This document shows, piece after piece, positions 1 to 64,000 of a stretch of DNA of 64,000 nucleotides. The position numbers and the translations under genes are program-made. Within the stretch, counting starts at the first letter, position 1. Each line of letters starts with the position of its first letter. The notes beneath the pieces were generated by a model. That model ran no database searches. It saw nothing but the letters and a program-made list of their open reading frames with translations, and was not told the DNA's origin. Source of the stretch: Acidobacteriota bacterium (GTDB taxonomy: Bacteria; Acidobacteriota; Holophagae; Holophagales; Holophagaceae); the NCBI GenBank assembly GCA_016192145.1, contig JACPUT010000002.1, positions 372,001 to 436,000 on the forward strand, given 5' to 3'.

Positions 1-2862
1 GCTGCCGGCGGAGTTGGTGACCACGGCGGAGAAGGTGGCGCCGTTATCGGCGGTGGTGGTGGCGGGCGTCGTGTACGAGCTGGAGGTCGCCCCGGAAATG
101 GCGACGCCGTTCTTCCGCCACTGGTAGCTGAGGGGAGCCGTGCCACTGGCGGTGACGCTGAAGGTGGCCGCCTGGCCCGCGTTCACGGTGGCGTTGGCGG
201 GCTGGCCCGTGATGCTGGGAGCCGTGGCCGCGGCGTTCACCGTGAGGGTCGCCGTGGCCGACGTGGCGCCCCCGGCGCTGTTGGTGACGGTGGCGTAGAA
301 GGTCGAACCGTTGTCCGAGGTGGTGGTGGCTGGCGTGGTGTAGGTGGCGGAGGTGGCGCCGGAGATGGAGGCGCTGTTCTTGAACCACTGGTAGGAGAGG
401 GGAGCCGTGCCGCTGGCGGTGACCGTGAAGGAGGCCGACTGGCCCACGGTGACGGTGGCGTTGGCGGGTTGGCCCGTGATGCTGGGGGCCGTGGGGGAGG
501 TGGTGCCCTGGAGTTCCCAGAATCCACGGCCGTAGGTGGCCACGCGCACCTTGGAACTGTCCGGGGCCACCCAGACGTCGGTGACGTTCACGAGGGGCAG
601 GCCCGAACCCCAGCGCACCCAGGAGGCGCCGGAATCGGCCGAGCGGTAGAGGCCCAGCTGGGTGGCGGCGTAAACGACGGTGCGATCGCCGGGATCCACG
701 GTGACGACGTTCACGGGCACGCCGCTGGGCAGGCCGTTGCCGTCGATGGCGGTCCAGCTCGTGCCGAAGTTGGTGGACTTCCAGAGGTGGTTCTTGGTGC
801 CGTCCGGGGCCACGGAGGCCGTGTAGACCACGTTGTGATCCGTGGGGTCGAAGGCCACGGAGCTCATGTAGGAGCCGTTGTTTCCGGGGGTTCCGGCCAG
901 GGTCCAGGAGGAGCCGCCGTTGGCGGTGAGGTACACGCGGCCCGCGCTGGCCACGAGGCCCACGACGGAGGTGCTGCTCTTGGCGGCGCCCACTTGGCGG
1001 ATCACGAAGCTGCTGGTGGGCAGGCCGCTGGTGCCCATGGCCGACCAGGATCCGGCGAAGTTGGTGGACTTGTACACCTTCGCGTTGGAGAAGGTGTAGA
1101 CGGTGTTGCCGGCGCTATCGGCGGGGCTCGTTGTGATGCGCGTGATGAAGGGGGCCGTGGAGCTGTTGTTGGACTCCGAGATCCCCGTGGAGGCGGAGGA
1201 CCAGGTGGAGCCGCCGTTGGTGCTCTTGTAGATGCGGTCGTAGTAGAGGGAGGCCAGCTGGGTGTTGCCGTTGGTGGCGTTCATGGCGGTGCCGAAGCCA
1301 TCGCCGCCCAGGGTCTGGTCGAAGGTGCTGGTGGTGCCGACGCGCACGCGGGTGCCGTTGTCCTGGAAGCCGCCCAGCACGGCGTTGGGGGTGTTGAGGC
1401 TGGAGCTGACGGAGTAGATGAGGTGGCTCGTCACGCCCACGTTGAGGCTGGAGGTCCAGGTGGAGGCGGCGTTGGTGGACTTGAAGATGCCGCCGTCCGT
1501 GCCCAGGAGCAGGGTCTGGCCATCGGCGGAGATCCAACCCGCGTGGAAGTCCGCATGGACGTAGGGCAGGCTGTACTGCGCCAGCCAGTTGGTCTTCTGG
1601 CTGAAGGTGGAGCCCCCGTCCGTCGTCTTGGCGAGCAGCAGCTGGCCGCCGAAGTAGGCCACGTTGGCGTTGGTGGGATCCACGAGGATCATGTGGTTGT
1701 AGAAGCCCTGGCCACCCAGGAGGGTCTTGAGGCTGGAGGACTCGGCGTTGGTGTTCGTGTAGGACTTGGCCGCGGCGCCGAGGCCCGTCCAGGTGGCGCC
1801 GCCGTTGGTGGACTTGTAGATGTCCAGGAGGTCTTCATTGGCGGGGCTTGCGGAGGCCTTGGCGGCCATGGCGTAGAGGGTGGACCGGCTGCTGGGGGCG
1901 GAGGCCACGGAGATGCGGGAGGCGCCGGCGGCCAGGCCCGTGGAAGCCGTCCAGGTGGCGCCGTGATCCGTGGAGTAGTAGAGGGACCCTTCGGTGGAGA
2001 GCACGAAGCTGCCGCTTCCCGCCCAGGCCACGTCCCAGCAGGCGATGGTGGAGGCGATGCTGGCCACGGCGGAATAGGTGGCGCCGCCATCGGTGGAGCG
2101 GTAGAGGCCCGCGTCGGTGGCCACGAGGATCACGCTCGTGTTGGCGGGGTCCACGAGGACGCTGCGCACGCTGCGGGAGGAACCGAGGGTCTGCACCGCG
2201 CCCCAAGTGGCGCCGCCATCCGTGGACTTCACGATGCCCAGGCCCGTGCCGTCGAAGGGATCACCCAGGCCCAGGTAGAGGAGGGAACTGTTGGTGGGGT
2301 CCATGGCCAGGGCGCCCACGGAGAGGGTGCCGAGGCTTTCGGTGATGGGGCTCCAGGCGGTGCCGCCGTTCGTCGTCTTCCATACGCCGCCGCCGGCGGT
2401 GGCCAGGTAGATCACGTTGGTGTTGCCTGGATCCACGACGATGGCGCGGGGGCGCCCGCTGTCCACCTGGGTCAGGGTGGTGCCGCCGTTGATGATCTTG
2501 TCGGAGCGGGTGGGGCCCAGGTTCAGCCAGGTGCCCGTGGCCGGCGCGGCCACGCCCATCTCGATCCCGCCGGCCTTGGGCATGAGCCGGGCATGCTGGC
2601 GGCGTTCCACGGCGGCGGCGTCGAGGATGAATTTCCGGAACTCGGGCGTCCACTCGCCCCACCACTGGCGGAGGGCCTGGGCGCGCAGGTCGGCGCGATC
2701 GGTGATGGGCCGGCCGCCGGGCCCCACGGGGTGCCAGTGGCGGGTTTCGTCTTCGGCGAAGGCCACAGCCGTTTCGCCCGGAGCCGGGGCAGGGAGCTCC
2801 TGGGCGCTCAGGAAGAGGGAGCTTCCGGCCAGGAGCCAGGTAAGGGATTGGAATCGGAGCAT
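1..2862 (-). CDS. secreted BNR/sortilin-type repeat protein with C-terminal Ig-like domains (3' end outside window)
   Basis: The reading frame runs open from the ATG at 2862 to the left window edge, giving 954 visible residues. Residues 1-20 form a signal peptide ending LFLSA before QE. About residues 100-780 contain roughly a dozen Asp-box/BNR motifs (STDGGATW, STNGGSTW and variants), as in sialidase-like or VPS10-like beta-propellers. From about residue 790 there are at least two near-identical Ig-like modules of about 87 residues, each starting APSITGQPANATV. It is probably an exported or surface glycan- or protein-binding protein. Catalytic residues of true sialidases were not identified, so an enzymatic role is not claimed. 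Its upstream region carries the promoter type shared with the five M4 peptidases to its right. Confidence 0.85.
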   Translation of the reverse strand, partial: MLRFQSLTWLLAGSSLFLSAQELPAPAPGETAVAFAEDETRHWHPVGPGGRPITDRADLRAQALRQWWGEWTPEFRKFILDAAAVERRQHARLMPKAGGIEMGVAAPATGTWLNLGPTRSDKIINGGTTLTQVDSGRPRAIVVDPGNTNVIYLATAGGGVWKTTNGGTAWSPITESLGTLSVGALAMDPTNSSLLYLGLGDPFDGTGLGIVKSTDGGATWGAVQTLGSSRSVRSVLVDPANTSVILVATDAGLYRSTDGGATYSAVASIASTIACWDVAWAGSGSFVLSTEGSLYYSTDHGATWTASTGLAAGASRISVASAPSSRSTLYAMAAKASASPANEDLLDIYKSTNGGATWTGLGAAAKSYTNTNAESSSLKTLLGGQGFYNHMILVDPTNANVAYFGGQLLLAKTTDGGSTFSQKTNWLAQYSLPYVHADFHAGWISADGQTLLLGTDGGIFKSTNAASTWTSSLNVGVTSHLIYSVSSSLNTPNAVLGGFQDNGTRVRVGTTSTFDQTLGGDGFGTAMNATNGNTQLASLYYDRIYKSTNGGSTWSSASTGISESNNSSTAPFITRITTSPADSAGNTVYTFSNAKVYKSTNFAGSWSAMGTSGLPTSSFVIRQVGAAKSSTSVVGLVASAGRVYLTANGGSSWTLAGTPGNNGSYMSSVAFDPTDHNVVYTASVAPDGTKNHLWKSTNFGTSWTAIDGNGLPSGVPVNVVTVDPGDRTVVYAATQLGLYRSADSGASWVRWGSGLPLVNVTDVWVAPDSSKVRVATYGRGFWELQGTTSPTAPSITGQPANATVTVGQSASFTVTASGTAPLSYQWFKNSASISGATSATYTTPATTTSDNGSTFYATVTNSAGGATSATATLTVNAAATAPSITGQPANATVNAGQAATFSVTASGTAPLSYQWRKNGVAISGATSSSYTTPATTTADNGATFSAVVTNSAGS

Positions 2863-2929
2863 GAAGGCGCCTCCAAGGCACGAAGCTGCCGCCGGGGGGC
2901 GGGCCTCCGGGTGGCAGGAAGGGGTGATG

Positions 2930-3005
2930 GAAAGAGCGGGATCAACGTCCACTCTCCCGAAGACGGGGATCCACCCGCCAATGAATTCCCTGCCAGGGTT
3001 GCTAA
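2930..3005 (-). promoter_or_regulatory. regulon promoter F, upstream of the BNR protein
   Basis: On the minus strand, degenerate 6-mers TTAGCA (3000-3005), TGGCAG (2990-2995) and TTCATT (2980-2985) sit at exact 10-bp spacing. After 34 bp comes the conserved start block (2930-2945, containing CCCGCTCTTTC). A weak -10, GAGAGT, lies at 2951-2956. This is the most degenerate of six equivalent promoters. The repeats overlap the end of the kinase gene ending at 3002. Confidence 0.5.
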
Positions 3006-4345
3006 ACCTTTTTCAGGTGACGGTGACCTGTGAAGGCCAGGGTCGCGGCGGTGCCTCCCCCGGGCCGATCCGCCAGGGTGAAGGTGCCCCCGTGGAGGGC
3101 GAGGATGCTCTGGACGATGGGGAGGCCGAGCCCATGGCCTCGGCTGCCCTGCCCCCGGTTCCAGCGGTCGCCCAGGGCCGCGCGCACGCCGGGGGGCAGA
3201 CCCGGGCCCTCGTCCAGCACGCGCAGGGCGAGCCCGTCGTCCTGCGCCTCGGCCTCCAGGACGACGCGCCCCCCCCTGGGTGTGGCCGCGAGCGCATTGC
3301 TCACCACGTTGTGCAGGGCCCGGGTGAGGAGGGCCGGATCCGCGGCGAGGCGGAGACCGGGGGGCGCTTCCACGGAGAGGGAGATGTCGCCCTCCTCGGC
3401 CAGGCCCTCGAAGAAATCCCGGGTCTCCTCGAGGAGATCGGCGGCCTCCAGCTCCTGCCACTTCACGGAGGCGGTGGGATCGGCGCGGCGGGCCAGGAAG
3501 AGGATGCTCTCGATGAGGGACTGGAGCCGGTCGCAGGCCTCCAGTGAGGGGCCCAGGGCTTGGGGGGACACGGTTTCCCGGCGGAGCACGAGGTCCTCCA
3601 GGGAGGAGCGGAGGTGCTGGAGCGGGGTGCGCAGCTCATGGGCGAGCTCGGAACCCATCTCGTCCAGGCGGTGGATGGCCTCCTGGAGGCGGGCCAGGGC
3701 CCCGTTGAGGGTGTGCACGAGCTGGCCCAGCTCTTCGGGGAATTGCGCGGCCTCCAGGGGATGGAAGGGATCGCCGGGTCGCACGGAGGCCGTCTCCTCG
3801 GCGATGCGGCGCAAGGGGCCCAGGCCGCGGGCGGCCACGAGGCGCCCGAGCAGCGCCGCGACGGCGGTGGCGAGGAGGGTGCCCACCCAGAGCGTTCGCC
3901 TGAACGAACCCACGAGGGCCGCCTCGTGGCTCCGGTCCATGAGGAGGCGCAGCTCGCCGCCGGGAAGGGCCTTGCGCAGGGCGCTGGCCTCACCGCCGCC
4001 CATGGAATCCACCTCGTGGGCGCGGCCGTCCAGGGGAACGGAGGGCCAGGGGGCCTGGGGCAGTTGGGGATAGCCGGGGCTGTGCCGCTCGGGCTGCCCG
4101 GCGAGGGAGAGGCTCCACTCGGCCTTTTCGGGACGGGAGCCGGGTTCATGCGGGAGCGCCTTCCCGGAACCGAGGGCCTGGGCGAGGTAGGCGGCCTGGG
4201 CCTCCAGCACCTGGGCATCCTCCCGCTCCATGCTGCGGTGCAGGGCCCGATCCATCAGCGCGGCGAAGGTTCCCAGGATGAGCAGGGCCGTCACCGCGAA
4301 GCCGACCTGAAGCTGGCGGATGAGGGAGGGGGCGTTGCTAGTCAT
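3002..4345 (-). CDS. sensor histidine kinase (two-component system 1)
   Basis: A 447-residue membrane kinase. TM1 is at about residues 14-31, a periplasmic loop at 32-150 and TM2 at 151-171, followed by a HAMP-like linker. The HisKA phosphoacceptor is His236 in ELAHELRTPLQ. The HATPase domain shows an N-box (HNVVSNALAATP), G1 (LDEGPGLPPG) and G2 (GHGLGLPIV). It overlaps the end of the upstream response regulator by 8 bp, so the two are translationally coupled. The signal sensed by the roughly 120-residue periplasmic loop is unknown. It lies between the BNR gene and the first M4 peptidase, and its partner is a plausible regulator of the island. Confidence 0.92.
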   Translation of the reverse strand: MTSNAPSLIRQLQVGFAVTALLILGTFAALMDRALHRSMEREDAQVLEAQAAYLAQALGSGKALPHEPGSRPEKAEWSLSLAGQPERHSPGYPQLPQAPWPSVPLDGRAHEVDSMGGGEASALRKALPGGELRLLMDRSHEAALVGSFRRTLWVGTLLATAVAALLGRLVAARGLGPLRRIAEETASVRPGDPFHPLEAAQFPEELGQLVHTLNGALARLQEAIHRLDEMGSELAHELRTPLQHLRSSLEDLVLRRETVSPQALGPSLEACDRLQSLIESILFLARRADPTASVKWQELEAADLLEETRDFFEGLAEEGDISLSVEAPPGLRLAADPALLTRALHNVVSNALAATPRGGRVVLEAEAQDDGLALRVLDEGPGLPPGVRAALGDRWNRGQGSRGHGLGLPIVQSILALHGGTFTLADRPGGGTAATLAFTGHRHLKKV

Positions 4346-5018
4346 GCATGCCCATCACCACGCCCAGGCCGCGCACGGTGTGGATCAGCTTCACGGGGAA
4401 GGGGTCATCCAGCTTCCGCCGCAGGCGCCGGATCTGGACGTCCACGGCATTGGGATCCGTCACGGCGGGCATGCCCCACACGGCCCGGACGATCTGGGAG
4501 CGGGACACGACGGCGCCGCGATGTTCCAACAACAACACCGCGAGGGCGTACTCCTTGGGGGTGAGTTCCACCTTTTGGCCGGAACGGGAAATCCTGCGGA
4601 GGGCGGGTTCCCAGATCAGATCTCCCACCTCCACCTGTTTGCTGTAGGCCTCCTTGGGCTGGGTGCGGCGGATGATGGCGCGCAGGCGGGCCACCACTTC
4701 CGGGAGGGAGTAGGGTTTGACGACGTAGTCATCGCCGCCCTCCTCGAGACCCAGGATCCGATCCTCCATGCGATCCCGGGCCGTGAGGAAGAGCACGGGA
4801 GTCTGGCGGCCCACCTCGCGCAGGCGGCGCACCACGTCGAGGCCGGAGAGGCCGGGCACGTGGACGTCGACCACCATGGCGTCGAAGGGGGAGGTCAGCG
4901 CCAGGGCGAGGGCCTGATCCCCCGCGCCACAGGAAACCACCTGGAAACCGGCCTCGGTGAGTCCGGTCTCCAGGTGGGCGGCGATCTCGGGATCATCTTC
5001 CAGCACGAGCAGGGGCAT
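4338..5018 (-). CDS. OmpR/PhoB-family response regulator (two-component system 1)
   Basis: A 226-residue regulator with an N-terminal receiver domain. The acidic pocket is EDD at residues 7-9, the phosphoacceptor is Asp51 in VVDVHVPG, and the conserved Lys is in VVKPYS. The C-terminal winged helix contains the recognition-helix region VDVQIRRLRRKLDDP. Start choice: a longer frame exists, but the ATG at 5018 begins the canonical receiver strand MPLLVLEDD and lies exactly 6 bp after a TACATT hexamer, suggesting a leaderless transcript. No Shine-Dalgarno is visible. It is first in an RR-HK operon. Proteins of this family bind tandem direct repeats of about 10-11 bp, the geometry found upstream of the neighbouring peptidase genes. 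Confidence 0.92.
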   Translation of the reverse strand: MPLLVLEDDPEIAAHLETGLTEAGFQVVSCGAGDQALALALTSPFDAMVVDVHVPGLSGLDVVRRLREVGRQTPVLFLTARDRMEDRILGLEEGGDDYVVKPYSLPEVVARLRAIIRRTQPKEAYSKQVEVGDLIWEPALRRISRSGQKVELTPKEYALAVLLLEHRGAVVSRSQIVRAVWGMPAVTDPNAVDVQIRRLRRKLDDPFPVKLIHTVRGLGVVMGMHD

Positions 5019-5030
5019 GGCCTGAATGTA
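5019..5030 (-). promoter_or_regulatory. leaderless-type -10 of response regulator 1
   Basis: TACATT at 5025-5030 (minus strand) is followed by exactly 6 bp and then the ATG, so the predicted +1 coincides with the start codon. There is no convincing -35. Confidence 0.5.
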
Positions 5031-5049
5031 CACCGCGGCGGGGTGGGAT

Positions 5050-5075
5050 GAACAAGGGCCGCCCGGAGGCGGCCC
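5050..5075 (-). terminator. terminator after M4 peptidase 1
   Basis: Perfect 8-bp GGGCCGCC/GGCGGCCC stem with a 4-nt loop (5056-5075), followed on the minus strand by TTGTT. It lies about 20 bp after the peptidase stop codon and separates that gene from response regulator 1. Confidence 0.7.
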
Positions 5076-5094
5076 CTGCTTCAATCGGAGGCGC

Positions 5095-7431
5095 TTAGAA
5101 GGTGAGCTTCAGGGTGTAGGGGTTCACGGTGCTGGCGCCGGAGTAGTACCTCACCCGGGCGTAGTAGACCTTCGCGGAGGCGCTGGTGTTGGTGACGCTG
5201 GCGGTGTCCACCGCGCCCGTGCCCAGGACGGAGCTGGCCACCTGACTGCCGTTGCTGCTGTAGAGGTAGAGGTCGAAGTCACTGGTGCTCGGCGGCGTCA
5301 GCACGGCTTGGAAGGTGTGACCCGCCGGCACGGTGACCTTGAAGTAGTCGGTGTCCGACGTGGTGGAGATGTAGCCCTTCACGGTGGTGCCGCTGGTGGC
5401 CACGAGGTTGGCCTTGGCGCGGGTGTTGTTGCCCTCCACCTCGTTTTGATAGCCCGAGGTCCCGTTGGTGGTGGTGAAGGGGACGGAGGTGGACGTGCCG
5501 ACGTTGCCCGCCGCGTCGTAGGCCTTGGCCACGAGGGTGTGGCTGCCATCGGCGAGGGTGGCGGAGTTGAAGGCCATGTCGTAGGGCGAGCTGGTATCCG
5601 TGCCCACGAGGCTGCCATCGATGTAGAACTCCACCTTGGTGACTCCCACGTCGTCGGAGGCCGTGGCGCTGAGGGTGATGGTTCCGGTGCTGCCGACCTC
5701 GGTGGCCGAGCAGGTGGGCGAGGTGGTGTCGCCGTTGTTCCAGACGGCCCCCACGTTGATGCCATGGTAGGCGTTCCAGACGGCGGCTTCTTCGGCTCCA
5801 CCGGCTCCATAGAGGTCCTTCGCGGCGTTGATGCAGGCCGTGCGGGCCGCGGCGTAGTTGGAGCTGGAGGTGAGGTAGACGGAGAGGGCCCGGTACCAGA
5901 TCTGGGTGGCCTTGGCGGGGCCGATGCCGGTCATGCCGCTGGGCAGGTAAGTGGTCGAGTAGTCGCCGGAGGTGGTGGCGCCCTGGCTCAGGAAGAAGAA
6001 CATGCGGTTGTTGGGGCCGCTGCTGTAGTGCACGTCGATGCTGCCGATGCCGCTGTACCAGGCATCCTTGGAACCCCCGTCCTTGCTGGGCTTGAACATG
6101 TAGCGCAGGGGGCTGGAGGCGAGCTGTTCCCCCACGAGCCAGCATCCGTCCGTGTTCGGCACGGAGTCCGGCAGGGTGTTTCCATTGGCGGAGTAGAGTT
6201 CCACCATGTTGCCGAGGATGTCGGAATTGGACTCGTTGAGGCCGCCGGGCTCGCCCGAGTAGACGAGGTTGGCGGTGTTCGAGCAGACGCCGTGGCTCAT
6301 CTCGTGGCCGGCCACGTCGAGGGAGGTGAGGGTCGTGAAGGAGCTGCCGTCGCCGTAGGTCATGCAGAAGCAGCTGTCGGACCAGAAAGCGTTGTCGTAG
6401 GAATTCGAGTAGTGGACGCGGCTGTAGGTGGCGCGATTGGCGTTGTCGATGCCGTCCCGGTTCAGCACGTTCTTGAAGAAGTCGTAGGTGGCCTCGATCC
6501 CATAGTGGGCGTCGACGCCGGCCGTCTGCCCGTTGGCGGCGGTGGTGGAAGAGCCTTCGACGTAATTGGCGCCATCGCCCCAGGTGTTGTCGGCATCGGT
6601 GTAGAGCGTGCCGGTGCCGCTGCCCGTGCCGTGGTTGAGGTTGTAGGTGCTGATGTTCATGGGGCGGAAGACGTCCCTCAGCTCGTAGCTGCCGCCGTTC
6701 AAGTTCGTGTGGATCGACCTCACCCCGCTGTACTGCGTGTTCGCCGTGCCCACGGCATCGGTGGTGCGGAGGCTGCTCCACTCGTCGAGGATGGCGCCGG
6801 TGTGGGCGTCGATGATGTAGTCCGTGTGCCGGGTCTCCTCCGTGCCGTTCTCCAGCTGGGTGTGGACGTGGTAGGCCAGGTGGTAGCGGGAGGTAAAGCC
6901 GGCCGGGAGGACCTCATCCACCGTCCGGATGGCCCGGGAGGGGCGGGTGGCCGTGGCCGGGTAGATCACCAGCTCGGCGGTGGGTTGGGCCGTGTAGTCG
7001 CCCTTGGGGGCGAGGGCGCGGTGGGCCACGGCCAGGGCTTCTTCCGCGACGAGGCCCGGGGTGGTGTTGAGCTGGATGCCGGGGCGGAGGGCCCGGGTGT
7101 GGGGGGCGAAGCCGCCTTCGGCATCCTGGTGGGTGATGAACTCGCCGCCCCAGACGCGCACGCCCTGGAAGGTCTGATTGAAGCGGGCGTGGGCCTGGCC
7201 GAAGTCGTCGGTGAGCACGCGGGTGAACTGGAAGCCATGGCGGGCGTCGAGGCCCAGCTCGGGGCGCAAGGTCTCCAGGAGGCGCGCGGCCGTGGCTACA
7301 CGGGCCGGTTCCTGGGACCGGAGGGAAGCGATGGCCTGAGGGGAGAATCGCGCTTGCTGGGCCGCGAGGGGGGCGGCGGCCAGGGTGAGGGCCAGGAGGG
7401 TGAGGCGGGCACGGCGGGGCGTTGCGGCCAT
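5095..7431 (-). CDS. M4 (thermolysin-family) metallopeptidase 1, with Ig-like and PPC C-terminal domains
   Basis: A secreted zinc endopeptidase of 778 residues. The signal peptide is residues 1-24 (LTLLALTLAAAPLAAQ). A fungalysin/thermolysin-type propeptide runs to about 215. The catalytic domain follows, with zinc ligands His376 and His380 (HEMSH) and Glu400 (GGLNES). An Ig-like domain (about 590-675, VTKVEFYIDG) and a bacterial pre-peptidase C-terminal domain (about 680-778, DTDYFKVTV) follow. The ATG at 7431 is chosen because AAGGAG lies 6 bp upstream and it starts a clean signal peptide; a longer frame adds 26 unlikely residues. All five paralogues share the unusual active-site approach NAFWSDSCFCMTYGDG. 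It has its own promoter and terminator. Confidence 0.95.
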   Translation of the reverse strand: MAATPRRARLTLLALTLAAAPLAAQQARFSPQAIASLRSQEPARVATAARLLETLRPELGLDARHGFQFTRVLTDDFGQAHARFNQTFQGVRVWGGEFITHQDAEGGFAPHTRALRPGIQLNTTPGLVAEEALAVAHRALAPKGDYTAQPTAELVIYPATATRPSRAIRTVDEVLPAGFTSRYHLAYHVHTQLENGTEETRHTDYIIDAHTGAILDEWSSLRTTDAVGTANTQYSGVRSIHTNLNGGSYELRDVFRPMNISTYNLNHGTGSGTGTLYTDADNTWGDGANYVEGSSTTAANGQTAGVDAHYGIEATYDFFKNVLNRDGIDNANRATYSRVHYSNSYDNAFWSDSCFCMTYGDGSSFTTLTSLDVAGHEMSHGVCSNTANLVYSGEPGGLNESNSDILGNMVELYSANGNTLPDSVPNTDGCWLVGEQLASSPLRYMFKPSKDGGSKDAWYSGIGSIDVHYSSGPNNRMFFFLSQGATTSGDYSTTYLPSGMTGIGPAKATQIWYRALSVYLTSSSNYAAARTACINAAKDLYGAGGAEEAAVWNAYHGINVGAVWNNGDTTSPTCSATEVGSTGTITLSATASDDVGVTKVEFYIDGSLVGTDTSSPYDMAFNSATLADGSHTLVAKAYDAAGNVGTSTSVPFTTTNGTSGYQNEVEGNNTRAKANLVATSGTTVKGYISTTSDTDYFKVTVPAGHTFQAVLTPPSTSDFDLYLYSSNGSQVASSVLGTGAVDTASVTNTSASAKVYYARVRYYSGASTVNPYTLKLTF

Positions 7432-7518
7432 GGTGGGCTCCTTGGGTGGGGAGGTCTGGGGGGCGACGCCTGGGCATGCTTCGGGCCACGCCGAACCACG
7501 GACAGGCATTCACCGGTT

Positions 7519-7594
7519 GAAAGAGCGGAAAGCAGGCCCCACTTTGCGCGTTTGAATCCGCCGCACAAGCAATTCTTCTGTGAATTATTGTTAA
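7519..7594 (-). promoter_or_regulatory. regulon promoter A, upstream of M4 peptidase 1
   Basis: Minus strand: TTAACA (7589-7594) and TTCACA (7579-7584) are 10 bp apart, with a weaker third unit AATTGC (7569-7574). After 34 bp comes the start block with CCGCTCTTTC (7519-7533). The -10-like CAAAGT is at 7541-7546. Predicted +1 is near 7534, giving a leader of about 103 nt. Confidence 0.6.
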
Positions 7595-7686
7595 GAGAGT
7601 CTATGTGTGAAAAAAACAAGGTTTAACTATTTATATATTTTAATTGTACATCGTCATCAAAGGCTGAATTCAGTCCCCGAGGCACG
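7595..7686. other. AT-rich intergenic segment
   Basis: A strongly AT-rich stretch (for example TTTATATATTTTAATTG) in an otherwise very GC-rich region, between the peptidase 2 terminator and promoter A. No gene is seen. It may be an UP-like or curved region supporting promoter A. A similar AT-rich tract lies upstream of M4 peptidase 5. Confidence 0.6.
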
Positions 7687-7710
7687 AAAAGGGCCGCCCG
7701 AAGGCGGCCC
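7687..7710 (-). terminator. terminator after M4 peptidase 2
   Basis: GGGCCGCC/GGCGGCCC stem with a CGAA-type loop (7691-7710), followed on the minus strand by TTTT. The stem is identical to the one after peptidase 1. Confidence 0.75.
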
Positions 7711-7730
7711 CTGCTTCAGCCAGGTCTCCT

Positions 7731-10121
7731 CTAGAAGGTGAGTTTCAGGGTGTAGCCGTTCACGGTGCTGGCCCCGCTGTAGTACTTCACGCGGACGTAG
7801 TAGGTGGCGGAGGCGCCGCTGTTGGTGACGCTGGCGGCATCCACGAGCCCCTTGCCCTTGACCGAGCTGGCCACCTGGGTGCCGGCGCTGTTGTAGAGGT
7901 AGAGGTCGAAGTCGCTGGCGCTGGGGGGCGTCAAGGTGGCGGAGAGGGTGCGGCCCGTGCCGAGGGTCACCTTGAAGTAGTCCGTATCGGAGGTGGTGCT
8001 GATCTTCCCCGTGACGGTGGTGCCGGTGGTGGTCACGGCGTTGGCCGTGGCGGTGGTGTTGTTGCTCTCCACCTCGGCCTGGGTGCCGCCCGTGGTGTTG
8101 TTCACGGTGAAGGCGACGGAGGTGGAGGTGGCCACGTTGCCGGCCGCGTCGTAGGCCTTGGCCGTGAGGCTGTGGCTGGCGTTGGAGAGGGTGGTGCTGT
8201 CCAGCGTCATGGAATAGGGGGAGGTGGTGTCGGTGCCCTTGAGGACGCCATCCACGTAGAACTCCACCTTGGTGACGCCGACGTTGTCGGAGGCGGAAGC
8301 GGAGAAGGTGATGGTGCCGCTGGTGCCGCTCTCCGTGGCGGAGACGGTGGGGGCGGTGGTGTCGCCGCCGGTGCCCGTCCACTTGGCACCCACGTTGATG
8401 GCCGCGAAGGCGTTCCACACGGCCTGCTCCTCGGGGGAACCGGCGCCGTAGAGATCCTTGGCGCTGCTGATGGCGGCCGTGCGGGCGGCGGCGTAGTTGG
8501 AGGAGGCGGTGAGGTAGGTGGTGAGAGCGCGGTACCAGATGCGGGCGGCGTGATCGTTGCCGACGCCGGTCATGCCGCCGGGCAGGTAGGAGCTGTAGAA
8601 GTCGCTGGTGGAGCTGCTGCTGGATCCCTGGCTCATGAAGTACCAGGCGCGGTTCATGGGGCCGCTGCTGTAGTGCACGTCGATGCTGCCGATGCCGCTG
8701 TACCAGGCATCCTTGGAGCCGCCGTCCTTGCTGGGCTTGTACATGTAGCGCAGGGCCGTGCCGGGGTGGCCCCAAGAGTTCTCGAACATGGTGTAGTTGG
8801 CGGTGATGCTGCCGCTGCCGGCGGCATCGGGCACCACGGAACCGGTGCCGCCACCGCCCAGCACGTAGAACTCCACGCAGGTGCCGAAGATGTCGGAGGT
8901 GGATTCGTTGAGGCCGCCGCTCTCGCCGGAATAGGTGAGGTTGGCGGTCTTGGAGGTCACGCCGTGGGTCATCTCGTGGCCCGCCGTGTCGAGGTCGGCC
9001 TCGCCCACGGAGCCGCCGGTGGCGCCATCGCCGTAGGTCATGCAGAAGCAGCTGTCGGACCAGAACGCGTTGTCGTACTGGGTGCTGTAGTGCATGCGGC
9101 TGTAGGTGGCCTTGCCGGTGTTGTCGATGCCGTTCCGGCCCAGGACGTTCTTGAAGAAGTCCCAGGTGGACTGGAGGCCCCGGTGGGCATCCACGGCGGC
9201 GGTCTGGGCGTTGGCGCTCATGCCGGCGGTGCCGTTGTATTGGAGGCCATCGCCCCAGGCATTGTCGGCATCGGTGAAGATGCTGCCGTTGCCGCTGGTG
9301 CCGTTGTTCAGGTTGGTGGTGATGTTGTTGCCAAAGGTGCCGCCGGTGCCGCGGGTCATATCGCGCAGTTCGTAACCGGTGGCGGTGCTGTTGGTGTTGA
9401 GGTTCACCGTGCCGTACCACTGGGACTTGCCGGTGCCCACGGCGGCGGAGGTGCGGAGGGCGTCCCACTGCTTAAGGATGGCGCCGCTGTGGGCGTCGAC
9501 CAGGTATTCCATGTGGCGGGTCTCGCCAGTGCCGTTCTCCAGCTGGGTGCGCACGAGGTAGGCGAGGTGGGTGCGGACCACTTCCACCTTCTCCATGGTG
9601 GCGTCGAAATCCCCGGCATTCATGGGGCCGCGGGGGCGGACCACCCGGGTGGCGGTGGCGGGGTAGACCACGAGTTCCACGGTGGGTTGGTAGGCGTACT
9701 CGCCCTGGGGGGCCAGGGCCTGGTGGGCTACGGCCAGGGCTTCGGCCTCGGTGAGGTTGGGCGCGGTATTCACGCGCAGGCCCAGCTTCAGGTCGGAGGT
9801 CTGGGGCGCGAAGGCGCCTTCGGAATCCTGGTGGGTGATCACCTCGCCGCCGAAGACCCGGATGCCCTGGTAGGTCTGGTGGAAGCGCCCGTGGGCCATG
9901 CCGAACTCGTCGGTGTGGATGCCCTTGAGGCTGAAGCCGTGCTGGGGGTCGAGGCCGAGCACCTGGCGCGCGGCGAGGAGGTGGCTTTCGGCCACCTTCG
10001 CGCGGGCGCCCTCCTGGGCGCGGAGGGACTCGATGGCCGGGGCGGCGAAGGGGGCCCTCTGGGCCACGAGGGGCGCGACGGCGAGGCCGAGCGCGAGCAG
10101 GGTGAGGGGGGATCGGGCCAT
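7731..10121 (-). CDS. M4 metallopeptidase 2, with Ig-like and PPC C-terminal domains
   Basis: A 796-residue secreted zinc peptidase, closely related to peptidase 1. Signal peptide about 1-21 (LTLLALGLAVAPLVAQ), FTP-type propeptide, catalytic HEMTH (His382, His386) and Glu406. The tail has an Ig-like module (VTKVEFYVDG) and a PPC domain ending YTLKLTF. Start: the ATG at 10121 has GGAG 6 bp upstream; an in-frame TTG four codons earlier overlaps that GGAG and is unlikely. Compared with peptidase 1 it has a longer loop after the active site (around the YVLGGGGTG segment). It lies within the tandem array under its own repeat-type promoter. Confidence 0.95.
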   Translation of the reverse strand: MARSPLTLLALGLAVAPLVAQRAPFAAPAIESLRAQEGARAKVAESHLLAARQVLGLDPQHGFSLKGIHTDEFGMAHGRFHQTYQGIRVFGGEVITHQDSEGAFAPQTSDLKLGLRVNTAPNLTEAEALAVAHQALAPQGEYAYQPTVELVVYPATATRVVRPRGPMNAGDFDATMEKVEVVRTHLAYLVRTQLENGTGETRHMEYLVDAHSGAILKQWDALRTSAAVGTGKSQWYGTVNLNTNSTATGYELRDMTRGTGGTFGNNITTNLNNGTSGNGSIFTDADNAWGDGLQYNGTAGMSANAQTAAVDAHRGLQSTWDFFKNVLGRNGIDNTGKATYSRMHYSTQYDNAFWSDSCFCMTYGDGATGGSVGEADLDTAGHEMTHGVTSKTANLTYSGESGGLNESTSDIFGTCVEFYVLGGGGTGSVVPDAAGSGSITANYTMFENSWGHPGTALRYMYKPSKDGGSKDAWYSGIGSIDVHYSSGPMNRAWYFMSQGSSSSSTSDFYSSYLPGGMTGVGNDHAARIWYRALTTYLTASSNYAAARTAAISSAKDLYGAGSPEEQAVWNAFAAINVGAKWTGTGGDTTAPTVSATESGTSGTITFSASASDNVGVTKVEFYVDGVLKGTDTTSPYSMTLDSTTLSNASHSLTAKAYDAAGNVATSTSVAFTVNNTTGGTQAEVESNNTTATANAVTTTGTTVTGKISTTSDTDYFKVTLGTGRTLSATLTPPSASDFDLYLYNSAGTQVASSVKGKGLVDAASVTNSGASATYYVRVKYYSGASTVNGYTLKLTF

Positions 10122-10184
10122 GGGCCACTCCAATGCGGGGACCGGGCCGGGGGCGCGGGGCCCTGGGCCTGGGGTCGGGTGGAT

Positions 10185-10270
10185 GAAAGAGCGGGGAGCT
10201 GCATCCAGAGTCGCGCCGACCTCCGCCTCGGCCGAATGAAGTGATGCGAAACGGTGTGAATTCCTGCAAA
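10185..10270 (-). promoter_or_regulatory. regulon promoter B, upstream of M4 peptidase 2
   Basis: Four minus-strand units at exact 10-bp period: TTTGCA (10265-10270), TTCACA (10255-10260), TTCGCA (10245-10250) and TTCATT (10235-10240). Then 34 bp and the start block AGCTCCCCGCTCTTTC (10185-10200). The -10-like GACTCT is at 10207-10212. Predicted leader is about 79 nt. Confidence 0.65.
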
Positions 10271-10272
10271 GG

Positions 10273-10296
10273 AAAAGGGCCGCCCGGGGGCGGCCC
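10273..10296 (-). terminator. terminator after M4 peptidase 3
   Basis: GGGCCGCC/GGCGGCCC stem (10277-10296) followed on the minus strand by TTTT. It lies only about 2 bp upstream of the repeat array of promoter B, insulating the two peptidase genes. Confidence 0.75.
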
Positions 10297-10316
10297 TTTC
10301 AGGGATCTCCCGGGGA

Positions 10317-12803
10317 CTACTTGAGGGAGACGGCGTCCACGGCGAAGGAGGTCTGCAGGCTGCTGTCCTCCGTCATCTTGAAGTAGATCTGCACGGTCTG
10401 GCCCTTGTAGGCGCTCAGGTTGAAGGTGCGGATCTGGTAGCCCGTGGCCTTGTTCAGGTTGGAGTAGGTGGCCAGGGTGGAAAGCACGGTGCCGGCGCTG
10501 TTGAGGACCTGCACCTGGAGCTTGTCGTAGGCGGTGGTGGTCGTCGTCTCAGCGGTGTCGATGTGCAGCGCGAAGGTCAGCGTGCCCGTGGCGCTGCTGG
10601 GGATGGCGATGGTCTGCTTGAGGGTTTCGGTGGTGGTGGCGCCGTTGCCGCCGAGCCAGGCGTTCTTGGTGCCGGCGTAGGCGGGCTGACCCGTCCAGGT
10701 GCCGATGGCGCCGGTGGTGCCCGTCCAGCCGGTGGCGCCGCTTTCGAAGCCGCCGTTGACGACGAGCTCCGTGCCCGAGGTGGTGTTGCTCACGGAGAAG
10801 GCGACGGAGGTGGAGGTGCCGATGTTGCCGGCGGCGTCATAGGCCTTGGCGACGAGGGTGTGGCTGCCGTTGGCCAGGGTGGTGCTGTCAAGGGTGGAGC
10901 TGTAGGGGGAGGTGGTGTCGGTGGCCTTGAGGACGCCGTCCACGTAGAACTCCACCTTGGTGACCCCCACGTTGTCGGAGGCGGTGGCGGAGAAGGTGAT
11001 CGTGCCGCTGGTGCCGGATTCGGAGGCCGAGCAGGTGGGGGCGGTGGTGTCGGAGGAGCCGCCACCGGACCACTTGGCGCCCACGTTGATGGCGGCGTAG
11101 GCGTTCCACACGGCCTGCTCTTCGGCGGAGCCGGCGCCATAGAGATCCTTGGCGCTGTTGATGCTGGCGGTGCGGGCCGCGGCGTAGTTGGAGCTGGAAG
11201 TGAGGTAGGAGGTGAGGGCCCGGTACCAGATCTTGGCGGCCTTAAGGGGGCCGATTCCGGTCATGCCGGCGGGGAGGTAGGAGCTGTAGTTGTCGGCCCC
11301 GGAGGTGGTGCCGGCGCCCTGGCTCAGGAAGAAGAACATGCGGTTGTTGGGGCCGCTGCTGTAGTGGACGTCGATGGAGCCGAGGCCGCTGTACCAGGCA
11401 TCCTTGGAGGAGCCATCCTTGCTGGGCTTGTCGAGGTAGCGCAGGGGGCTGGCGGCCAGCTGTTCGCCGAGCTTCCAGGCGGTGTTGGTGTTGGTGACGG
11501 TGGCGGGGATGGTCTTGCCGTTGCGGGCGTAGATCTCGATCATGGCGCCGAAGATGTCGGAGTTGGACTCGTTCAGGCCGCCCGACTCACCGGAGTAGGT
11601 GAGGTTGGCGCTGTTGGCGCAGACACCGTGGGTCATCTCATGGCCGGCCACGTCCAGGGCCGTCAGCGTGGTGAAGCTGCTGCCATCGCCGTAGGTCATG
11701 CAGAAGCAGCTGTCGGACCAGAAGGCGTTGTCGTAGCTGTTGCCGATGTGGACGCGGGAGTAGGTGGCCTTGCCTGCGCCGTTGATGCCGTTGCGGCCGT
11801 GGGTGCCCAGGAAGTAGTCCCAGGACATGGCCATGCCGTACATGGCGTCCACCGCGGCGGTCTGGCCGTTGGCGGCGGTGGTGGAGCTGCCTTCCACGTA
11901 GTTGGCGCTGTCACCCCAGGTGTTGTCGGCATCCGTGTAGATGGTGCCGGTGGCCGTGGAGGTGGTGGAGGCGTGGTTCGAGTTGGTGACCACGTTGTTG
12001 CCGAAGGTGCCGCCCGTGCCGCGGGTCATGTCGCGCATCTCGTAGCCGGAGGTGACGCTGTTGGTGTTGACCGTCACGGTGCCGCTGTACTGGCTGTTGC
12101 CGGTGCCAGTGGCAGCCGTGGTGTGCAGGGTGTTCCAGCTCTTCAGGATGGCGCCGGTGTGGGCGTCCACCATGTAATCGGTGTGCTTGATGCCGTCGAG
12201 GTCGTTCTCGAGTTCGGTGTGGACGTGGTAAGCCAGCTGGTAGCGAAGGACATCCTCGCGGACCAGGGTGGCATCCACTTCCATGTCGATGGCGCGGGTG
12301 CGGGGCCGAACGACGCGGGAGGCGGTGACGGGGAAGACCACCAGCTCGGCGGAGGGCTGGAAGGAGTAGTCCCCCTTGGGGGCGAGCACGCGGTGGGCGG
12401 CGGCCAGGGCCTCGCCCTCGCTGAGGCTGGGGGTGGTGTTGACCTGGATGCCCCTGCGGAGGTCGTTGGTGGGAGCGGCGAAGGCGCCGTCGACCAGCTG
12501 GTGCGTGATGATCTCGGCGCCGAACACCTTCACGCCGTTGAACACCTGCTGGAAGCGGGCGTGGGCCTGGCCGAACTCGTCGGTGTTGACCCGGCCGAAG
12601 CGGAAGCCGTGCTGGGCATCCAGCCCCAGCACCTGGCGGGCGGCCAGGAGGTGATCCGCGGCGGCGGCGGAGCGGGCCCCTTCCTGGGCGCGGAGGGCCG
12701 CGACGGCCTGGGCGGGGAGGACGGCCTTCTGGGCGAAGGCGGGCATCGCCGCGAGGGTGAGGGCGAGAACGGACAGACGGGTATAACCCTTCGTTGCTGC
12801 CAT
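10317..12803 (-). CDS. M4 metallopeptidase 3, with Ig-like and carbohydrate-binding-like C-terminal domains
   Basis: An 828-residue secreted zinc peptidase. Signal peptide about 1-25 (LSVLALTLAAMPAFAQ), FTP-type propeptide, HEMTH (His388, His392) and Glu412. After the Ig-like module (VTKVEFYVDG) the tail differs from peptidases 1 and 2: instead of PPC there is a domain of about 150 residues beginning LVVNGGFESGATGW and ending FAVDAVSLK. This resembles NGGFE-type jelly-roll modules of the CBM4/9 kind, so it may bind carbohydrate or another matrix. Start: the ATG at 12803 has GGAG 6 bp upstream; the longer frame adds 33 residues before the signal peptide. Confidence 0.94.
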   Translation of the reverse strand: MAATKGYTRLSVLALTLAAMPAFAQKAVLPAQAVAALRAQEGARSAAAADHLLAARQVLGLDAQHGFRFGRVNTDEFGQAHARFQQVFNGVKVFGAEIITHQLVDGAFAAPTNDLRRGIQVNTTPSLSEGEALAAAHRVLAPKGDYSFQPSAELVVFPVTASRVVRPRTRAIDMEVDATLVREDVLRYQLAYHVHTELENDLDGIKHTDYMVDAHTGAILKSWNTLHTTAATGTGNSQYSGTVTVNTNSVTSGYEMRDMTRGTGGTFGNNVVTNSNHASTTSTATGTIYTDADNTWGDSANYVEGSSTTAANGQTAAVDAMYGMAMSWDYFLGTHGRNGINGAGKATYSRVHIGNSYDNAFWSDSCFCMTYGDGSSFTTLTALDVAGHEMTHGVCANSANLTYSGESGGLNESNSDIFGAMIEIYARNGKTIPATVTNTNTAWKLGEQLAASPLRYLDKPSKDGSSKDAWYSGLGSIDVHYSSGPNNRMFFFLSQGAGTTSGADNYSSYLPAGMTGIGPLKAAKIWYRALTSYLTSSSNYAAARTASINSAKDLYGAGSAEEQAVWNAYAAINVGAKWSGGGSSDTTAPTCSASESGTSGTITFSATASDNVGVTKVEFYVDGVLKATDTTSPYSSTLDSTTLANGSHTLVAKAYDAAGNIGTSTSVAFSVSNTTSGTELVVNGGFESGATGWTGTTGAIGTWTGQPAYAGTKNAWLGGNGATTTETLKQTIAIPSSATGTLTFALHIDTAETTTTTAYDKLQVQVLNSAGTVLSTLATYSNLNKATGYQIRTFNLSAYKGQTVQIYFKMTEDSSLQTSFAVDAVSLK

Positions 12804-12905
12804 TGGCAACTCCATCGGATGGGGGGGGGAGGGGATGTGGCACAGCCAGCTCCCGGGTGGCGGACTCAGGTGGTGAGCGCCTTGCCGGGGTTGGAACTGC
12901 ACGTA

Positions 12906-12981
12906 GAAAGAGCGGGAAGCTATGAGGATGTTCCAACACCCTGGGGTGAACCGGGTGTTAAGTGATGTGAATTCTTGTGAA
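12906..12981 (-). promoter_or_regulatory. regulon promoter C, upstream of M4 peptidase 3
   Basis: Minus strand: TTCACA (12976-12981), TTCACA (12966-12971) and TTAACA (12956-12961), exact 10-bp period. Then 34 bp and AGCTTCCCGCTCTTTC (12906-12921). The -10-like GAACAT is at 12928-12933. Predicted leader is about 118 nt. This is one of the two clearest members of the set. Confidence 0.7.
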
Positions 12982-12998
12982 GAACCCGTGACAGAGGC

Positions 12999-14408
12999 TC
13001 AGGGTTCCTTTGGGCTGAGGATGGGGTGGGCTCCCGAGGAGCGGCGCCGGGTGCGCCCCGTGGGATCGGGCGGGAATCGCAGCCGGGCCGTGGTACCGGA
13101 ACCCATCCGGCTCTCCAGCTCCAGATCCCCCCCGTGAAGGTGCATGATCCCTTTCACGATGGCGAGTCCCAGCCCCGTGCCGCCATGGCTCCGGCTCCGG
13201 CTGTGCTCCACCCGGGTGAAGCGGGATCCCAGGGCCTGAATCATCTCGGCCGGAATGCCTTCGCCGGTGTCGCGGACTTCGAGGTTCACCTCGCCCTTGG
13301 AGGTGGTGGTCGCGGCCAGGGTGATCCTCCCACCGGCGGGCGTGTGGCGGAGGGCGTTGGAAACGAGGTTGCTGAGGGCCCGCTGGATGAGGGCCCGGTC
13401 CGCCATGATGGCGAGGTCGTCGGAGGCCTCCACCCCCAATTCCACCTGGACGCTCTCGGCGCTCACTTCGAAGTAATCGGCGATGCCGCGCAGGAGGTCG
13501 CTGGCTTGGAGCGGCCCCAACCGGAGCTCGGAGCTGGGCTCCTCGCAACGGGCCAGGAAGAGCATCTGCTCGATCATCATGCCGAGGCGATCCAGTTCCT
13601 CGAGGCAGGAGCCCAGGGCATCCTGCAGACCCCGCGCATCCTTGGGGCGGAGGAGGAGGCCCTCCAGCTCCGACCTCAGGTTCTGGATGGGGCTGCGCAG
13701 CTCATGGGCCAGGTCCGTGCCCAGGTTCTCCAGGCGCTGGAAGGCTTCCTGGAGCCGTTCCATGCCGATGTTCATGGAGGCGACCAGGTCGCCCAGCTCC
13801 CGGGGGAAGGTCTCTACGGGGATCTTTCGGCCCAGGTCCTTGGGGCGGATGAGGGCGGCTTGGATGGCCAGCCTCCCCAAGGGCCGGATGGATTGGCGGA
13901 CGATCAGCTCGCCCAGGCCATAGGCCGCCAGGAGGGTGAAGGCCACCATGAAAAGGCGCAGCCCGGTGTTGCGGGTGGCGACGAAGCGCTGGGCCTGAAG
14001 ATCCATGACCAACTGGATGCTGCCGGTCTCGGGCGGATCCAGGGGGAGGTGGGCCCTCAGCCAATGGGCCCCTTCATCCACCTCGAAGGGGGCATCCAGC
14101 GCCGGCCAGCCCGTCAACGGGAATTTGGATCGGAAGCCCTCGCTTTGGGCCAGGGTCTCTCCCGAAGGGCCGAGCATCCGCCACTGGATCTCGCCCAAGG
14201 TCGGCACGATGGTGCCCGGAGCGAGGGAAGGGCGGAGGCGGGAGGCATCCCGGGCAGCGGTCTGGAGGATCCCCTGGCGCGCTTGGGATAGCGCGATCCG
14301 GAAGCCCAGCTCGATGATGCAGAAGGCCACCGCGGACAGCACCACCGCGCCCCCCAGGAGGGTGCCCAGGATCTTGCGGCGGAGGCTGGGGGTGGAGAGG
14401 CCGGTCAT
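12999..14408 (-). CDS. sensor histidine kinase (two-component system 2)
   Basis: A 469-residue membrane kinase. TM1 is about residues 13-35, periplasmic domain 36-150, TM2 about 151-170, then a HAMP-like region. The phosphoacceptor is His235 in DLAHELRSPIQNL. The ATPase domain has an N-box (LSNLVSNALRHTP), G1 (VRDTGEGIP) and GTGLGLAIVKGI. It ends in a basic tail. It lies 29 bp after the response regulator stop codon, so the two are co-transcribed. Its organisation matches kinase 1 but the sensor domains differ, suggesting two inputs. No clear Shine-Dalgarno is seen before the ATG at 14408. Confidence 0.92.
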   Translation of the reverse strand: MTGLSTPSLRRKILGTLLGGAVVLSAVAFCIIELGFRIALSQARQGILQTAARDASRLRPSLAPGTIVPTLGEIQWRMLGPSGETLAQSEGFRSKFPLTGWPALDAPFEVDEGAHWLRAHLPLDPPETGSIQLVMDLQAQRFVATRNTGLRLFMVAFTLLAAYGLGELIVRQSIRPLGRLAIQAALIRPKDLGRKIPVETFPRELGDLVASMNIGMERLQEAFQRLENLGTDLAHELRSPIQNLRSELEGLLLRPKDARGLQDALGSCLEELDRLGMMIEQMLFLARCEEPSSELRLGPLQASDLLRGIADYFEVSAESVQVELGVEASDDLAIMADRALIQRALSNLVSNALRHTPAGGRITLAATTTSKGEVNLEVRDTGEGIPAEMIQALGSRFTRVEHSRSRSHGGTGLGLAIVKGIMHLHGGDLELESRMGSGTTARLRFPPDPTGRTRRRSSGAHPILSPKEP

Positions 14409-14437
14409 GGGGGGGCCGCGGTCGGGCTTGCGAAATC

Positions 14438-15118
14438 CTAGTCCCGGTCTTCGAGGACGATGCCCACGCCGCGCAGGGTGTGGACGAGCTTCTTCTCGTA
14501 GGGGTCATCGAGCTTGGCGCGCAGACGCCGCACCTGCACATCCACCGCGTTGGGATCCACGTGGGCCGTGAGGCCCCAGACGGTTTCCACGACGGTGCTG
14601 CGGGGCACCACCTGGCCCACGTTCTCCAGAAGGAGCGCCGCCAGCAGGTATTCCTTGGGGGTGAGATCCACGCGCTTGCCCAGGCGAGTGATGCGGCGCT
14701 TGTCGGGCTCCCAGGTGAGATCGGCCACTTCCACCTTGGGAGGGAGGGGCGAGCCGGGGCGGACGCGGCGCAGGATGGCCTGGAGGCGCGCGAGCACTTC
14801 GGGGAAGGCGTAGGGCTTCACGATGTAGTCGTCGCCGCCGGATTTGAGGCCCTTGAGGCGGTCTTCGAGGGTGCCCTTGGCGGAGAGGAAGAGCACGGGG
14901 GTGTCGATGTCCTCGGCGCGGAGCTTCTCGACCATCTGGAGGCCCGAGAGGCCCGGCAGCATCACGTCCACCACGAGGGCGTCATAGGCCCCCGAGGACG
15001 CGAGGCGGTGGCCGGCCGTGCCATCCGCGGCCAACTCCACCTGGAAGTGGGCCAGTTCGAGTCCCGCCTTGAGTTGCTTGGCGGCTTTGGCTTCGTCTTC
15101 GATCACCAGGATTCGCAT
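14438..15118 (-). CDS. OmpR/PhoB-family response regulator (two-component system 2)
   Basis: A 226-residue regulator, the same length as response regulator 1 and clearly its paralogue. Receiver with EDE at residues 7-9, phosphoacceptor Asp51 (VVDVMLPG) and Lys in IVKPYA. The DNA-binding winged helix includes VDVQVRRLRAKLDDP. It is a candidate activator of the TTCACA repeat promoters that flank the operon on both sides; which of the two regulators does so cannot be told from sequence. TACACT lies exactly 6 bp before the ATG, predicting a leaderless mRNA. Confidence 0.93.
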   Translation of the reverse strand: MRILVIEDEAKAAKQLKAGLELAHFQVELAADGTAGHRLASSGAYDALVVDVMLPGLSGLQMVEKLRAEDIDTPVLFLSAKGTLEDRLKGLKSGGDDYIVKPYAFPEVLARLQAILRRVRPGSPLPPKVEVADLTWEPDKRRITRLGKRVDLTPKEYLLAALLLENVGQVVPRSTVVETVWGLTAHVDPNAVDVQVRRLRAKLDDPYEKKLVHTLRGVGIVLEDRD

Positions 15119-15153
15119 GGGCAGAGTGTATCGCTTTCGTCACAGCTTGTAAG
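15119..15153 (-). promoter_or_regulatory. promoter of response regulator 2, leaderless type
   Basis: Minus strand: TACACT at 15125-15130, 6 bp before the ATG. A CTTACA hexamer lies 17 bp further upstream (15148-15153) and may be the -35. Confidence 0.5.
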
Positions 15154-15191
15154 GTAGAAAAAGGGGCCCGGTCAGCTTGGACCTCAATGGC

Positions 15192-15221
15192 AAAAAACCG
15201 GACCCGGGTTTCGGGTCCGGT
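15192..15221 (-). terminator. terminator after M4 peptidase 4
   Basis: Perfect 10-bp stem ACCGGACCCG/CGGGTCCGGT (15197-15221) with a 5-nt loop and a following run of T on the minus strand. A canonical intrinsic terminator. Confidence 0.85.
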
Positions 15222-15243
15222 GCGTGTTCTCCATCCCTCGAAA

Positions 15244-16929
15244 TCAGCGGTTGATGGCCTTGAAGGCGTTGGTGACGGCCGTCCGCTGGGTGCTGGTGGA
15301 GCCGTAGAGATCGGTGGCCGCGTTCAGGCAGGCGGTCTTGGCGCCGGCGTAGGTGGTGGTGCTGGTCATGTAGACCGTGAGGGCGCGATAGACGATCTTG
15401 GCGGCGGCGGTGTTGCCGATGCCCGTCATGCCCCCGGGAAGGTAGGAGCTGTAGAAGTTGCTCGTGGAGCTGCTGCTGGCGCCCTGGCTGAGGAAATAGA
15501 AGCAGCGGTTCATGGGGCCGCTGGAGTAGTGGACGTCGATGCTGCCGATGCCGCTGTACCAGGCGTTCTTGGAGGCGCCATCGAGGCTGGGCTTGTACAT
15601 GTACCGCAGGGGGGTGGAACGCAGCTGCTCCCCGATGGTCCAGTTGCCGCCCGAGGTGGGGATGCTGGTGGATCCGCCGCCTTTGGCGTAGAACTCCGTC
15701 ATGGTGCCGAAGATGTCGGACATGGATTCGTTGAGGCCGCCGCTCTCGCCGCTGTAGTTCAGGCCCGCGCTGTTGGCGGTCACTCCGTGGGTCATCTCGT
15801 GGCCGGCCACGTCAATGGCCGTGAGGGTCTTGAAGCTGTTGCCATCCCCGTAGGTCATGCAGAAGCAGCTGTCGGACCAAAAGGCGTTGTCGTAGCTGTT
15901 GCTGTAGTGCACGCGGTTGTAGGTGGCCTTGCCCGCGCCGTTGATGCCGTTGCGGCCGAAGACGTTCTTGAACATGTCGAAGGTCTTCATGGTGCCGTAG
16001 TGGGCGTCCACGCCGGCCGTCTGCCCGTTGGCGGCGGTGGTGGAGCTGCCCTCCACGTAGTTCGCGTTGTCGCCCCAGGTGTTGTCGGCGTCGGTGTAGA
16101 TGGTGCCCGTGCCGCTGGTGGCGTGGTTCAGGTTGCGGGTGGTGAACTGCATGCTGCGCACGTTGTCGCGCAGCTCGTAGCCGCCGCTGATGCTGTTGGT
16201 GGAGATGCTCACGGTGCCGCTGTACTGGCTCCTGCCGGAGCCCGTGGCGGCGGTGGTGTGCAGGGTGGACCACTTGCGGAGGATGCCGCCCGTGTGGGCG
16301 TTGATGAGGTAGTCGGTGTGGGCCGTCTCCTCGGCGCCGTTCTCCAGCTCGGTGTGGACGTGGTAGGCCAGCGTGTGGCGCACCACGCGCTCGGAGAACG
16401 CATCCGCGGCCTCCTGATCCAGGCTACGGGGGCCCCTCCGGATGGCGACCAGCTCCGTTTCGGGCACCACGACCAGTTCGATGCTGGGCGCGTAGGCGTA
16501 TTCGCCCTTGGGGGCGAGGTCCCGGTGGGCCACGGCGAGCGCTTCGCTGGAATCCATGGAGGGCACGGGGTTCAAGCGGATGCCCTTGAGGTGGGCGGTG
16601 GTGTGGGGCTGGAGGCCGCCTTCGGCATCCATGTGCGTGATGATCTCGCCGCCGAACACCTTCACGCCCTGGTAGGTCTGCTGGAAGCGCGTGTGGGTGA
16701 AGCCCAGCTCATCGGTGAAGGCGCGGAGGGGGGCCACGTCATTCAGGCCGTCCAGGCCCAGGGCCGTGCGATCGGCGCGGAGCAGGGCGTGGGCGGCTTC
16801 GATGCGGGCGGGCTCCTGGGCCCGGAGCTGCTCGACGAGTTCGGGGGCTCGGGCGGGGGCCTGGGCGGCGAGGGTGCCGCCCGCGAGGGCCAGGGCGAGG
16901 GAGGGGAGGGACAGGCGGAGGTTGGCCAT
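15244..16929 (-). CDS. M4 metallopeptidase 4, minimal form without C-terminal accessory domains
   Basis: A 561-residue secreted zinc peptidase. Signal peptide about 1-21 (LSLPSLALALAGGTLAAQ), propeptide, HEMTH (His377, His381) and Glu401. It ends immediately after the catalytic domain at VTNAFKAINR, with no Ig-like, PPC or CBM-like tail. Start: the ATG at 16929 has GGAG 6 bp upstream; a TTG two codons earlier is in frame but overlaps that spacing. The SDSCFCMTYGDG segment of the other paralogues is kept. The absence of tail modules suggests a freely diffusing enzyme. Confidence 0.95.
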   Translation of the reverse strand: MANLRLSLPSLALALAGGTLAAQAPARAPELVEQLRAQEPARIEAAHALLRADRTALGLDGLNDVAPLRAFTDELGFTHTRFQQTYQGVKVFGGEIITHMDAEGGLQPHTTAHLKGIRLNPVPSMDSSEALAVAHRDLAPKGEYAYAPSIELVVVPETELVAIRRGPRSLDQEAADAFSERVVRHTLAYHVHTELENGAEETAHTDYLINAHTGGILRKWSTLHTTAATGSGRSQYSGTVSISTNSISGGYELRDNVRSMQFTTRNLNHATSGTGTIYTDADNTWGDNANYVEGSSTTAANGQTAGVDAHYGTMKTFDMFKNVFGRNGINGAGKATYNRVHYSNSYDNAFWSDSCFCMTYGDGNSFKTLTAIDVAGHEMTHGVTANSAGLNYSGESGGLNESMSDIFGTMTEFYAKGGGSTSIPTSGGNWTIGEQLRSTPLRYMYKPSLDGASKNAWYSGIGSIDVHYSSGPMNRCFYFLSQGASSSSTSNFYSSYLPGGMTGIGNTAAAKIVYRALTVYMTSTTTYAGAKTACLNAATDLYGSTSTQRTAVTNAFKAINR

Positions 16930-17000
16930 GGGCAACTCCTGGAGGCAAGGTCGGCGGTGTCCGGAGGCCCCCTTGCCGTGGGGCCGCCGGATCAGGTTGG

Positions 17001-17076
17001 GGGAGAGCGGGGAAGCTGGATCACCCTGCCTGAATTGCCGTGAGGGGCCGTGTGAAGGTTTGTGAATTCTTGTGAA
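17001..17076 (-). promoter_or_regulatory. regulon promoter D, upstream of M4 peptidase 4
   Basis: Three perfect minus-strand TTCACA units at 17071-17076, 17061-17066 and 17051-17056 (10-bp period). Then 33 bp and AGCTTCCCCGCTCTCCC (17001-17017). The -10-like CAGGGT is at 17023-17028. Predicted leader is about 88 nt. This is the cleanest repeat array of the six. Confidence 0.72.
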
Positions 17077-17113
17077 GAAAAAGGAAGCGCCCGGCTCGGC
17101 CGGGCGCTTCCTT
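17077..17113 (-). terminator. terminator after M4 peptidase 5
   Basis: A 14-bp stem AAGGAAGCGCCCGG/CCGGGCGCTTCCTT (17081-17113) with a 5-nt loop, then TTTTTC on the minus strand. It directly abuts the repeat array of promoter D. Confidence 0.85.
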
Positions 17114-17128
17114 TGGAACCAGTGGTGC

Positions 17129-18784
17129 TTAGTTGACGTTGATGGCCTTGAAGGCGTTGGCGACAGCCGTGTATTCGGCGCTGCCGGAGCCGTAGAGGGC
17201 GGTGGCGGCGTTGAGGCAGGCGGTGCGCGCGCCGGCGTAGGTGGTGGAGCTCGTCATGTAGCTGGTGAGGGCTTTGAAGACGATGCGGGCGGCCTTGTCG
17301 TTGCCGATGCCGGTCATCCCGCCGGGCAGGTAGGTGGAGGCGTAGTTGCCCGTGCCCGTGCCCTGGCTCAGGAAGTAGAAGCAGCGGTTCATGGGGCCGC
17401 TGGAGTAGTGCACGTCCAGGCGCTTGAGGCTGGTGCTCCAGGCGTCCTTGGAGGATCCATCGAGGCTGGGCTTGTACATGTAGCGCAGGGGGCGGTTGAA
17501 GCTGGGGGTGGCCAGCTGCTCGCCGATGGTCCAGTTGCCGCCCGAGGCGGGGATGGTGGCAGCGGAGCTGCCGCGGTAGAACTCGGCCATGGTGCCGAAG
17601 ATGTCGGACATGGACTCGTTCAGGCCGCCGCTCTCGCCGCGGTAGGTGAGGTTGGCGGTGCGGCTCGTCACGCCGTGGGTCATCTCGTGGCCGGCCACGT
17701 CCAGGGCGGTGAGGGTGAGGAAGCTGCTGCCGTCGCCGTAGGTCATGCAGAAGCAGCTGTCGGACCAGAAGGCGTTGTCGTAGCTGTTGGAGTAGTGAAC
17801 GCGGCTGTAGGTGGTGGTGCCGGCGCCGTCGATGCCGTTGCGGCCGAAGACGTTCTTGTACATGTCCCAGGTGACGCCCAGGCCGTAGTGGGCGTCCACC
17901 GCGGCGGTCTGGCCGTTGGCGGCAGTGGTGGAGGAGCCCTCCACGTAGTTGGCGCCGTCGCCCCAGCCGTTGTCGGTGTCGGTGTAGATGGTGCCGGTGC
18001 CGCTGGTGGCGTGGTTCAGGTTGGTGGTGTAGTTGCCGGCGGTGCCGCGGGTCATGTCCCGCATCTCGTAGCCGGAGGCGGTGCTGTTCGTCTGCAGCGT
18101 GACGTTGCCGGAGAACTGGCTGTTGCCGGTTCCGTTGGCGGCGGTGGTGTGCAGGGTGCTCCAGCGGTCGATCACGGCGCCGGTGTGGGCGTTGAGCAGG
18201 AAGTCGGTGTGGGCCGTCTCCTCCGTGCCGTTCTCGAGTTCGGTGTGGACATGGTAGGCCAGGGTGTAGCGGACGACCTGCTCCCGGGAAATCTGCGTGC
18301 CGAAGTCCATGTCGAGGGCGCGGCGGGAGGGGCGCACCAGGATGGTCTCGGTCTCGGGGACGATGACGAGTTCCACCTTGGGGGCGTAGGCGTAACCTCC
18401 CTTGGGGGCCAGGATCTGGTGGGCCAGGGCGAGCGCTTCGCTGGCCTGGAGGCCGGGGGTGGTGTTCAGGGCGGCGACGGGCTGGTGGGCCAGGGTCATG
18501 GCGCGCTGATTGCCCTCGCGGTCCGTGTGGGTGATCACTTCCCCGCCGAAGATCTTCACGCCCTGAAACGTCTGCTGGAAGCGCGCGTGGGTCATCCCAA
18601 GCTCGTCCGTGGCGGCGTTGAGGATCCGGAAATCGTGCAGGCCGTTCAGGCCCAGGGACTGGCGCTGGGCCATGACATGGCTGGCGGCAGCCTGGGTGCG
18701 GGCGGCGTGGTCGGGGGCGCCCGCCAGGACGGCCGTGGCCGTGAGGGCCAGGGCGAGTGCGGAGAGGGGGAGACGATGGGCCAT
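17129..18784 (-). CDS. M4 metallopeptidase 5, minimal form without C-terminal accessory domains
   Basis: A 551-residue secreted zinc peptidase. Signal peptide about 1-20 (LSALALALTATAVLAG), shorter propeptide, HEMTH (His366, His370) and Glu390. It ends at NAFKAINVN, like peptidase 4. Start: the ATG at 18784 has GGAG 9 bp upstream and begins the signal peptide; the longer frame adds 30 residues. A local difference from the paralogues is WSTSLKRLDVHYS in place of WYSGIGSIDVHYS. It is the first of the array, next to der, under promoter E. Confidence 0.95.
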   Translation of the reverse strand: MAHRLPLSALALALTATAVLAGAPDHAARTQAAASHVMAQRQSLGLNGLHDFRILNAATDELGMTHARFQQTFQGVKIFGGEVITHTDREGNQRAMTLAHQPVAALNTTPGLQASEALALAHQILAPKGGYAYAPKVELVIVPETETILVRPSRRALDMDFGTQISREQVVRYTLAYHVHTELENGTEETAHTDFLLNAHTGAVIDRWSTLHTTAANGTGNSQFSGNVTLQTNSTASGYEMRDMTRGTAGNYTTNLNHATSGTGTIYTDTDNGWGDGANYVEGSSTTAANGQTAAVDAHYGLGVTWDMYKNVFGRNGIDGAGTTTYSRVHYSNSYDNAFWSDSCFCMTYGDGSSFLTLTALDVAGHEMTHGVTSRTANLTYRGESGGLNESMSDIFGTMAEFYRGSSAATIPASGGNWTIGEQLATPSFNRPLRYMYKPSLDGSSKDAWSTSLKRLDVHYSSGPMNRCFYFLSQGTGTGNYASTYLPGGMTGIGNDKAARIVFKALTSYMTSSTTYAGARTACLNAATALYGSGSAEYTAVANAFKAINVN

Positions 18785-18851
18785 GGTGGGGGGCTCCGGG
18801 TATGGGAAACCCCGACTCAGGGAAGCCCTGGTCGGGGTGCCGTTGGGGATG

Positions 18852-18917
18852 GGAAAGAGGGGAAGCTCTCCCAACTCTGCCCTCAGCCTCTGGAGCCGAT
18901 GTGTGAAAATATGTGAA
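18852..18917 (-). promoter_or_regulatory. regulon promoter E, upstream of M4 peptidase 5
   Basis: Minus strand: TTCACA at 18912-18917 and 18902-18907 (10-bp period), then 34 bp and AGCTTCCCCTCTTTCC (18852-18867). The -10-like CAGAGT is at 18874-18879. Further upstream (18918-18985) is a strongly AT-rich tract. Predicted leader is about 83 nt. Confidence 0.65.
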
Positions 18918-19033
18918 AATTTTCAGAAAACAATTTCATTTAAATATCTAAGTACTAAATAAAATCAAGTTAAAATTGTCACATCATCGTACCCGTCAAC
19001 CTGACAACGGCGGGGGCTTGGGCCCGCCGGCCC

Positions 19034-20632
19034 TCAGCTGCGCTTGGTCGATTTCTGGCGCGTGCGCTTCGGTGGTGCGTTGGGCCCCTTCCGGGGGGCC
19101 TGCTTGGCGGCGGGCTTGGGGCCCTCCTTCTTCTTGGGGCGGGGCTTGGCCTTCGCCTTTGCTTCTCGCTGGGCCATGAAGGCCTCATTGCTGCGGGAGG
19201 GCTTGAGCCCCTCGCCGGGATCGAGGATGCGGCGCACGGGGGCCACATCGGGTTCCTCGCCCTCGCCCTTGCCCTTCTTCTGGATGCTGAGGCGGATGGG
19301 CGTGCCCGTGAATCCGAAGCGTTCGCGCAGCTTGTTCTCCAGGTAGCGCATGTAGCTGAAGTGCAGTTCGGCGGTGTTGGCCTTGATGACGAAGGTGGGG
19401 GGACGCACGCCCACCTGGGTCATGAAGTAGAGCTTGGGCACCTTGCCATCGCGGGAGTGGGGGCTCATGGCCTGCACGGTGTCGCGGAGGTAGCGGTTCA
19501 GCTCGCCCGTGGGCACGCGGCGGGAGTGGGCGTCGGCCACTTCGTTGATGACGGCGAAGAGCTTGGAGACACGCTGGCCCGTGAGGGCGCTGATGAACAC
19601 CATGGGGGCGTGTTGGAGGAAGCCCAGGTCGTGGCGGATCTTGTCCTCGAAGGCCAGGGAGGTGAAGGTGTCCTTCTCCACCAGGTCCCACTTGTTCACC
19701 ACGAGGATCACGGCGGCGCCGGCATCCTGCGCGTAGCCGGCGACGACGGCATCCTGGTGGGTGACGCCTTCGACGGCATCGATGAGGAGGAGGCTCACGT
19801 CCGCCCGGGCCATGGCCTGAAGGGCCTTGAGGATGGAGAGCTTCTCCGCGCCTTCGTGGGTCTTGCCCTTCTTGCGGATGCCCGCCGTGTCGATGAGGCG
19901 GAAGACGCGGTCGTCCCGATGGAAGATGGTGTCCACGGTATCGCGGGTGGTGCCGGCCACTTCGCTCACGAGGCTCCGCTCGTAGCCGAGCAGGCGGTTC
20001 GTGAGGGAGCTTTTGCCCACGTTGGGGCGGCCGATCATGGCGAAGCGCAGTTCGTCGCCGGGCTCATGGGTTTCGGCTTCCTCCGGCGTGCGGTGGAAGG
20101 GCAGGCGGGCGCGCACGGCGGCCAGGAGCTGGTTGATGTTGCGGCCGTGGGAGGCGCTGATGCCGACGATCTCGTCGAAGCCCAGCTGGAAGAAGGCGCC
20201 CTCGGGCTCGCCGCCCTTCACGCCATCCATCTTGTTCACGGCGAGGATCATGGGCTTGTTGAGCTTACGGAGGCGCTTAGCGATCTCCTCGTCCCCGCCC
20301 GTGAGGCCGCCCTGGCCATCCACGAGGAGGATGATGACGTGGGCTTCCGCGAGGGCCGATTCCGCCATGCGGGTGATGCCGGAGGTGATGACGTCCTGGC
20401 CCTCGAAGTCGAGGCCGCCGGTGTCCACGAGGTCGAAGACCTCGCCGGGGCCGATGATCTCCTCGTCCTCTTCCTGGTACCGATCCTCGACGGTGACCCG
20501 GCCATAGGACCGATCCCGGGTCATGCCGGGCAGGTCGTGGACCAGGGCCGCCCGGGAGCGGGTGAGCCGGTTGAAGAGGGTGGACTTGCCCACGTTGGGG
20601 CGTCCGCAGAGGGCGACGAGGGGCAGTTTCAT
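19034..20632 (-). CDS. der: ribosome-assembly GTPase Der (EngA)
   Basis: A 532-residue double-GTPase that acts in 50S subunit maturation. Two G domains are visible: the first with GRPNVGKSTLFNRL (about residues 10-23) and DTGG, the second with GRPNVGKSSLTNRLLG, DTAGIRKK and NKWDLVEK. A KH-like C-terminal domain follows (KLYFMTQVGVRPPTFVIKAN). The last 80 or so residues form a Lys/Pro/Arg-rich tail (for example KAKPRPKKKEGPKPA) longer than in typical Der of 440-500 residues, likely an RNA-contacting extension. The gene is monocistronic on the minus strand. A possible -10 (TAGACT) lies about 18 bp before the ATG. Confidence 0.96.
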   Translation of the reverse strand: MKLPLVALCGRPNVGKSTLFNRLTRSRAALVHDLPGMTRDRSYGRVTVEDRYQEEDEEIIGPGEVFDLVDTGGLDFEGQDVITSGITRMAESALAEAHVIILLVDGQGGLTGGDEEIAKRLRKLNKPMILAVNKMDGVKGGEPEGAFFQLGFDEIVGISASHGRNINQLLAAVRARLPFHRTPEEAETHEPGDELRFAMIGRPNVGKSSLTNRLLGYERSLVSEVAGTTRDTVDTIFHRDDRVFRLIDTAGIRKKGKTHEGAEKLSILKALQAMARADVSLLLIDAVEGVTHQDAVVAGYAQDAGAAVILVVNKWDLVEKDTFTSLAFEDKIRHDLGFLQHAPMVFISALTGQRVSKLFAVINEVADAHSRRVPTGELNRYLRDTVQAMSPHSRDGKVPKLYFMTQVGVRPPTFVIKANTAELHFSYMRYLENKLRERFGFTGTPIRLSIQKKGKGEGEEPDVAPVRRILDPGEGLKPSRSNEAFMAQREAKAKAKPRPKKKEGPKPAAKQAPRKGPNAPPKRTRQKSTKRS

Positions 20633-20749
20633 GGTTTGTCCAAGCTGATCAGTCTATCGGAATGGGCAGGAAAAGCTTGGGAAACATGGGGATCGGCGGG
20701 ATAACCCACCGTATGAGGGGGCGGGGGCTCGACCATCCGACTGCAGCGA

Positions 20750-20859
20750 AGCGAAAGGAGGATAGGACGGCAATCGCCGAAGGCGATTCCGCCCGGAGGG
20801 CGAGGACCGGAAGGTCCGAGTCAGCATGGTCGCGGGTCCGAGCCCCGTCAGCTCCGCCA
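20750..20859 (+). other. tRNA-like 3' fragment with flanking hairpins, inverted relative to tRNA-Asp
   Basis: Positions 20828-20859 on the plus strand match the T-arm, acceptor strand and CCA end of the adjacent minus-strand tRNA-Asp with only two visible differences (TCCGAGC for TTCGAGC in the T-loop, CAGCTCC for CAGCCCC). No tRNA 5' half is present upstream. Instead there are two clean hairpins, AATCGCC-GAA-GGCGATT and GGACC-GGAA-GGTCC. It may be a partial inverted duplication of the tRNA gene or a structured RNA with a tRNA-like end. A whole tmRNA does not fit the roughly 220 bp available. Confidence 0.4.
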
Positions 20860-20863
20860 AATG

Positions 20864-20889
20864 AAAACGCGCCCAGTTGGGCGCGTTTT
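20864..20889. terminator. bidirectional terminator between the tRNA-like fragment and tRNA-Asp
   Basis: Perfect 12-bp stem AAAACGCGCCCA/TGGGCGCGTTTT with a 2-nt centre. A-run on one side and T-run on the other, so it can act on both strands. It follows the CCA of tRNA-Asp on the minus strand. Confidence 0.8.
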
Positions 20890-20891
20890 GT

Positions 20892-20968
20892 TGGCGGGGC
20901 TGACGGGGCTCGAACCCGCGACCTACGGCGTGACAGGCCGTCACTCTAACCGACTGAGCTACAACCCC
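20892..20968 (-). tRNA. tRNA-Asp (anticodon GTC)
   Basis: A 77-nt cloverleaf read on the minus strand. The acceptor stem GGGGTTG pairs with CAGCCCC, followed by G and an encoded CCA. The D-arm contains TAGCTCAGTCGGTTAGAG. The anticodon stem-loop GACGGCCTGTCACGCCGT has GTC in the loop. The T-arm is GCGGGTTCGAGCCCCGT. It lies 27 bp downstream of tRNA-Val in the same transcript. Confidence 0.95.
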
Positions 20969-20995
20969 GTGCTGTCACTGACTTCACCAGCGAGC

Positions 20996-21071
20996 TGGTG
21001 GGCGATGACGGATTCGAACCGCCGACAGGCTGCGTGTAAAGCAGCTGCTCTACCGACTGAGCTAATCGCCC
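20996..21071 (-). tRNA. tRNA-Val (anticodon TAC)
   Basis: A 76-nt cloverleaf on the minus strand. Acceptor GGGCGAT/ATCGCCC with encoded ACCA, D-arm TTAGCTCAGTCGGTAGAGC, anticodon loop CTTTACA with TAC, and T-arm GGCGGTTCGAATCCGTC. First gene of the two-tRNA unit. Confidence 0.95.
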
Positions 21072-21088
21072 TCATCGCCAGAACATCA

Positions 21089-21117
21089 ATCGTGCCATTG
21101 GATCGGGGGAGAGTCAA
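21089..21117 (-). promoter_or_regulatory. promoter of the tRNA-Val/tRNA-Asp unit
   Basis: Minus strand: TTGACT (21112-21117), a 17-bp spacer, then CACGAT (21089-21094). The -10 ends about 17 bp before the mature tRNA-Val 5' end. It has a good -35 and an xAxxxT -10. Confidence 0.6.
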
Positions 21118-21269
21118 CCCAAAAAGCTTCCGTTGAGGGTGCCTGACTGGACTGGTAGGGTTATAGGGTTTCCGTGCCTGAGGGGATCTTCCGCCCCCGA
21201 CGGCGAGTGCCTCGGACCCATCGTCGTTGAGTGGGATCGGGGACCCTGAGTGAGCTTCTTGGAGCGTCC

Positions 21270-21764
21270 GTGGCGACCATGCTGGCGAATATGATGATCT
21301 TGGATGGCGTGGGGGACCTCCTCAAGTCCCTTCCCGACCCGATGCGGCCCTACCCTGGGCAGATCGCGATCGTGATCGTGCTGGTGGGCGTGCTCACCTT
21401 GATCCTCCGCGGCAGCTTCTTCACGCCGATGATGGCGCTGGTGGACGAGCGGGATCGCCAACTCACCGCCGGATCCGACACCAAGGCCAATGCCGCCGCG
21501 CTGGTGGAGTCCAAGCAGAAGGACTACGAGGCCCGGCTGAAGGATCTCCGCGCCCAGGCTGCCGCCCACCGCAAGTCCCTTGCCGAGGCCGCCGCCAAGG
21601 AGCGCCAGGCCACCGTGGATACGGCCCGCGCCCAGGCGACGACCCAGCGCAAGGATGCCCTGGCCAAGCTCGCCACCCAGCGCGAGGCCGCCAAGGCGGA
21701 CCTCATGCTGCAGGTGGATCAGCTCGCGGACGGCATGGTCCAGCACCTTCTGAAGCAGGCCTAG
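21270..21764 (+). CDS. ATP synthase F0 subunit b' (second b-type subunit)
   Basis: About 164 residues. One membrane segment (about residues 30-50, IAIVIVLVGVLTLILRG) is followed by VDERD and a long Ala/Lys/Glu-rich coiled coil. This is the standard layout of a b-type peripheral-stalk subunit. A second b-type subunit follows directly, so the enzyme probably has a b/b' heterodimer as in phototrophs and many delta-group bacteria. Start: GTG at 21270 is preferred because GGAG lies 5 bp upstream; in-frame GTG at 21231 and ATGs at 21279 and 21291 are alternatives. First gene of the atp operon. Confidence 0.85.
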   Translation: MATMLANMMILDGVGDLLKSLPDPMRPYPGQIAIVIVLVGVLTLILRGSFFTPMMALVDERDRQLTAGSDTKANAAALVESKQKDYEARLKDLRAQAAAHRKSLAEAAAKERQATVDTARAQATTQRKDALAKLATQREAAKADLMLQVDQLADGMVQHLLKQA

Positions 21765-21769
21765 ACGCG

Positions 21770-22516
21770 ATGACCCGATTCCGATTGATCTCCTCCCTCC
21801 TCCTCGGTGCCGCCCTCGCGATGGCGCCGATCTCCCTCCGCGCCCAGGGCCACGGGGCTCCCCAGCAGGAGTCCCACGAAGCCCCCAAGCACGAAACCCC
21901 TGCTGCAGGCCATGAGGCGCCTGCCGCCCAGGGTGACGCGCATGCGGTCGCTGGTCATGGCGAGGCCCACGCGGCTCCCGCAGATGGCCATGGCGAAGCC
22001 CACGGGGCTGCTGCCGCCCACCACGGCCTCAACTGGAAGGAGCTGATCTTCAAGCTCATCAACTTCGGCCTCTTCATCGGCATCATCTGGATGGCCGCCG
22101 CCGCCAAGGCGAAGATGGGCTTCAAGGCCCGCGCCGAGGAGTTGGAGGGCGCGTTGCGGCAGGCCGCCCGCGACAAGGCCGAGGGCGAGGCGCAGATCGC
22201 CTCTCTGGAATCCAAGATGAGCGGCCTCCAGGCCGAGCTCGACGGGATCCTGGCCAAGGCCGAGAAGGATGCGGAGGCCGAGAAGGCCCGCGTCATCGAG
22301 GCCGCCCGCGCCGAGGCGCAGACGATCCTGGCCCAGACCCAGTCGGAGATCGCCTTCCAGCAGAAGCAGGCCGAGCAGGAGCTGAAGGCCCTCGTCGCCC
22401 AGCTGGCCGTGGAGGGCGCCACCGCCCGCATCCAGGCCAAGCTGCAGGGCGCCACCGCCGCCTCCGCCATCGACAAGGCCATCACCCAGATCGGCAACCA
22501 GGGAGCCCACCAGTGA
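21770..22516 (+). CDS. atpF: ATP synthase F0 subunit b with N-terminal signal-like segment and His-rich insert
   Basis: A 248-residue peripheral-stalk subunit. The C-terminal 165 residues look normal: membrane helix FKLINFGLFIGIIWMAAAA (about 95-113) and a long coiled coil. The N-terminus is unusual. Residues 1-25 look like a cleavable signal peptide or extra membrane anchor (ISSLLLGAALAMAPISLRAQ), followed by about 65 residues rich in His, Ala, Gly and Glu (repeats such as GHGEAHGA and GHEAPA). Typical AtpF is about 160 residues with no such region. The segment would lie on the outer face of the membrane and could bind metal. Five bp after the b' gene; overlaps atpH by 4 bp. Confidence 0.88.
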   Translation: MTRFRLISSLLLGAALAMAPISLRAQGHGAPQQESHEAPKHETPAAGHEAPAAQGDAHAVAGHGEAHAAPADGHGEAHGAAAAHHGLNWKELIFKLINFGLFIGIIWMAAAAKAKMGFKARAEELEGALRQAARDKAEGEAQIASLESKMSGLQAELDGILAKAEKDAEAEKARVIEAARAEAQTILAQTQSEIAFQQKQAEQELKALVAQLAVEGATARIQAKLQGATAASAIDKAITQIGNQGAHQ

Positions 22517-23055
22517 GCAGCCGCCTCATCGCCCGCCGCTACGCCAAGGCCCTCATCGAGATCGGCACCAATTCCGGGGATCTCGCCGGCCTGCAGGCCG
22601 AGCTGGATTCCGTGGCCAAGCTCGTGGCCGGCAACGCCGACCTGAAGCGCTTCGTGGACAGCCCCCTCGTGCTGCCCCGGAAGAAGGCCGAGGTCATGGA
22701 TGCAGTGCTGGGCCAGGCCAAGGCCAGCCAGAACCTCCGCAACTTCTTCAAGGTGGTGGCCGAGGCCGGCCGCCTGAACCTGCTCACCACCCTCAGCACC
22801 GTCTTCCATGAGCTGGTGGATGAGCGCGCGGGCGTGGTGGTGGCCCAGGTGGCCTCCGCCCAGGAGCTCACCGACGCCCAGAAGAAGGCCCTCGAATCCT
22901 CCCTCGCCAAGCGCACGGGCAAGACCATCCGCCTGAAACTCAGCCAGGATCCCTCGCTGCTCGGCGGCGTGAAGGTCCAGCTGGGTTCCACCGTCCTGGA
23001 TGCCTCGCTCCAGGGCCAGCTCCGCCTTCTCAAATCCCAGCTGCTTTCCGCTTAA
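22513..23055 (+). CDS. atpH: ATP synthase F1 subunit delta
   Basis: A 180-residue subunit that joins the peripheral stalk to the top of F1. It shows the family layout: N-terminal helical bundle starting SSRLIARRYAKALIEI, and the C-terminal conserved segment DPSLLGGVKVQLGSTVLDASL. It starts with GTG overlapping the atpF stop (GTGA), with GGGAG about 7 bp upstream, so it is translationally coupled to atpF. Confidence 0.95.
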   Translation: MSSRLIARRYAKALIEIGTNSGDLAGLQAELDSVAKLVAGNADLKRFVDSPLVLPRKKAEVMDAVLGQAKASQNLRNFFKVVAEAGRLNLLTTLSTVFHELVDERAGVVVAQVASAQELTDAQKKALESSLAKRTGKTIRLKLSQDPSLLGGVKVQLGSTVLDASLQGQLRLLKSQLLSA

Positions 23056-24663
<1,608 letters not shown>

Positions 24664-24666
24664 GCC

Positions 24667-25542
24667 ATGGCCAGTCTCCAGGACATCCGACGGCGCATCC
24701 GCTCGGTCAAGAACACCCAGCAGGTCACCAAGGCCATGAAGATGATTTCCGCCGTCAAGCTGCGGAAGTCCCAGGAACGCCTCGTGAGCCTGCGTCCCTA
24801 CGCCTCCAAGATGAAAGAGGTGGTGTATCGCGTGGTGGCCAGCGTCAAGGGCCGCCCGGAGATCCACCTCGGCCCCTCAGCCACTGCCCTCATCTCCCCC
24901 CGGGAGGAGAAGGCCATCCGCGTGGTCGTCGTCGCCAGCGACAAGGGCCTTTGCGGCGGCTTCAACGCCAACATCCTCAAGCGGGCCGCCCTCTTCCTCC
25001 AGGAAAACGGCGATAAGCGGGTGAAGGTGGACGTCGTCGGAAAGCGCGCCTTTGATTGGGCCCGCCGCCGCGGCCTCACCCTCGAATCCGAGTACCTCGG
25101 CGTTCCCCTTCCGGGCCTGCAGAAGGTCACCCGGGAGATCGCCGATGCCGCGGCCCAGCAGTACGAGGCCGGCGAGATCGACGCGCTCTACGTGGTGTAC
25201 AACCACTTCCAGTCCGCTGTCGCGCAGGAGCCCACGGTGGTGAAGGTGTTCCCGGTCGAACTTCCCGTCCAGCCCATGGACGCGAAGGCCGAGATCCCCC
25301 ACCTCCTCGAGCCCGATCCGAACACGATCCTGGAGACCCTGCTCCCCCGCTTCGTGGAGACGGAGGTGCTCCGCACCCTCCTCGAGTCCAGCGCCTCCGA
25401 GCACGGTGCCCGCATGGCGGCCATGGACAAGGCCAGCGGCAATGCCGGCGAGATGATCGCCAAGCTGACCCTGACCATGAACAAGATCCGCCAGGCCGCG
25501 ATCACGAACCAGATCATCGAGATCGTCTCCGGCGCCAACGCT

Positions 25543-25545
<3 letters not shown>
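24667..25545 (+). CDS. atpG: ATP synthase F1 subunit gamma
   Basis: A 292-residue central-stalk subunit. It has the typical N-terminus MASLQDIRRRIRSVKNTQQVTKAMKM in outline, the mid-region SDKGLCGGFNANI, and the C-terminal helix ending MNKIRQAAITNQIIEIVSGANA. Length is normal. GGAG lies 8 bp before the ATG. It is followed by a roughly 96-bp palindromic repeat before atpD. Confidence 0.96.
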
Positions 25546-27094
<1,549 letters not shown>

Positions 27095-27161
27095 TGGGTC
27101 GCACCCATTCACGGAGCCTCACCCATGCATGCACCGTGTACCGCTGTATTTGATGTCTCGC

Positions 27162-27180
27162 GTATCCCCGCAGGGGATAC
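27162..27180. repeat. small perfect hairpin in the atpD-atpC spacer
   Basis: GTATCCCC-GCA-GGGGATAC, an 8-bp stem without a T-run. It is perhaps an mRNA-stability hairpin. The rest of the 218-bp spacer up to the ACCACCAAG element shows no gene. Confidence 0.5.
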
Positions 27181-27207
27181 CGGGAAGATGAAGGCCTAAA
27201 AAAGCTG

Positions 27208-27289
27208 AACCACCAAGGCACCAAGACACCCAGAAACACAAGGTGATTGGTTCCTACGCCCCTCTTGGTGTCTTGGTGTCTTGGTGGTG
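27208..27289. repeat. ACCACCAAG-type palindromic element, copy 1
   Basis: Left arm AACCACCAAGGCACCAAGAC and right arm CTTGGTGTCTTGGTGGT are inverted copies of a repeated ACCAAG(A/G)C unit around a 30-bp centre. The same element recurs at 37796-37883 and 61933-62143. Here it lies inside the atp operon just before atpC. Confidence 0.85.
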
Positions 27290-27312
27290 AAAATTTCAAA
27301 AATCGAGGCCCC

Positions 27313-27735
27313 ATGGCTGGTCATTTGCTTCTCGAAGTCGTCACCCCTGAACGCCGGGTCTTTTCCGCCCAGGTTCAGGAGGTCATGTTCCCCACGGCCC
27401 ACCGCGGGTACTACGGCATCAAGCCGGAGCACACCCCCGTGATGACGCCCGTGGGCAACGGCCTCATCTACTTCACCCAGGAGGGCCAGCGCCACTGGCT
27501 CACCGTCTTCGGCGGCTTCGCCGAAGTGGGTCCGGACCACGTCACCATCCTGGCCCGGGAATCCGAGACCGTGGACATGATCGACCTTCCGCAGGCGGAG
27601 GCCGATAAGCAGCAGGCCCTCAAGCTGCTCAAGGAAGCCCAGACCGAGCACGACATGGACGAGGCCCAGGCCTCCCTGGAAGCGAGCATCATCCGCATCC
27701 AGGCCGCCAGCCACCCCGGCGGGCACGGATTCTAG
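27313..27735 (+). CDS. atpC: ATP synthase F1 subunit epsilon
   Basis: A 140-residue central-stalk subunit. The N-terminal beta-barrel segment (MAGHLLLEVVTPERRVFSAQ) with the typical GYYGIKPEHTPVMTP turn is followed by a short helical hairpin. Start: the ATG at 27313 has GAGG 4 bp upstream, the same arrangement as atpD; an in-frame GTG upstream lies in the palindromic repeat and is rejected. Last gene of the operon, followed by a strong terminator. No atpB or atpE (a, c) is in this cluster. Confidence 0.95.
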   Translation: MAGHLLLEVVTPERRVFSAQVQEVMFPTAHRGYYGIKPEHTPVMTPVGNGLIYFTQEGQRHWLTVFGGFAEVGPDHVTILARESETVDMIDLPQAEADKQQALKLLKEAQTEHDMDEAQASLEASIIRIQAASHPGGHGF

Positions 27736-27760
27736 TCACCTTTCTTCATGAGACAATGAG

Positions 27761-27793
27761 AGGCCCCCGATGAATGTCGGGGGCCTTTCCCTT
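27761..27793 (+). terminator. atp operon terminator
   Basis: Perfect 10-bp stem AGGCCCCCGA/TCGGGGGCCT (27761-27786) with a 6-nt loop and a T-rich tail. Confidence 0.9.
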
Positions 27794-27805
27794 TCCGGAG
27801 TCCGC

Positions 27806-28159
27806 GTGTCCGAGCTGCCCATCATCGATCCCAAGCAACTGGACATGCTCCGGGAGCTGGATCCCGAGGGCGCCACGGAGCTGATCCGGGAGCTCATCGG
27901 CATCTTCGAGGAGGATGCCCCCCTGCGGGTGGCCGACCTCAAGGCGGCCCTGGCTGCGGGCTCCGCCCTGGAGGCCGGACATGCCGCTCACGCCCTGAAG
28001 GGCGGGGTGGCCAACCTGGGCCTCGCCCGGCTGGCGGAGCTGGCCCGTCAAGCCGAGCATGCGGCGCGGGAAGGCAACCTGGCCCCGGTGGCGGCCCTGG
28101 TCGCCCCCATCGAAGCGGGCATCCAGGAGGGGCTCGAAGCCCTGAAGGCCGGTCTCTAG
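27806..28159 (+). CDS. stand-alone histidine phosphotransfer (Hpt) domain protein
   Basis: A 117-residue protein that is essentially one Hpt domain. It is a four-helix-bundle candidate with the motif HALKGGVANLG, where the phosphoacceptor is His62. Hpt proteins shuttle phosphate between receiver domains in phosphorelays. Start: an upstream in-frame ATG (27770) lies in the atp terminator loop, so GTG at 27806 with GGAG 5 bp upstream is preferred. No hybrid kinase or receiver is adjacent, so partners are unknown. It converges on the MBL-fold gene with a 10-bp gap. Confidence 0.8.
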   Translation: MSELPIIDPKQLDMLRELDPEGATELIRELIGIFEEDAPLRVADLKAALAAGSALEAGHAAHALKGGVANLGLARLAELARQAEHAAREGNLAPVAALVAPIEAGIQEGLEALKAGL

Positions 28160-28169
28160 GCCTGAGGCC

Positions 28170-28931
28170 CTACCAGGCGAACTGTTCGTTCTGCTCGAGC
28201 ATCCGCAACCGGGGATCGCCCAGGGCCCGCAGCTGGGGCAGCATCTGGGGCTTGTCGCCGGGGGTGAGGTGGTAGATGGCCACGGGCACGTTGCGCGTGA
28301 GCTTCTTCAGTTCCTCCCCCAGCATGCGGGGCGTGAGGTGCTTGCTGGCTACCGCGAGCCAATCCTGCTCGTTGGGGAAGGAGGCCTCGGTGATGAGGAG
28401 GCGCAGGTTGGGTGTGGCGTTGGCCACCTCCCAGATGCGGTCCGTGTGGCAGGTATCGCTCGTGAAGATGAAGGCGTCCTTCCCGTCGTCCACCTTGTAG
28501 CCCACGCAGGGGACGAGGTGGTTCACGCGGATGGGCGTGAAGGTCACGCCGCACACGGTGTAGCCCTGTTCGGGCACTACTTCCGTGTAGCGGATGGTGG
28601 GGTCGTCGGGGTTGGGGATCACGCTGAAGTCGGGCCAGAGCTCATCGTTGAAGAGGTGGCGGCGCAGGACGTCCAGCGTTTCGGGCAGGGCGTGGATCTC
28701 CACGGGCTCGGCGTTGTGGCCGAAGATGTTCTTCGTGAAGAAGGGCAGCGTGCAGATGTGATCCAGGTGGCTGTGGCTCAGGAAGACGTGGCGGATCCGC
28801 TTCTGCTCCTCCACCGTGAGCGCCCCCGTGATGCTGCCCGCATCGATGGCCACCTGCTCGTTGATGAGCAGACCCGTGAGGCGCTCACCATCCGCCTCGC
28901 CGCCGCTGCATCCCAGAATGCGCAGTTCCAT
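28170..28931 (-). CDS. metallo-beta-lactamase-fold hydrolase, cyclic-nucleotide phosphodiesterase-like
   Basis: A 253-residue cytoplasmic MBL-fold enzyme. The zinc site HSHLDH is at residues 53-58 (His53, His55, Asp57, His58), with further ligands likely in FTSDTCHTDR and the late YHLTPGDKPQ. The arrangement and size resemble class II cAMP phosphodiesterases, but substrate is not determined by sequence reading. Start: the ATG at 28931 has GGGAG just upstream; a longer frame adds 10 residues. No operon partner. Confidence 0.8.
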   Translation of the reverse strand: MELRILGCSGGEADGERLTGLLINEQVAIDAGSITGALTVEEQKRIRHVFLSHSHLDHICTLPFFTKNIFGHNAEPVEIHALPETLDVLRRHLFNDELWPDFSVIPNPDDPTIRYTEVVPEQGYTVCGVTFTPIRVNHLVPCVGYKVDDGKDAFIFTSDTCHTDRIWEVANATPNLRLLITEASFPNEQDWLAVASKHLTPRMLGEELKKLTRNVPVAIYHLTPGDKPQMLPQLRALGDPRLRMLEQNEQFAW

Positions 28932-28967
28932 GGTCTCCCTTGGGTTCAGCCACGATAACAAGAGTGC

Positions 28968-28998
28968 AAAAAAAAGGCACCCGGGGAACCGGGTGCCT
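28968..28998 (-). terminator. terminator after the small barrel protein gene
   Basis: Perfect 10-bp stem AGGCACCCGG/CCGGGTGCCT with a GGAA loop, then eight T on the minus strand. Confidence 0.92.
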
Positions 28999-29015
28999 CT
29001 TTGGGAAGGCTTGGC

Positions 29016-29588
29016 TCAGAAGCGGAGGCCCGCGTAGATGCCGACCTGCATCTTGGGGGCGACTGACTTGAGGACATCCTCGGCGCTGCCAGTCTCATTG
29101 GATTTGCTGGTGAGGGGGGCGGCGACCTCAAGGCCCACGAAGGGCTTCACCAAGGGGGTGGGGAAGGCGAATCCCACGTTGGCGCGCATCCAGGGGCGCC
29201 CGTAGTTCGTGCTGGTAGAGCCATCGTCCAACTTCTCGAACCGGTACTCGAGGCCCGCACCGATGGCCACTCCCGCCTTGAAATTGAACATCGCACCCAT
29301 GGAGTAATGCTTGTGCTTCAGCTCGCCACCGGACCCCAAGCTGGATTTGACCGAGGTCTTGGCCTCCGGCTGGAACCCCGCGGTGAGCTGGAAGAGGGCG
29401 GGTCCGATATCCACGATGGAGTACCCGAACCGGGCGCCCGTCACGGTCTTGGACTCCGGCTCCGCGGTCACGCCGAGCACGTTGAAATCCTTGTAGGTCT
29501 GCCTGCCCACAAAGACACCCACTTCAAAATCCTGAGCGGCCAGCGGGGCGGCGGCCACGAGCACCAGGGGAAGGATCAGCTTTTTCAT
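29016..29588 (-). CDS. small outer-membrane beta-barrel-like protein
   Basis: 190 residues with a signal peptide (MKKLILPLVLVAAAPLAA, cleavage before QDFEV). The mature part is built of alternating hydrophobic/polar strands (VGVFVGRQTYKDF, ARFGYSIVDIG, FKAGVAIGAGLEYRF) and ends in GIYAGLRF with a terminal Phe, as in outer-membrane barrels. The size suggests an 8-strand barrel of the OmpA/OmpW kind. No enzyme motif is seen. Start: ATG at 29588 with AGGATCT-type spacing; the longer frame adds 34 residues and is rejected. Confidence 0.7.
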   Translation of the reverse strand: MKKLILPLVLVAAAPLAAQDFEVGVFVGRQTYKDFNVLGVTAEPESKTVTGARFGYSIVDIGPALFQLTAGFQPEAKTSVKSSLGSGGELKHKHYSMGAMFNFKAGVAIGAGLEYRFEKLDDGSTSTNYGRPWMRANVGFAFPTPLVKPFVGLEVAAPLTSKSNETGSAEDVLKSVAPKMQVGIYAGLRF

Positions 29589-29722
29589 AGGATCTCCATG
29601 GGAAGGAACGGGCGTGGTGGCCCATCGTGACGCCAAGGGTTGGGAGTCGTCAACGCCTACCTGCCGTGCCTGGCGAGGGTGCTGGCGCATCCCCGCGGCC
29701 CAATTGGGCTAGCCTCATAGCC

Positions 29723-30763
29723 ATGCGCGCCGCCCTGGGTTTCCTGCTCCTCGATGCCTTCGACCCCGATACGGGGGAGCTGGCCCTGCGGGTGGGGCTG
29801 GACGCGGATACGGGGGATCATCCCGTGCTGCGGATGAAACTCCATCTGGGTCGCACGGGGGATCCCCTGGACCTCCTCAAGCGAGAGCTGCGCACCCATG
29901 CCCAGATGCCCCTGCCGTCGCTGTGGGAGCACGGCCTCCGCACCATCATCCACGCCCTGGAGGCGGAATTGGAGGGCCCCGAGGGGCGCAACGCCCTGCG
30001 CTACCTCTGGGTGGGAACCCAGGTGCTGCACCCCTCGGATCCCCACCAGGGCACGCCCAACCATCCCGTGGGGCAGCAGGTGGAGATCCTGCGCACCTGG
30101 TCCCACCGCTTGGAGGAGGCGGGGGAGCGGGTTCGGGCCGCGGAGTTCATGGAGCGCTTGCTGCTCCTCGCCCCCCGGGACCTGGGGGCCCTGGCGCGGC
30201 TGTCGGCCTTCTTCAGGGATCAGGGGCTGCCCGAGGAGTTGGCTTCCATCACGGCCCGTTGGGTGGCCGCGGATCCTCGCAGCCTGGAGGCCCGCCTGCG
30301 CCACGGCGAGGCCCTGCTGGCCCTGGGCCGCTGCGACGAGGCCAAGCGGGCCTTCGAGGCCGTGCTCAAGGCGCAGCCCCTCCACCTCCTCGCCCACCTC
30401 GGCATGGCCCAGGCCGTGGGCCTCCTCGGCGGGAATCCGTTCCCCCACCTGGACGCCGCCCAGGAGCTGGATGCCCCGGCCGTGGCCTCGGCCCTGCGGG
30501 AGACCTTCGACTTCCGCCTGATGAATCCCCCGATGGGGGATCGGGTCTACGCCTTCGAGGAGCTGCCCGGCCTCCTGGGGGTGAGCAGCGCCGAGGTGCG
30601 GGGCTTCCAAACGGAGCGGGCTCTCCCCGTGGCCGACGGGGAAGGCGCCGTCCGCGAGTCCGAGCTGAGCCGGTGGGTGGGCGTCATGAACCGCTACCAC
30701 CTGCTGCCCAACCCCCTCAACTGGAGCGCGCCCACGCCCCGGAGGCTGCCGGAACTGGCCTAA
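29723..30763 (+). CDS. TPR-like repeat protein of unknown function
   Basis: A 346-residue soluble protein with no signal peptide. The middle (about 125-255) contains TPR-like helical pairs (RAAEFMERLLLLAPRDLGALARL; LEARLRHGEALLALGRCDEAKRAFEAVLKAQP). The N-terminal 90 residues and the last 90, including FEELPGLLGVSSAEVRGF, are not recognised; the latter could be a small DNA- or protein-binding helical fold. TAGCCT lies 7 bp before the ATG, so a leaderless transcript is possible. It precedes purC by 29 bp and may be co-transcribed. Confidence 0.65.
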   Translation: MRAALGFLLLDAFDPDTGELALRVGLDADTGDHPVLRMKLHLGRTGDPLDLLKRELRTHAQMPLPSLWEHGLRTIIHALEAELEGPEGRNALRYLWVGTQVLHPSDPHQGTPNHPVGQQVEILRTWSHRLEEAGERVRAAEFMERLLLLAPRDLGALARLSAFFRDQGLPEELASITARWVAADPRSLEARLRHGEALLALGRCDEAKRAFEAVLKAQPLHLLAHLGMAQAVGLLGGNPFPHLDAAQELDAPAVASALRETFDFRLMNPPMGDRVYAFEELPGLLGVSSAEVRGFQTERALPVADGEGAVRESELSRWVGVMNRYHLLPNPLNWSAPTPRRLPELA

Positions 30764-30792
30764 TGCCCCCCTTCACGGGACAATGGACAGCT

Positions 30793-31671
30793 ATGGCCGC
30801 CATCCTCCGAACCGACCTCCCGTTCCCCATCTTCCGACGCGGCAAGGTGCGGGATGTCTACGAGCTGGGCGATCGCCTGCTCATCGTCGCCACGGATCGC
30901 ATCAGCGCGTTCGACTGCGTGATGCCCGAGGGGATCCCCGACAAGGGCCGCATCCTCACGGCGGTGGCGAGCTTTTGGTTCAAGGCCAGCGAGGATCTGC
31001 TTCCCAACCACTTCCGCAAGGCCCACGAGTGGCCCGCGGAACTGGAGCCCTACCGCGCCGAGCTGGCGGGCCGGGCCGTGGTGGTGGAGAAGACGAATCC
31101 CCTGCCCGTGGAGTGCGTGGTGCGCGGCTACCTGGCGGGCTCGGGCCTCAAGGAGTACAACGCCACGGGCGAGGTGTGCGGCGTGAAGCTGCCCGCGGGC
31201 CTCCAGCTGGCGGACCGCTTGCCCGAGCCCATCTTCACCCCGGCGACGAAGGCCGAGAGCGGCCATGACGAGAACATCTCCTTCGAACGCATGGCGGAGA
31301 TCGTGGGCGCCGACCTCGCGGAGAAACTCCGCACGCTGAGCTTGAAGCTCTACCAGCGCGGCTCGGAGCTGGCGGCCCAGCGGGGCATCCTGCTCGCGGA
31401 CACCAAGTTCGAGTTCGGCGTCGCCGCGGATGGCACGCTCCTGCTCATCGACGAGGCCCTCACCCCCGATAGCAGCCGCTACTGGCTGGCCGACCAGTGG
31501 AAGCCGGGCATCACGCCCCCCAGCCTGGATAAGCAGTTCCTTCGGGATTACCTGGAGACGTTGAAGGATTGGGACAAGCAGGATCCCGCGCCCCACCTGC
31601 CCGAGCCCATCGTCACGGGCATCCGGGAGCGCTACCTGGATCTGGCCAAGCGCTTCGGCATCACGATCTGA
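30793..31671 (+). CDS. purC: phosphoribosylaminoimidazole-succinocarboxamide synthase (SAICAR synthase)
   Basis: A 292-residue purine-synthesis enzyme that joins aspartate to CAIR using ATP. Motifs: GKVRDVYELGDRLLIVATDRISAFD near the N-terminus, VEKTNPLPVECVVRGYLAGSG, and TPDSSRYWLADQW near the C-terminus. The length matches the longer, yeast-like PurC class rather than the roughly 240-residue E. coli form. No other pur gene is adjacent. Confidence 0.95.
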   Translation: MAAILRTDLPFPIFRRGKVRDVYELGDRLLIVATDRISAFDCVMPEGIPDKGRILTAVASFWFKASEDLLPNHFRKAHEWPAELEPYRAELAGRAVVVEKTNPLPVECVVRGYLAGSGLKEYNATGEVCGVKLPAGLQLADRLPEPIFTPATKAESGHDENISFERMAEIVGADLAEKLRTLSLKLYQRGSELAAQRGILLADTKFEFGVAADGTLLLIDEALTPDSSRYWLADQWKPGITPPSLDKQFLRDYLETLKDWDKQDPAPHLPEPIVTGIRERYLDLAKRFGITI

Positions 31672-31677
31672 CCTGGT

Positions 31678-32853
31678 TCAGGGCGCGGCCTTCAACCAGG
31701 CCGCGTTCCCGCGCCACAGCCGGTGCCCCTTGGCCAGCAGGAGCCTCAGCGCCGCCTGGAACTCGGCATGCGTGAGTCGATCCACCGCGTCCGCGGCAGG
31801 CATCCCGCGCAACCGGCTCCGGAGGGCGGCGGCGGGATCCAGGGGCAGGAGGGCCTGGCGCCCCTTCCAGTAGGCCTTTGCCGCCTTGAGCTCGGCCTCC
31901 GTGAAAGTTAGACCGGCCAGACGGGATTGCAGGTTTGCCAGGGCGGCCTGGGGAGTCTCGCCCGGGACGGGCAGCCGCCAGGGATCGCCAGGCTCGCCCC
32001 GCCCTTCCAGACGGGAGGGCAGGAGGATCCCGAAGAGGGCCGCGACCGCATCCTCCGGAGGCAGGGGGGGGAAGGCGATGAGCAGTTCCCCGGGGCCTTC
32101 GCGCTCGACTTTGGCGTCGGTGGGCACCGGGAGCGCGGCAGGGCTCGCATCCACGCGGGCCGGGTTCCAGGCGCCCAGATCCAGCATGAGGCGCTGGGTG
32201 GCCTGCGCGGGGCTAAGGCCTCCCTGGATGTGCAAGCGCAGGCGAGCGGGCCGGAGGACCCGGGCGAGCAGGATCTCCAAGTCCCCGAGACCCGCCCTGG
32301 CCAAGGTGGATTCCGGGGGCGGGATGAGAATGCTGCCTGAAAGGGTGCTGAGAAAGCGCTCCGTGGCCTCATTGGGTGATGGCCGGCGGAAGAGTTTCAA
32401 CCGCTGAGGCTCCAATGCCTCGGGATCCAAGGGGGTGCGGCCGAGGAAGTCCCCGAGCAGGCCGAAGGCCAGTTCCTGATCCCGGCTGCGGCAGGCCAGG
32501 CTGAGCCTCAGCCCCTGGGGATCGAGGGCGAGCTCGAGGCGGATGCCGCTGCGATCGAGCAGGGCCTGGAATTCCGCCGCGCTCCGGTTGCCTTTGGGGC
32601 TGGCCTCCAAGGTGGCCAGGAGGAGGGCCGGGAGGCCCGGAAGGTGGGCGGGCACTTCCTCGGGGCCGATGGGGAGGAAGCCCTCCATGCGGATGAGGGC
32701 GGTGTCGTGCTCTTCCCAGAGCATGGCCGTGAGCCCGCTGGGGAGTTGGATCCGCGCCGGGTTCGCCTCTTGCGCCTCCAACCCGGGCGCCGCCGCCATC
32801 CACTGGGGGGGGGCGGCGGCGAGGGCTGGGACGATGAGGAGGGCGGCCTTCAT
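31678..32853 (-). CDS. M16-like peptidase-fold protein lacking the zinc motif (downstream partner)
   Basis: A 391-residue exported protein with a short signal peptide (MKAALLIVPALAAAP). Its fold features resemble M16 peptidases: RIQLPSGLTAMLWEEHDTALIRMEGFLPIG at the start, and the late region LAGLTFTEAELKAAKAYWKG typical of M16 C-lobes. The HXXEH zinc motif expected near residue 70 is absent (PGLPALLLATLEASPKGNRSA instead). Start ATG at 32853 overlaps the stop of the upstream gene by 4 bp. The pair probably forms a non-catalytic or chaperone-like heterodimer in the periplasm; that is inference. Confidence 0.65.
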   Translation of the reverse strand: MKAALLIVPALAAAPPQWMAAAPGLEAQEANPARIQLPSGLTAMLWEEHDTALIRMEGFLPIGPEEVPAHLPGLPALLLATLEASPKGNRSAAEFQALLDRSGIRLELALDPQGLRLSLACRSRDQELAFGLLGDFLGRTPLDPEALEPQRLKLFRRPSPNEATERFLSTLSGSILIPPPESTLARAGLGDLEILLARVLRPARLRLHIQGGLSPAQATQRLMLDLGAWNPARVDASPAALPVPTDAKVEREGPGELLIAFPPLPPEDAVAALFGILLPSRLEGRGEPGDPWRLPVPGETPQAALANLQSRLAGLTFTEAELKAAKAYWKGRQALLPLDPAAALRSRLRGMPAADAVDRLTHAEFQAALRLLLAKGHRLWRGNAAWLKAAP

Positions 32854-34499
32854 TGCGGGATCACCGTTTCCTTGATCTGCTCCTGGAGCAGTTTGAGCGA
32901 ACGCTCCCGATCCTCGCGGGGGAGCATGCGGAGTTGGCGGAGCGTCTCGGTGACGAGGGTCTCGATCTGGGCGGGGTCTTCGATGCGGCGGCGGGCGAGG
33001 GTGCGCAGCACCTGGGCGGCCACGGCCTCCAGGGGATCGGCAGCGGTCAGCTCGGGCGCGAGAAACGCCTCGGTGAGGCGGCTGGGCTGCAGGTGTTTGC
33101 GGGCCGCGGCCTGAAGGGTTTCCGGGGCCAGCTTGGCCACGCGATCCATGGTGGTGAGGGGGAGGCGCCAGTCGCCCCCCTCGGCCCAGCCCAGCGCCAG
33201 CGCCCGTGCCAGGGCGGGCGCGGATTGAAGCTCCAGGGCCTGGGCCAGCTCGCCCTGCTGCAGCAGGCGCTGCCACTCCTGGACGCCCATGGGCTCCTGC
33301 TGGATGCGCAGGATCTCCGCCTGGAGCCCACCCTCCAGGGAGGCGAGACTCACGCCTTCGGCCGGTTCCAGATCCAACTGGAGCAGCGCGGTTTGGCGGG
33401 AACCGGTGGCGCCGAGGGAGCCCGTGGCGGATTTGGCGAGCCCCCGATCCACGAGCCGCTGGTGGAGCCGGCTGGAGGGCCCCTCCACGAGGCAGGCGAG
33501 CAGGGCCCGGAGGGCGATGAAATCGGGATGGCTCCGGGGGGGCACCCGCCAGGCCACGAGCAGGCGATCGCGGGCGCCGCTTTGCGCCTGAAGCCGTCGG
33601 TTACCGAGGTCGCCATCCTGATCGAAGAGGGCGGGTTCGGCGGCCTCCTGGGCCTTGAGGGCGCCGAGGGTCTTCTCCAGGAGGGGAAGGAGGGGGGCGG
33701 TGCCCACGTCGCCCACGATCACCATCAGGAGGCGTTCGGGCACCAGGCGCCCCCGGGCGTAGGACCGCAGCTCGGACCACCGGAGGCCCTCCAAGCTGCC
33801 CGTGGAACCGCGCATGTCCCGGCCATAGGGGTGGCCGGGCAGGGCGGCAGAGGCCAGCAGGCTGGTGCCGCGATCCCGGGAGGGATCCTTGAGTTCCGCC
33901 AGCAGGGCCGCACGGGCCTCGGGGAATCGGGCCAGCCTCATGGACTGGAGCCGGAGGGCCTCCGTCTTCAGGAACATCTCGAAGTGGGCCTGGGGCAGGT
34001 CCACCCCGAAGGTGAGCGCATCCTGGCCGACTCGGGCTTGGGTGCGACCTCCGAGGGCCAGGTAGAGATCCTGGGCGAGGGAGGCCGGGCCCGCGGCATG
34101 GCGTTTGGCCGCAAGGGCCCGGAGGGTGGCTTCCAGTTCCTCCACGGTGGCTTCGGAGCCGGAGCCCCGCTCCAGCCGACGACGCTCCACACGCAGGGAT
34201 TCCCGCAGGCCATCCTCCTGGATCAGGTGGTCCTCCAACGATCGGGGGGGTGCCTCCAGATCCTCGGGAAGAGTCTCCGCGTACAGCGCCCGCGTGAGCA
34301 GGGTGGAGGCGCCCTGCATCTCAGGGGGCTCCTCCGCCGCCCCGCCCCGGAAGCAGAGCGTGGCGTGGAAGGCGCCGATGCCGGGCCGCTCCACGAGCAG
34401 GACCCGGGCTCCGTTCTGGAGGCGCAGCTCCTTGGCCTCCACGCGGAGGGGGGCCTGCGCGAACAGGGGAACGGCGGCGAGGAGCAGGACGGAGCGCAT
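32850..34499 (-). CDS. M16-like peptidase-fold protein lacking the zinc motif (upstream partner)
   Basis: A 549-residue exported protein. Signal peptide MRSVLLLAAVPLFAQ, then LRLQNGARVLLVERPGIGAFHATLCFRGGAAEE, which is the opening strand pair of M16 peptidases. Where HXXEH should follow, the sequence is MQGASTLLTRALYAE, so the zinc ligands are missing. Later M16-type features remain: GHPYGRDMRG, SYARGRLVPERLLMVIVGDV, and a second half with LVEGPSSRLHQRLVDRGLA. TAGCCT lies exactly 6 bp before the ATG, predicting a leaderless mRNA. Overlaps the next gene by 4 bp. Confidence 0.75.
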   Translation of the reverse strand: MRSVLLLAAVPLFAQAPLRVEAKELRLQNGARVLLVERPGIGAFHATLCFRGGAAEEPPEMQGASTLLTRALYAETLPEDLEAPPRSLEDHLIQEDGLRESLRVERRRLERGSGSEATVEELEATLRALAAKRHAAGPASLAQDLYLALGGRTQARVGQDALTFGVDLPQAHFEMFLKTEALRLQSMRLARFPEARAALLAELKDPSRDRGTSLLASAALPGHPYGRDMRGSTGSLEGLRWSELRSYARGRLVPERLLMVIVGDVGTAPLLPLLEKTLGALKAQEAAEPALFDQDGDLGNRRLQAQSGARDRLLVAWRVPPRSHPDFIALRALLACLVEGPSSRLHQRLVDRGLAKSATGSLGATGSRQTALLQLDLEPAEGVSLASLEGGLQAEILRIQQEPMGVQEWQRLLQQGELAQALELQSAPALARALALGWAEGGDWRLPLTTMDRVAKLAPETLQAAARKHLQPSRLTEAFLAPELTAADPLEAVAAQVLRTLARRRIEDPAQIETLVTETLRQLRMLPREDRERSLKLLQEQIKETVIPQ

Positions 34500-34534
34500 G
34501 GGTAAAGGCTACTACTTCACCCTCGAATCAAATT

Positions 34535-34561
34535 CGCAGAACGCGCGGAACGCGTTCTGCG
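34535..34561 (-). terminator. hairpin after the first DUF4097-like gene, possible terminator
   Basis: Perfect 11-bp stem CGCAGAACGCG/CGCGTTCTGCG with a 5-nt loop, but only a weak T-rich tail. It lies between the DUF4097-like stop and the M16-like gene start. Confidence 0.45.
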
Positions 34562-34586
34562 AGGGGGACGGCGGGAGAAAGAGAGG

Positions 34587-35405
34587 CTACTTCAGGTGGA
34601 TGCTGCCGTTGCTGCTGCGGAGGCGGATGGTCTGCGTGGAACCGGGAACCCGCAGTCGGGCCCAGGACTTGCCCATCTCCACCAGCTCCACGCCGGGGCG
34701 ATCCACGTGCACGGAGCCGTTGGAGGTCTTGGCGTCGATCTCGCCCTTGGCGTCGCCCAGGCCCACCTTGATGGAGCCGTTGCTCGTGGCCAAGTCGATG
34801 CCCTGGTTGCGGCCGTCCAGATTCGAAGCCGTGATGGAGGCGTTGCTGGTGCTGAAGTCCACGCCGCCCTTCACGTCCTCCAGGGTGAGTTTGCCGTTGC
34901 TGGAGCCGCCCTGCACGCGGCCGTCGATGCCCCGGAGGGTCACGGCGCCATTGGAGGTATGGGCGTTCACGTCCCCCTTCACGTTTTCGATCACCAGGCT
35001 GCCGTTGCTGGTGGCGACTTCCAGGGAGCCGACCATGTCCCGGGCCTCCACGCGGCCATTGCTGGTGCGGTAGTGGCCTTCCAGGCGCTTGGGGACGCGC
35101 AGGTTGAAGTTCACCCCATCGCTGCCGCCCCAATTCCAGCCGGAGTGGTTGGGCAGGATGGCTTCCACGTCCAGACCGGTGGCGGTGCGGCGAACCTCCA
35201 GCTTCACGGAGTTTTCGGTGCGCTCCTTGATCTCGGCCTGGATCTCGACCTCCTCCTTATCCCAGGTGCTGACCCGGATGGCGCCATTGGCGCTCTTCAC
35301 GCGCAGCACCGAACCCGATTTCAGGGCCTCGGTCTTGGTCTCGGTGCGTTCGCCGGCCGACAGGGCCAGGGCAGGCAGGAGCAAAGCTGCAGCTAGGGTC
35401 CGCAT
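34587..35405 (-). CDS. DUF4097-like exported repeat protein 1
   Basis: 272 residues with a signal peptide (MRTLAAALLLPALALSAGE). The body is a ladder of short beta-strand repeats of about 20-25 residues, each carrying a (T/S)SNG(S/A/R) motif (SANGAIRV, TSNGRVEA, TSNGSLVI, TSNGAVTL, SSNGKLTL, TSNASITA, TSNGSIKV, TSNGSVHV, SSNGSIHL). It is probably a small beta-helix, as in DUF4097 proteins, in the periplasm or at the cell surface. AGGAGG lies 5 bp before the ATG. Paralogue of the next gene upstream, 54 bp away. Confidence 0.78.
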   Translation of the reverse strand: MRTLAAALLLPALALSAGERTETKTEALKSGSVLRVKSANGAIRVSTWDKEEVEIQAEIKERTENSVKLEVRRTATGLDVEAILPNHSGWNWGGSDGVNFNLRVPKRLEGHYRTSNGRVEARDMVGSLEVATSNGSLVIENVKGDVNAHTSNGAVTLRGIDGRVQGGSSNGKLTLEDVKGGVDFSTSNASITASNLDGRNQGIDLATSNGSIKVGLGDAKGEIDAKTSNGSVHVDRPGVELVEMGKSWARLRVPGSTQTIRLRSSNGSIHLK

Positions 35406-35459
35406 GGGAGCCTCCTTCAGGGGGGAATGGCTGGGATACGAGGTGGGATGCGGCTTGGT

Positions 35460-36374
35460 TTACCGGATCTTGATGGACCCGTTGGAGGTCTCGATGCGGA
35501 TCTTCTGGTCCCGGCCGGGCACCTTCAAGTGCAGGCGGTGCTTGGAGATCTCACCAAGCACGGTGGCCCCCTTCACGTTGGCCTCGATGCTGCCGTTGCT
35601 GTTCTCGGCGACGAGGTCGCCCCCGGCCTTGCCCAGCTCCACCTGCACGCTGCCGTTGGTGGTTTCGATGGAAATGCCTTCGCCCCATCCATCCAGGCCG
35701 CTGGCGACGACGGAGCCATTGGTGGTCTCCACCTGCACACCGCCCTCCACGTCCTCCAGGATCACCTTGCCGTTGGTGGTCTCGGCCTTGAGGCGGGCCT
35801 TGAGGCGGCGGGCCTCGATGGTCCCGTTGGTGGTGTCGGCGTGCACCTCGCCCGTGATGTCCTCCACCCGCACGCCGCCGTTGGTGGTCTCGCAGCGGGC
35901 GTATCCATCCAGCTTCGTCACGGTGACGGTGCCGTTCATGGTGCGGGCGTGGAGCAGGAGCTTGTAGGGCACCTGCAGGGTCATCTCGCAGCGGGGGCTG
36001 GTGTGCACGAAGCCGAAGGTGAAGCCGGGCTTGGCGAACTGGGCCTCGATGTCGAGGTCGACGCCCTTACGGGTGACGATCAGCTCCACCCTTCGATTTT
36101 CCCGGTCCCGAATCTCCGCGGTGAGGGCCACCTTGTCCTGGTTCCAGCCCGTCACGCGGATGGCGCCGTTGCGGTTGCGGACCCAGAGCTTGGATCCGGC
36201 CACCAGGGGCTCTTCCCGCTTCTCGACCCGGGATTCACCGGACATGTAGGAGTCGGGAGGGGCGGGGGGAGCCGGCGGCGCGGGGGGGGCCGGGGGAGGC
36301 GGGGGCGGAGGCGCTTGGGCAGCCAGGATGAAGGCGCTGCAGGCGATTACGGCCAAGCTCTTGAGACGGCTCAT
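35460..36374 (-). CDS. DUF4097-like exported repeat protein 2, with proline-rich N-terminus
   Basis: 304 residues. A signal peptide ([15 protein letters not shown]) is followed by a Pro/Ala run of about 20 residues, likely a linker spanning peptidoglycan or an unstructured spacer. The body repeats TNG-containing strands ([71 protein letters not shown]), with Thr in place of Ser compared with its neighbour. GGAG is 6 bp before the ATG. The pair likely forms an operon. Function unknown. Confidence 0.78.
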
Positions 36375-36610
36375 GGGCGACTCCGGTGATTCAAGGATCC
36401 AGGGCGAGCCTGGTGAAAGGCCATACGAGGGAAGGTGTTGAAAGGTTAGCAGATCCCTTGTTTTCCGAGGTTATCTGCGCCTTGGGGCTCCCGGTCAGTC
36501 CTCCCCGGCAGAGTGGGATGGCGGTCTGCGCATGGAGGGGTGGGGGAAAAACCTGCGATCGGCGGCACAGGGCCCTCCTGATAGCCTCAAAGGTTGTCTC
36601 GGAGCGTCCC

Positions 36611-37786
36611 ATGTCGGCCATCTACATCCTTTCCGCCACCCGCAGCGCCGTCGGCTCCTTCGGGGGCGGGCTCAAGCCCCTCAATGGCGTCGAGTTGGGC
36701 AGCCTGGCCGTGAAGGAGGCCCTCCTCCGCGCCGGAGTCGAGGCCACCGAGGTGGGCGACGTGGTCCTGGGCAACGTGCTCCAGGCCGGCAGTGGCCAGA
36801 ACGTGGCCCGCCTGGCCGCCCTCAAGGCCGGCATCCCCTTCTCGACGCCCGCCCACACGCCCAACCAGGTGTGCGGCAGCGGCCTCAAGGCCGTGGCCCT
36901 CGCCGCCCAGTCCCTCCGGGAGGGCGATGCCGACGTGGCCATCGGGGGCGGCACGGAGAGCATGAGCAACGCCGCCTACCTGCTGCCTTCCGCGCGCTGG
37001 GGCGCCCGCATGGGCCACGCCCAGCTCATCGACTCCATGATCCAGGACGGCCTCTGGTGCGGCCATGGCAACACCCACATGGGCATCACGGCCGAGGAGA
37101 TCGCCAGCCGCCACGGCCTCTCCCGCGAGGCCCAGGACGCCTTCGCCCTGGCCAGCCAGCAGAAGGCCGCCGCCGCCCAGGCCGCCGGGAAATTCGACCG
37201 CGAGGTCTTCACCGTCACCATCCCCGGCAAGAAGGGCGACGTGGCCTTCAACCGCGACGAGTACATCAAGGCGGATGCCTCGGCCGAGGGCCTCGCCAAA
37301 CTCAAGCCCGCCTTCAAGAAGGACGGCACCGTCACCGCCGGCAACGCCTCCGGCATCAACGACGGCTCGGCCGCCTTCGTGCTCTGCACCGAGGCCGGTC
37401 TCAAGGGCCGCACGCCCCTGGCCCGCATCGTGGGCTTCGCCCAGGCCGGCGTGGATCCCGCCGTCATGGGCCTCGGCCCCGTGGCCGCGATCCCAAAGCT
37501 CCTCGCCAAGACGGGCGTGAAGCTCGCCGACATCGATCGCTTCGAATTGAATGAAGCCTTCGCCGCCCAGAGCCTGGGCGTGATGCAGGGTCTGCCCGAC
37601 ATCGACGCCGCCAAGGTGAACGTGCGGGGCGGCGCCATCGCCCTGGGTCACCCCATCGGCGCCAGCGGCGCCCGCATCCTCGTCACCCTCCTGCACATCC
37701 TCCAGGATGAGCAGCAGAAGCTCGGCCTCGCCTCCCTCTGCGTGGGCGGCGGCCAGGGCGTGGCGATGCTCATCGAGCGCCTCTAA
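36611..37786 (+). CDS. acetyl-CoA C-acetyltransferase (thiolase)
   Basis: A 391-residue thiolase that interconverts two acetyl-CoA and acetoacetyl-CoA. Active-site residues are visible: Cys88 ([11 protein letters not shown]), His347 ([11 protein letters not shown]) and Cys377 ([10 protein letters not shown]). The length is typical for biosynthetic thiolases (AtoB/PhaA/ThlA type). Start: ATG at 36611 with GGAG 6 bp upstream; an upstream extension of the frame by 75 codons lacks thiolase sequence. It shares a 17-bp promoter segment including TAGCCT with engB. Single gene, followed by a palindromic repeat. Confidence 0.93.
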
Positions 37787-37795
37787 AAGGGATTC

Positions 37796-37883
37796 ACCAC
37801 CAAGACACCAAGACACCAAGGAAAGAAAACGACCTTGGGAGTTGGCCTTTTGGCTTTTCTTGGTGTCTTGGTGTCTTGGTGGT
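37796..37883. repeat. ACCACCAAG-type palindromic element, copy 2
   Basis: Left arm ACCACCAAGACACCAAGACA and right arm CTTGGTGTCTTGGTGTCTTG continuing to GTGGT, around a centre of about 38 bp. It lies between the convergent thiolase and isochorismatase-family genes, where it may serve as a two-way terminator-like structure. Confidence 0.88.
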
Positions 37884-37900
37884 TGTCACTTCTCTAAAGT

Positions 37901-38494
37901 TCACCCCTTCGGCTGCCCCGCCTTCAGGACCGATGACACGGCCTTGAAGGCGGGGTGGTCCTTGTGCCGCGCCCACTCGAAGGCCACGGACTCATGGTTG
38001 GTGAGGGTCGCGCCGGCCTGGGCCATGCGCTCCAGGGCGTGGCGGCGGTGTTCCTCGCCGCGGCCACTGACGGCGTCCCAGCAGACGTGGACTTCCATCC
38101 CCTGGGCGAGGAGCTCCAGCACCGTCTGCATCACGCAGACGTGGGCCTCGATGCCCGCGACCACCACCTGGCGCTCCACGGGGGAGAGACCGGGCCGGGC
38201 CTGCTCGAGCAGGTCCTCGAAGCGCTCATCGCCCGCGCAGCCGAAGGCCGTCTTCTCCAGGAAGAAGGTGGGCGTGGCCAGGGCGTCGAAGGCGGCGCGA
38301 ATCCCGGGTTCCGTGGGGCCGAGCCCCTTGGGGTACTGCTCAGAGAGCACCACGGGCACCTGGAAGAGGCCCGCGAAGGCCAGGAGGCGACGGGTGGTCT
38401 CCAGCACCTGGGCGGAGCGGTGAACTTGATGCACGAGCTTGCCCTGGAGATCGATGACGACGAGCGTGCTGCGGGAGGCATCGAGGAGGGCCAT
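37901..38494 (-). CDS. isochorismatase-family cysteine hydrolase
   Basis: A 197-residue cytoplasmic enzyme with the family catalytic triad: Asp15 (VVIDLQGKL), Lys81 (FLEKTAFGC) and Cys120 (GIEAHVCVMQT). Members hydrolyse isochorismate, nicotinamide or other small amides. The short length and motif set match YcaC-like or nicotinamidase-related hydrolases, but the substrate cannot be named. GGAG is 6 bp before the ATG. The next gene upstream on the same strand is a multihaem cytochrome, 54 bp away, with no obvious functional link. Confidence 0.85.
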   Translation of the reverse strand: MALLDASRSTLVVIDLQGKLVHQVHRSAQVLETTRRLLAFAGLFQVPVVLSEQYPKGLGPTEPGIRAAFDALATPTFFLEKTAFGCAGDERFEDLLEQARPGLSPVERQVVVAGIEAHVCVMQTVLELLAQGMEVHVCWDAVSGRGEEHRRHALERMAQAGATLTNHESVAFEWARHKDHPAFKAVSSVLKAGQPKG

Positions 38495-38548
38495 GGGAGA
38501 CTCCGGGCGAGACTCCGAGCGTAGCGCGGCCGGGCGAGGCTTCGGACC

Positions 38549-39022
38549 CTACTTCCTCGGCTGACCCGGCTCCAGTCCCATGCGCGTGGCCCGACGAGGC
38601 AGGGCGGCGTTGAGCCGGGCGAGGAAGGCCGCCTCGTGGCACTTCCGGCAGGTGGCGTCCCGATTGACTTTGGAGACGGGTGAATCCGCCCGCTTGGGAC
38701 TGACGATGTCGTGGGCCTTCCCGTGGCAGGACTGGCAGGTGGGGGCATCCTTGCGGCCCTCGGAGGCGGCCTTGCCGTGCACGCTCTGACGGAGGCTCTC
38801 GTTCTCGTGGTGGTGGCACCGGGCGCAGACCACGGGCGCGACGACGTCCTCGTGGGGCAGGGCCTTGATGGAGCGGTGGCACTGCACGCACTGGAGGCCG
38901 CCATGGGTCTTCCCGCGGAAGACCTCCAGGTTCACGGTGTCATGGCACTCCAGGCAGGCGGTGGCCTGGGGCGGCCGGTCGATGGGCGGCAGGGTCAGGC
39001 AAGCGGCCAGAAGCATCCACAT
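38549..39022 (-). CDS. five-haem c-type cytochrome, periplasmic
   Basis: 157 residues with five CXXCH motifs in order: CLECH, CVQCH, CARCH, CQSCH and CRKCH. A short signal-like N-terminus (MWMLLAACLTLPP) precedes the first haem. Additional His residues (CHHHENE, SVHGKA, FRGKTHGG) can be distal ligands. It is probably a small periplasmic electron carrier; multihaem cytochromes are common in metal-reducing Geothrix, but no reductase or outer-membrane partner is encoded nearby. Start: ATG at 39022 with GGAGG 5 bp upstream; the longer frame adds 18 residues. Confidence 0.88.
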   Translation of the reverse strand: MWMLLAACLTLPPIDRPPQATACLECHDTVNLEVFRGKTHGGLQCVQCHRSIKALPHEDVVAPVVCARCHHHENESLRQSVHGKAASEGRKDAPTCQSCHGKAHDIVSPKRADSPVSKVNRDATCRKCHEAAFLARLNAALPRRATRMGLEPGQPRK

Positions 39023-39108
39023 GGGGCCCTCCGGGTGGGTCCAACCATGGGGGCAAATTCCGGTGATGGCCATCACAGCGATGCCGGTCGCCGATACACT
39101 GGGGGCCG

Positions 39109-39795
<687 letters not shown>

Positions 39796-39816
39796 GTCGG
39801 TTCCGGAGGTGCCCGC

Positions 39817-40317
39817 ATGTTCCGAGCCCTGTTCTTCGTGGCATGCGTGGCGGGGATACCCGGCCTGAAGGCCGGCGATCCCGTCCAGGACCGGCAGCGG
39901 ATCCTGGACGTCGTCCAGAAGTTCTTCGATACCCTGGCCGCGAAGGATGTGGAGGCCATGAAGGCCCTCGTCCTTCCAGGCACCCCCATCACCGTCCTGA
40001 GGCCCGCGCCCGAAGGGCCCGCCCTCCGGCGGCGAGTCGTGGAAGACGACCACCGATCCCTGCCCGCCAGCCCGGAGAAGTTGCTTGAACGGATGTGGAA
40101 CCCCACCGTGCTCGTGCAGGGGCGCATCGCCACGGTCTGGACCCCCTACGACTTCCACCGCGACGGCCGGTTCTCCCACAGCGGCATCGACGTCTTCACC
40201 CTCGTCTTCACCGAAGGGCGATGGCGGATCGCCAGCCTGGCCTATACGGTGGAACCCGACGTGGCCTCCGCCCACCCGGCGGGATCACCTACGCCGCTGC
40301 CCCAGGTGAAGCCATGA
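39817..40317 (+). CDS. exported NTF2/SnoaL-like protein
   Basis: 166 residues with a signal peptide (MFRALFFVACVAGIPGLKAG). The mature part reads as a nuclear-transport-factor-2-like cone fold of the DUF4440/SnoaL type: DRQRILDVVQKFFDTLAAKDVEAMKALVLPG, then IATVWTPYDFHRDGRFSHSGIDVFTLVFTEGRWRIASLAY. Such proteins often bind small molecules; catalytic residues are not obvious. It lies 21 bp after ftsE, and its stop overlaps the next start (ATGA), so these three form an operon. Confidence 0.75.
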   Translation: MFRALFFVACVAGIPGLKAGDPVQDRQRILDVVQKFFDTLAAKDVEAMKALVLPGTPITVLRPAPEGPALRRRVVEDDHRSLPASPEKLLERMWNPTVLVQGRIATVWTPYDFHRDGRFSHSGIDVFTLVFTEGRWRIASLAYTVEPDVASAHPAGSPTPLPQVKP

Positions 40318-40844
40318 CTCCGCCGCTTTCGATCAACGACCTCCGCCCGCAAGATTCCGATACCCTCGGCCGGTTGATGGTCGAGGTGTATTCCAACCTC
40401 GAGGGCTTTCCGACACCCGATGAGCAGCCTGCCTACTACGAGCTGCTGGCCAACCTCGGCCGCTTCGCGGACAAGCCGGGGTGTCGGGTGCTCGTGGCCC
40501 ATTCGCCCGAGGGCGATCTGGTGGGCGGGGTCGTCTACTTCGGGGATATGGCGCAGTACGGCTCCGGGGGCACGGCCACCCAGGAGCGGAATGCGTCGGG
40601 CATCCGCCTGCTGGGCATCGATCCCCGCCTTCGCGGGCTGGGCGCCGGGCGGGCGCTGACGGAGGCCTGCATCCGGTTGGCCCGCGAGGCGGGGCATGGG
40701 CAGGTGATCCTCCACACGACGCAGGCGATGCGAACCGCCTGGGGCCTCTACGAGCGCATGGGCTTCAGGCGTTCAGAGGATCTGGACTTCCTGCAGCAGG
40801 GCTTTCCCGTGTTCGGGTTCAGGCTCCGGCTTCAGGGCCGCTGA
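40314..40844 (+). CDS. GNAT-family N-acetyltransferase
   Basis: 176 residues. The acetyl-CoA binding motif A is visible as GIRLLGIDPRLRGLGAGRALTEACIRLA (R-x-x-G-x-G/A at RGLGAG), followed by motif B TAWGLYERMGFRR. The substrate is unknown. Start ATG at 40314 overlaps the stop of the NTF2-like gene. Its last 13 bp overlap the end of the convergent amidohydrolase gene. Confidence 0.85.
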   Translation: MTPPLSINDLRPQDSDTLGRLMVEVYSNLEGFPTPDEQPAYYELLANLGRFADKPGCRVLVAHSPEGDLVGGVVYFGDMAQYGSGGTATQERNASGIRLLGIDPRLRGLGAGRALTEACIRLAREAGHGQVILHTTQAMRTAWGLYERMGFRRSEDLDFLQQGFPVFGFRLRLQGR

Positions 40845-42154
40845 GGCGGGGCGGTTTCCCACTTGTAGAGCCGGCGCGCGTTTTCCTGCAGGACACCGCG
40901 GCCGATGCGCAGGGCGCCGGCCTCGTCCAGTACCTCCAGCTCCACCAGGGAGGCCAGCGCCTCGGTGAGGGCCTGCCGCAGGATCGGGCTGAAGGCGAGC
41001 TGGACCACCTCGGGGCCCACGGAGATCTGATAGCAGCCGTAGGCATCGGTGCTGAAGAGCGTGCGCTCCGGCGCGTGAAGGAGGCAGGCGCGCACGGCCG
41101 CCGCGAGCTCATCCGGAGGCAGGTAGAAGGCGAGGCCCGAGAGATCCAACCAGAGGTTCGCCTTGAACGCGGCCATCCAGGCGGCGGGGCGGGGGTCGGG
41201 CGCGCCCGCGTGGATGAGGACGAAGTCGGTGCCTCCGAAGGCGGGGTCCGCGAGGATGCCCTCCAGGTTCCAGGGATCGGCCTCATTCAGGCGGATGCGG
41301 GGACTGCCGCCGAGGCCCGTGTGGAGGTGGATGGGCAGATGGAGCCTTCCGGCTTCCCGGAAAAGGTGGCGGGCGAGGAAATCCTGCAGGGCGAGGTACT
41401 CCTCCCGCTGGAGCGACCGCTCGCGTCCGGTGCGCCACAGCGCCTCGGCCCGGGCCCGGCCCACTTCCTCGAATCGCAGGGTGCGATGGTAGGCCTCCAC
41501 GAACTTGATCGCCACGGCGCCCTGGGCTTGCCAGGCCCGGAGCTGGCGATCCAGGAAGCGCAGGTAGGCCGCCAGCGTGGGTGGAGGTCGGGTCAGCCCG
41601 TCGGCCCTCAGCCACCCGAGGAGGGCTGCCCGGAAGCTCCCCAGCTCCTCCCCGGAGAAGGGGCTGCGGGCCCGCAGCGACCGGGCGGGCAGGGGCAACA
41701 GGAGGGGGCTGGCCAGGGGCACCCAGCGCAGGGTGGTGCCGTTGGTGCCCTCGGGCTTCAGCTGGTTCACGAGGGCGATGTCGGTGCGGACCCACCGCAG
41801 GTGATCGGCCCAGTAGGCGTCTGCGCTGCCCAGGCGTTTGATCAGGGACGTGCGAGCGGCCAGCCCGGCTTGGTGCAGCTCTGCGATGCGGGTGGGATCC
41901 CAGATCACGCCGAACCGCTCGCGCAGGGCCTTCACCACGGCTGGGTGGCTGGAGCGCATGGGGAGGGGCACCTCCCGATCCTGGGTCGGATCGTAGGGTT
42001 CCCCTGCGAGCAGGTGGGTGTGGTTATCGATGGCGGGAACGGCCTCCAGGGCCGCGGAGAGGCGGGCCCGGAGCTCCGGGGCCTGGCCGCAGAGGCTGAC
42101 CCCAGCGAAGAGGGCGATCAGGGCCCAGCGCAGGCGGCGGGAAAGGAGGGCCAT
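40832..42154 (-). CDS. exported amidohydrolase-family protein (uronate isomerase/amidohydrolase-2-like)
   Basis: 440 residues with a signal-type N-terminus (LRWALIALFAGVSLCG). TIM-barrel amidohydrolase features: metal motif NHTHLL near residue 45, KFVEAYHR, LPIHLHTGLGG, FVLIHAGAPD and the late catalytic Asp region LFSTDAYGC. The pattern NHTH followed by HxH on a middle strand and a late STD(A) fits amidohydrolase-2 or uronate-isomerase-like proteins. An exported form is unusual for that group. Start: ATG at 42154 with GGAG 5 bp upstream. Substrate not determined. Confidence 0.75.
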   Translation of the reverse strand: MALLSRRLRWALIALFAGVSLCGQAPELRARLSAALEAVPAIDNHTHLLAGEPYDPTQDREVPLPMRSSHPAVVKALRERFGVIWDPTRIAELHQAGLAARTSLIKRLGSADAYWADHLRWVRTDIALVNQLKPEGTNGTTLRWVPLASPLLLPLPARSLRARSPFSGEELGSFRAALLGWLRADGLTRPPPTLAAYLRFLDRQLRAWQAQGAVAIKFVEAYHRTLRFEEVGRARAEALWRTGRERSLQREEYLALQDFLARHLFREAGRLHLPIHLHTGLGGSPRIRLNEADPWNLEGILADPAFGGTDFVLIHAGAPDPRPAAWMAAFKANLWLDLSGLAFYLPPDELAAAVRACLLHAPERTLFSTDAYGCYQISVGPEVVQLAFSPILRQALTEALASLVELEVLDEAGALRIGRGVLQENARRLYKWETAPPQRP

Positions 42155-42190
42155 GGGGGCTCCAGGCACGCCCCAAGTTTCGTCCTCCTG

Positions 42191-42203
42191 ATAGCCTCAA
42201 GCC
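42191..42203 (+). promoter_or_regulatory. leaderless-type -10 of engB
   Basis: TAGCCT at 42192-42197, then exactly 6 bp and the ATG. The 17-bp string around it also occurs upstream of the thiolase gene (TAGCCT at 36582-36587), where a normal leader with GGAG follows. Confidence 0.5.
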
Positions 42204-42794
42204 ATGGCCCAGCCTTTGCACGACGCCCGTTTCCTCACTTCCGCCTCCACGGTGAACACCCTCGGCGTCTGCCACGCCGAGGTGGCCTTCGTGGGCCGCT
42301 CCAACGTGGGCAAGAGCACCCTGCTGAACGCCCTCACTCATCAGAAGTCCCTGGCCCGCACCTCCAAGACGCCCGGCCGCACCCGGCTCATCAACGTCTT
42401 TCTCACAGGCGCGGATCGCTGGCTGGTGGATCTGCCCGGCTACGGTTTCGCCGTGGGCCCGGTGAAGGAGAAGGCCACCTGGCAGGCCATGGTGGAGGGC
42501 TACCTCACGGGCCGCCCCAGCCTGAAGATGATTTACGTGCTGGTGGACGCGGAGATCGGACCCACGAAGCTGGATATCCAGGTGGTGGAGTGGATGAGCG
42601 AGATGCAGCTGCCCTACCGCATCGTGGCCACGAAGGGCGACCAGGTGAAGCCGAGCCGGGCCCTCACCCGCCGAAAGGAACTGAGCGGGGCGCTGGGCCT
42701 CCATCCCAACGACATCGCCTGGGTGAGCGCCGACAAGGGCACGGGCATCGCGGAGCTCCGGATGGAAGTCGCCGGGATGCTGAACCTCCTCTGA
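42204..42794 (+). CDS. engB: ribosome-biogenesis GTPase EngB (YihA/YsxC)
   Basis: A 196-residue GTPase for 50S subunit assembly. G1 FVGRSNVGKSTLLNAL (about 28-43), switch/G3 WLVDLPGYGFA, G4 IVATKGDQVK (TKGD in place of the usual TKxD, acceptable for the family) and G5 VSADKG. The length is normal for EngB. No Shine-Dalgarno is seen, consistent with a leaderless start. Stand-alone gene. Confidence 0.95.
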   Translation: MAQPLHDARFLTSASTVNTLGVCHAEVAFVGRSNVGKSTLLNALTHQKSLARTSKTPGRTRLINVFLTGADRWLVDLPGYGFAVGPVKEKATWQAMVEGYLTGRPSLKMIYVLVDAEIGPTKLDIQVVEWMSEMQLPYRIVATKGDQVKPSRALTRRKELSGALGLHPNDIAWVSADKGTGIAELRMEVAGMLNLL

Positions 42795-42814
42795 TCCCCC
42801 CGGGCCCCCGTCGT

Positions 42815-42848
42815 TCCGGTCTGCTCCGGTCTAGGGATTTGGTTTAAT
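42815..42848 (+). promoter_or_regulatory. promoter/operator region of the MocR-type regulator gene
   Basis: Tandem direct repeat TCCGGTCTGC-TCCGGTCTAG (42815-42834, 10-bp period), followed by a TTTAAT -10 candidate at 42843-42848. Direct repeats are a usual operator form for MocR regulators, so autoregulation is plausible. Confidence 0.4.
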
Positions 42849-42876
42849 TGGTACGAGAAGGCCCCGGCGATCTGTG

Positions 42877-44424
42877 ATGGTCGCCGAAATTACCCCCAAA
42901 TTCGCTGATGACCACCGATTCGCGGCCGATGATGAAGGGGTCGTGACTCCCGCCATCCTCAATCCCGGGGCTTCCAGTCCCCTCTACCTCCAGCTGCAGC
43001 GTCAGCTGCGGGGGCTCATCCAGGCCGGGGAGTGGCGCCCCGGCATGCGGCTGCCCGCCGTGCCCCAGTTGGCGGGCCGCTTCCAGGTGCATCGCCTCAC
43101 GGTGCTGAAGGCCCTGGCGGGCCTCAAGCGCACGGGCTGGGTGCAGACGGTCCAGGGCCGCGGCAGCTTCGTGGCGGATCGCCTGCCCGAGGCTCCGGGG
43201 CTCCGGCCCGACAGCGCCTTCCCCTTCGAGGGCAGCGCCCGCCTCGCCTCCGAAGGCGAGCTGGGCTCCTGGCTCGGGGAGACCCTCGAGAAGGCCCAGG
43301 ACACGCACCTCGTGAGCTTCTCCGCCGGCTTCATCCCCACGGACCTCCTGCCCCTGGAGCCCCTGCGCAAGCTCACCACCCAGGTGATGCGCGACCTCGG
43401 TTCCGAAGCCTTCATGTATGCCGCCCCGGCGGGCCACGCGCCCTACCTGCAGGCCGTGGCCCGCTGGCTGGAGTCCGAGGGCGAGCCCATTCCCGAGGGC
43501 TGGGGCGTGCGCGCCATCCCCGGCGCCCAGGCGGGCCTGGCCCTGGTGGTGGAAGCCCTCACGGTGCCCGGGGACCGCATCCTCGTGGAGAGCCCCTGCT
43601 ACGTGGGCGCCCTCGCCCTCATCCACGCCCTGGGCCGCGAGGCCGTGCCCATCCAGGTGGATCGCGCGGGCCTGGATCCCGATCGCCTCGCCTCCGCCCT
43701 GCAGCGCGCCGAGGCCAAGCTGCTCTTCACGGTGCCCAGTTTCCAGAACCCCACGGGCATGACCCTCAGCACCCAGCGGCGGGAGCGCATCCTCGCGCTC
43801 ACGCGGGCCCACGGCGTCACCGTCGTCACCGACAGCGCCTACGGCGATCTGCGTTTCACGGGCAAGAGCCTGCCCCCCTTCCGCTGCCTGGAGGATGCGG
43901 AGCACGTGATCCACTTGGGCACCTTCTCCAAGAGCCTCGCGGCGGGCCTGCGCCTGGGCTACCTCGTGGCCACGGAGGGGATGCTGCGGCGCCTCGCGCC
44001 CGTGCAGGAAGTCCACCAGATCGCCATGAACCCCCTCACTCAGGCCGTGGTGGCCCGCTTCCTGGATGGCGGAGGCTTCAAGCGCCACCTGGTTCGCCTG
44101 CGCCGCGCCCTCAAGGAGCGCCGCGATGCCATGGTGGAGGCGCTGCAGGAGCACTTCCCCCAGGGCACGGAATTCACGGAGCCCAAGGGCGGCATGCACC
44201 TCTGGGTGGTGCTGCCGGAAGGAATCTCCGCCATGGACCTCCACCGCGAGGCGCTGGCCGAGGGCCTCGGCTTCGCGCCGGGCCCCCTCTTCTTCGCCGA
44301 CCGCCGGGGCACCAACTGCCTCCGCCTGAACTTCAGCACCCACACCCCCGAAGTGACCCGGGATGCCATCGCGCGCCTGGGCCGTCTCGTGCACCGCCTC
44401 CAGAACCCCGCCAAGAACCGCTAA
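42877..44424 (+). CDS. MocR-type regulator: GntR winged helix fused to a class I aminotransferase domain
   Basis: About 515 residues. The N-terminal GntR-type winged helix (about 35-105) includes LRGLIQAGEWRPGMRLPAVPQLAGRFQVHRLTVLKALAGLKRTG in outline. A PLP-dependent aminotransferase fold follows, with the Schiff-base lysine in HLGTFSKSLAAGLRLGY. Members are usually PLP-sensing regulators, though some keep aminotransferase activity. It is followed after 10 bp by ilvE, so control of branched-chain amino acid metabolism is likely. The start is uncertain: GTG 42874, ATG 42877 or GTG 42943 (the last with AAGGGG upstream). Confidence 0.88.
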   Translation: MVAEITPKFADDHRFAADDEGVVTPAILNPGASSPLYLQLQRQLRGLIQAGEWRPGMRLPAVPQLAGRFQVHRLTVLKALAGLKRTGWVQTVQGRGSFVADRLPEAPGLRPDSAFPFEGSARLASEGELGSWLGETLEKAQDTHLVSFSAGFIPTDLLPLEPLRKLTTQVMRDLGSEAFMYAAPAGHAPYLQAVARWLESEGEPIPEGWGVRAIPGAQAGLALVVEALTVPGDRILVESPCYVGALALIHALGREAVPIQVDRAGLDPDRLASALQRAEAKLLFTVPSFQNPTGMTLSTQRRERILALTRAHGVTVVTDSAYGDLRFTGKSLPPFRCLEDAEHVIHLGTFSKSLAAGLRLGYLVATEGMLRRLAPVQEVHQIAMNPLTQAVVARFLDGGGFKRHLVRLRRALKERRDAMVEALQEHFPQGTEFTEPKGGMHLWVVLPEGISAMDLHREALAEGLGFAPGPLFFADRRGTNCLRLNFSTHTPEVTRDAIARLGRLVHRLQNPAKNR

Positions 44425-44434
44425 GGAGCGCACC

Positions 44435-45535
44435 ATGAGCACCGCCACCACCGCCCTGACCATCACCCCCTCCACCCACCCGGCCTCCGAGGCCGAGCGC
44501 GCGGCCCGCATGACGAACCCCGGTTTCGGCCGCGTGTTCACGGACCACATGGTGGTGATCCCCTACAGGAACGGCGCGTGGCAGACGGGCGAGCTGAAGG
44601 CCTACGGCCCCCTCTCCCTGGATCCCGCCTCCTCCGTGCTGCATTACGGGCAGGCCATCTTCGAAGGCTTCAAGGCCTACCACCAGAAGGATGGCGGTCT
44701 CGCCACCTTCCGCCCCGAGGCCAACGGCGAGCGCTTCAACCAGTCCGCCGCCCGCCTTGCCATGCCCGCCCTCCCCGTGGACCTCTTCGTGCAGGCCGCC
44801 GATGAGCTCATCCGCATGGAGAAGAACTGGGTGCCCACCGCCATCGGCGAGAGCCTCTACCTGCGCCCCCTCATGATCGCCACGGAGGCGGCCCTGGGTG
44901 TGCGTCCCTCCAACGAGTACCAGTTCATCCTCTTCGCCTCCCCCAGCGGCGCCTACTTCCCCAAGGGCGTGAAGCCCGTGACCGTGTGGATCAGCGAGGA
45001 TTACGTCCGCGCCGCCCCCGGCGGAACCGGCTTCGCCAAGTGCGCGGGCAACTACGCGGCCAGCCTCGTGGCCCAGGCCCAGGCCGCGGAGCAGGGCTGC
45101 GATCAGGTGGTGTGGCTCGACGCCGTCACCCGCAACTGCATCGAGGAGATGGGGGGCATGAACATGTTCTTCGTCTACCAGGAGGGCGGCAAGACCACCC
45201 TCGTCACCCCCAGGCTCACGGGCACCCTGCTGCCCGGCGTCACCCGCCGCAGCCTGCTGGAGCTGGCCAAGGATCTGGGCTTCGAGGCCGAGGAACGCAC
45301 CATCACCGTGGACGAGTGGAAGGATGCCGTGGCCACCGGCCGCATGACCGAAGCCTTCGCCTGCGGCACCGCCGCCGTGATCACGCCCATCGGCCAGGTG
45401 AAGAGCAAGCGCGGCGACTGGACCATCCACCACAACGAGAGCGGCCCCATCACCATGAAGCTCCGAGAGGCCATGCTGAACCTGCAGCACGGCGTCAGCG
45501 CGGATACGCACGGGTGGATGCACAAGGTGCTTTAA
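44435..45535 (+). CDS. ilvE: branched-chain amino acid aminotransferase
   Basis: A 366-residue PLP-dependent fold-type IV aminotransferase that interconverts Val, Leu and Ile with their 2-oxo acids. Motifs: SSVLHYGQAIFEGFKAY, YLRPLMIATEAALGVRPS, the lysine region GTGFAKCAGNYAASL, and the family signature EEMGGMNMFFVYQEGG. The length fits the longer BCAT II type, close to eukaryotic and actinobacterial enzymes. Start: ATG at 44435 with AAGGAG 7 bp upstream. Operon with the MocR-type gene. Confidence 0.95.
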   Translation: MSTATTALTITPSTHPASEAERAARMTNPGFGRVFTDHMVVIPYRNGAWQTGELKAYGPLSLDPASSVLHYGQAIFEGFKAYHQKDGGLATFRPEANGERFNQSAARLAMPALPVDLFVQAADELIRMEKNWVPTAIGESLYLRPLMIATEAALGVRPSNEYQFILFASPSGAYFPKGVKPVTVWISEDYVRAAPGGTGFAKCAGNYAASLVAQAQAAEQGCDQVVWLDAVTRNCIEEMGGMNMFFVYQEGGKTTLVTPRLTGTLLPGVTRRSLLELAKDLGFEAEERTITVDEWKDAVATGRMTEAFACGTAAVITPIGQVKSKRGDWTIHHNESGPITMKLREAMLNLQHGVSADTHGWMHKVL

Positions 45536-45607
45536 GGCTGGAGGCTGGAGGCTGTAGGCTGGAGGGCCCGAAGCCGCCCTCCGGCCTCCGGTCTCCAGCC
45601 TGAAGGC
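45536..45607. repeat. GGCTGGAG-type palindromic element
   Basis: The left arm repeats GGCTGGAGGCT units (45536-45566). The right arm, CCCTCCGGCCTCCGGTCTCC and on to CAGCC, is its inverted copy. It occupies the whole ilvE to dCMP deaminase spacer. Same construction principle as the ACCACCAAG and GCGAAT elements but with a different unit. Confidence 0.75.
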
Positions 45608-45612
45608 CTTCC

Positions 45613-46053
45613 ATGTCCCGCAGCCTCCTCAAAGACGAAGTCTTCATGAACATGGCCCTGGAGCTGAGCCGCCTGGGGACCTGCTGCCGCCTCAAGGTGG
45701 GCTCCGTGCTGCTGCGGCCCGATGGGGGCATCGCCTCCGCCGGGTACAACGGCGCCCTGCCGGGCATGCCCCACTGCACGCCGGAGACCTGCAAACCGGG
45801 GCAGCGCTGCCTGCACACGAGCCACGCGGAGGAGAACGCGCTGAGCTTCTGCGATGGTCACATCACCACCGCGTACGTGACCCACGAGCCCTGCCTCACC
45901 TGCGCCCGCTCCCTCATTCGTCGGGGCGTGCGCCGCGTGGTCTACCAGCACCCCTACGCGAGCATCGCCGAGCAGGAGCGCGCGGAGCGCCAAGCCATCT
46001 TGGACCACTTCGGCGTGGCCTGGGAGCAACTCGTCCGGGAGGACCAGGCCTGA
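45613..46053 (+). CDS. deoxycytidylate deaminase-like zinc deaminase (ComEB type)
   Basis: 146 residues with the cytidine/dCMP deaminase zinc site: HAEENA (His and catalytic Glu) and PCLTCA (two Cys). An extra CKPGQRC segment before HAEE is typical of dCMP deaminases, which bind a second zinc. It likely converts dCMP to dUMP for thymidylate synthesis. The next gene starts on its last stop base (TGATG). Confidence 0.88.
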   Translation: MSRSLLKDEVFMNMALELSRLGTCCRLKVGSVLLRPDGGIASAGYNGALPGMPHCTPETCKPGQRCLHTSHAEENALSFCDGHITTAYVTHEPCLTCARSLIRRGVRRVVYQHPYASIAEQERAERQAILDHFGVAWEQLVREDQA

Positions 46054-46628
46054 TGGGCAAGGGGCGGCTCGAGGCCTTCAGCGATGGCGTCATCGCCATC
46101 CTCATCACCATCATGGTGCTGGAGCTGAAGGTGCCCCACGGGGCGGATCTCGCGGCCCTGCGCCCCCTGCTGCCGGTGTTCCTCAGTTACCTGCTGAGCT
46201 TCCTCTATTTGGGCATCTACTGGAACAACCACCACCACCTGCTCCACGCCGCCAAGCATGTGAGCGGGCCCATCCTCTGGGCCAACCTGCACCTGCTCTT
46301 CTGGCTCTCCCTCGTGCCCTTCGCCACGGCGTGGATGGGGGAGAACCACTTCGCGGCCATCCCGGTGGCGCTCTATGGCGTGTCCCTGCTGATGCCTGCC
46401 ATCGCCTACTACCTGCTGACCCTGGCCCTGATCCAGCGACATGGGCCGGAATCCCACCTGGCTGTGGCCCTGGGCCGGGATTTCAAGGGCAAGGTCTCCA
46501 TCCTCGCCTACGCCCTGGGCATCGTGGCCGCCTGCCGCCTGCCCTGGCTCGCCATGGGCCTTTACGTGGTGGTGGCCCTCATGTGGCTGGTGCCGGACCG
46601 GCGCATCGAAGGGGTGGTGGAGGGGTAG
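46053..46628 (+). CDS. TMEM175-family (DUF1211) potassium channel-like membrane protein
   Basis: 191 residues with six predicted membrane helices. Helix 1 carries the family filter motif FSDGVIAILITIMVLELKVP at residues 9-28. Bacterial TMEM175 proteins of this length have one six-helix repeat and assemble as tetramers that conduct K+. WNNHHHLLH after helix 2 is also family-typical. It overlaps the preceding gene by 1 bp, so it is translationally coupled to the dCMP deaminase-like gene, with no clear functional link. Confidence 0.85.
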   Translation: MGKGRLEAFSDGVIAILITIMVLELKVPHGADLAALRPLLPVFLSYLLSFLYLGIYWNNHHHLLHAAKHVSGPILWANLHLLFWLSLVPFATAWMGENHFAAIPVALYGVSLLMPAIAYYLLTLALIQRHGPESHLAVALGRDFKGKVSILAYALGIVAACRLPWLAMGLYVVVALMWLVPDRRIEGVVEG

Positions 46629-46660
46629 CGTTCTCTGAAATTTCGAAAAACGAATGATAA

Positions 46661-46703
46661 TTTTCGCTTTCGCCTTGACAACACGAAAATGAAGCGAAAA
46701 CTA
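46661..46703 (+). promoter_or_regulatory. promoter with overlapping inverted-repeat operator for the 65-residue protein gene
   Basis: A perfect TTGACA -35 lies at 46675-46680, with a 17-bp spacer to AAACTA (46698-46703). A perfect 9-bp inverted repeat, TTTTCGCTT (46661-46669) and AAGCGAAAA (46692-46700), brackets the -35 and runs into the -10. A further TTTCGAAAAACGAA lies just upstream. The layout is that of a repressed promoter. Confidence 0.55.
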
Positions 46704-46719
46704 GGGTGCGGAGATCACC

Positions 46720-46917
46720 ATGCGCACCTTCGGATACCAGCTTCCCGGCTACTTCATGGAATACGGCCCCGTGGCGGCCGATAGCATCGAATCCGCCAAG
46801 GCCGAGATCCGGCGGCGGCTCCGCTCGCCCCGACTGCCCCGGGGCGTTCGCGTGTGGGACCTTTCGGAGCGGCCCCTGAAACGCTGGGTGGTGAACGAAG
46901 GGCTACTGGGCCAGTAG
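46720..46917 (+). CDS. small protein of unknown function (65 residues)
   Basis: 65 residues, with no signal peptide and no membrane segment. It starts MRTFGYQLPGYFMEYGPV, has a basic middle (EIRRRLRSPRLPRGVRVWDL) and ends VVNEGLLGQ. I do not recognise a family. The case for a real gene is GGAG 6 bp before the ATG, a good TTGACA -35 and an AT-rich regulatory region with an inverted repeat. The last 15 bp overlap the end of the convergent sirtuin gene. Confidence 0.65.
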   Translation: MRTFGYQLPGYFMEYGPVAADSIESAKAEIRRRLRSPRLPRGVRVWDLSERPLKRWVVNEGLLGQ

Positions 46918-47610
46918 GGCGTCCACGAAGGCGGGCACCAGCTCCGTGGCTTTGCCCTGCCGATGCTCCTTGAAGGCGCTGATCACGGCGCTGGGCTCCA
47001 GATTCAGCTCCACCGTGTGGCAGGTGGGCCCCACGGCCTCCACGAAACCCGCGGCCGGATAGACCACCCCGGAGGTGCCGATGGCCGCAAAGAGGTCCGC
47101 CCCCTCCAGGGCCTCGAAGATGCGCGGCATTTCCAGGGGCATCTCCCCGAACCAGACGATGTGGGGCCGCAGGCGGGCCTTCCGCTCGCAGCGGGGGCAG
47201 GGGGTGGCCTCCGTGAGGGCCCCTTCCCAGGGATGGATGGTCTGGCAGTTCGTGCAGCGGGCCTTCCGGAGCTCCCCGTGCATGTGGATCAGGTTCCGGC
47301 TGCCAGCCCGGTCATGGAGGTCGTCCACGTTCTGGGTCACCAGCAGCACCCGCCCCGGCCACTCCGCCTCCAGGCGGGCCAGGGCCGCGTGGGCGGCATT
47401 GGGTTGCACCTCCTTCAGCTGCGCCCTCCGGGCGTTGTAGAAGGTCTGCACCAGGCCGGGGTTGGCGGCAAAGCCCTCGGGGGTGGCCACCTCTTCGAGC
47501 CGGTGGCCTTCCCAAAGGCCGCCTGCGTCCCGGAAGGTCCGGACTCCGCTCTCGGCGCTGATGCCCGCGCCGGTGAGGAGGACGATGGAGCCGGAGGGTG
47601 GCATTGGCAT
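46903..47610 (-). CDS. cobB: NAD-dependent protein deacylase (sirtuin, CobB-like, class III)
   Basis: A 235-residue sirtuin. The NAD-binding GAGISAESGVRTFRDAGGLW is at about 12-31, TQNVDDLHDRAG follows, the catalytic His is in IHMHGEL, and the zinc site is CTNC with CPRC. The segment TFYNARRAQL carries the Tyr and Arg (Y-x-x-R) that mark class III sirtuins, which prefer succinyl or other acidic acyl groups (CobB/SIRT5 type). TAGGAT lies exactly 6 bp before the ATG, predicting a leaderless mRNA. Divergent from the 70-residue gene at 47658. Confidence 0.92.
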   Translation of the reverse strand: MPMPPSGSIVLLTGAGISAESGVRTFRDAGGLWEGHRLEEVATPEGFAANPGLVQTFYNARRAQLKEVQPNAAHAALARLEAEWPGRVLLVTQNVDDLHDRAGSRNLIHMHGELRKARCTNCQTIHPWEGALTEATPCPRCERKARLRPHIVWFGEMPLEMPRIFEALEGADLFAAIGTSGVVYPAAGFVEAVGPTCHTVELNLEPSAVISAFKEHRQGKATELVPAFVDALLAQ

Positions 47611-47657
47611 GGGGTCATCCTATCGGGGCCCGAACCGCCCTCAGGTACACTCCCTGG
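47611..47657. promoter_or_regulatory. divergent pair of leaderless-type promoters
   Basis: Minus strand: TAGGAT (47617-47622), 6 bp before the sirtuin ATG. Plus strand: TACACT (47646-47651), 6 bp before the ATG at 47658. Both starts share a 47-bp space with no Shine-Dalgarno for either gene. Confidence 0.5.
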
Positions 47658-47870
47658 ATGCGATTTCTCCCGGAAGGATCCCTGGAGCTCCGCCTGGGCC
47701 GCTTCCTGGACCAGGGGAGGGCCACGGTCCTGGTGGATGACCAGGGCTGGGTCTGGGCCCCCGGCAAGGTCAAGTTCGTGGTGCCTGATGACGAACTTAT
47801 GGCGCAAAAGGCTCGTTTGCTTGGGTTTGCGATTCACACCCCGCTCAGTGTCCAGCTCATGGATTCCTAG
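47658..47870 (+). CDS. small protein of unknown function (70 residues)
   Basis: 70 residues: MRFLPEGSLELRLGRFLDQ, then TVLVDDQGWVWAPGKVKFVVPDDEL and a short C-terminal part. Alternating hydrophobic residues suggest a small beta fold. No family is recognised. Start: ATG at 47658, 6 bp after TACACT (leaderless type); the frame extends 20 codons upstream across the sirtuin promoter, which is unlikely. It may be co-transcribed with the 53-residue gene after it. Confidence 0.6.
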   Translation: MRFLPEGSLELRLGRFLDQGRATVLVDDQGWVWAPGKVKFVVPDDELMAQKARLLGFAIHTPLSVQLMDS

Positions 47871-47943
47871 GCGAATTTGGCGTCTTAACAATTTTTAACA
47901 TCTGGGCGAAGATGACTCTCCCGTGGCAGTCCTGGAGGTCCCC

Positions 47944-48105
47944 TTGTCCGTCTACGCCGAACCCGCCATCCGCCTGAACCCGGATTTCTCCGTGGCCCAG
48001 GTGGACCTTGGCCGCCGGACCGTGGTGATGGTCTACGACCCCGCGACCCAGGCCGAAGCCACCGAATCCACCTTCATGGATGCCCTGCCCTGGGTCGAGG
48101 AGTAG
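47944..48105 (+). CDS. small protein of unknown function (53-60 residues)
   Basis: About 53 residues (SVYAEPAIRLNPDFSVAQVDL, then VVMVYDPATQAEATESTFMDALPWVEE): acidic and soluble. Start: TTG at 47944 is preferred because GGAGG lies 5 bp upstream; GTG at 47923 would give 60 residues but lacks a ribosome site. A strong terminator follows 25 bp after the stop, supporting a real transcription unit. No family recognised. Confidence 0.5.
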   Translation: MSVYAEPAIRLNPDFSVAQVDLGRRTVVMVYDPATQAEATESTFMDALPWVEE

Positions 48106-48130
48106 CCTCGTAATCCATCCCTGGGGAAAT

Positions 48131-48164
48131 GGATAGGCCGCCTCAGGGCGGCCTATCCATTTTG
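48131..48164 (+). terminator. terminator after the small-protein genes
   Basis: Stem of about 13 bp GGATAGGCCGCC/GGGCGGCCTATCC (48131-48158) with a short loop, then ATTTT. Confidence 0.88.
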
Positions 48165-48246
48165 GGTTGCCGGGTCGGAGGCCTCTGGCCGCGAGGTTCA
48201 CATCCCCCGGGGATTCCCCCTTGATCGGGGGTAATTGTGGATATCG

Positions 48247-48275
48247 TTTTAGCTCCTCCACTGGGTCCGTATTCT
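48247..48275 (+). promoter_or_regulatory. possible promoter of the envelope operon
   Basis: TTTTAG (48247-48252), 17-bp spacer, TATTCT (48270-48275). It would place +1 about 20 bp before the ATG at 48303. No TTCACA repeats are seen here. Confidence 0.4.
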
Positions 48276-48302
48276 CCAACCCCTCCTCATGGGTTTCCTC
48301 TG

Positions 48303-50135
48303 ATGCCTTGGTCTTTGACGCGCAGGCGCGCGATGGTTTTGGCCTTCGGCCTGTCGGTGGCCGGCCTCGGCACCGTGGCCTACGTGAAGCTCCGGCGCGA
48401 CGTCGGGCAGGCCCTGGAGGGGTCGTTGCGGACCTCGGCGCCCCTTCAGTTCGCGCCCCTGGCCCGCATCGATCACCCGCTGGTCCGATGGGGGGGCGGC
48501 GAAGTGGAGGCCCTCGCGCTCACCTCGAATTGGCTCGTCTCGGCCGGTGCCTTCGGCATCGCGGATGAGAAGGGCGATCTCGGCCAGAGCCTGCCCACGC
48601 TCAAGGCCACGGCCCTTACGGCCTGGCGGGATCAGGCCGTGGTGGGCCTCGCTTCCGGGGGAATCTTCCTTCACCGCGGGGGGCAGTGGGAGGAACTGCG
48701 CACGGGCTTCGGCACCCTCCATGTGAGAACGCTGGTGGAAGGCGCGGGCGGCGAACTCTGGATCGGTGCGCGCGAAGGGCTCTACCGGGCCGCCTGGGGC
48801 GCCACCACGATGGATCGCGTGGATGGGAATCCGGTGAAATCCATCGCCCTCGGGGAGGGCGGCGCCGTGTTCGCGGGAGGTGAGGCGGGTCTCCGGCGTG
48901 TGGAGGGCCTGCGCGCCATCGCGATCGCCACCCCGGATCCCTGGATCGAGTGGGTGGGCGTCGCGGGTCGCGAGCTGCTGGTGGTCACGCCCCTGGGCCT
49001 CGCCCGAGGGCCCATGGAGGGGACGCTCACGCCCCAGGTCGGCGCGGAGGAGGCCAGCGATGCGGCGGTGCTTGGCGGGCAGGTGTTCGCGGTATCGCAG
49101 GGGCGGCTGCTCCGCTTGGATGAGGCGGGCCACGCCTCGGAGGAACTCCTTCCCGCCGCCGTCCGGCGGGTCTTCGCGATTCAAAATGCCCTCTTCGTGG
49201 ACACTTTCCGGGGCCTCTATCGGCGCACGCACTCGGGCTGGGTGCTGGCGCGCCCCCGCGCCGAAGCCCTGCCGCCGGGGCCAAGCCACATCAACGCGCT
49301 GGCGATGCTGGAGTCCCGCCTGGTGGTGGGGCTCTTCAACGGCGGCCTCGTAGTGGGGGAACCCGCGGAGCAGGGGAAGGCCCCGACGATGGCGTGGTCC
49401 GCCGTTCCAGGTAGCACGGCCTGGGGCGTGAATGCCCTGCTCAACGGCGGCGGCAGCCTCTACGTGGCGAGCCTGCGCGGCGCCTCCCGCTTCGACGGCC
49501 AAAAGCTGCATCCCCTCGAAGGGGGCGATGCCGGCGCGGCCTTCGCGTTGGCGCCCACCCCGGGCGGCGTCGCCGTGGGATTCGGCCAGGGCGTGTCGCT
49601 GCCCGGTGGCCGCTTCCTCTCCGCCTTCCATGGCCTGCCCGGCAACCAGGCGCTGGCGCTGGCCTCCGGCGAGCAGCTCTTCGTGGGCACGCCCACGGGC
49701 CTCGGCGCCATCGCGGGCAACCGCGTGCTTTGGCGCGTCACCGCGGGTGAGGGCAAACTGCCGCACCCCTGGATCACCGCACTCCAGCTGCGAGGCGATG
49801 AGCTCTTCATCGGCACCTACGGCGGCGGCGTCGCCCGCCGCACGGCTTCCAAGGCCAATCCCACCGGGGCGGGGCTGTTCGAACCCTTCCCGGAAACGGA
49901 AGGTCTGAAGGTCAACACGGGCTGCCTCGTGGAAGCGGGCGGCCGTCTCTACCTGGGCACCGATGGCAAAGGCCTCTACCGCCTCAGCGGAGATGGCCAC
50001 CGCTTCCTGCCCGTGCGCGTGCCGCTGCCCTCGCCCCGGGTCACCGCGATCCTGCCTGGCAAGGATGCGCTCTACGTCGGCACCGACGAAGGGCTCGCCC
50101 GCCTCAACCTCCCCCTTCCGGATGAGGGAAATTGA
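48303..50135 (+). CDS. membrane-anchored beta-propeller protein, first gene of the envelope operon
   Basis: About 610 residues. One N-terminal membrane anchor (about 8-28, AMVLAFGLSVAGLGTVAYV) is followed by a large periplasmic region of repeated propeller-like blades. Recurrent units include VGLASGGIFLHRGGQWEEL, LWIGAREGLYRA, FVDTFRGLYRRTHSGWV, LFVGTPTGLGAI, LFIGTYGGGVARR, LYLGTDGKGLYRL and LYVGTDEGLARL. These resemble two-component-regulator propeller (Reg_prop) repeats, but no kinase follows. The start is uncertain: ATG 48303 (no clear ribosome site) or GTG 48237. The next gene begins 1 bp after its stop. Confidence 0.78.
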   Translation: MPWSLTRRRAMVLAFGLSVAGLGTVAYVKLRRDVGQALEGSLRTSAPLQFAPLARIDHPLVRWGGGEVEALALTSNWLVSAGAFGIADEKGDLGQSLPTLKATALTAWRDQAVVGLASGGIFLHRGGQWEELRTGFGTLHVRTLVEGAGGELWIGAREGLYRAAWGATTMDRVDGNPVKSIALGEGGAVFAGGEAGLRRVEGLRAIAIATPDPWIEWVGVAGRELLVVTPLGLARGPMEGTLTPQVGAEEASDAAVLGGQVFAVSQGRLLRLDEAGHASEELLPAAVRRVFAIQNALFVDTFRGLYRRTHSGWVLARPRAEALPPGPSHINALAMLESRLVVGLFNGGLVVGEPAEQGKAPTMAWSAVPGSTAWGVNALLNGGGSLYVASLRGASRFDGQKLHPLEGGDAGAAFALAPTPGGVAVGFGQGVSLPGGRFLSAFHGLPGNQALALASGEQLFVGTPTGLGAIAGNRVLWRVTAGEGKLPHPWITALQLRGDELFIGTYGGGVARRTASKANPTGAGLFEPFPETEGLKVNTGCLVEAGGRLYLGTDGKGLYRLSGDGHRFLPVRVPLPSPRVTAILPGKDALYVGTDEGLARLNLPLPDEGN

Positions 50136-50136
50136 T

Positions 50137-52500
50137 ATGCGCCGATTCCTGGGTTCCCTCGCCTTCCTCGCCGCCTCCGCGCCATCGCCCCTCCGGGCCC
50201 AGGCCGGATTGCTCGTGCCCACCAGCACGGGCCGACCCGACGCGCGCGTGCTTTCGCTGCGCGAGATGAGCATCGACATCGGCCTGGCCCGGGGCTATGC
50301 GCGCGTCAACGTGCGGCAGGTCTTCGAGAACCACACGAACGATATCCAGGAAGGCACCTACCGCTTCGCGCTGCCCGCCTCGGCGGCCGTGGGCGATTTC
50401 GCAGTCTGGGATGGCCTCCAGCGCATCCCCGGCGTGATCCTCGAGAAGAAGCGGGCCCGCGCCATCTACCAGGAACTGACGCGACAGCGCATCGATCCCG
50501 GCCTCCTGCAGCAGGGTGAGGAGGAGGATGGCGAGGCGGGAGACGGCCGGTCGACCCGGCCCTCCGGCGGCGCGCTGTTCTCCGTCACCGTGGCCCCCAT
50601 CCCGGCCCACGCCACCAAGCGCCTGGAGCTGCAGTTCCAGCAGGAGGTGCCCTTCATCGGCGGCATCGGCGAGTTCCGCCTCGTGCTCCGCCCCCCCGAT
50701 GGCGAAGCCCCCACCGCGCGCCACCTCACCGTGAAGATCTCTCTGGACGGGGCCTTCGAGGCCGTGCCCGCGGGCCTGCCCCTGACGGCGAGTGCCGACG
50801 GTGCCGCGTTCACCGGCGAGAACGTGCGCCTCGACCGCGACCTCGTGCTGCGCGTCCGCCCCAGGGGCGGGGAGCCCCTGCGGCTCACTGCCTTCCGCAA
50901 CCCCGAAGGCGTGCTTCCCGAGGGCCTCGCGCTGGCGCCCTGGGAGCGCCCTTCCGAGATCCCGCCCGAGAAGGATGGCTTCTTCCTATTGGAGGCCCTG
51001 CCGGCCCCCGGCTCCAAGGTGAAGGCGGGACCTTCCGCCAAGGCCGGTCCTGCGGAACCGAAGCGCCCCGCGCAGGCGCTGGCGATCCTCTTCGACACCT
51101 CGCTGAGCCACCGCTGGGCCGGGTTGGAGACCGCCTACGCCCACCTCGTGCGCGCCCTGCAGTCCCTCGCCAGCGGAGATCGCTTCGCGCTCATCGCCTA
51201 CGACCGGACGGTCGCTGAAAATGCGCGCCTCCGTCCCGCCTCCGCGCAGGATATCGAAGCCGAGCTCACGGCCCTGCGCTCGCGCCCCCTGGGCCCCGGC
51301 GCCAACCTGGGCGCGGCCGTGGCCGTGGCCCGCAAGCTGGTGGGCGATCAGGGCCGGATCCTCCTGCTCACCAGCGGCCAGGGCCTGCCCGCTTCCAAGT
51401 CCCTCAAGGCTACGCTGGGCGCCACTCCGCTCTTCGCGGCCGTGACGGTGGGCGAGGCGGGCGAGTCTCTGCGCGCCGCTTCGGCCCAGGTGCTCTCCAA
51501 CACCGCCACGGAGATCGAGGGGGACCTCTTCTTCAAGCGCCTCCTTACGCCGCCGGAAGCCCCGGAAGCGCCATCGAAAAAGGTAGGTGAAGGCGGGAAC
51601 GCCCCCTTCACCGTCACCGGCGGCGACCCGAAGCTGCGCCACATCTACTCCGTGCTCGTGCAGCCCATGGAACCCGGCAGCCTCTCCGCCTGGGTGGGCC
51701 GCTACGCCGTGCCGCAGCCCAAGGTGCGCGTGGAGCTGGCCTCCCCGCTCTTCAAGGATGGCAGGCTGGGCCTCGACGGCGCCTTCCCCGAGAAGGCCCT
51801 CGAGGCCCGCGACCTGCCCCGGCGCTGGGCCCGCGCCCGGGTGGACGACCTCCTCGCCCGCATCGAGGCGGAAGGGGAGCGGCGCGAATGGGTGGACGAG
51901 ATCATCGAGCTCTCCAAGCGCTACAAGTTCATCACGCCCTACACGGCCTTCCTCGCGGCGCCGCGCTCCCTCCTCCGGCCTCGCCGCATCCAGCCCGGGG
52001 ATCCCGTGCTCCGCGTGGAGTGCGATGAGGGCACCGCCTTCGCGACGGCCCTCTTCCCCTTCGGGCTGAAGCTGGATCTGGTGCGCCGCCCGGCGACCAA
52101 CGTATGGGAGGGCCGCTTCCTCGTGCCCGAGGGGCTGAAGGATGGCCGCTACCCCGTGCGCATCCTCATGCGGGATCGCAGCGGCGCCCGCCTCAGTGAG
52201 ACCAAGCACTACGTGCTGGATGGCAGGGCCCCGGAGATCCAGCCCCAGCTGCCCGCCACGGCGCAGGCCGGCGAGGTGCTGCGCGTGGAGGTGAAGGCCG
52301 ATGAGGATGTCGTCCTCCTCACCGCCCGGCTCGGGGATGGCCCGCCGATCCCCCTGCGCTGGGATCCCGCGGCCAAGCGCAGCGTGGGCCTCCTGCGCAT
52401 CCCCGCGGAAGCGCGCGGGGCGCAGGAGATCCTCTTCGAAGCCGTGGATGCCGCCAAGAATCGTGGATTCGCCCGTGCCGCCCTGGAGGTGAAGCCGTGA
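50137..52500 (+). CDS. exported VIT and von Willebrand factor A domain protein
   Basis: 787 residues with a signal peptide (FLGSLAFLAASAPSPLRAQ). An N-terminal VIT domain spans about 40-190 (LREMSIDIGLARGYARVNVRQVFENHTNDIQEGTYRFALP; VILEKKRARAIYQEL). A VWA domain follows at about 310-480 with the metal site DTSLS (DxSxS) in LAILFDTSLSHRW. The C-terminal 250 residues are Ig-like in part (RYPVRILMRDRSGARLS). VIT-VWA proteins mediate metal-dependent protein binding outside the cytoplasm. It overlaps the next gene by 4 bp (GTGA). An acidic insert EEEDGEAGDGRSTRPSGG interrupts the VIT domain. Confidence 0.88.
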   Translation: MRRFLGSLAFLAASAPSPLRAQAGLLVPTSTGRPDARVLSLREMSIDIGLARGYARVNVRQVFENHTNDIQEGTYRFALPASAAVGDFAVWDGLQRIPGVILEKKRARAIYQELTRQRIDPGLLQQGEEEDGEAGDGRSTRPSGGALFSVTVAPIPAHATKRLELQFQQEVPFIGGIGEFRLVLRPPDGEAPTARHLTVKISLDGAFEAVPAGLPLTASADGAAFTGENVRLDRDLVLRVRPRGGEPLRLTAFRNPEGVLPEGLALAPWERPSEIPPEKDGFFLLEALPAPGSKVKAGPSAKAGPAEPKRPAQALAILFDTSLSHRWAGLETAYAHLVRALQSLASGDRFALIAYDRTVAENARLRPASAQDIEAELTALRSRPLGPGANLGAAVAVARKLVGDQGRILLLTSGQGLPASKSLKATLGATPLFAAVTVGEAGESLRAASAQVLSNTATEIEGDLFFKRLLTPPEAPEAPSKKVGEGGNAPFTVTGGDPKLRHIYSVLVQPMEPGSLSAWVGRYAVPQPKVRVELASPLFKDGRLGLDGAFPEKALEARDLPRRWARARVDDLLARIEAEGERREWVDEIIELSKRYKFITPYTAFLAAPRSLLRPRRIQPGDPVLRVECDEGTAFATALFPFGLKLDLVRRPATNVWEGRFLVPEGLKDGRYPVRILMRDRSGARLSETKHYVLDGRAPEIQPQLPATAQAGEVLRVEVKADEDVVLLTARLGDGPPIPLRWDPAAKRSVGLLRIPAEARGAQEILFEAVDAAKNRGFARAALEVKP

Positions 52501-55500
52501 ACCTCGCACCCCTCACTGCTTCCGCCCGCCGCTGGATGTTCCGGAAACCGATCCGTACCGCCGTCGTGGCCGGCCTCGCCGCCGTGGGCATCGCCGCGAC
52601 CGTGCCCTGGACCGAGCTCACGGAGGCCGATTGGGTCTACGCCCTCGCCACGCGCTTCTCCCTGGTGGATGGCCATCGCGTGCACTACCCCACGCCCTCC
52701 GCGGAACTGGCCAAGCTCCTCGAGGGACGCGGCGAGACGTCGGCCCTGCGCCACCTCGCCGAGGCCCGGATGAGCCTGGGCGATCGCAAGGGCGCGCTCG
52801 CGGCCATGGAGAAGTGGGCCGCCGCCGAAGGCGCCCAGGCCTGGGATGAGACGGCCCGCTGGGCCGCCGGCCACAAGGAGATGGAAGCCGCCTTCCGCGC
52901 CGCGGAGAAGGCCCTGCCGGGGCTGCCGGAAGAGGCGCGGCTCGACCTCGCCAACCGTCGCATCGAGTGGGCGGTGCTCCACCCGGAGGCCGCCGACGCC
53001 CTCGCCCTGCGCAAGGCCCGCGTGGCCCTCTTCCCGGCGAATGCCCAGGCCCTGGAGGACTACGTCCGGGCCCTGGAAAAGGCGAATCGCCTCCCGGAGG
53101 CCGACGCGGCCCTCGCCGCCTCCCAGGCCCTGGGCCCGGAGCGGCGCCTGCTCCTGCGCGCCGATCTGCTGGCCTCCCACGGCGATCCCCGGGCGGCCTT
53201 CCAGGTGCTGGATGCCGCCGTGGCGGAACCCTGGACCATGGACTTCCGCCGCGCCTACGTGGCCCGGGTGGACAAGGGATCCCCCACGGCGCCCGCCGGC
53301 TGGCGCGGTACCCTGGAGGCCCGCTTCGATGCGGCCGCCCTCGTGCGCCTCGCCACCTATTTCGAAGGCCAGGGCCGCGGGGATGCCCTGGCGGATCTGC
53401 TCCGCCAGATGGAGCGACGCTACGGCCGGGAACTCACCCGCAAGGATCAGCTCCTCCTGGCCCGCCTCCACGGGGAGATCGACGCGGTGCCCGAGGCCTT
53501 CCGGGCCCGGCTCGCGGCCGCCCACCTCGGCAGCGCCGAGGACCAGCACGGGGATCTCGCCGCCCTCGCCCACCTCGCCCTCGGCGCGGGGGGACGTCCC
53601 CTCGCCTGGGGCACCTACAACGACGAATCCTACAAATGGGTGGCGAGCCTCGACCGCACGCCGGGCTTCTGGACCGGCGGCCTCTCCTTCCTCCTCACGG
53701 GCGAGGATTGGAAGGGCGCCCTGGCGCGCCTCGAGAACGAGAGCCTCTCCGATCGCACCTTCGCCACGGCCCGGATGCTGGCCGACGAACTCGTGCGCCG
53801 GGCGCCCCGCCATGCGGATCTGCCCGCCCTGCGCGTGGCCCTCATGCGCAAGCACGTGGAGCGCGGCGAGGGCAGGGCGGCTCTCGCCCTCCTGCCCCTC
53901 GTGGAAGCCGCGCCGCCGGCCATCGCCGACGAGGCCCGCCGCGTGGCCCTGCTCGCCGTCATTCTGGCGGACGTGCCGCTCGCCGAGGAGGTCCGCCTCT
54001 TCAAGGCCCGCCTGAAGCACCTCGCCCCCGATGGCACCCGGCCCCTGGCCCCGCGCGGCGCCCCCTACTCCAGCGGTTCGGAAGGCGAAGGGGACTACGA
54101 AGGTGCCTATGACGAGTCCCATGGCGAAGCCCGTCCCTGGGCGCGGCAGCGCCTCGCGCAGCCCTCCCAGACCTACGCCAGGCTGCTGGATGAAGGCCTC
54201 TCCCGCCTCGAGCACCTCAACCCCGACCACCGCGCCTCCCTGGATCTGATCCTCACGGAAATGGACCGCCTTCCGGACGACGAGCAGCTCTGGATGCAGC
54301 TCGCCTCCCGCCTGGGGAGCTGGAACTTGGATGACGAACTGGGCCCGCGCTTCGAGCGCGCCCTCAAGGCCTTCCAGGGCCCCGGCATCTGGGACAAGGC
54401 CGCCCGCTGGTACGCCCGCCGGAACCAGCACCAGGCCCTCCGCGGCCTGGCCCAGTCCGTGGCCGACCGCTTCCGCGGCACGGCCCTCTTCGCCAAGGTG
54501 AACGGCGCCGGCGACGTGCGCGTGGAAGTGCCCGAGCAGCCCACCGTGGGCGGCCGCGTGCGCATGGTGCTCTGGGCGGATTGGGTCCGCCTCAAGGCCC
54601 TGGAGCGCTTCCCCCACAGCCCCGCCGTCGTGCAGCAGGCCCAGAACCTCGTGGCCATGAGTGCTTACCAGAAGCGCTTCGATCCGGTGAAGGAAGCCCG
54701 GCTTCCGCACACGGTCACCGTGGTGCCCGACGCCCTCATGGAGGAACGCCGCTGGGCCATCCTCTTCGTGGACGCCAGCCAGCGCGAGGCCTGGTTCGAG
54801 GAGGCCATGCGCAAGGGCAACCTGGAGGCCCGCCTCGGGGCCCTCGAGGCCAAGACCGACCGCACGCCCGTGGAGGATCTCCTGCTCTTCGAGGGCTGGT
54901 GCCGCCTCTCCCGCTTCGAGCGGGCCATGGCCCCGGGCGATCGCCTGGCCGCCAGCTATCCCGGCGACGGCGCCCTCGCGCATCGCGTGCTCTCCCTGCA
55001 CCGCTCCCTCAACGGGCTGGAGACCTCCCACGCCGGCCCGGCCATGGCCCTCGTGGCCCGCACGGCCCCGGCCCTGGAGGATCCCAGCAGCCTGTGGACC
55101 GAGCTCGGCGAGCTGGAGGAGGATCGCGGCCGTCCCCAGGCGGCCATGGAGATCTGGAAGCACCTCGCCGATGGCGAAGCGCGCAACCCCCAGCGCATCT
55201 CCGAGTGGTCCACGCTGCTCTGGGACTACCACCACGACAAGGAGGCCCTGGCCGTCGTCGAGGAGGGCCGCCAGCGCCTCGGCCGCCCGAAGTTCTTCGC
55301 CTTCGAGACGGGTGTCCTGCGCGAGAACCTGAAGGATCTCGACGGCGCCGTGCGCGAGTACCTGAACGCCCTGCGGCCCGAGGAGGCCCACGGCTTCGAT
55401 TGGTTCGAGCAGGATCAGCGCTCCCTGCGCCGATTGGCGCAGCTCCTGGCCCGGGAGCGCGTCTATCGCCTCGTGGAGGCCCGCATCAAGGCCCTCAAGC

Positions 55501-58500
55501 CCGGCGTCGCCGAGGACGAGCGGACCCTGGCGGGCTACTACCCCCTGGCGGGCATCGAGCCCCCGGCCCCGGGCTTCGATTGGGATGCGGATTCCTGGAT
55601 CGATTCGATGGACCTGCCCAACGACCCCGTGGGGCGCGGCCAGCGCGCGGAGCGCAAGGTGTCCGAGCGGCCCCGGGAGTACGACGCCATCCAGCGCATC
55701 GGCGATCTGCTCCTCGAGAAGACCCGCGAGATGGCCCCCCGGGCCACGGTGGTGGAGTTCGTGAACGCCGCCGACACTTGGAGCCAGCGCCTCATCGAGG
55801 CACGCTGGACGCCGGATCAGGCGATCACCTTCCAGAGCGGCCTCATGGCCCGCCGGGCGGCCCTGTCCCCCTCCGATGAAGATCGAATTCAAAAGGAGAT
55901 GGCCCGCGCGGACTTCCTCTCCGGCAAGGGGCGCGCCGCGGAGGCCGACGCCGTGTGGGCCTCCCTGGATGCCCGCATCGGCGCCCTGCCCGAGGGCTCC
56001 GTGCGCCTGAGGGCCGAGGCCGGTCGCGCCGGCTACCTGGAGCGTGCCAAGGGCGTGGAGGCCGCCGCCGCCGAGTGGCGCCGCGTCACGGGCCGCTACC
56101 CCTGGAGCCTCGGGCTCCTGGAGGATCGCCTCGCCTTCCTGCAGCGCAACGCCAAGGGCGAGGAGGCCCGGGCTGCCTTGGAAGGCGTGCTGCCCAAGGC
56201 GGCCGCCGGCCATCGCGAACCCCTACTGGAACGCCTCACCCAGGAGTGCCTCGCCGCCCATGACCTGCCCCGCGCCCGCCGCGCCGTGCAGCTGCTCCTG
56301 GCCTCCGAGGGGTTGGACGATGCGCGCCGCCTCGGCGCCATCCACCTGATGGCCCGGCTCTCCCTCAAGGAGAATGCCGGCTGGGATCCCTATGCCTTCG
56401 CGAAGGTCGAGGCCGCCAAGCTGAGGCCGGAGCTCCACGCGGAGCTCTACCGCACCCTGGCCCGCGCCGTGGATCTGGAGGGCGGCACCGGCCCCGTCCC
56501 GGGCCTCTGGATCGAAGCCCTCAACCGCCGCACCGAGCGCGAGTGGGTGGAGGCCGCCTCCCGGTCCGCCAAACGCGCGGGTAAGGGCCCGGAGCTCCTC
56601 ACCTTCTTCGAGAAGCAGCTGCAGCGCAGCCCCCGCGACGTGCGGTGGGCCGTGGCCGTGCGGGACATCCGGAAGGTCTACCACGATGTCGAAGGCGCCC
56701 TCGCGGCGGCCAGGGCCGCCGTGGCCGTGCGTCCCGAGCAGGAGATCCTCTGGCGCGAAGCCGTGGAGCTGATGGTGCGGGCGGATCGCCCCTTGGACGC
56801 CGCCGATTACCTGGAAGGCTGGAACAAGCCCCGCCTCGCCGATGAAGGCGTCGCCCGCTGGCGCGGTCAGCTCTATGCGCAAGCCGGCGATGGCGCTAAG
56901 GCCCTGGCCACGGAGCAGGCGGCCCTCGCCGCCTACCGCCGCGAGAACGCGGGGGATGTGAGCGGCCTTCAGGAACGGACGGCCCGGTCCGCCGAGCGGC
57001 TGCTGGAGTACGGCTTCCCGGATCTGGCCCTGCGCCTCTACTCCCCGAAGCACGATGCCCGGGATCTGGTGAACACCCGCCTCTCCCTGGAACGCCAGGC
57101 GCAGATCGCCCTGCTGAACAACCAGTTCGTGCGCCTGCTGGCCACCACGCCGGAGCAGGATCGCCGGGGCTATCTCGTCGGGTCCCTCGTTCGGCATGGG
57201 CGCGGGGATCAGCGGGAGGAGGTGCTCGCCCACATCCTGCGCAGCGTCTACCCCGTCAGCGGCCAGCCCTCGAATACGGCCCTCACCACCTGGTGGCCCG
57301 TCGCCCAGCAGGCGGAGCTGGAAGAGCCGCTCCGCATGGCCATCGCCCAGCGGCTCCTCGCGAACCGCCCCGGCTCCTGGCAGGCGGGGGCCCCCGTGGC
57401 CTTCCTGCAGGCCTTGAGCGCCTCAGTGGTGCACCATCGGAGCCTCAACGGCAACCGGTGGTGGGAACTCCAGACGCCCGACGTGGAGGGCCTCTGGGCC
57501 CGGGATCTCGCCCGCCGCGACCGCGGCGAGGAGCTGCTCGGCTTCGTGGAGCCTCGCTGGCAGGAACTCATGGCCCAGGTACATCAACCCTTGTGGATGA
57601 CTACTTCCCTGAAGAGCATCGGTAAGGATCTTTCCGCCGACACTCCCCGCCAGCCCTGGTCCCTCTGGCTGGATGATCCCCGCGTGCTCGCCGTATGGGC
57701 CCGCGCCGTGGCGAACCATCCCGAGAAGGTGAAGGACCTCTCCGAGGTCATGGGCAACCGCGCCCTTTGGGACCGGTTCTGGGTGCTGGCCGCTCGCCAC
57801 TGGAAGCCGGAGCCCCTGCTGGCGGCGCTTCCGCAAGACACGCGCCTCGCCTGGTTCAGGTTCTGGGAACCGGCGCTGCAAGCGCAGGATCCCGTGCTCG
57901 TCGCCCGACACCGCGTGGTGGAGCAGGTCACCACGGCGCTGGGCCGCCTCGTGCAGGGCGCGCCCGATGCCGTGAAGGACCCCCTCATCGCCAAGCTGCG
58001 CGGCCCCCAGACCGTGGGCGAGGTGCTGGGCAAGGGCGGCCAGTGGACGTGGCCGGAGTTCACGCCACGCCGCGACGCCAAGGGCGAACTCAAGGAAGAG
58101 GGCGATGATCGCGTCCTCGGCTCGGGCGTGGATCAGGGCCGCGTGCCCGGCGCCCTCTGGGGCGATCGCCCCGGCGAGGCCTGGTACGTGCTCGAGGCCC
58201 TCGCCCGCCATCGGCAGGGGGATGCCTCGGCGCCCTACCTCCCGCTGGATGCGCCCGTGCGCGGCGGCGAAACCAGCCGCACCCTGCTGGCCATGCGCAT
58301 GGCCCGCGCGGAGCGGAACCTGCCCCTCGCCCTGGAGATCATGGGTCGCCGCCCTGGCGGCGCCCACGACCGCGCCTGGCTCGAGGGCCAGGTCGCGCTG
58401 CTCGTGGCCGCCAACCAGCGCGAGCAGGCCGTGGAGACCTTCGGCGCCTACGTGCTGGCGGCCCAGGCCAAGCTCACGGAAGGGGAGTTCCGCAGCCTCG

Positions 58501-60203
58501 CGGCCCTGGCCGAGGATGGGGGGTTGCCTACGACCCTGGATCTGCTGGATCCCAACAAGCCCGTGGGCCCCGCCTTCCTGGCCTACCTTCGGGACCTCCG
58601 CCCCGCCGAAGCCGCGCGCTTCAGCACCGCCGATCCCCACGGCTACCGGGCGGCCCTCGCCCACCGTTGGCGGGAGCGGGAGCCCCAGCTCGGTGCCGAT
58701 CAGATCCGGTACTGGCTGAAGGAGCTGTGGGCCCACGACAGCGCCTCCCTGCCGCGCCGCGGCCTGGCGAAGCTGGGTGGGCCCTGGCCCCACGCCGCCG
58801 CATGGCTGGAGCGCCAGCCCGTCTCCGAGCGGCTGTCCGTGCTGAACGCCATGGAAGAGGCCCTCAAGCCTTCCGTGGCCAACCCCGAGCTCTTCGCGCG
58901 GCTGACCCATTCCGGCAGCGATGACGTGGCGGATCTTCTGGCCGTGCGCGTGCGCTTGGCCCGGGGCGAAGCCGCCGCCGCGCTGGCGCTGGCGGAGGGC
59001 ATGCTCGCGGAGCTGCGCCGGGGCGAGTCCCTCAGCTTCTCCGTCCCCGAGCGCCTGGTGGAAGGGCCCGAGGGCGAGGGTGGGGATGAGTACCAGGCCC
59101 CCGAACGCCCCAGCGCGGCTGACGCCACCGTGGACCGCCTGCGGGCCTGGCTCAAGCCCTTCCGGGATGCCAAGGGCGCCGCGCCCTTCGAGGCGCGGAT
59201 CCGCACCTTCCTGAGCGGCAAGCGCCAGGAGGGCATCACCCCACTGCCCGCCTGGAAGCTGGCCTTCGAACTGACCCCGGTGGCCGAAGCCCCGGCCCTC
59301 GGGCTGGAGCTGGAAGAGGCCTGGTTCCGCGGCGAGGTGCAGGCCGAGGAGCTGGGCGCGCTCACGGAGACGCTGGCCACCAGCCTCCCCGATCAGGCGC
59401 CGCGCTGGCTCGCCCGCTGGCCCCGGCGCCATGCCTTCGGCACCACCGCCCAGCGCGCCGCCGTCCTCGGGGTGCTCAAGCGCCCCGCGGACGGGGCCAA
59501 GGCCCTCTTCGACGGCCGCCGCCGCGCCGCCTGGGAGGCCCGCGAGGAGGTGCAGGCCTTCGACGCCTGGCGGCGCATGGGCGCGCCCGTGCCCGTGGAT
59601 GAAAAACCGCCGCAGGCCTGGACCGAAGCCCTTCCCGCCTGGGAGGGCAAGGCCGAGGCCATCGTGGGCCCGCTCGGCACCCGCCTGAAGGCCCACCCCC
59701 TGGACGTGCTCTCCGCCCGGGCCGCCCTCCGCAGTCCGGCGGCCGGCGACGAGGATGCCCTGCTCCGCGCGGGGCTCGCCCTGGGCAGCACCTCCCGCCG
59801 CGATGGCGACGGGGATCAGCTCCTGCTCCGCGTCCGCGTGGCCCGGGGCCTCCTGCCCCGGTCCGCCGAGGCCGCGAACTGGGCCCTTGAAGGGGCCTCT
59901 CCGGAAGGCATCGGTCGCCTGCTCGTGCAGCGCCGCTTCCGCACGGCGGAGATCAACGGCGCCCTGGCGGATGCCGCGCGCATCGCCCGGAAGGTGAACA
60001 GTGAACGCGGGGTGCAGGAAGCGCTGAAGATCCTCTCGGATCGCAACGCCCCGAGCGTGAAGGCCCTACGCGCGGAGCTCCTGGTTCCAGAAGGACCGCC
60101 CAGCGCCTACCGCATGGTGGATGGCCGCCCCGCGCCCATCCGTCCCCGGGACCTCACCTGGTCCCTGCTCGCCAATGTCATCAAGGCGGAGGGCGTCCGA
60201 TGA
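52497..60203 (+). CDS. giant membrane-anchored helical-repeat protein (2568 residues)
   Basis: 2568 residues in one uninterrupted frame. A single membrane segment lies at about residues 20-40 (TAVVAGLAAVGIAATVPW), leaving about 2500 residues in the periplasm. The body is Ala/Leu/Arg/Glu-rich helical hairpins that resemble TPR or related repeats throughout (for example ALRHLAEARMSLGDRKGALAAMEKWA; DARRLGAIHLMARLSLKENAG). No enzymatic motif was found. Start: GTG overlapping the VIT-VWA stop (GTGA). The end overlaps the next start (ATGA). It is presumably the scaffold of an envelope complex formed with the VIT-VWA and propeller proteins; this is inference from coupling. It does not match any single family I can name. 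Confidence 0.8.
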   Translation: MNLAPLTASARRWMFRKPIRTAVVAGLAAVGIAATVPWTELTEADWVYALATRFSLVDGHRVHYPTPSAELAKLLEGRGETSALRHLAEARMSLGDRKGALAAMEKWAAAEGAQAWDETARWAAGHKEMEAAFRAAEKALPGLPEEARLDLANRRIEWAVLHPEAADALALRKARVALFPANAQALEDYVRALEKANRLPEADAALAASQALGPERRLLLRADLLASHGDPRAAFQVLDAAVAEPWTMDFRRAYVARVDKGSPTAPAGWRGTLEARFDAAALVRLATYFEGQGRGDALADLLRQMERRYGRELTRKDQLLLARLHGEIDAVPEAFRARLAAAHLGSAEDQHGDLAALAHLALGAGGRPLAWGTYNDESYKWVASLDRTPGFWTGGLSFLLTGEDWKGALARLENESLSDRTFATARMLADELVRRAPRHADLPALRVALMRKHVERGEGRAALALLPLVEAAPPAIADEARRVALLAVILADVPLAEEVRLFKARLKHLAPDGTRPLAPRGAPYSSGSEGEGDYEGAYDESHGEARPWARQRLAQPSQTYARLLDEGLSRLEHLNPDHRASLDLILTEMDRLPDDEQLWMQLASRLGSWNLDDELGPRFERALKAFQGPGIWDKAARWYARRNQHQALRGLAQSVADRFRGTALFAKVNGAGDVRVEVPEQPTVGGRVRMVLWADWVRLKALERFPHSPAVVQQAQNLVAMSAYQKRFDPVKEARLPHTVTVVPDALMEERRWAILFVDASQREAWFEEAMRKGNLEARLGALEAKTDRTPVEDLLLFEGWCRLSRFERAMAPGDRLAASYPGDGALAHRVLSLHRSLNGLETSHAGPAMALVARTAPALEDPSSLWTELGELEEDRGRPQAAMEIWKHLADGEARNPQRISEWSTLLWDYHHDKEALAVVEEGRQRLGRPKFFAFETGVLRENLKDLDGAVREYLNALRPEEAHGFDWFEQDQRSLRRLAQLLARERVYRLVEARIKALKPGVAEDERTLAGYYPLAGIEPPAPGFDWDADSWIDSMDLPNDPVGRGQRAERKVSERPREYDAIQRIGDLLLEKTREMAPRATVVEFVNAADTWSQRLIEARWTPDQAITFQSGLMARRAALSPSDEDRIQKEMARADFLSGKGRAAEADAVWASLDARIGALPEGSVRLRAEAGRAGYLERAKGVEAAAAEWRRVTGRYPWSLGLLEDRLAFLQRNAKGEEARAALEGVLPKAAAGHREPLLERLTQECLAAHDLPRARRAVQLLLASEGLDDARRLGAIHLMARLSLKENAGWDPYAFAKVEAAKLRPELHAELYRTLARAVDLEGGTGPVPGLWIEALNRRTEREWVEAASRSAKRAGKGPELLTFFEKQLQRSPRDVRWAVAVRDIRKVYHDVEGALAAARAAVAVRPEQEILWREAVELMVRADRPLDAADYLEGWNKPRLADEGVARWRGQLYAQAGDGAKALATEQAALAAYRRENAGDVSGLQERTARSAERLLEYGFPDLALRLYSPKHDARDLVNTRLSLERQAQIALLNNQFVRLLATTPEQDRRGYLVGSLVRHGRGDQREEVLAHILRSVYPVSGQPSNTALTTWWPVAQQAELEEPLRMAIAQRLLANRPGSWQAGAPVAFLQALSASVVHHRSLNGNRWWELQTPDVEGLWARDLARRDRGEELLGFVEPRWQELMAQVHQPLWMTTSLKSIGKDLSADTPRQPWSLWLDDPRVLAVWARAVANHPEKVKDLSEVMGNRALWDRFWVLAARHWKPEPLLAALPQDTRLAWFRFWEPALQAQDPVLVARHRVVEQVTTALGRLVQGAPDAVKDPLIAKLRGPQTVGEVLGKGGQWTWPEFTPRRDAKGELKEEGDDRVLGSGVDQGRVPGALWGDRPGEAWYVLEALARHRQGDASAPYLPLDAPVRGGETSRTLLAMRMARAERNLPLALEIMGRRPGGAHDRAWLEGQVALLVAANQREQAVETFGAYVLAAQAKLTEGEFRSLAALAEDGGLPTTLDLLDPNKPVGPAFLAYLRDLRPAEAARFSTADPHGYRAALAHRWREREPQLGADQIRYWLKELWAHDSASLPRRGLAKLGGPWPHAAAWLERQPVSERLSVLNAMEEALKPSVANPELFARLTHSGSDDVADLLAVRVRLARGEAAAALALAEGMLAELRRGESLSFSVPERLVEGPEGEGGDEYQAPERPSAADATVDRLRAWLKPFRDAKGAAPFEARIRTFLSGKRQEGITPLPAWKLAFELTPVAEAPALGLELEEAWFRGEVQAEELGALTETLATSLPDQAPRWLARWPRRHAFGTTAQRAAVLGVLKRPADGAKALFDGRRRAAWEAREEVQAFDAWRRMGAPVPVDEKPPQAWTEALPAWEGKAEAIVGPLGTRLKAHPLDVLSARAALRSPAAGDEDALLRAGLALGSTSRRDGDGDQLLLRVRVARGLLPRSAEAANWALEGASPEGIGRLLVQRRFRTAEINGALADAARIARKVNSERGVQEALKILSDRNAPSVKALRAELLVPEGPPSAYRMVDGRPAPIRPRDLTWSLLANVIKAEGVR

Positions 60204-61723
60204 TTCGCGCCATGGTGTTTTCAACCCTGACCACGCTCGTGCTCTTTGGACAGGCGCCCTTGCCCCTGCCGGAGGGCCCCGTGCGCCTCGTCATTCCCGA
60301 GGCCGCCGCCTTCGACGCGGCGCTGAGGGGCGGCTACCGGGAGTTCCTAAACGGGGAACCTCGGGAGGGCGATCCCCTCGTCACCGCCTGGCGGCGCACC
60401 CAGGTGGGCAGCAAGCTCGAGGACCAATGGGGCCGCCTCTCGGGCGACCTCCCCTGGACCTGGGAGACGATCCGCAAGCTGCAGCCCAAGGCCGTGGGCC
60501 TCGCCCTCCTGGAGGTGGGCCACCTCGAAGCGGTGCTCGTCATCGAGACGGCGCTCGCGCAGTTGCCCGTGGCGCTGCCCCAGGGCCGCACCCGCACCCA
60601 CGGTGGCCAGTCCTACGCCCTCGTGACGCCGGGCGCCGCGGACAACAGCGAGGACAAGGATCGCCGCATGGGCCTCGCCTGGGCCCGCATGGGCGGCCGC
60701 CTCATCCTCGCGACCAGCGAACGCGCCCTAAAGCGGGCGCTGGACGAGGCCCTGGCGGGCCGGGGCTTCAAGCCCGCGTTGCCCGGCCTCGTCTCCATGG
60801 AACTGAACCTCGACGTGCTGCGCGCGGACCGCTACTTCCGCCGCGAGTTCCCCTTCCCCGAGGGGCCCGAGAAGGGGCGCATCCAGGCCGCGCTCCGCCA
60901 GGAGAACGGTCGCCTGATCGAAGTCCGCGAAGGGACGAACGAGCCGCGCAGGGGCGTGTTCTCCTTCCCGGGCGCGAACCTCGCCGCCGCCGGGTGGCAG
61001 GCCGAGGGCGAGGCCTTCTGGCCCACCTTCCGCCGGGCCTGTCTGGAACCCATCCCCACCTTGTCGAATGAGCCCGTGACCGCGCCGGGGCCCCTGCCCC
61101 TGGCAGGCCCCCAGACGGGCGATGACCGCTACGCCGTGGACTTCACCAAGCCCAAGGTGAGCGGCGGCGGGTCCAGCTCCGAGGAGGGAGACCTCGCTCC
61201 CTGGAGGGCCCTGCTGATCCGCCAGCCGGTGGCGAGCTGGGGCTACGCCATCACCGCCGATGGCGCACGTCGCATGGCCTTCCCCTGGCCCGCGAATCTG
61301 GACGGGGAATTCCTGGAAGCGTGTCGCGCCACCGTGGCTCGACGGGCCGGCCGCGCCACGGTGCACAAGGCCGGCGACACGCAGGAGATCCGCGTGGGCC
61401 CCGGCCTGCCGGCCCTGGCCCTGCGCCGCACCGGCGACCTGCTCTGGGTGGGCGCCTCCTTCCGGGAGCTGCAGGCCATGCCCCAACCCAAGGCCGAGGC
61501 GGACCTCGTCCGCTGGGCCCAGGTGGATCTGGGCGCGGTGCGCAGCGAATCGGCCCGCTGGGAGCGGGTGGAAGGCCCGGCCCGCCCCGAGCAGGTGCGC
61601 CCCCTCTCGGATCGCGTGCTCGGGCTCCTGGGCTGGATGCCCGCCACCCGCTCCCTGCGCGTGGAACGCCACCGCACGGCGGCGGGGTGGTCGGAGAGGG
61701 TGACCTTCGGGCCGGGGCAGTGA
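60200..61723 (+). CDS. exported protein of unknown function, possibly YfaA/DUF2138-like by context
   Basis: 507 residues with an N-terminal signal-type segment (MVFSTLTTLVLFGQ). Soluble periplasmic mixed alpha/beta protein. Features include PWTWETIRKLQPKAVGLALLEVGHLEAVLVIETALAQL, a paralogous-looking second half (VASWGYAITADGARRMAFPWP; ALRRTGDLLWVGASFRELQAM), and a Gly/Ser-rich linker GGGSSSEEGD. By size, by location after the VIT-VWA and giant genes, and because a YfaQ-like gene follows, it could correspond to the DUF2138 (YfaA) component of E. coli yfaSTQPA-type clusters; sequence reading alone does not prove this. Starts with ATGA overlap. Confidence 0.6.
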   Translation: MIRAMVFSTLTTLVLFGQAPLPLPEGPVRLVIPEAAAFDAALRGGYREFLNGEPREGDPLVTAWRRTQVGSKLEDQWGRLSGDLPWTWETIRKLQPKAVGLALLEVGHLEAVLVIETALAQLPVALPQGRTRTHGGQSYALVTPGAADNSEDKDRRMGLAWARMGGRLILATSERALKRALDEALAGRGFKPALPGLVSMELNLDVLRADRYFRREFPFPEGPEKGRIQAALRQENGRLIEVREGTNEPRRGVFSFPGANLAAAGWQAEGEAFWPTFRRACLEPIPTLSNEPVTAPGPLPLAGPQTGDDRYAVDFTKPKVSGGGSSSEEGDLAPWRALLIRQPVASWGYAITADGARRMAFPWPANLDGEFLEACRATVARRAGRATVHKAGDTQEIRVGPGLPALALRRTGDLLWVGASFRELQAMPQPKAEADLVRWAQVDLGAVRSESARWERVEGPARPEQVRPLSDRVLGLLGWMPATRSLRVERHRTAAGWSERVTFGPGQ

Positions 61724-61802
61724 GTTCGGAAGGACTGAGGTGGATGCCTCCCCGAAGGTGCCGTGCCGCTTGCTCCGCCTCTGGGTGGGGGTGAAAGGCA
61801 TG

Positions 61803-61891
61803 ACGCAGAGGCGCGGAGACGCAGAGGCGCAGAGGATGGCATGGCTTACCTCCGGCTCCACGTTTGCCTTCATTTCTCTGCGCCTCCGCGT
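61803..61891. repeat. GACGCAGAG-type palindromic element
   Basis: Left arm ACGCAGAGGCGCGGAGACGC continuing AGAGGCGCAGAG (61803-61835). Right arm CTCTGCGCCTCCGCGT (61876-61891). Same design as the other repeat-built palindromes, with a different unit. Confidence 0.75.
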
Positions 61892-61932
61892 CCCATCCAT
61901 CAACGTCGCTCACAGCGCGGTGAATACCTGTG

Positions 61933-62143
61933 AACCACCAAGACACCAAGGGCACCAAGGGGGCCTGACCCACCCCAGTCATCCCCTTCGGAGGCGGCGC
62001 CAAGCGGACCCTCGAGAGTCCTCTTGGCGCCGCCTCCGAAGGCAGGCCCAGCTTCGCTGGACCTGGGGCCGTAGGCCCGGATGGCCTTGCAGACTGGCCG
62101 AAGGCAGCCTGCTTTTCTTGGTGACCTTGGTGCCTTGGTGGTT
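61933..62143. repeat. ACCACCAAG-type palindromic element, copy 3, with a nested hairpin
   Basis: Outer arms AACCACCAAGACACCAAGGG (from 61933) and CTTGGTGCCTTGGTGGTT (ending 62143). The centre is much longer than in copies 1 and 2 and holds a separate 19-bp perfect palindrome at 61986-62041, as if another element had inserted. Confidence 0.82.
61986..62041. repeat. 19-bp perfect inverted repeat nested in ACCACCAAG copy 3
   Basis: CTTCGGAGGCGGCGCCAAG and its exact inverse CTTGGCGCCGCCTCCGAAG are separated by 18 bp. There is no T-run on either side. Confidence 0.85.
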
Positions 62144-62222
62144 CAAAAGGAGGCGTTCATGCCCCGGGGTGCCCTGCGGGGTGCGGGGTCTGCGCCGGGC
62201 CGTTTTCTTCGACCATTGGCGC

Positions 62223-63947
62223 GTGCTTGCATCGAAGCCAAATGAAGGAACGGATCCCCGTCTCACCCGCATCTCGTTCTGGCTGATGTTCGCCGGGTGC
62301 CTCGGAATGGGACCCATCCTCGCCCAGGAACCTGTGCTCCACACCTGGCGCATGGATCACGGCCACTTGGAGATCTCCGAAGGCGCGTCCGACTCGCCCC
62401 TGGCGGTGGGCTCCCTGCAGAAACCCTTCGTGGCCCGGGCCTGGGCGCACGCCCATCCGGACGCTCCCACGCCCCGCTTCGCCTGCTCTGGCGGTGGCGC
62501 CTGCTGGCTGAAGCCGGGGCACGGCGAGCTGGGCCTCGCCACCGCGCTCGCCCGCTCCTGCAATGCCTATTTCCGCCAGTTAGCTTCGGCCACGCCCCCC
62601 GAGGCCCTGGCTGAAGCCCTTGGGAGCGCGGGCTTCTCGCCGGCCCCCACCACGGCCGAGGAAGCCATCGGCCTCGCCGCCCCCAACCTCCTGCGCATCC
62701 ATCCTTCCCGGCTGATGGAGGCCTATCGCGAGCTGCTGCGGGATCCCTGGGCCCAGGGCGAAGGCGTCCGGCGCGAGGTGCTCGCGGGGTTGCGGGAGGG
62801 CGCGCGCACGGGAACCGGGGTCGGCGTGGGGGCCTGGGGCCTATGGGTGAAGACGGGCACCGTCCCCCTGGATGCCCAGCGCACCGTGGGCTTCGCCCTG
62901 GCGCTGGATGAGGGGGGCCTGGCGATGCTGGCCCGCCTTCGCCCCGGCACCGGGGCCCAGGCGGCCGCGGCGCTGGCGGCGCCCCTGGCCGCCCGGCGGC
63001 CGGGCACGCCCGTGAAGCCTCCGGCGAGGGGCGACGTCACGGTGCGCCTCTTCGATCTCCTGCCTGCGACGCGCTTCACCGTGCGCAACGTCGGCACCAC
63101 GCCCCTCCCCGATGGCCGGGGTTTCCTGGGCCCCGGGGCCTCCCGCCCCCTCCAGCCGGGGGATCGCGTGGGGCCGGGCCCGCTGGAGCTCCGTGCCGAG
63201 GCCCGGGGCCTGCGCCGCCGTTTCACGGGCCGCCTGCAGGTGGCGAATGGACGCCTGCTCGCCACGCTCTCCCGCCGGGCCTATGCGGAGGGCGTCCTCG
63301 CCGCGGAGCTGCCTCACGGTTCACCGGCGCTGCGGCTGGAGCTGGGCGCCGCCACGCTGCGCTTCCTCGCCCAGGGCCGCCGCCACGTGGACGCGGACGT
63401 CTGCGACAGCACCCACTGCGCCTGGTTCGTGGGGCAGGGCCCGCGGCTGGATTGGACGGATCCCGCCCGGGCCCGGGAGACCCGCGAAGCCGATCCGGCG
63501 CCCCTGGCCGATGCCGATTGGGAGCGCATCGAACGCATGGCCCTGGGGCCCGGCCCGTCGCTGTGGTCCGCCCACTGCGGGGGCTCGCCGCTCAGCACCC
63601 GGCGCGTGTGGGGATTTGGCGAGGCCACGGCAGCCCCCTGCCCGCGGCATCCAGGCCCAGCGGACACCTGGGTTCGCACCTGGGGCCGAGCGGAGCTGGA
63701 GAAGGCCTTCGGTCCGGGCGTCGATGCCATCGCCTTGACGCCGGAACCCGGCGTGTGGGGGTTAATTCTCACCCGCCACGGCGTGCGGAGGACCTTCGGC
63801 TTCGACGAGGCCCACCGCCGCATCGCGGGCGTGCTGGGATGGGATGCCCTGCCGAGCCCTGCGGATCGCCTCGAATTCACCGCGGAGGGCGTGCGCCTCC
63901 AGGGCGCCGGGTCCGGGCACCGCGTGGGGCTGTGCCTCGGGGAGTGA
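62223..63947 (+). CDS. YfaQ/DUF2300-like exported protein: penicillin-binding-protein motifs plus SpoIID-like domain
   Basis: About 574 residues, close to E. coli YfaQ. After a signal-type segment (FWLMFAGCLGMGPILAQ) the order of motifs is that of serine transpeptidases: SLQK (Ser64-Lys67, SxxK), SCN (112-114, SxN) and KTG (210-212). The C-terminal half has a SpoIID/LytB-like region, RRAYAEGVLAAELPHGSPALR followed by DVCDSTHCAWFVG. This suggests peptidoglycan binding or modification in the periplasm, linked to alpha-2-macroglobulin-type clusters in other bacteria. No A2M gene is in the window. The start is uncertain: GTG 62223 or ATG 62286; a 14-codon ORF (62242-62286) ends on that ATG. Confidence 0.72.
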   Translation: MLASKPNEGTDPRLTRISFWLMFAGCLGMGPILAQEPVLHTWRMDHGHLEISEGASDSPLAVGSLQKPFVARAWAHAHPDAPTPRFACSGGGACWLKPGHGELGLATALARSCNAYFRQLASATPPEALAEALGSAGFSPAPTTAEEAIGLAAPNLLRIHPSRLMEAYRELLRDPWAQGEGVRREVLAGLREGARTGTGVGVGAWGLWVKTGTVPLDAQRTVGFALALDEGGLAMLARLRPGTGAQAAAALAAPLAARRPGTPVKPPARGDVTVRLFDLLPATRFTVRNVGTTPLPDGRGFLGPGASRPLQPGDRVGPGPLELRAEARGLRRRFTGRLQVANGRLLATLSRRAYAEGVLAAELPHGSPALRLELGAATLRFLAQGRRHVDADVCDSTHCAWFVGQGPRLDWTDPARARETREADPAPLADADWERIERMALGPGPSLWSAHCGGSPLSTRRVWGFGEATAAPCPRHPGPADTWVRTWGRAELEKAFGPGVDAIALTPEPGVWGLILTRHGVRRTFGFDEAHRRIAGVLGWDALPSPADRLEFTAEGVRLQGAGSGHRVGLCLGE

Positions 63948-63953
63948 ACCGAT

Positions 63954-64000
63954 TCAGTAGCGCGCCAACGCCGCCTTCAGGACGCCGCGCAGGTGCGCCT
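63954..64000 (-). CDS. possible 3' end of a minus-strand gene entering from the right edge
   Basis: The minus-strand frame is open from the window edge and reads AHLRGVLKAALARY before a TGA at 63954-63956, only 6 bp from the convergent YfaQ-like stop. Too short to identify. Confidence 0.35.
   Translation of the reverse strand, partial: AHLRGVLKAALARY

Follow-up and report, generated by a model that had tools for sequence, protein, structure and literature searches.

A 10-bp repeat array upstream of secreted-protease genes in Holophagaceae: a likely activator-type promoter and its candidate two-component regulators

In M. tuberculosis, the PhoP box consists of directly repeated TCACAGC units, separated by an invariable spacer of 4 bp, to which PhoP binds as a dimer, trimer or tetramer (PMC4832192). 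In cyanobacteria, the HLR1 element of RpaB comprises (G/T)TTACA(T/A)(T/A) repeats, which are separated by 2 nt and consequently follow each other at a step of 10 bp, and activates from upstream of the -35 element (PMC9241938). PhoB contacts sigma70, and its Pho boxes are tandem direct repeats (PMC4415409); sites of ArcA contain two to five direct repeats, the number differing from promoter to promoter (PMC3798270). For the Holophagaceae, almost nothing has been published on gene regulation, and a literature search on the family name and "regulon" gave isolated mentions only.

Here, we describe a repeat array upstream of secreted-protease genes in a soil or sediment bacterium of this family. 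The window, i.e., the whole stretch of DNA analysed, covers 64 kb (G000:C1:372001-436000) of a 3.8-Mb genome of 69% GC, and its M4 proteins find their best matches in Geothrix and other Holophagaceae (Acidobacteriota). The minus strand carries, in this order, EngA, M4e, M4d, RR2, HK2, M4c, M4b, M4a, RR1, HK1 and a sortilin/BNR protein, with the following coordinates:

17129..18784, minus strand: M4e, secreted M4 (thermolysin-type) peptidase, start MAHRLPL
15244..16929, minus strand: M4d, secreted M4 peptidase
14438..15118, minus strand: RR2, OmpR-family response regulator 3' of M4d, candidate array-binding protein
12999..14408, minus strand: HK2, histidine kinase with HAMP, HisKA and HATPase_c (Pfam)
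10317..12803, minus strand: M4c, secreted M4 peptidase with Ig-like domain
7731..10121, minus strand: M4b, secreted M4 peptidase
5095..7431, minus strand: M4a, secreted M4 peptidase
4338..5084, minus strand: RR1, OmpR-family response regulator
3002..4345, minus strand: HK1, histidine kinase
1..2862, minus strand: BNR gene, secreted sortilin/VPS10-BNR protein with Ig domains, running past the window start

As an earlier note on this DNA had claimed, two OmpR-family regulators are encoded within the island: RR1 and RR2 both carry complete receiver and winged-helix domains, and each stands beside a HAMP/HisKA/HATPase kinase (Pfam) in the manner of a two-component system. Since RR1 starts about 10 bp past the stop of M4a, the genes M4a, RR1 and HK1 probably form a single operon. 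Upstream of the five M4 genes and the BNR gene, the same note had placed arrays of direct repeats, -10-like hexamers and start blocks, all of which read as described (matches of the composite model introduced below are given with their scores):

18902..18917, minus strand: M4e array, TTCACA at 18917 and 18907, 10-bp step; match at 18907 (31.0)
18874..18879, minus strand: M4e -10-like hexamer CAGAGT, 22 bp past the last repeat
18853..18867, minus strand: M4e start block AGCTTCCCCTCTTTC
17051..17076, minus strand: M4d array, three TTCACA at 17076, 17066 and 17056; match at 17056 (35.7)
17023..17028, minus strand: M4d -10-like hexamer CAGGGT
17001..17017, minus strand: M4d start block AGCTTCCCCGCTCTCCC
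12956..12981, minus strand: M4c array, TTCACA 12981, TTCACA 12971, TTAACA 12961; match at 12961 (47.9, the window's best)
12928..12933, minus strand: M4c -10-like hexamer GAACAT
12906..12921, minus strand: M4c start block AGCTTCCCGCTCTTTC
10235..10270, minus strand: M4b array, TTTGCA 10270, TTCACA 10260, TTCGCA 10250, TTCATT 10240; match at 10240 (36.5)
10207..10212, minus strand: M4b -10-like hexamer GACTCT, the same hexamer as in several Geothrix promoters
10185..10200, minus strand: M4b start block AGCTCCCCGCTCTTTC
7569..7594, minus strand: M4a array, TTAACA 7594, TTCACA 7584, degenerate AATTGC 7574; match at 7584 (24.1; 22.3 in the register of the earlier note)
7541..7546, minus strand: M4a -10-like hexamer CAAAGT
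7519..7534, minus strand: M4a start block TGCTTTCCGCTCTTTC
2980..3005, minus strand: weak BNR array, TTAGCA 3005, TGGCAG 2995, TTCATT 2985; match at 2985 (28.4, reached only with -10 and block included)
2951..2956, minus strand: BNR -10-like hexamer GAGAGT
2930..2950, minus strand: BNR start block GGACGTTGATCCCGCTCTTTC

The -10-like hexamer starts 22 bp past the last repeat at the window promoters (23 bp at the BNR gene) and is followed after 5-6 bp by the AGCTTCC..CGCTCTTTC block. The observation is confirmed with some qualifications: the 10-bp steps are exact, but only one of the three BNR repeats is recognisable and the third repeat of M4a is degenerate. Similarly, the start block is present at all six, but its end deviates to CTCTCCC at 17001 and to CCCTCTTTC at 18853, and the supposed absence of a -35 element applies to most sites of this genome but not to many Geothrix orthologues, where TTGAG is found 17-18 bp 5' of the -10.

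Since the M4 genes are tandem paralogues, their promoters in the window are partly alike for this reason. That the likeness as a whole is a leftover of tandem duplication devoid of regulatory meaning, for which the paralogy of the five genes and the old EngA-M4 synteny could be cited, is nevertheless extremely improbable: among these promoters only the repeats, the -10 and the block are kept while the flanking sequence differs, the hexamer spacing is exactly 10 bp with a locked -10 phase, and arrays before non-homologous genes already contradict this explanation.

The pattern also stands out against the genomic background. Allowing at most one mismatch, TTCACAN4TTCACA matched 18 times in the 3.8-Mb genome, with seven of these matches at the five M4 promoters, vs 0 times for the reversed pattern. 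A composite model of three 10-bp repeats, -10 box and start block, trained on other genomes and species only, was run over both strands of the window together with a reversed control, and its top six matches were exactly the six sites, scoring 22-48 vs a highest control score of 17.5. In the loci of relatives (709 kb), all composite matches above 27 lay upstream of M4 genes, with the single exception of a match (L045:6203) that precedes the gene of a secreted protease of S53 type. A genome-wide scan, which the earlier note had named as a refutation test, likewise bore out the proposed sites when run for half-site plus block, with six matches in 3.8 Mb, four of which are the island promoters of the BNR gene, M4a, M4b and M4c. 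Significance rests on the combination of elements, since within the window neither the block pattern with two mismatches (20 matches vs 30 expected) nor the lone GAATTCACA half-site (67 vs 68) rose above chance. A model of array and "-10" lacking the block missed the BNR site, whose repeats alone would not stand out. Elsewhere in the window, TTAACAATTTTTAACA at 47885-47900 (plus strand) is a perfect array match at the 3' end of an ORF, has neither -10 nor block and is probably unrelated to promoters. Another contig (L022; G000:C19:5033) holds an intergenic run of TTCACAGATTTACACAGATT repeats and, after it, a copy that is inverted in part; this run is unlike the promoter arrays.

Within the family, the spacing of the repeats was counted in loci chosen by M4-protein similarity, not by the array, plus the window and one same-genus stretch. 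Same-strand TTMACW hexamers were 10 bp apart in 40 cases, 20 bp in six and 30 bp in two, and occurred 0-2 times at every other distance up to 40 bp, which corresponds to direct repeats at about one helical turn. The family consensus of the repeat is TTAACA and that of this genome mostly TTCACA, which explains why a first scan of the relatives' loci with the window consensus found nothing. Alignment of 74 arrays on their last repeat showed two preferred positions of TANNNT, namely offset 22-23 (15 arrays) and offset 33-34, one helical turn beyond (six arrays), vs 0-2 at all other offsets; the array hence keeps a fixed helical phase to the -10 in place of a -35, which is absent in most window sites. 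What had been called a -10 without its first T has homologues in relatives (L025, L029, L032, L067) that are genuine TANNCT boxes, phase-locked to the array. In 61 genomes of the family, TTMACANNNNTTMACW was matched 237 times vs 42 times for the reversed control, and in 74 genomes from the rest of the phylum it showed no enrichment (79 vs 106).

Further observations concern the surroundings of these promoters. Many Geothrix M4 genes carry a TGATTCTCA element about 12-22 bp upstream of the TTAACA array (L026-L028, L030-L032, L034-L036, L038-L040, L051, L067), which resembles half a Fur box; a Fur reading was dropped, as the Fur-like 13-mer AATGATTCTCATT, with one mismatch allowed, had no match in one Geothrix genome and a single match in another. 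Pairs of ECF sigma -35/-10 elements were discarded as well, GGAAC being absent by eye at the correct distance. Methylococcales (L053-L063, L069) encode close M4 homologues of 49-60% identity and the same domain make-up that lack the array, and this closeness suggests horizontal transfer.

Across nine genomes, the array is found upstream of M4 peptidases, and it extends to M16 peptidases (L130, L132, L143, L198), sortilin/BNR (L150), RHS-like (L199, L124) and DUF1800 (L212) proteins, TonB C-terminal proteins (L144 and orthologues) and a DUF1573-like secreted protein, both in the own genome (L113/L194) and elsewhere (L131, L136, L141, L203, L204, L210, L213), among others. In most of the genomes examined, the DUF1573-like gene has kept the array, together with a -10-like element CANACT. 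Outside the island, a seventh full promoter of this genome (G000:C9:32182-32250; L192:8173-8241), made up of four repeats, GAGAGT and CGCTCTTCC, precedes a secreted M35 metallo-endopeptidase (L192:8333-9493). Two further genes have an array but no block, one for a TonB-dependent receptor (C5:121287) and one for a secreted Ig/CarboxypepD_reg protein of very large size (C18:2177). Not all targets appear to be secreted, some of them (L200, L202, L206, L207) looking cytoplasmic or uncertain, and array matches before cytoplasmic genes or inside genes are probably due to chance. The motif is thus enriched genome-wide before functionally related genes, mostly for secreted proteins, with exceptions. 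The proposed regulon of secreted proteases holds insofar as its targets are enriched for such enzymes, including unrelated families, but it is wider than proteases.

Which protein could read this array? An OmpR-family regulator is very likely, and RR1 and RR2 themselves are reasonably probable candidates. The nearest solved relatives of the two are M. tuberculosis PrrA and PhoP, with PhoP nearest for RR2, and the base-contacting Asn212 of PhoP aligns with Asn in RR1, RR2 and a sister clade (A'); at this position, Arg or Thr is found in PhoB and in most of the remaining OmpR paralogues that these genomes encode. Two regulators of this genome and those of G004, G005, G007 and L040, all adjoining array-driven M4 genes, fall into one clade (A), which also takes in three other regulators from LepA-linked loci (support 99/97-98). 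The order M4-RR-HK with four-repeat arrays recurs at L047 and L057, and a same-genus genome (G001) has kept EngA-M4-M4-M4-RR. Counting against RR1 and RR2 as the regulators, at L183, L184 and L185 a clade A regulator and its kinase adjoin a TonB-dependent receptor or another outer-membrane gene and not an M4 gene; a small kinase-fragment-like gene precedes, and no array lies nearby.

The distribution of the clades leaves room for a different OmpR-family protein encoded elsewhere, e.g., of clade A', to act on what would still be a real activator site, with RR1 and RR2 as local passengers or in control of something else. Arrays are present in G. terrae (G002) and G. fermentans (G006), where clade A is absent and only clade A' occurs, many Geothrix M4 genes have no regulator nearby, clade A' retains the recognition-helix Asn, and clades A and A' jointly span 9/9 genomes. 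Against this, the linkage of M4 and regulator genes is repeated across genera, in several cases with a kinase, the linked regulators are monophyletic, and two clade A genes lie in the very cluster with most array promoters; we hence judge a regulator from elsewhere to be unlikely, if well worth considering. Far less probable is that the array represents the family's Pho box and that the proteases are under the control of PhoB, the conserved regulator encoded with pst and phoU (pst-phoU-phoB locus). PhoB is encoded in 9/9 genomes and Pho boxes are direct repeats (PMC4415409), but the pstS upstream regions of five genomes (L265-L269) carry no array at 10 or 11 bp, for which reason PhoB was dropped as main regulator. 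In addition, no pst or phosphatase gene is among the identified targets, the period is 10 bp and not the 11 bp of Pho boxes, and the recognition helix of PhoB differs.

The CCGNTCTTTC block, which would occupy approximately positions +6 to +15 of the mRNA, might be a separate post-transcriptional element of the 5' mRNA and not part of the promoter, serving as, e.g., ribosome standby, mRNA stability element or RNA-binding site. This would be compatible with the array explanation and is suggested by the recurrence of the block in M16 leaders (L132, L143, L198) at another distance from the -10; moreover, it is predicted to be mostly unpaired and located upstream of hairpins of varying sequence. 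Its nearly fixed spacing to the -10 in M4 promoters, the modest folding z-scores of the leaders (mean -1.1) and the lack of an Rfam match among them speak against an RNA element, which we regard as plausible but somewhat short of probable. A structured leader RNA or riboswitch was rejected, as z-scores were weak and Rfam gave only a tRNA. In the M4e leader (window 18784-18850) and at L029:3916-4037, the stretch from start block to start codon contains a terminator-like hairpin with T's after it, which hints at possible attenuation in some M4 leaders.

Taken together, the exact family-wide 10-bp register, the phase-locked -10, the target enrichment, the linkage of regulator and M4 genes and the common clade of the linked regulators support the reading as activator promoters put forward in the earlier note, which withstood all computational tests applied to it, and we consider it likely that an OmpR/PhoB-family regulator, most likely of the RR1/RR2 clade, acts on them. 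We infer binding, activation, start site, regulator and signal as follows. The six sites would be promoters that depend on an activator and serve a regulon of extracellular proteases in Holophagaceae, and the response regulator would bind them head-to-tail on TTMACA half-sites every 10 bp along one helix face. As the array ends at about -35, the bound protein would stand in for the missing -35 element and recruit RNA polymerase to the -10, a weak box of the form [T/C/G]ANNCT that follows the array after 22-23 bp or one additional turn, with transcription starting at about the AGCTTCC block. Since the genes of RR1 and RR2 (clade A) are situated behind M4 genes and share their orientation, they should be co-transcribed with them from the array promoters, which would create positive feedback. 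The inducing signal could perhaps be the supply of extracellular protein or peptide. A more far-reaching version is tentative and, in our view, rather unlikely: a family-wide, self-amplifying protein-degradation regulon, in which protease and own two-component regulator share the array promoter and the start block adds control at the RNA level. Here, the kinase might even report on what is produced by the very protease under its control, as both come from one protease promoter.

The occurrence of the same promoter before secreted proteases throughout the family points to a system of protease control that had not been described before and that a two-component regulator, whose gene lies amid those of the proteases, probably governs. 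Its cis-code of 10-bp TTMACA array, 22 bp and ANNCT is specific and testable and predicts which secreted proteases are co-induced, and the naming of a likely two-component system opens the question of which signal triggers the digestion of extracellular protein.

Compared with known systems, HLR1 is the closest element by geometry, sharing the 10-bp step, an OmpR-type regulator and an activating position upstream of -35, but it has two repeats and no start block and serves redox and light genes in unrelated bacteria. The PhoP box resembles the array in its TCACA core, its direct repeats, the OmpR/PhoB family of its regulator and a head-to-tail tandem binding that extends to three to four repeats (PMC4832192), and PhoP, the nearest solved relative of RR2, has Asn212 of the recognition helix in common with it. 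However, the period of the PhoP box is 11 bp vs 10 bp in the Holophagaceae array, the genes are different, and other residues of the recognition helix are not as in RR1 and RR2. The Pho boxes of PhoB/PhoP are tandem direct repeats like the array but built of 11-bp units, and the pst promoters analysed here are free of it, whereas ArcA sites are alike in their multiple repeats and differ by 11-bp spacing and redox regulation. Since HLR1, PhoB/PhoP and ArcA sites already show such repeats, the Holophagaceae system represents a new regulon whose operator belongs to a known type, not a new type of mechanism.

Follow-up and report, generated by a model that had tools for sequence, protein, structure and literature searches.

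The 64-kb stretch of Holophagaceae (Acidobacteriota) DNA that we analyzed, here called the window, encodes an ATP synthase b subunit (AtpF) that carries a signal-peptide-like N terminus and a histidine-rich tail ahead of its membrane helix. The feature is real, and it is found in nine of the ten genera of the family that have a readable b. Our overall reading, held tentatively, is that this protein is the b subunit of a b/b′ stalk, that its signal peptide would be cleaved, and that its periplasmic His/Glu tail may serve as a brush that collects and buffers protons locally. Many b subunits of Acidobacteriota are apparently synthesized as precursors for export, a point to consider in annotation, expression, and structural work.

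Gene context and assignment of AtpF

The window contains part of an F-type ATP synthase operon: genes for b′, b, and delta, identified with Pfam, are followed by those for alpha, gamma, and beta, identified from ORF reading. The a and c genes of the same genome sit on a different contig. The features discussed below are as follows.

21279..21764, + strand: upstream partner b′, 161 aa from the ATG at 21279; GTG 21231 is a possible alternative start
21770..22516, + strand: downstream b subunit AtpF with extended N terminus, 248 aa; Pfam PF00430
21770..21844, + strand: signal-peptide-like segment, residues 1 to 25, with a proposed cut at A25/Q26 (home-made rule and conservation)
21845..22027, + strand: predicted disordered His/Ala/Gly/Glu-rich tail, residues 26 to 86, with 11 His (composition; pLDDT)
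22019..22024, + strand: membrane-proximal His pair H84-H85 (HHG; HH conservation)
22034..22504, + strand: b membrane helix and stalk helix, residues 89 to 245 (AlphaFold; Pfam)
22513..23055, + strand: AtpH (delta/OSCP), the next gene, whose start overlaps the end of b (Pfam OSCP, E = 1.1e-49)

The Pfam ATP-synt_B match of AtpF spans residues 92 to 221 (E = 1.1e-13) and scores 51.9 bits against a curated PF00430 cutoff of 28; about 88 residues thus precede a b subunit of normal length, close to the roughly 90 extra residues of the original prediction, which had divided them into a signal-like segment and a His-rich stretch. The gene adjoins those for delta (Pfam) and alpha (ORF reading), as expected for b in an atp operon, and the AlphaFold model shows, at high confidence, the b architecture of one membrane helix running into a long stalk helix (residues 89 to 226). 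The 11 sequences returned by a PDB sequence search all bear the name ATP synthase subunit b and match from query residue 78 or beyond. The best NCBIfam match (TIGR01144, 49.5 bits) falls below the cutoff for b of 65.5: AtpF appears to be a divergent b member, and we claim the broader Pfam label alone. We rejected an identity as the b subunit of an N-ATPase (alternate F1F0), for which TIGR03321 scored 36.2 bits against 224.7; a delta gene is also present. The upstream b′ matches PF00430 (E = 4.5e-10), and its best NCBIfam match is subunit B′, at 51.6 bits under a cutoff of 131; it has no signal peptide by our home-made rule and no His tail.

Several other features of the window may be recorded here. 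Genes for tRNA-Asp and tRNA-Val lie on the opposite strand just upstream of the atp genes (20892-21071, − strand). Three exported-looking proteins (7731-10121, 10317-12803, and 17129-18784) have N-terminal regions that are similar by eye; with gene limits taken from our own caller, none had a Pfam match at E 0.001, nor did a very long called ORF of 2,568 aa (52497-60203). A small multiheme cytochrome c7/c3-like protein is encoded at 38549-39022 (− strand).

Composition and predicted structure of the tail

The AtpF tail, about 60 residues long, is rich in Ala, Gly, His, Glu, and Pro. Residues 26 to 93 include 11 His (positions 28, 36, 41, 48, 58, 63, 67, 74, 78, 84, and 85), compared to a His frequency of 2.36% in the called proteins of the genome (binomial P = 5.6e-7). 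GHGEAH occurs twice, accompanied by GHEA and HEA variants, and the more than ten His of the original prediction are present; at the DNA level, Tandem Repeats Finder detected no tandem array in this region at score 30.

We compared the tail with 355 called proteins from a 464-kb sample of the genome (the window plus 20 stretches of 20 kb). AtpF contains the most His-dense 65-aa stretch of the set, with 11 His versus at most 10 elsewhere, and the next two stretches look like antisense miscalls; the codon-based caller, which replaced a crude ORF filter dominated by antisense ORFs, lets some such calls through. Among 61 signal-like proteins, the 65 aa after the predicted cut contain 10 His in AtpF and no more than 5 in any of the remaining 60. 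Ten proteins have a 62-aa stretch that is rich in A/G/P/E and of low hydrophobicity: that of AtpF has 11 His, and those of the other nine have 0 to 6.

AlphaFold predicted a short helix at residues 3 to 18 and helices at residues 89 to 226 and 228 to 245, with block means of pLDDT above 90 for residues 91 to 220. Nearly all of residues 24 to 85 have a pLDDT below 50 (24 to 51, 53 to 70, and 72 to 85), and on this model we would call the tail a disordered brush, not the domain that the original prediction had made of it. The model is silent on cleavage and partners. Foldseek found no match for it in the PDB, which is unremarkable for a single long helix.

The tail across Holophagaceae

Our first family sample consisted of the 30 best-scoring loci of one genome listing plus earlier loci, to which the remaining loci were then added. 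Fifty rows yielded 41 distinct family proteins, 39 of which were aligned for AlphaFold; dropped rows were two copies of the window (L021 and L022) and a truncated locus (L019). The widened set holds 56 distinct b proteins. For proteins, cleavage-like sites, and His pairs, respectively, the script gave 57, 51, and 47, which became 56, 52, and 48 by hand: L221, a duplicate of L004 given a wrong fallback start, was removed, and L225, which lacks a basic residue and so failed the signal rule, and whose fallback start was likewise wrong, was judged by inspection to bear a signal and to carry 10 His. The rule missed L004 as well, although by eye its N terminus resembles a signal; its start was fixed manually. 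Left out were L229 (b′ only), L230 (truncated), and L228 (from genome G028), whose sole b match is a different kind of b with a short N terminus that scores 70 bits to the family profile and perhaps belongs to a second ATPase. In all, 52 of 61 family genomes were examined; in the other nine, the b match is absent, truncated, or of the other kind only.

Taken as the segment between the cut and the point where the helix profile begins, the tail is 39 to 86 residues long (median, 72) in the 41 distinct proteins, and pooled His makes up 12.9% of it versus 0.3% of the remaining protein. In 37 of the 41, a His pair precedes the membrane-helix profile by no more than 32 aa, as it does in 48 of the 56 proteins of the widened set (L225 hand-corrected). 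The residues before the b′ helix contain no His (375 residues; 25 distinct stretches of 15 aa).

One genus, g9, is the exception: the b subunits of its three genomes (G008, G017, and G024; 0.9 to 1.2 Mb) all lack both signal and tail. These proteins (L208, L209, and L210), which lend themselves to functional comparison, start some 25 residues ahead of the helix profile, have no His in that segment, and retain a (K/N)LxGYAL stretch similar to the KLFG motif in other family b subunits. The g9 c subunits (L171 and L172, from two of the three genomes) still look signal-bearing. The b signal and tail are thus dispensable in this lineage, by loss or by never having been gained. A dense tail is dispensable too, because tails with only 1 to 4 His occur elsewhere in the family (L013, L222, L211, and L214); the widened set ranges from 0 (the three g9 proteins) to 13 His (L006). 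Comparison with related AtpF proteins, which had been proposed as a check, upholds the extension as a family feature (cleavage-like site in 52 of 56 and HH in 48 of 56) with three signal-less and tail-less exceptions.

Possible roles of the tail

We tentatively suggest, without placing it at even chances, that the tail could be a brush that gathers and buffers protons locally for the a/c interface, because the b N terminus adjoins subunit a where protons enter the channel from the periplasm. The gene would supply the b half of a b/b′ peripheral stalk. The N terminus of its product would direct Sec export as a signal peptide, which signal peptidase I would most likely cut off behind A25; the mature chain would then start with a disordered periplasmic tail of about 60 residues (11 His plus Glu/Asp), end this tail in a His pair at the membrane surface, and continue as the usual helix into the cytoplasm and stalk. 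Supplying groups that titrate near pH 6 to 7, such a His/Glu brush would collect or buffer protons for the a/c interface, and would be useful rather than essential, provided that the c ring carries H+ and not Na+. In E. coli, the available text of PMC9447477 describes a periplasmic funnel that feeds subunit a, lined with acidic groups and histidines from a and the b1 N terminus, and proposed to be a proton antenna; the same text discusses on structural grounds whether ATP synthase requires a proton-collecting periplasmic surface. A family of enzymes with 0 to 13 tail His, including a tail-less genus, offers a way to test periplasmic proton collection.

A stronger version seems unlikely to us: a dedicated proton antenna on the stator which, together with the His-rich C-terminal tail of subunit a described below, would leave both ends of the proton path His-buffered, and which would have been given up in the small-genome genus. 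The conserved HH pair would then anchor the brush at the periplasmic mouth of subunit a.

The signal might instead merely insert b, with the tail a flexible filler from repeat expansion and chance amplification of HEA/GHEA units, a neutral linker that we consider possible at perhaps one chance in three. The tail is of low complexity with repeat-like units (L003 has several near-identical AGHEAQP units), its length and His number vary widely, and g9 manages without it, which makes a functional reading slightly less likely and a neutral linker slightly more so. In 238 gapped tail pairs, which are not independent, identity was highest for His (0.83, compared to 0.70 for Ala, 0.72 for Gly and Pro, and 0.56 for Glu), but in seven ungapped pairs of equal length, His (0.79) did no better than Ala (0.78), Pro (0.78), Glu (0.77), or Gln (0.83). 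Since the excess vanished in this control, we treat it as an alignment effect and reject special conservation of His; selection, if any, would act on composition, because His is no more conserved than its neighbors once alignment freedom is removed. The ratio dN/dS was 0.51 for the signal, 0.17 for the tail, 0.15 for the membrane part, and 0.14 for the stalk, the tail value being unreliable because its synonymous distance is near saturation, probably as a result of misaligned repeats; the many indels in the tail also suit a neutral linker. Against it, the membrane-proximal HH is kept in most of the widened set, other A/G/P/E-rich stretches and exported N termini in the genome sample are far poorer in His, and His enrichment recurs in the long tails of other families. 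Measured against the His frequency of the window's genome, seven long other-family tails contain 31 His in 394 residues (P = 9e-9), and 28 signal-like b subunits with tails shorter than 35 residues contain 17 in 447 (3.8%; P = 0.04), little more than the proteome level and a point against the proton-brush reading. Six of the seven long tails carry 3 to 6 His, above the proteome average; L090 has 2 in 72 residues.

By analogy with other enzymes, the tail could bind a divalent metal, Zn2+ or another, on the periplasmic side and so cap or regulate proton entry, or store metal; we think this rather unlikely. The density of His and the HH pairs would suit such binding, and the available text of PMC12796488 both cites a Zn2+ proposed for the Polytomella half-channel on the periplasmic side and describes a metal that caps the cytoplasmic channel in the enzyme of Pseudomonas aeruginosa. 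According to the same text, however, the periplasmic site of the P. aeruginosa enzyme shows just water. The spacing of tail His is broad (mostly 1 and 3 to 8, once 2), which argues against a fixed motif, and Cys accounts for 0.1% of tail residues. Metal or proton buffering, as first predicted, is possible from the sequence, but the prediction is weakened by the loss of the His-conservation excess in ungapped pairs, by members with 1 to 4 His, and by the tail-less g9.

Probable export and cleavage of AtpF

Residues 1 to 25 of AtpF are MTRFRLISSLLLGAALAMAPISLRA. By our home-made rule, which looks for a basic n-region, a hydrophobic h-region or stretch, and small residues before the cut, they have the features of a Sec signal peptide. 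The rule's own best cut for the window protein follows residue 19; we prefer A25/Q26 because an xxA/[QE] cleavage-like site is kept in 40 of the 41 distinct Holophagaceae b proteins (52 of 56 in the widened sample, with L225 hand-corrected), and because few N-terminal positions reach 90% conservation in the 39 aligned proteins, A25 and Q26 among them.

The rule fired on the downstream b of 46 of 47 paired family loci, of both unpaired loci, and of the window (two collections, duplicates included), and on the upstream b′ of 4 of the 47 paired loci. Among 20 further family loci, it marked 15 b subunits as signal-like, against 3 of 19 b′ subunits; of the five b misses, three are truly signal-less, one duplicates L004, and one is L225. 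The feature had been presented as an oddity of one gene, which proved too narrow: at 40 paired loci of other Acidobacteriota families, hand-picked from the paired genomes among the matches listed (38 families, two of them sampled twice), the downstream b is signal-like in 30 and b′ in none. Where the stretch holds a single b, 5 of the 30 best-scoring loci among the matches listed are signal-like. Signal-like AtpF N termini also occur in some phyla other than Acidobacteriota.

The N terminus of b is periplasmic by established topology, which would place the tail outside the cell whether or not it is cut free of the signal. Export of AtpF is well supported by the conservation of the signal segment and A/Q site in most family members, by the impossibility of a downstream start, and by this topology; we judge AtpF very probably exported, and the outside location that had been predicted fits. 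Signal peptidase I probably cleaves the protein, most likely after A25. Alternatively, the signal-like helix would be kept as an extra membrane helix, so that b would cross the membrane twice, its His tail forming a loop in the periplasm. Such a hairpin fits the topology equally well, LRA/Q is not a textbook AXA site, and our rule favored a cut after residue 19; we nevertheless find it improbable, given the 40 of 41 proteins with a cleavage-like site and the unusual conservation of A25 and Q26.

The frame upstream of 21770 is open for 172 codons without ATG, GTG, or TTG; from 21770 on, in-frame starts lie at codons 1, 6 (TTG), and 18, and the next is codon 108, within the membrane helix, so a b subunit of normal length with an intact membrane helix cannot come from a usual start codon in the window gene. 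A mis-called start, with the real protein a normal b beginning near the membrane helix, can therefore be set aside with near certainty: although in 35 of the 41 family proteins, for which an internal start is conceivable, the tail region contains an in-frame ATG (mostly 10 to 16 codons before the helix profile), and although the g9 b does begin near the helix, the search for a downstream start in the window gene found no ATG, GTG, or TTG between codons 18 and 108, which rules one out, the tails of L024 and L029 have no in-frame ATG, GTG, or TTG, and signal and cut site are conserved at the protein level.

Subunits a and c of the same genome

The subunit c of the window's genome (locus L123, 2367-2678, contig 7) has a signal-peptide-like N terminus, as do most Acidobacteriota c subunits examined; by a lenient rule, such N termini occur at 35 of 35 family loci and 22 of 25 other-family loci (duplicates included). 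The c subunit of Aquifex aeolicus bears a signal peptide and resembles AtpF as an FO subunit with a signal-like N terminus; it differs in being c, not b, and in having no His tail.

The subunit a encoded at the same locus (L123, ~1378-2175, contig 7) has 9 His in its last 25 residues. The corresponding count in 58 other a sequences (duplicates included) is 0 to 5, with 5 in L192 and L201, both from other families, and the C terminus of a in congener G010 is ordinary, without a His-rich tail. This subunit a is also more divergent, at 137.7 Pfam bits versus 156 to 177 in the other full-length family matches. The C terminus of subunit a is cytoplasmic by established topology.

Comparison with known systems

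AtpF of the window shares with F-type b/b′ subunits the Pfam domain (PF00430), the helix-stalk architecture, and the gene order b′-b-delta-alpha, and differs from them in its signal-like segment and His-rich tail of about 60 residues. The available portion of PMC4154653 reports duplication of b within the locus in acidobacteria and others, and it mentions extensions on other subunits and a C-terminal extension on the N-ATPase b, but none of the kind seen here. Among the titles and abstract openings listed from the open-license literature that we searched, none describes a signal peptide or His-rich tail on a bacterial AtpF, which is weak evidence of absence; the available portions of PMC4955376, PMC7717971, PMC4154653, and PMC9360617 likewise contain no such feature.

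The published parallels that we found concern subunit a, not b. In P. aeruginosa, as described in the available text of PMC12796488, His and acidic residues of a terminal tail form a metal cap at a proton half-channel; this is similar to the situation proposed for AtpF, but the cap belongs to subunit a, lies on the cytoplasmic side, and has a defined tetrahedral site. Functionally, the closest parallel comes from the ice worm Mesenchytraeus solifugus, whose ATP6 (subunit a) has a His-rich C-terminal extension that is said to raise ATP synthesis once transferred to E. coli ATP synthase (Dunkley et al. 2025, as cited in the available text of PMC12796488). The tail of subunit a in the window's genome resembles this extension, at the cytoplasmic end as in the P. 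aeruginosa case. AtpF is like ice worm ATP6, as far as that citation describes it, in bearing a His-rich extension on an FO stator subunit; the ice worm extension is C-terminal, on subunit a, and eukaryotic, whereas that of the window is N-terminal, on b, and predicted to be periplasmic.

Follow-up and report, generated by a model that had tools for sequence, protein, structure and literature searches.

A conserved operon of Acidobacteriota encodes a giant predicted solenoid protein and a PBP/SpoIID-type protein

Introduction

What could a 2,568-residue helical protein be doing in a bacterial envelope, encoded in one tight run with three other anchored or exported proteins? This question is raised by a locus of a Holophagaceae bacterium, found in a 64,000-nucleotide stretch of DNA that we call here the window. 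The original prediction saw in the four genes a large periplasmic complex that had not been described before. It noted a likeness to the yfa operon of E. coli and the mag operon of Pseudomonas. Here, we follow the locus through its domains, its relatives and its neighbours, and propose a role for it.

Gene organisation of the operon

The four coupled genes were correctly delineated, with their frames, coordinates and junctions (Table 1). PROP is separated from the VIT-VWA gene by a 1-bp gap; the VIT-VWA gene overlaps the giant gene by 4 bp, and the giant gene overlaps that of EXP507 by another 4 bp. The start codons, as we place them, are ATG for VIT-VWA and EXP507 and GTG for the giant, and GGAGG-like sites precede both the giant and the 507-residue protein gene. 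As expected, all four products are predicted envelope proteins, membrane-anchored or exported.

The four genes were said to contain no enzyme. This holds for the four but not for the operon: a fifth gene, coding for a PBP/SpoIID-type protein, is part of it. Its distance from the end of the EXP gene is 1-20 bp in relatives and about 500 bp in the window. The intervening spacer carries three pairs of inverted-repeat arms (61931-61959/62117-62145, 61985-62013/62014-62042 and 61818-61834/61876-61892) and gives 75 BLAST matches across the window’s genome; in relatives, such repeats are absent between these genes. Given this composition and the short distance in relatives, a repeat insertion probably split an ancestral five-gene unit.

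For all five genes, omega against the nearest orthologues lies between 0.12 and 0.26. Together with the order and overlaps recurring in relatives, this indicates real genes under constraint, not chance frames.

Table 1 Features of the operon and its spacer, in window coordinates.
Feature	Position	Strand	Basis
PROP: predicted N-terminal membrane anchor and beta-propeller, 610 aa	48303..50135	+	Reg_prop match, hydrophobic stretch, gene order
VIT-VWA protein: predicted signal peptide, C-terminal Ig-like region (by eye), 787 aa	50137..52500	+	Pfam
VIT domain	50257..50637	+	PF08487, E 1.1e-18
VWA domain, DTSLS but TSG instead of TDG	51082..51381	+	PF13519; alignment
GIANT: predicted N-terminal membrane anchor and 2500-residue alpha-solenoid, 2568 aa	52497..60203	+	TPR matches, AlphaFold (C-half), Foldseek
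EXP507: predicted exported protein, distantly DUF3352-like, 507 aa	60200..61723	+	Profile comparison
Spacer of dispersed palindromic repeats between genes 4 and 5	61724..62222	.	Inverted repeats, BLAST
Fifth gene: PBP-type transpeptidase domain fused to SpoIID-type domain, YfaQ homologue, ~574 aa	62223..63947	+	GTG start inferred
SxxK motif (SLQK)	62412..62423	+	S60 and K63 invariant in 9-orthologue alignment
SxN motif (SCN)	62556..62564	+	Invariant in 9 orthologues
KTGT motif	62850..62861	+	Invariant in 9 orthologues
Candidate SpoIID catalytic Glu	63306..63308	+	E358 invariant in 9-orthologue alignment
SpoIID-type VCDSTHC motif	63399..63419	+	Kept in 8/9 orthologues

Subunits of the four-gene core

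The propeller assignment of PROP is confirmed by the Reg_prop model (PF07494), which matches the window copy at 21.7 bits (cut-off 20.4) and its relatives at 48-52 bits. The protein has a hydrophobic stretch at about residues 10-30, and its gene stands 5' of the VIT-VWA gene in 10 families.

The VIT-VWA protein matches the Pfam models VIT (67.8 bits) and VWA_2 (30.6 bits). It had been described as carrying a metal-dependent adhesion domain of the DxSxS type: the first part of the site is indeed there, as DTSLS, but the site is not intact. A functional MIDAS combines DxSxS with the Asp of TDG, and this third ligand is replaced by Ser (TSG). Outside Holophagaceae the site mostly reads DTSLS/TDG, with DTSLS/SDA in two copies, and it is intact in most other families aligned. 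Its degeneration occurs mainly in Holophagaceae, where TDG changes to TSG or TGG and DxSxS to ExSxS, ExSxG or DxGxG. Since the TDG Asp is Ser here and some Holophagaceae have lost DxSxS as well, metal-dependent binding is doubtful in this family, and metal binding by VIT-VWA has probably degenerated there.

A close described architecture is that of TIGR03788, the marine proteobacterial sortase target, with which the protein has in common a VIT and a VWA domain over about 600 residues. The matches, at 84-196 bits, are however far from the cut-off of 552; the cluster protein also has a C-terminal region of its own, of about 180 residues, and no sortase is seen nearby. A second VIT protein (open frame of 815 aa) is encoded elsewhere in the window’s genome, at L001 (G000:C11:17085-17417).

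The giant keeps a length of ~2,400-2,650 aa across relatives, even at 18-22% identity. The window copy is too divergent for any Pfam match; TPR models (TPR_19) match 7 of 9 orthologues. AlphaFold predicts the C-terminal 1089 residues as an all-α solenoid (mean pLDDT 83.6), in agreement with the enormous helical scaffold originally predicted. In Foldseek, this half best matches PDB structures of solenoid scaffolds, IFT-A, Ctr9 and Ski3 among them, at low TM-scores that speak for the fold class only. Altogether, the orthologues and the predicted C-half place the giant among TPR proteins; beyond generic ones, no characterised family matches it. Neither the giant nor EXP was found on plasmids, and the VIT-VWA profile retrieved only generic VIT/VWA proteins there.

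EXP507 has no Pfam match. Its profile aligns with a DUF3352 protein over ~160 N-terminal residues (89%, E 2.1e-6), but no EXP member scanned has a DUF3352 match. Searches of EXP profiles against the PDB gave nothing useful, and the EXP507 model finds there only TP0453, a Treponema lipoprotein, too weakly for use (E 8e-4, TM 0.26/0.47). Exported proteins of related type occur apart from the module: EXP-like ones in Chloracidobacterium-like genomes (L047 9038-12772, L107 7913-9853), one adjoining a GAF/SpoIIE phosphatase gene in G123. In two f11 genomes (L113 7261-9072, L114 7601-9421) a DUF3352-type exported protein is encoded upstream of the module, on the same strand, with an opposite-strand gene between.

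Taken by their relatives, these subunits might scaffold the assembly or export of a surface appendage or polymer, for which the wall enzymes would make a local opening. In NCBIfam, the giant is closest to TPR proteins that include PrsT, PilW and PgaA, the relatives of VIT-VWA are sortase or PEP-CTERM targets, and in two genomes, G402 and G251 (f33; L066 2975-4501, L068 1674-3128), the module has a PilT-like gene immediately upstream. These TPR matches are nonetheless generic, and all stay below cut-off. Relatives of the giant reach 127-143 bits with PrsT, within an overall range of 16-143 bits and against a cut-off of 312; the likeness to PrsT and PEP-CTERM TPR proteins is that of a long TPR solenoid, the giant being about three times longer, with no exosortase seen nearby. 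The conserved unit, moreover, has no glycosyltransferase, polymerase, ATPase or outer-membrane barrel, and its flanking genes vary between genomes: the PilT neighbour occurs only in the two genomes named, and we dropped it as a module part for want of conservation. We thus consider a polymer or appendage scaffold improbable.

Conservation across Acidobacteriota

We searched whole genomes across Acidobacteriota, 297 in the sample and many of them metagenome assemblies, with the full-length VIT-VWA profile as the query of the phylum survey. Module members score 690-1230 bits and reach the C-terminus; ordinary VIT-VWA proteins score 300-370 bits and end at ~608. The full-length protein is present in 28 of the genomes, from 16 families. 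Two such genes each are found in G051 and G063.

PROP, VIT-VWA, GIANT and EXP occur together and in this order in 10 families (labelled here f1, f9, f11, f17, f21, f22, f27, f33, f59 and f86), so that the order extends well outside Holophagaceae. The module genes of f38 are split between two contig ends; of the module copies in f77, one has the propeller and the other does not. Outside the class of the Holophagaceae, the module was found in f33, f38, f86, f9, f22, f17 and f27 and in the class of G400, a genome with two copies on different contigs (L074, L110/L117), one of them without the propeller.

Every complete Holophagaceae locus examined has the five-gene order, except G219, which has VIT-VWA, giant and EXP only. 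Within the class, 15 of 93 genomes have the giant; a further entry, the 16th, is a weak match that contains stops. About 78 of the 93, the majority, are without the cluster, which argues that it is not essential wall machinery.

Two observations favour the idea that the core parts work together. The genes of the giant, VIT-VWA and EXP are all retained in the Chloracidobacterium-like family f31, though they lie hundreds of kilobases apart there. Conversely, no giant is encoded in three Geothrix-like genomes that are without the cluster and have generic TPR matches at best.

The fifth gene and its enzymatic domains

The N-terminal half of the fifth protein has profile matches in the PDB to PBP2 (1.8e-6). 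The window copy scores 16 bits with the transpeptidase model PF00905, below the cut-off of 22.1. The fused form matches SpoIID weakly, in 5 of 9 members (best E 0.004), the window copy having no Pfam SpoIID match. We take E358 to be a candidate catalytic residue, from what is known of SpoIID.

Clearer identification comes from other lineages. Transpeptidase and SpoIID domains share one gene in Holophagaceae and, outside the class, in f33, f38 and f86, where the fused fifth gene accompanies the module. In f9, f27 and f17, the EXP gene is followed by two adjacent genes, one with the transpeptidase domain and one of the SpoIID type. The split transpeptidases match PF00905 at 27-47 bits (cut-off 22.1), and SxxK, SCN and KTG are intact in the four copies from f9 and f27; a motif scan did not find them in the f17 copy. 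The split SpoIID proteins match PF08486 at 55-72 bits (cut-off 23), and the match to SpoIID_LytB (TIGR02669) stands at 155 bits (cut-off 83.3). Stand-alone SpoIID genes from f9 and f27 retain D[ST]THC. Through these split homologues, and through motifs invariant in all 9 fused orthologues, the two halves are recognised as a putative PBP-type transpeptidase domain and a SpoIID/LytB domain.

Judged from the genes, this alternation of fusion and fission would link the PBP-type and SpoIID activities with one another as well as with the scaffold. A peptidoglycan function is argued for most strongly by this enzyme pair, fused or split, following the same core.

The enzyme genes do not adjoin the module everywhere: none stand next to it at G219, G315, G274, the f11 loci and G400, and at G132 there is a SpoIID gene only. 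Because of such loci, the role of the four-gene core may be distinct from that of the enzymes. It might even be a distinct sensing or adhesion complex, with the enzymes as frequent but functionally loose neighbours, and the MIDAS largely intact outside Holophagaceae would suit it. The spacing of 1-20 bp, tight in several families, and the adjoining of both fused and split forms to the same core speak against such a loose association, which we hold to be quite unlikely.

Relation to macroglobulin operons

The flanking gene had been called YfaQ-like. Profile comparison demonstrates this homology: the fifth protein aligned to YfaQ of E. coli and Citrobacter in hhalign at 94.9% (E 4.6e-8, 301 columns), with unrelated controls at E 0.26-0.82. 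Pfam's own DUF2300 model gives no match to the fifth protein, and the gene, as described above, belongs to the operon and does not merely flank it. In the two enteric YfaQ proteins the motifs read SCG and KTW; in the Acidobacteriota protein the PBP motifs are complete.

The same bipartite structure, with PBP-like and SpoIID-like halves, was predicted for YfaQ in a 2025 study, where the phenotype of the E. coli yfaQ deletion groups with peptidoglycan-remodelling mutants (PMC12282094). The P. aeruginosa mag operon forms a macroglobulin complex (PMC5764988); we infer from gene order that MagE is the YfaQ counterpart there. Both yfaA-T-S-Q-P and magABCDEF resemble the present operon by this homologue and by encoding all-envelope proteins in one operon. 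In place of macroglobulin, DUF2138, DUF1175 and DUF2135 proteins, however, the Acidobacteriota operon has a propeller, a VIT-VWA protein, a giant of 2.5k residues and a DUF3352-like protein. The cluster is not a member of the yfa/mag family: they have one component in common and perhaps a purpose.

The main alternative to wall remodelling is built on this component. The complex would guard the periplasm and peptidoglycan, as Mag does, against contact-delivered toxins, proteases or predators, the giant and VIT-VWA replacing the α-macroglobulin and the YfaQ-like enzyme serving as a repair arm. Inter-α-trypsin inhibitor heavy chains have a VIT-VWA architecture, which the cluster protein resembles, and the patchy presence of the cluster within a family fits an accessory defence trait. 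Besides the YfaQ homology, this reading draws on the protection that the mag operon of P. aeruginosa confers against peptidoglycan-targeting T6SS effectors (PMC12663445). Against it, the characteristic partners are all missing from the cluster. As originally noted, there is no macroglobulin in the cluster; nor is there one elsewhere in the window’s genome, with no A2M match and no MG2 match over cut-off. A2M has no match in 9 cluster-bearing Holophagaceae searched, and some cluster-bearing genomes carry separate macroglobulins. DUF2138 (YfaA) is found in none of the 297 genomes, and DUF2135 (YfaP) and DUF1175 (YfaT) have no Pfam match in the five cluster genes. Comparisons of EXP507 with DUF2138 (E 0.07-0.63) and of the VIT-VWA C-terminus with DUF2135 (E 0.13 in profile comparison) gave no support for a match. 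Finally, no PADLOC model matches any of the five proteins, so known anti-phage defence was set aside as well. On balance, a Mag-like guard seems unlikely.

Proposed function

We now propose, giving it about an even chance, that the operon encodes an undescribed periplasmic complex, tethered to the inner membrane, which would organise peptidoglycan remodelling. The giant would act as a TPR-like scaffold, held at the inner membrane by its N-terminal helix and spanning the periplasm. Three further proteins, the anchored propeller, VIT-VWA and the DUF3352-like one, may be sensing or bridging subunits bound to it. The PBP/SpoIID protein, a single gene product here and two in other lineages, would be the working end: its PBP half would act on peptide stems or cross-links and its SpoIID half would cut glycan strands, the pair editing the wall wherever the complex is positioned, be it in growth, repair or protection.

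A complex with a role in the wall is favoured because the core order holds in 10 families and the enzyme gene follows within 1-20 bp in relatives. Homology points to the wall as the target, through the invariant SxxK, SCN and KTG motifs and the peptidoglycan-type deletion phenotype of the YfaQ homologue.

A partial parallel is the engulfment complex DMP of B. subtilis (SpoIID-SpoIIM-SpoIIP; PMC5158138), where a SpoIID-type enzyme and another wall enzyme work as a pair within one anchored assembly, an arrangement predicted here from genes. In the Acidobacteriota operon a PBP-type domain replaces the SpoIIP amidase, a giant scaffold is added, and the host is not a spore former.

In the literature and databases searched we found no description of the cluster; in this respect too, the original prediction of an undescribed system stands. 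It may further be, though we hold this only tentatively, that the operon represents a phylum-wide envelope machine, in which a tethered TPR solenoid of 2,500 residues, together with the propeller and the VIT-VWA and DUF3352-like proteins, directs a coupled PBP/SpoIID pair, the YfaQ of macroglobulin operons being one branch of a wider class of scaffolded wall-repair systems. In one of the most common soil phyla, a conserved module whose function had not been described is now given a testable role. For the YfaQ/MagE enzyme, a second context is gained, free of macroglobulin and with the PBP motifs complete, in which its chemistry may be assayed separately.
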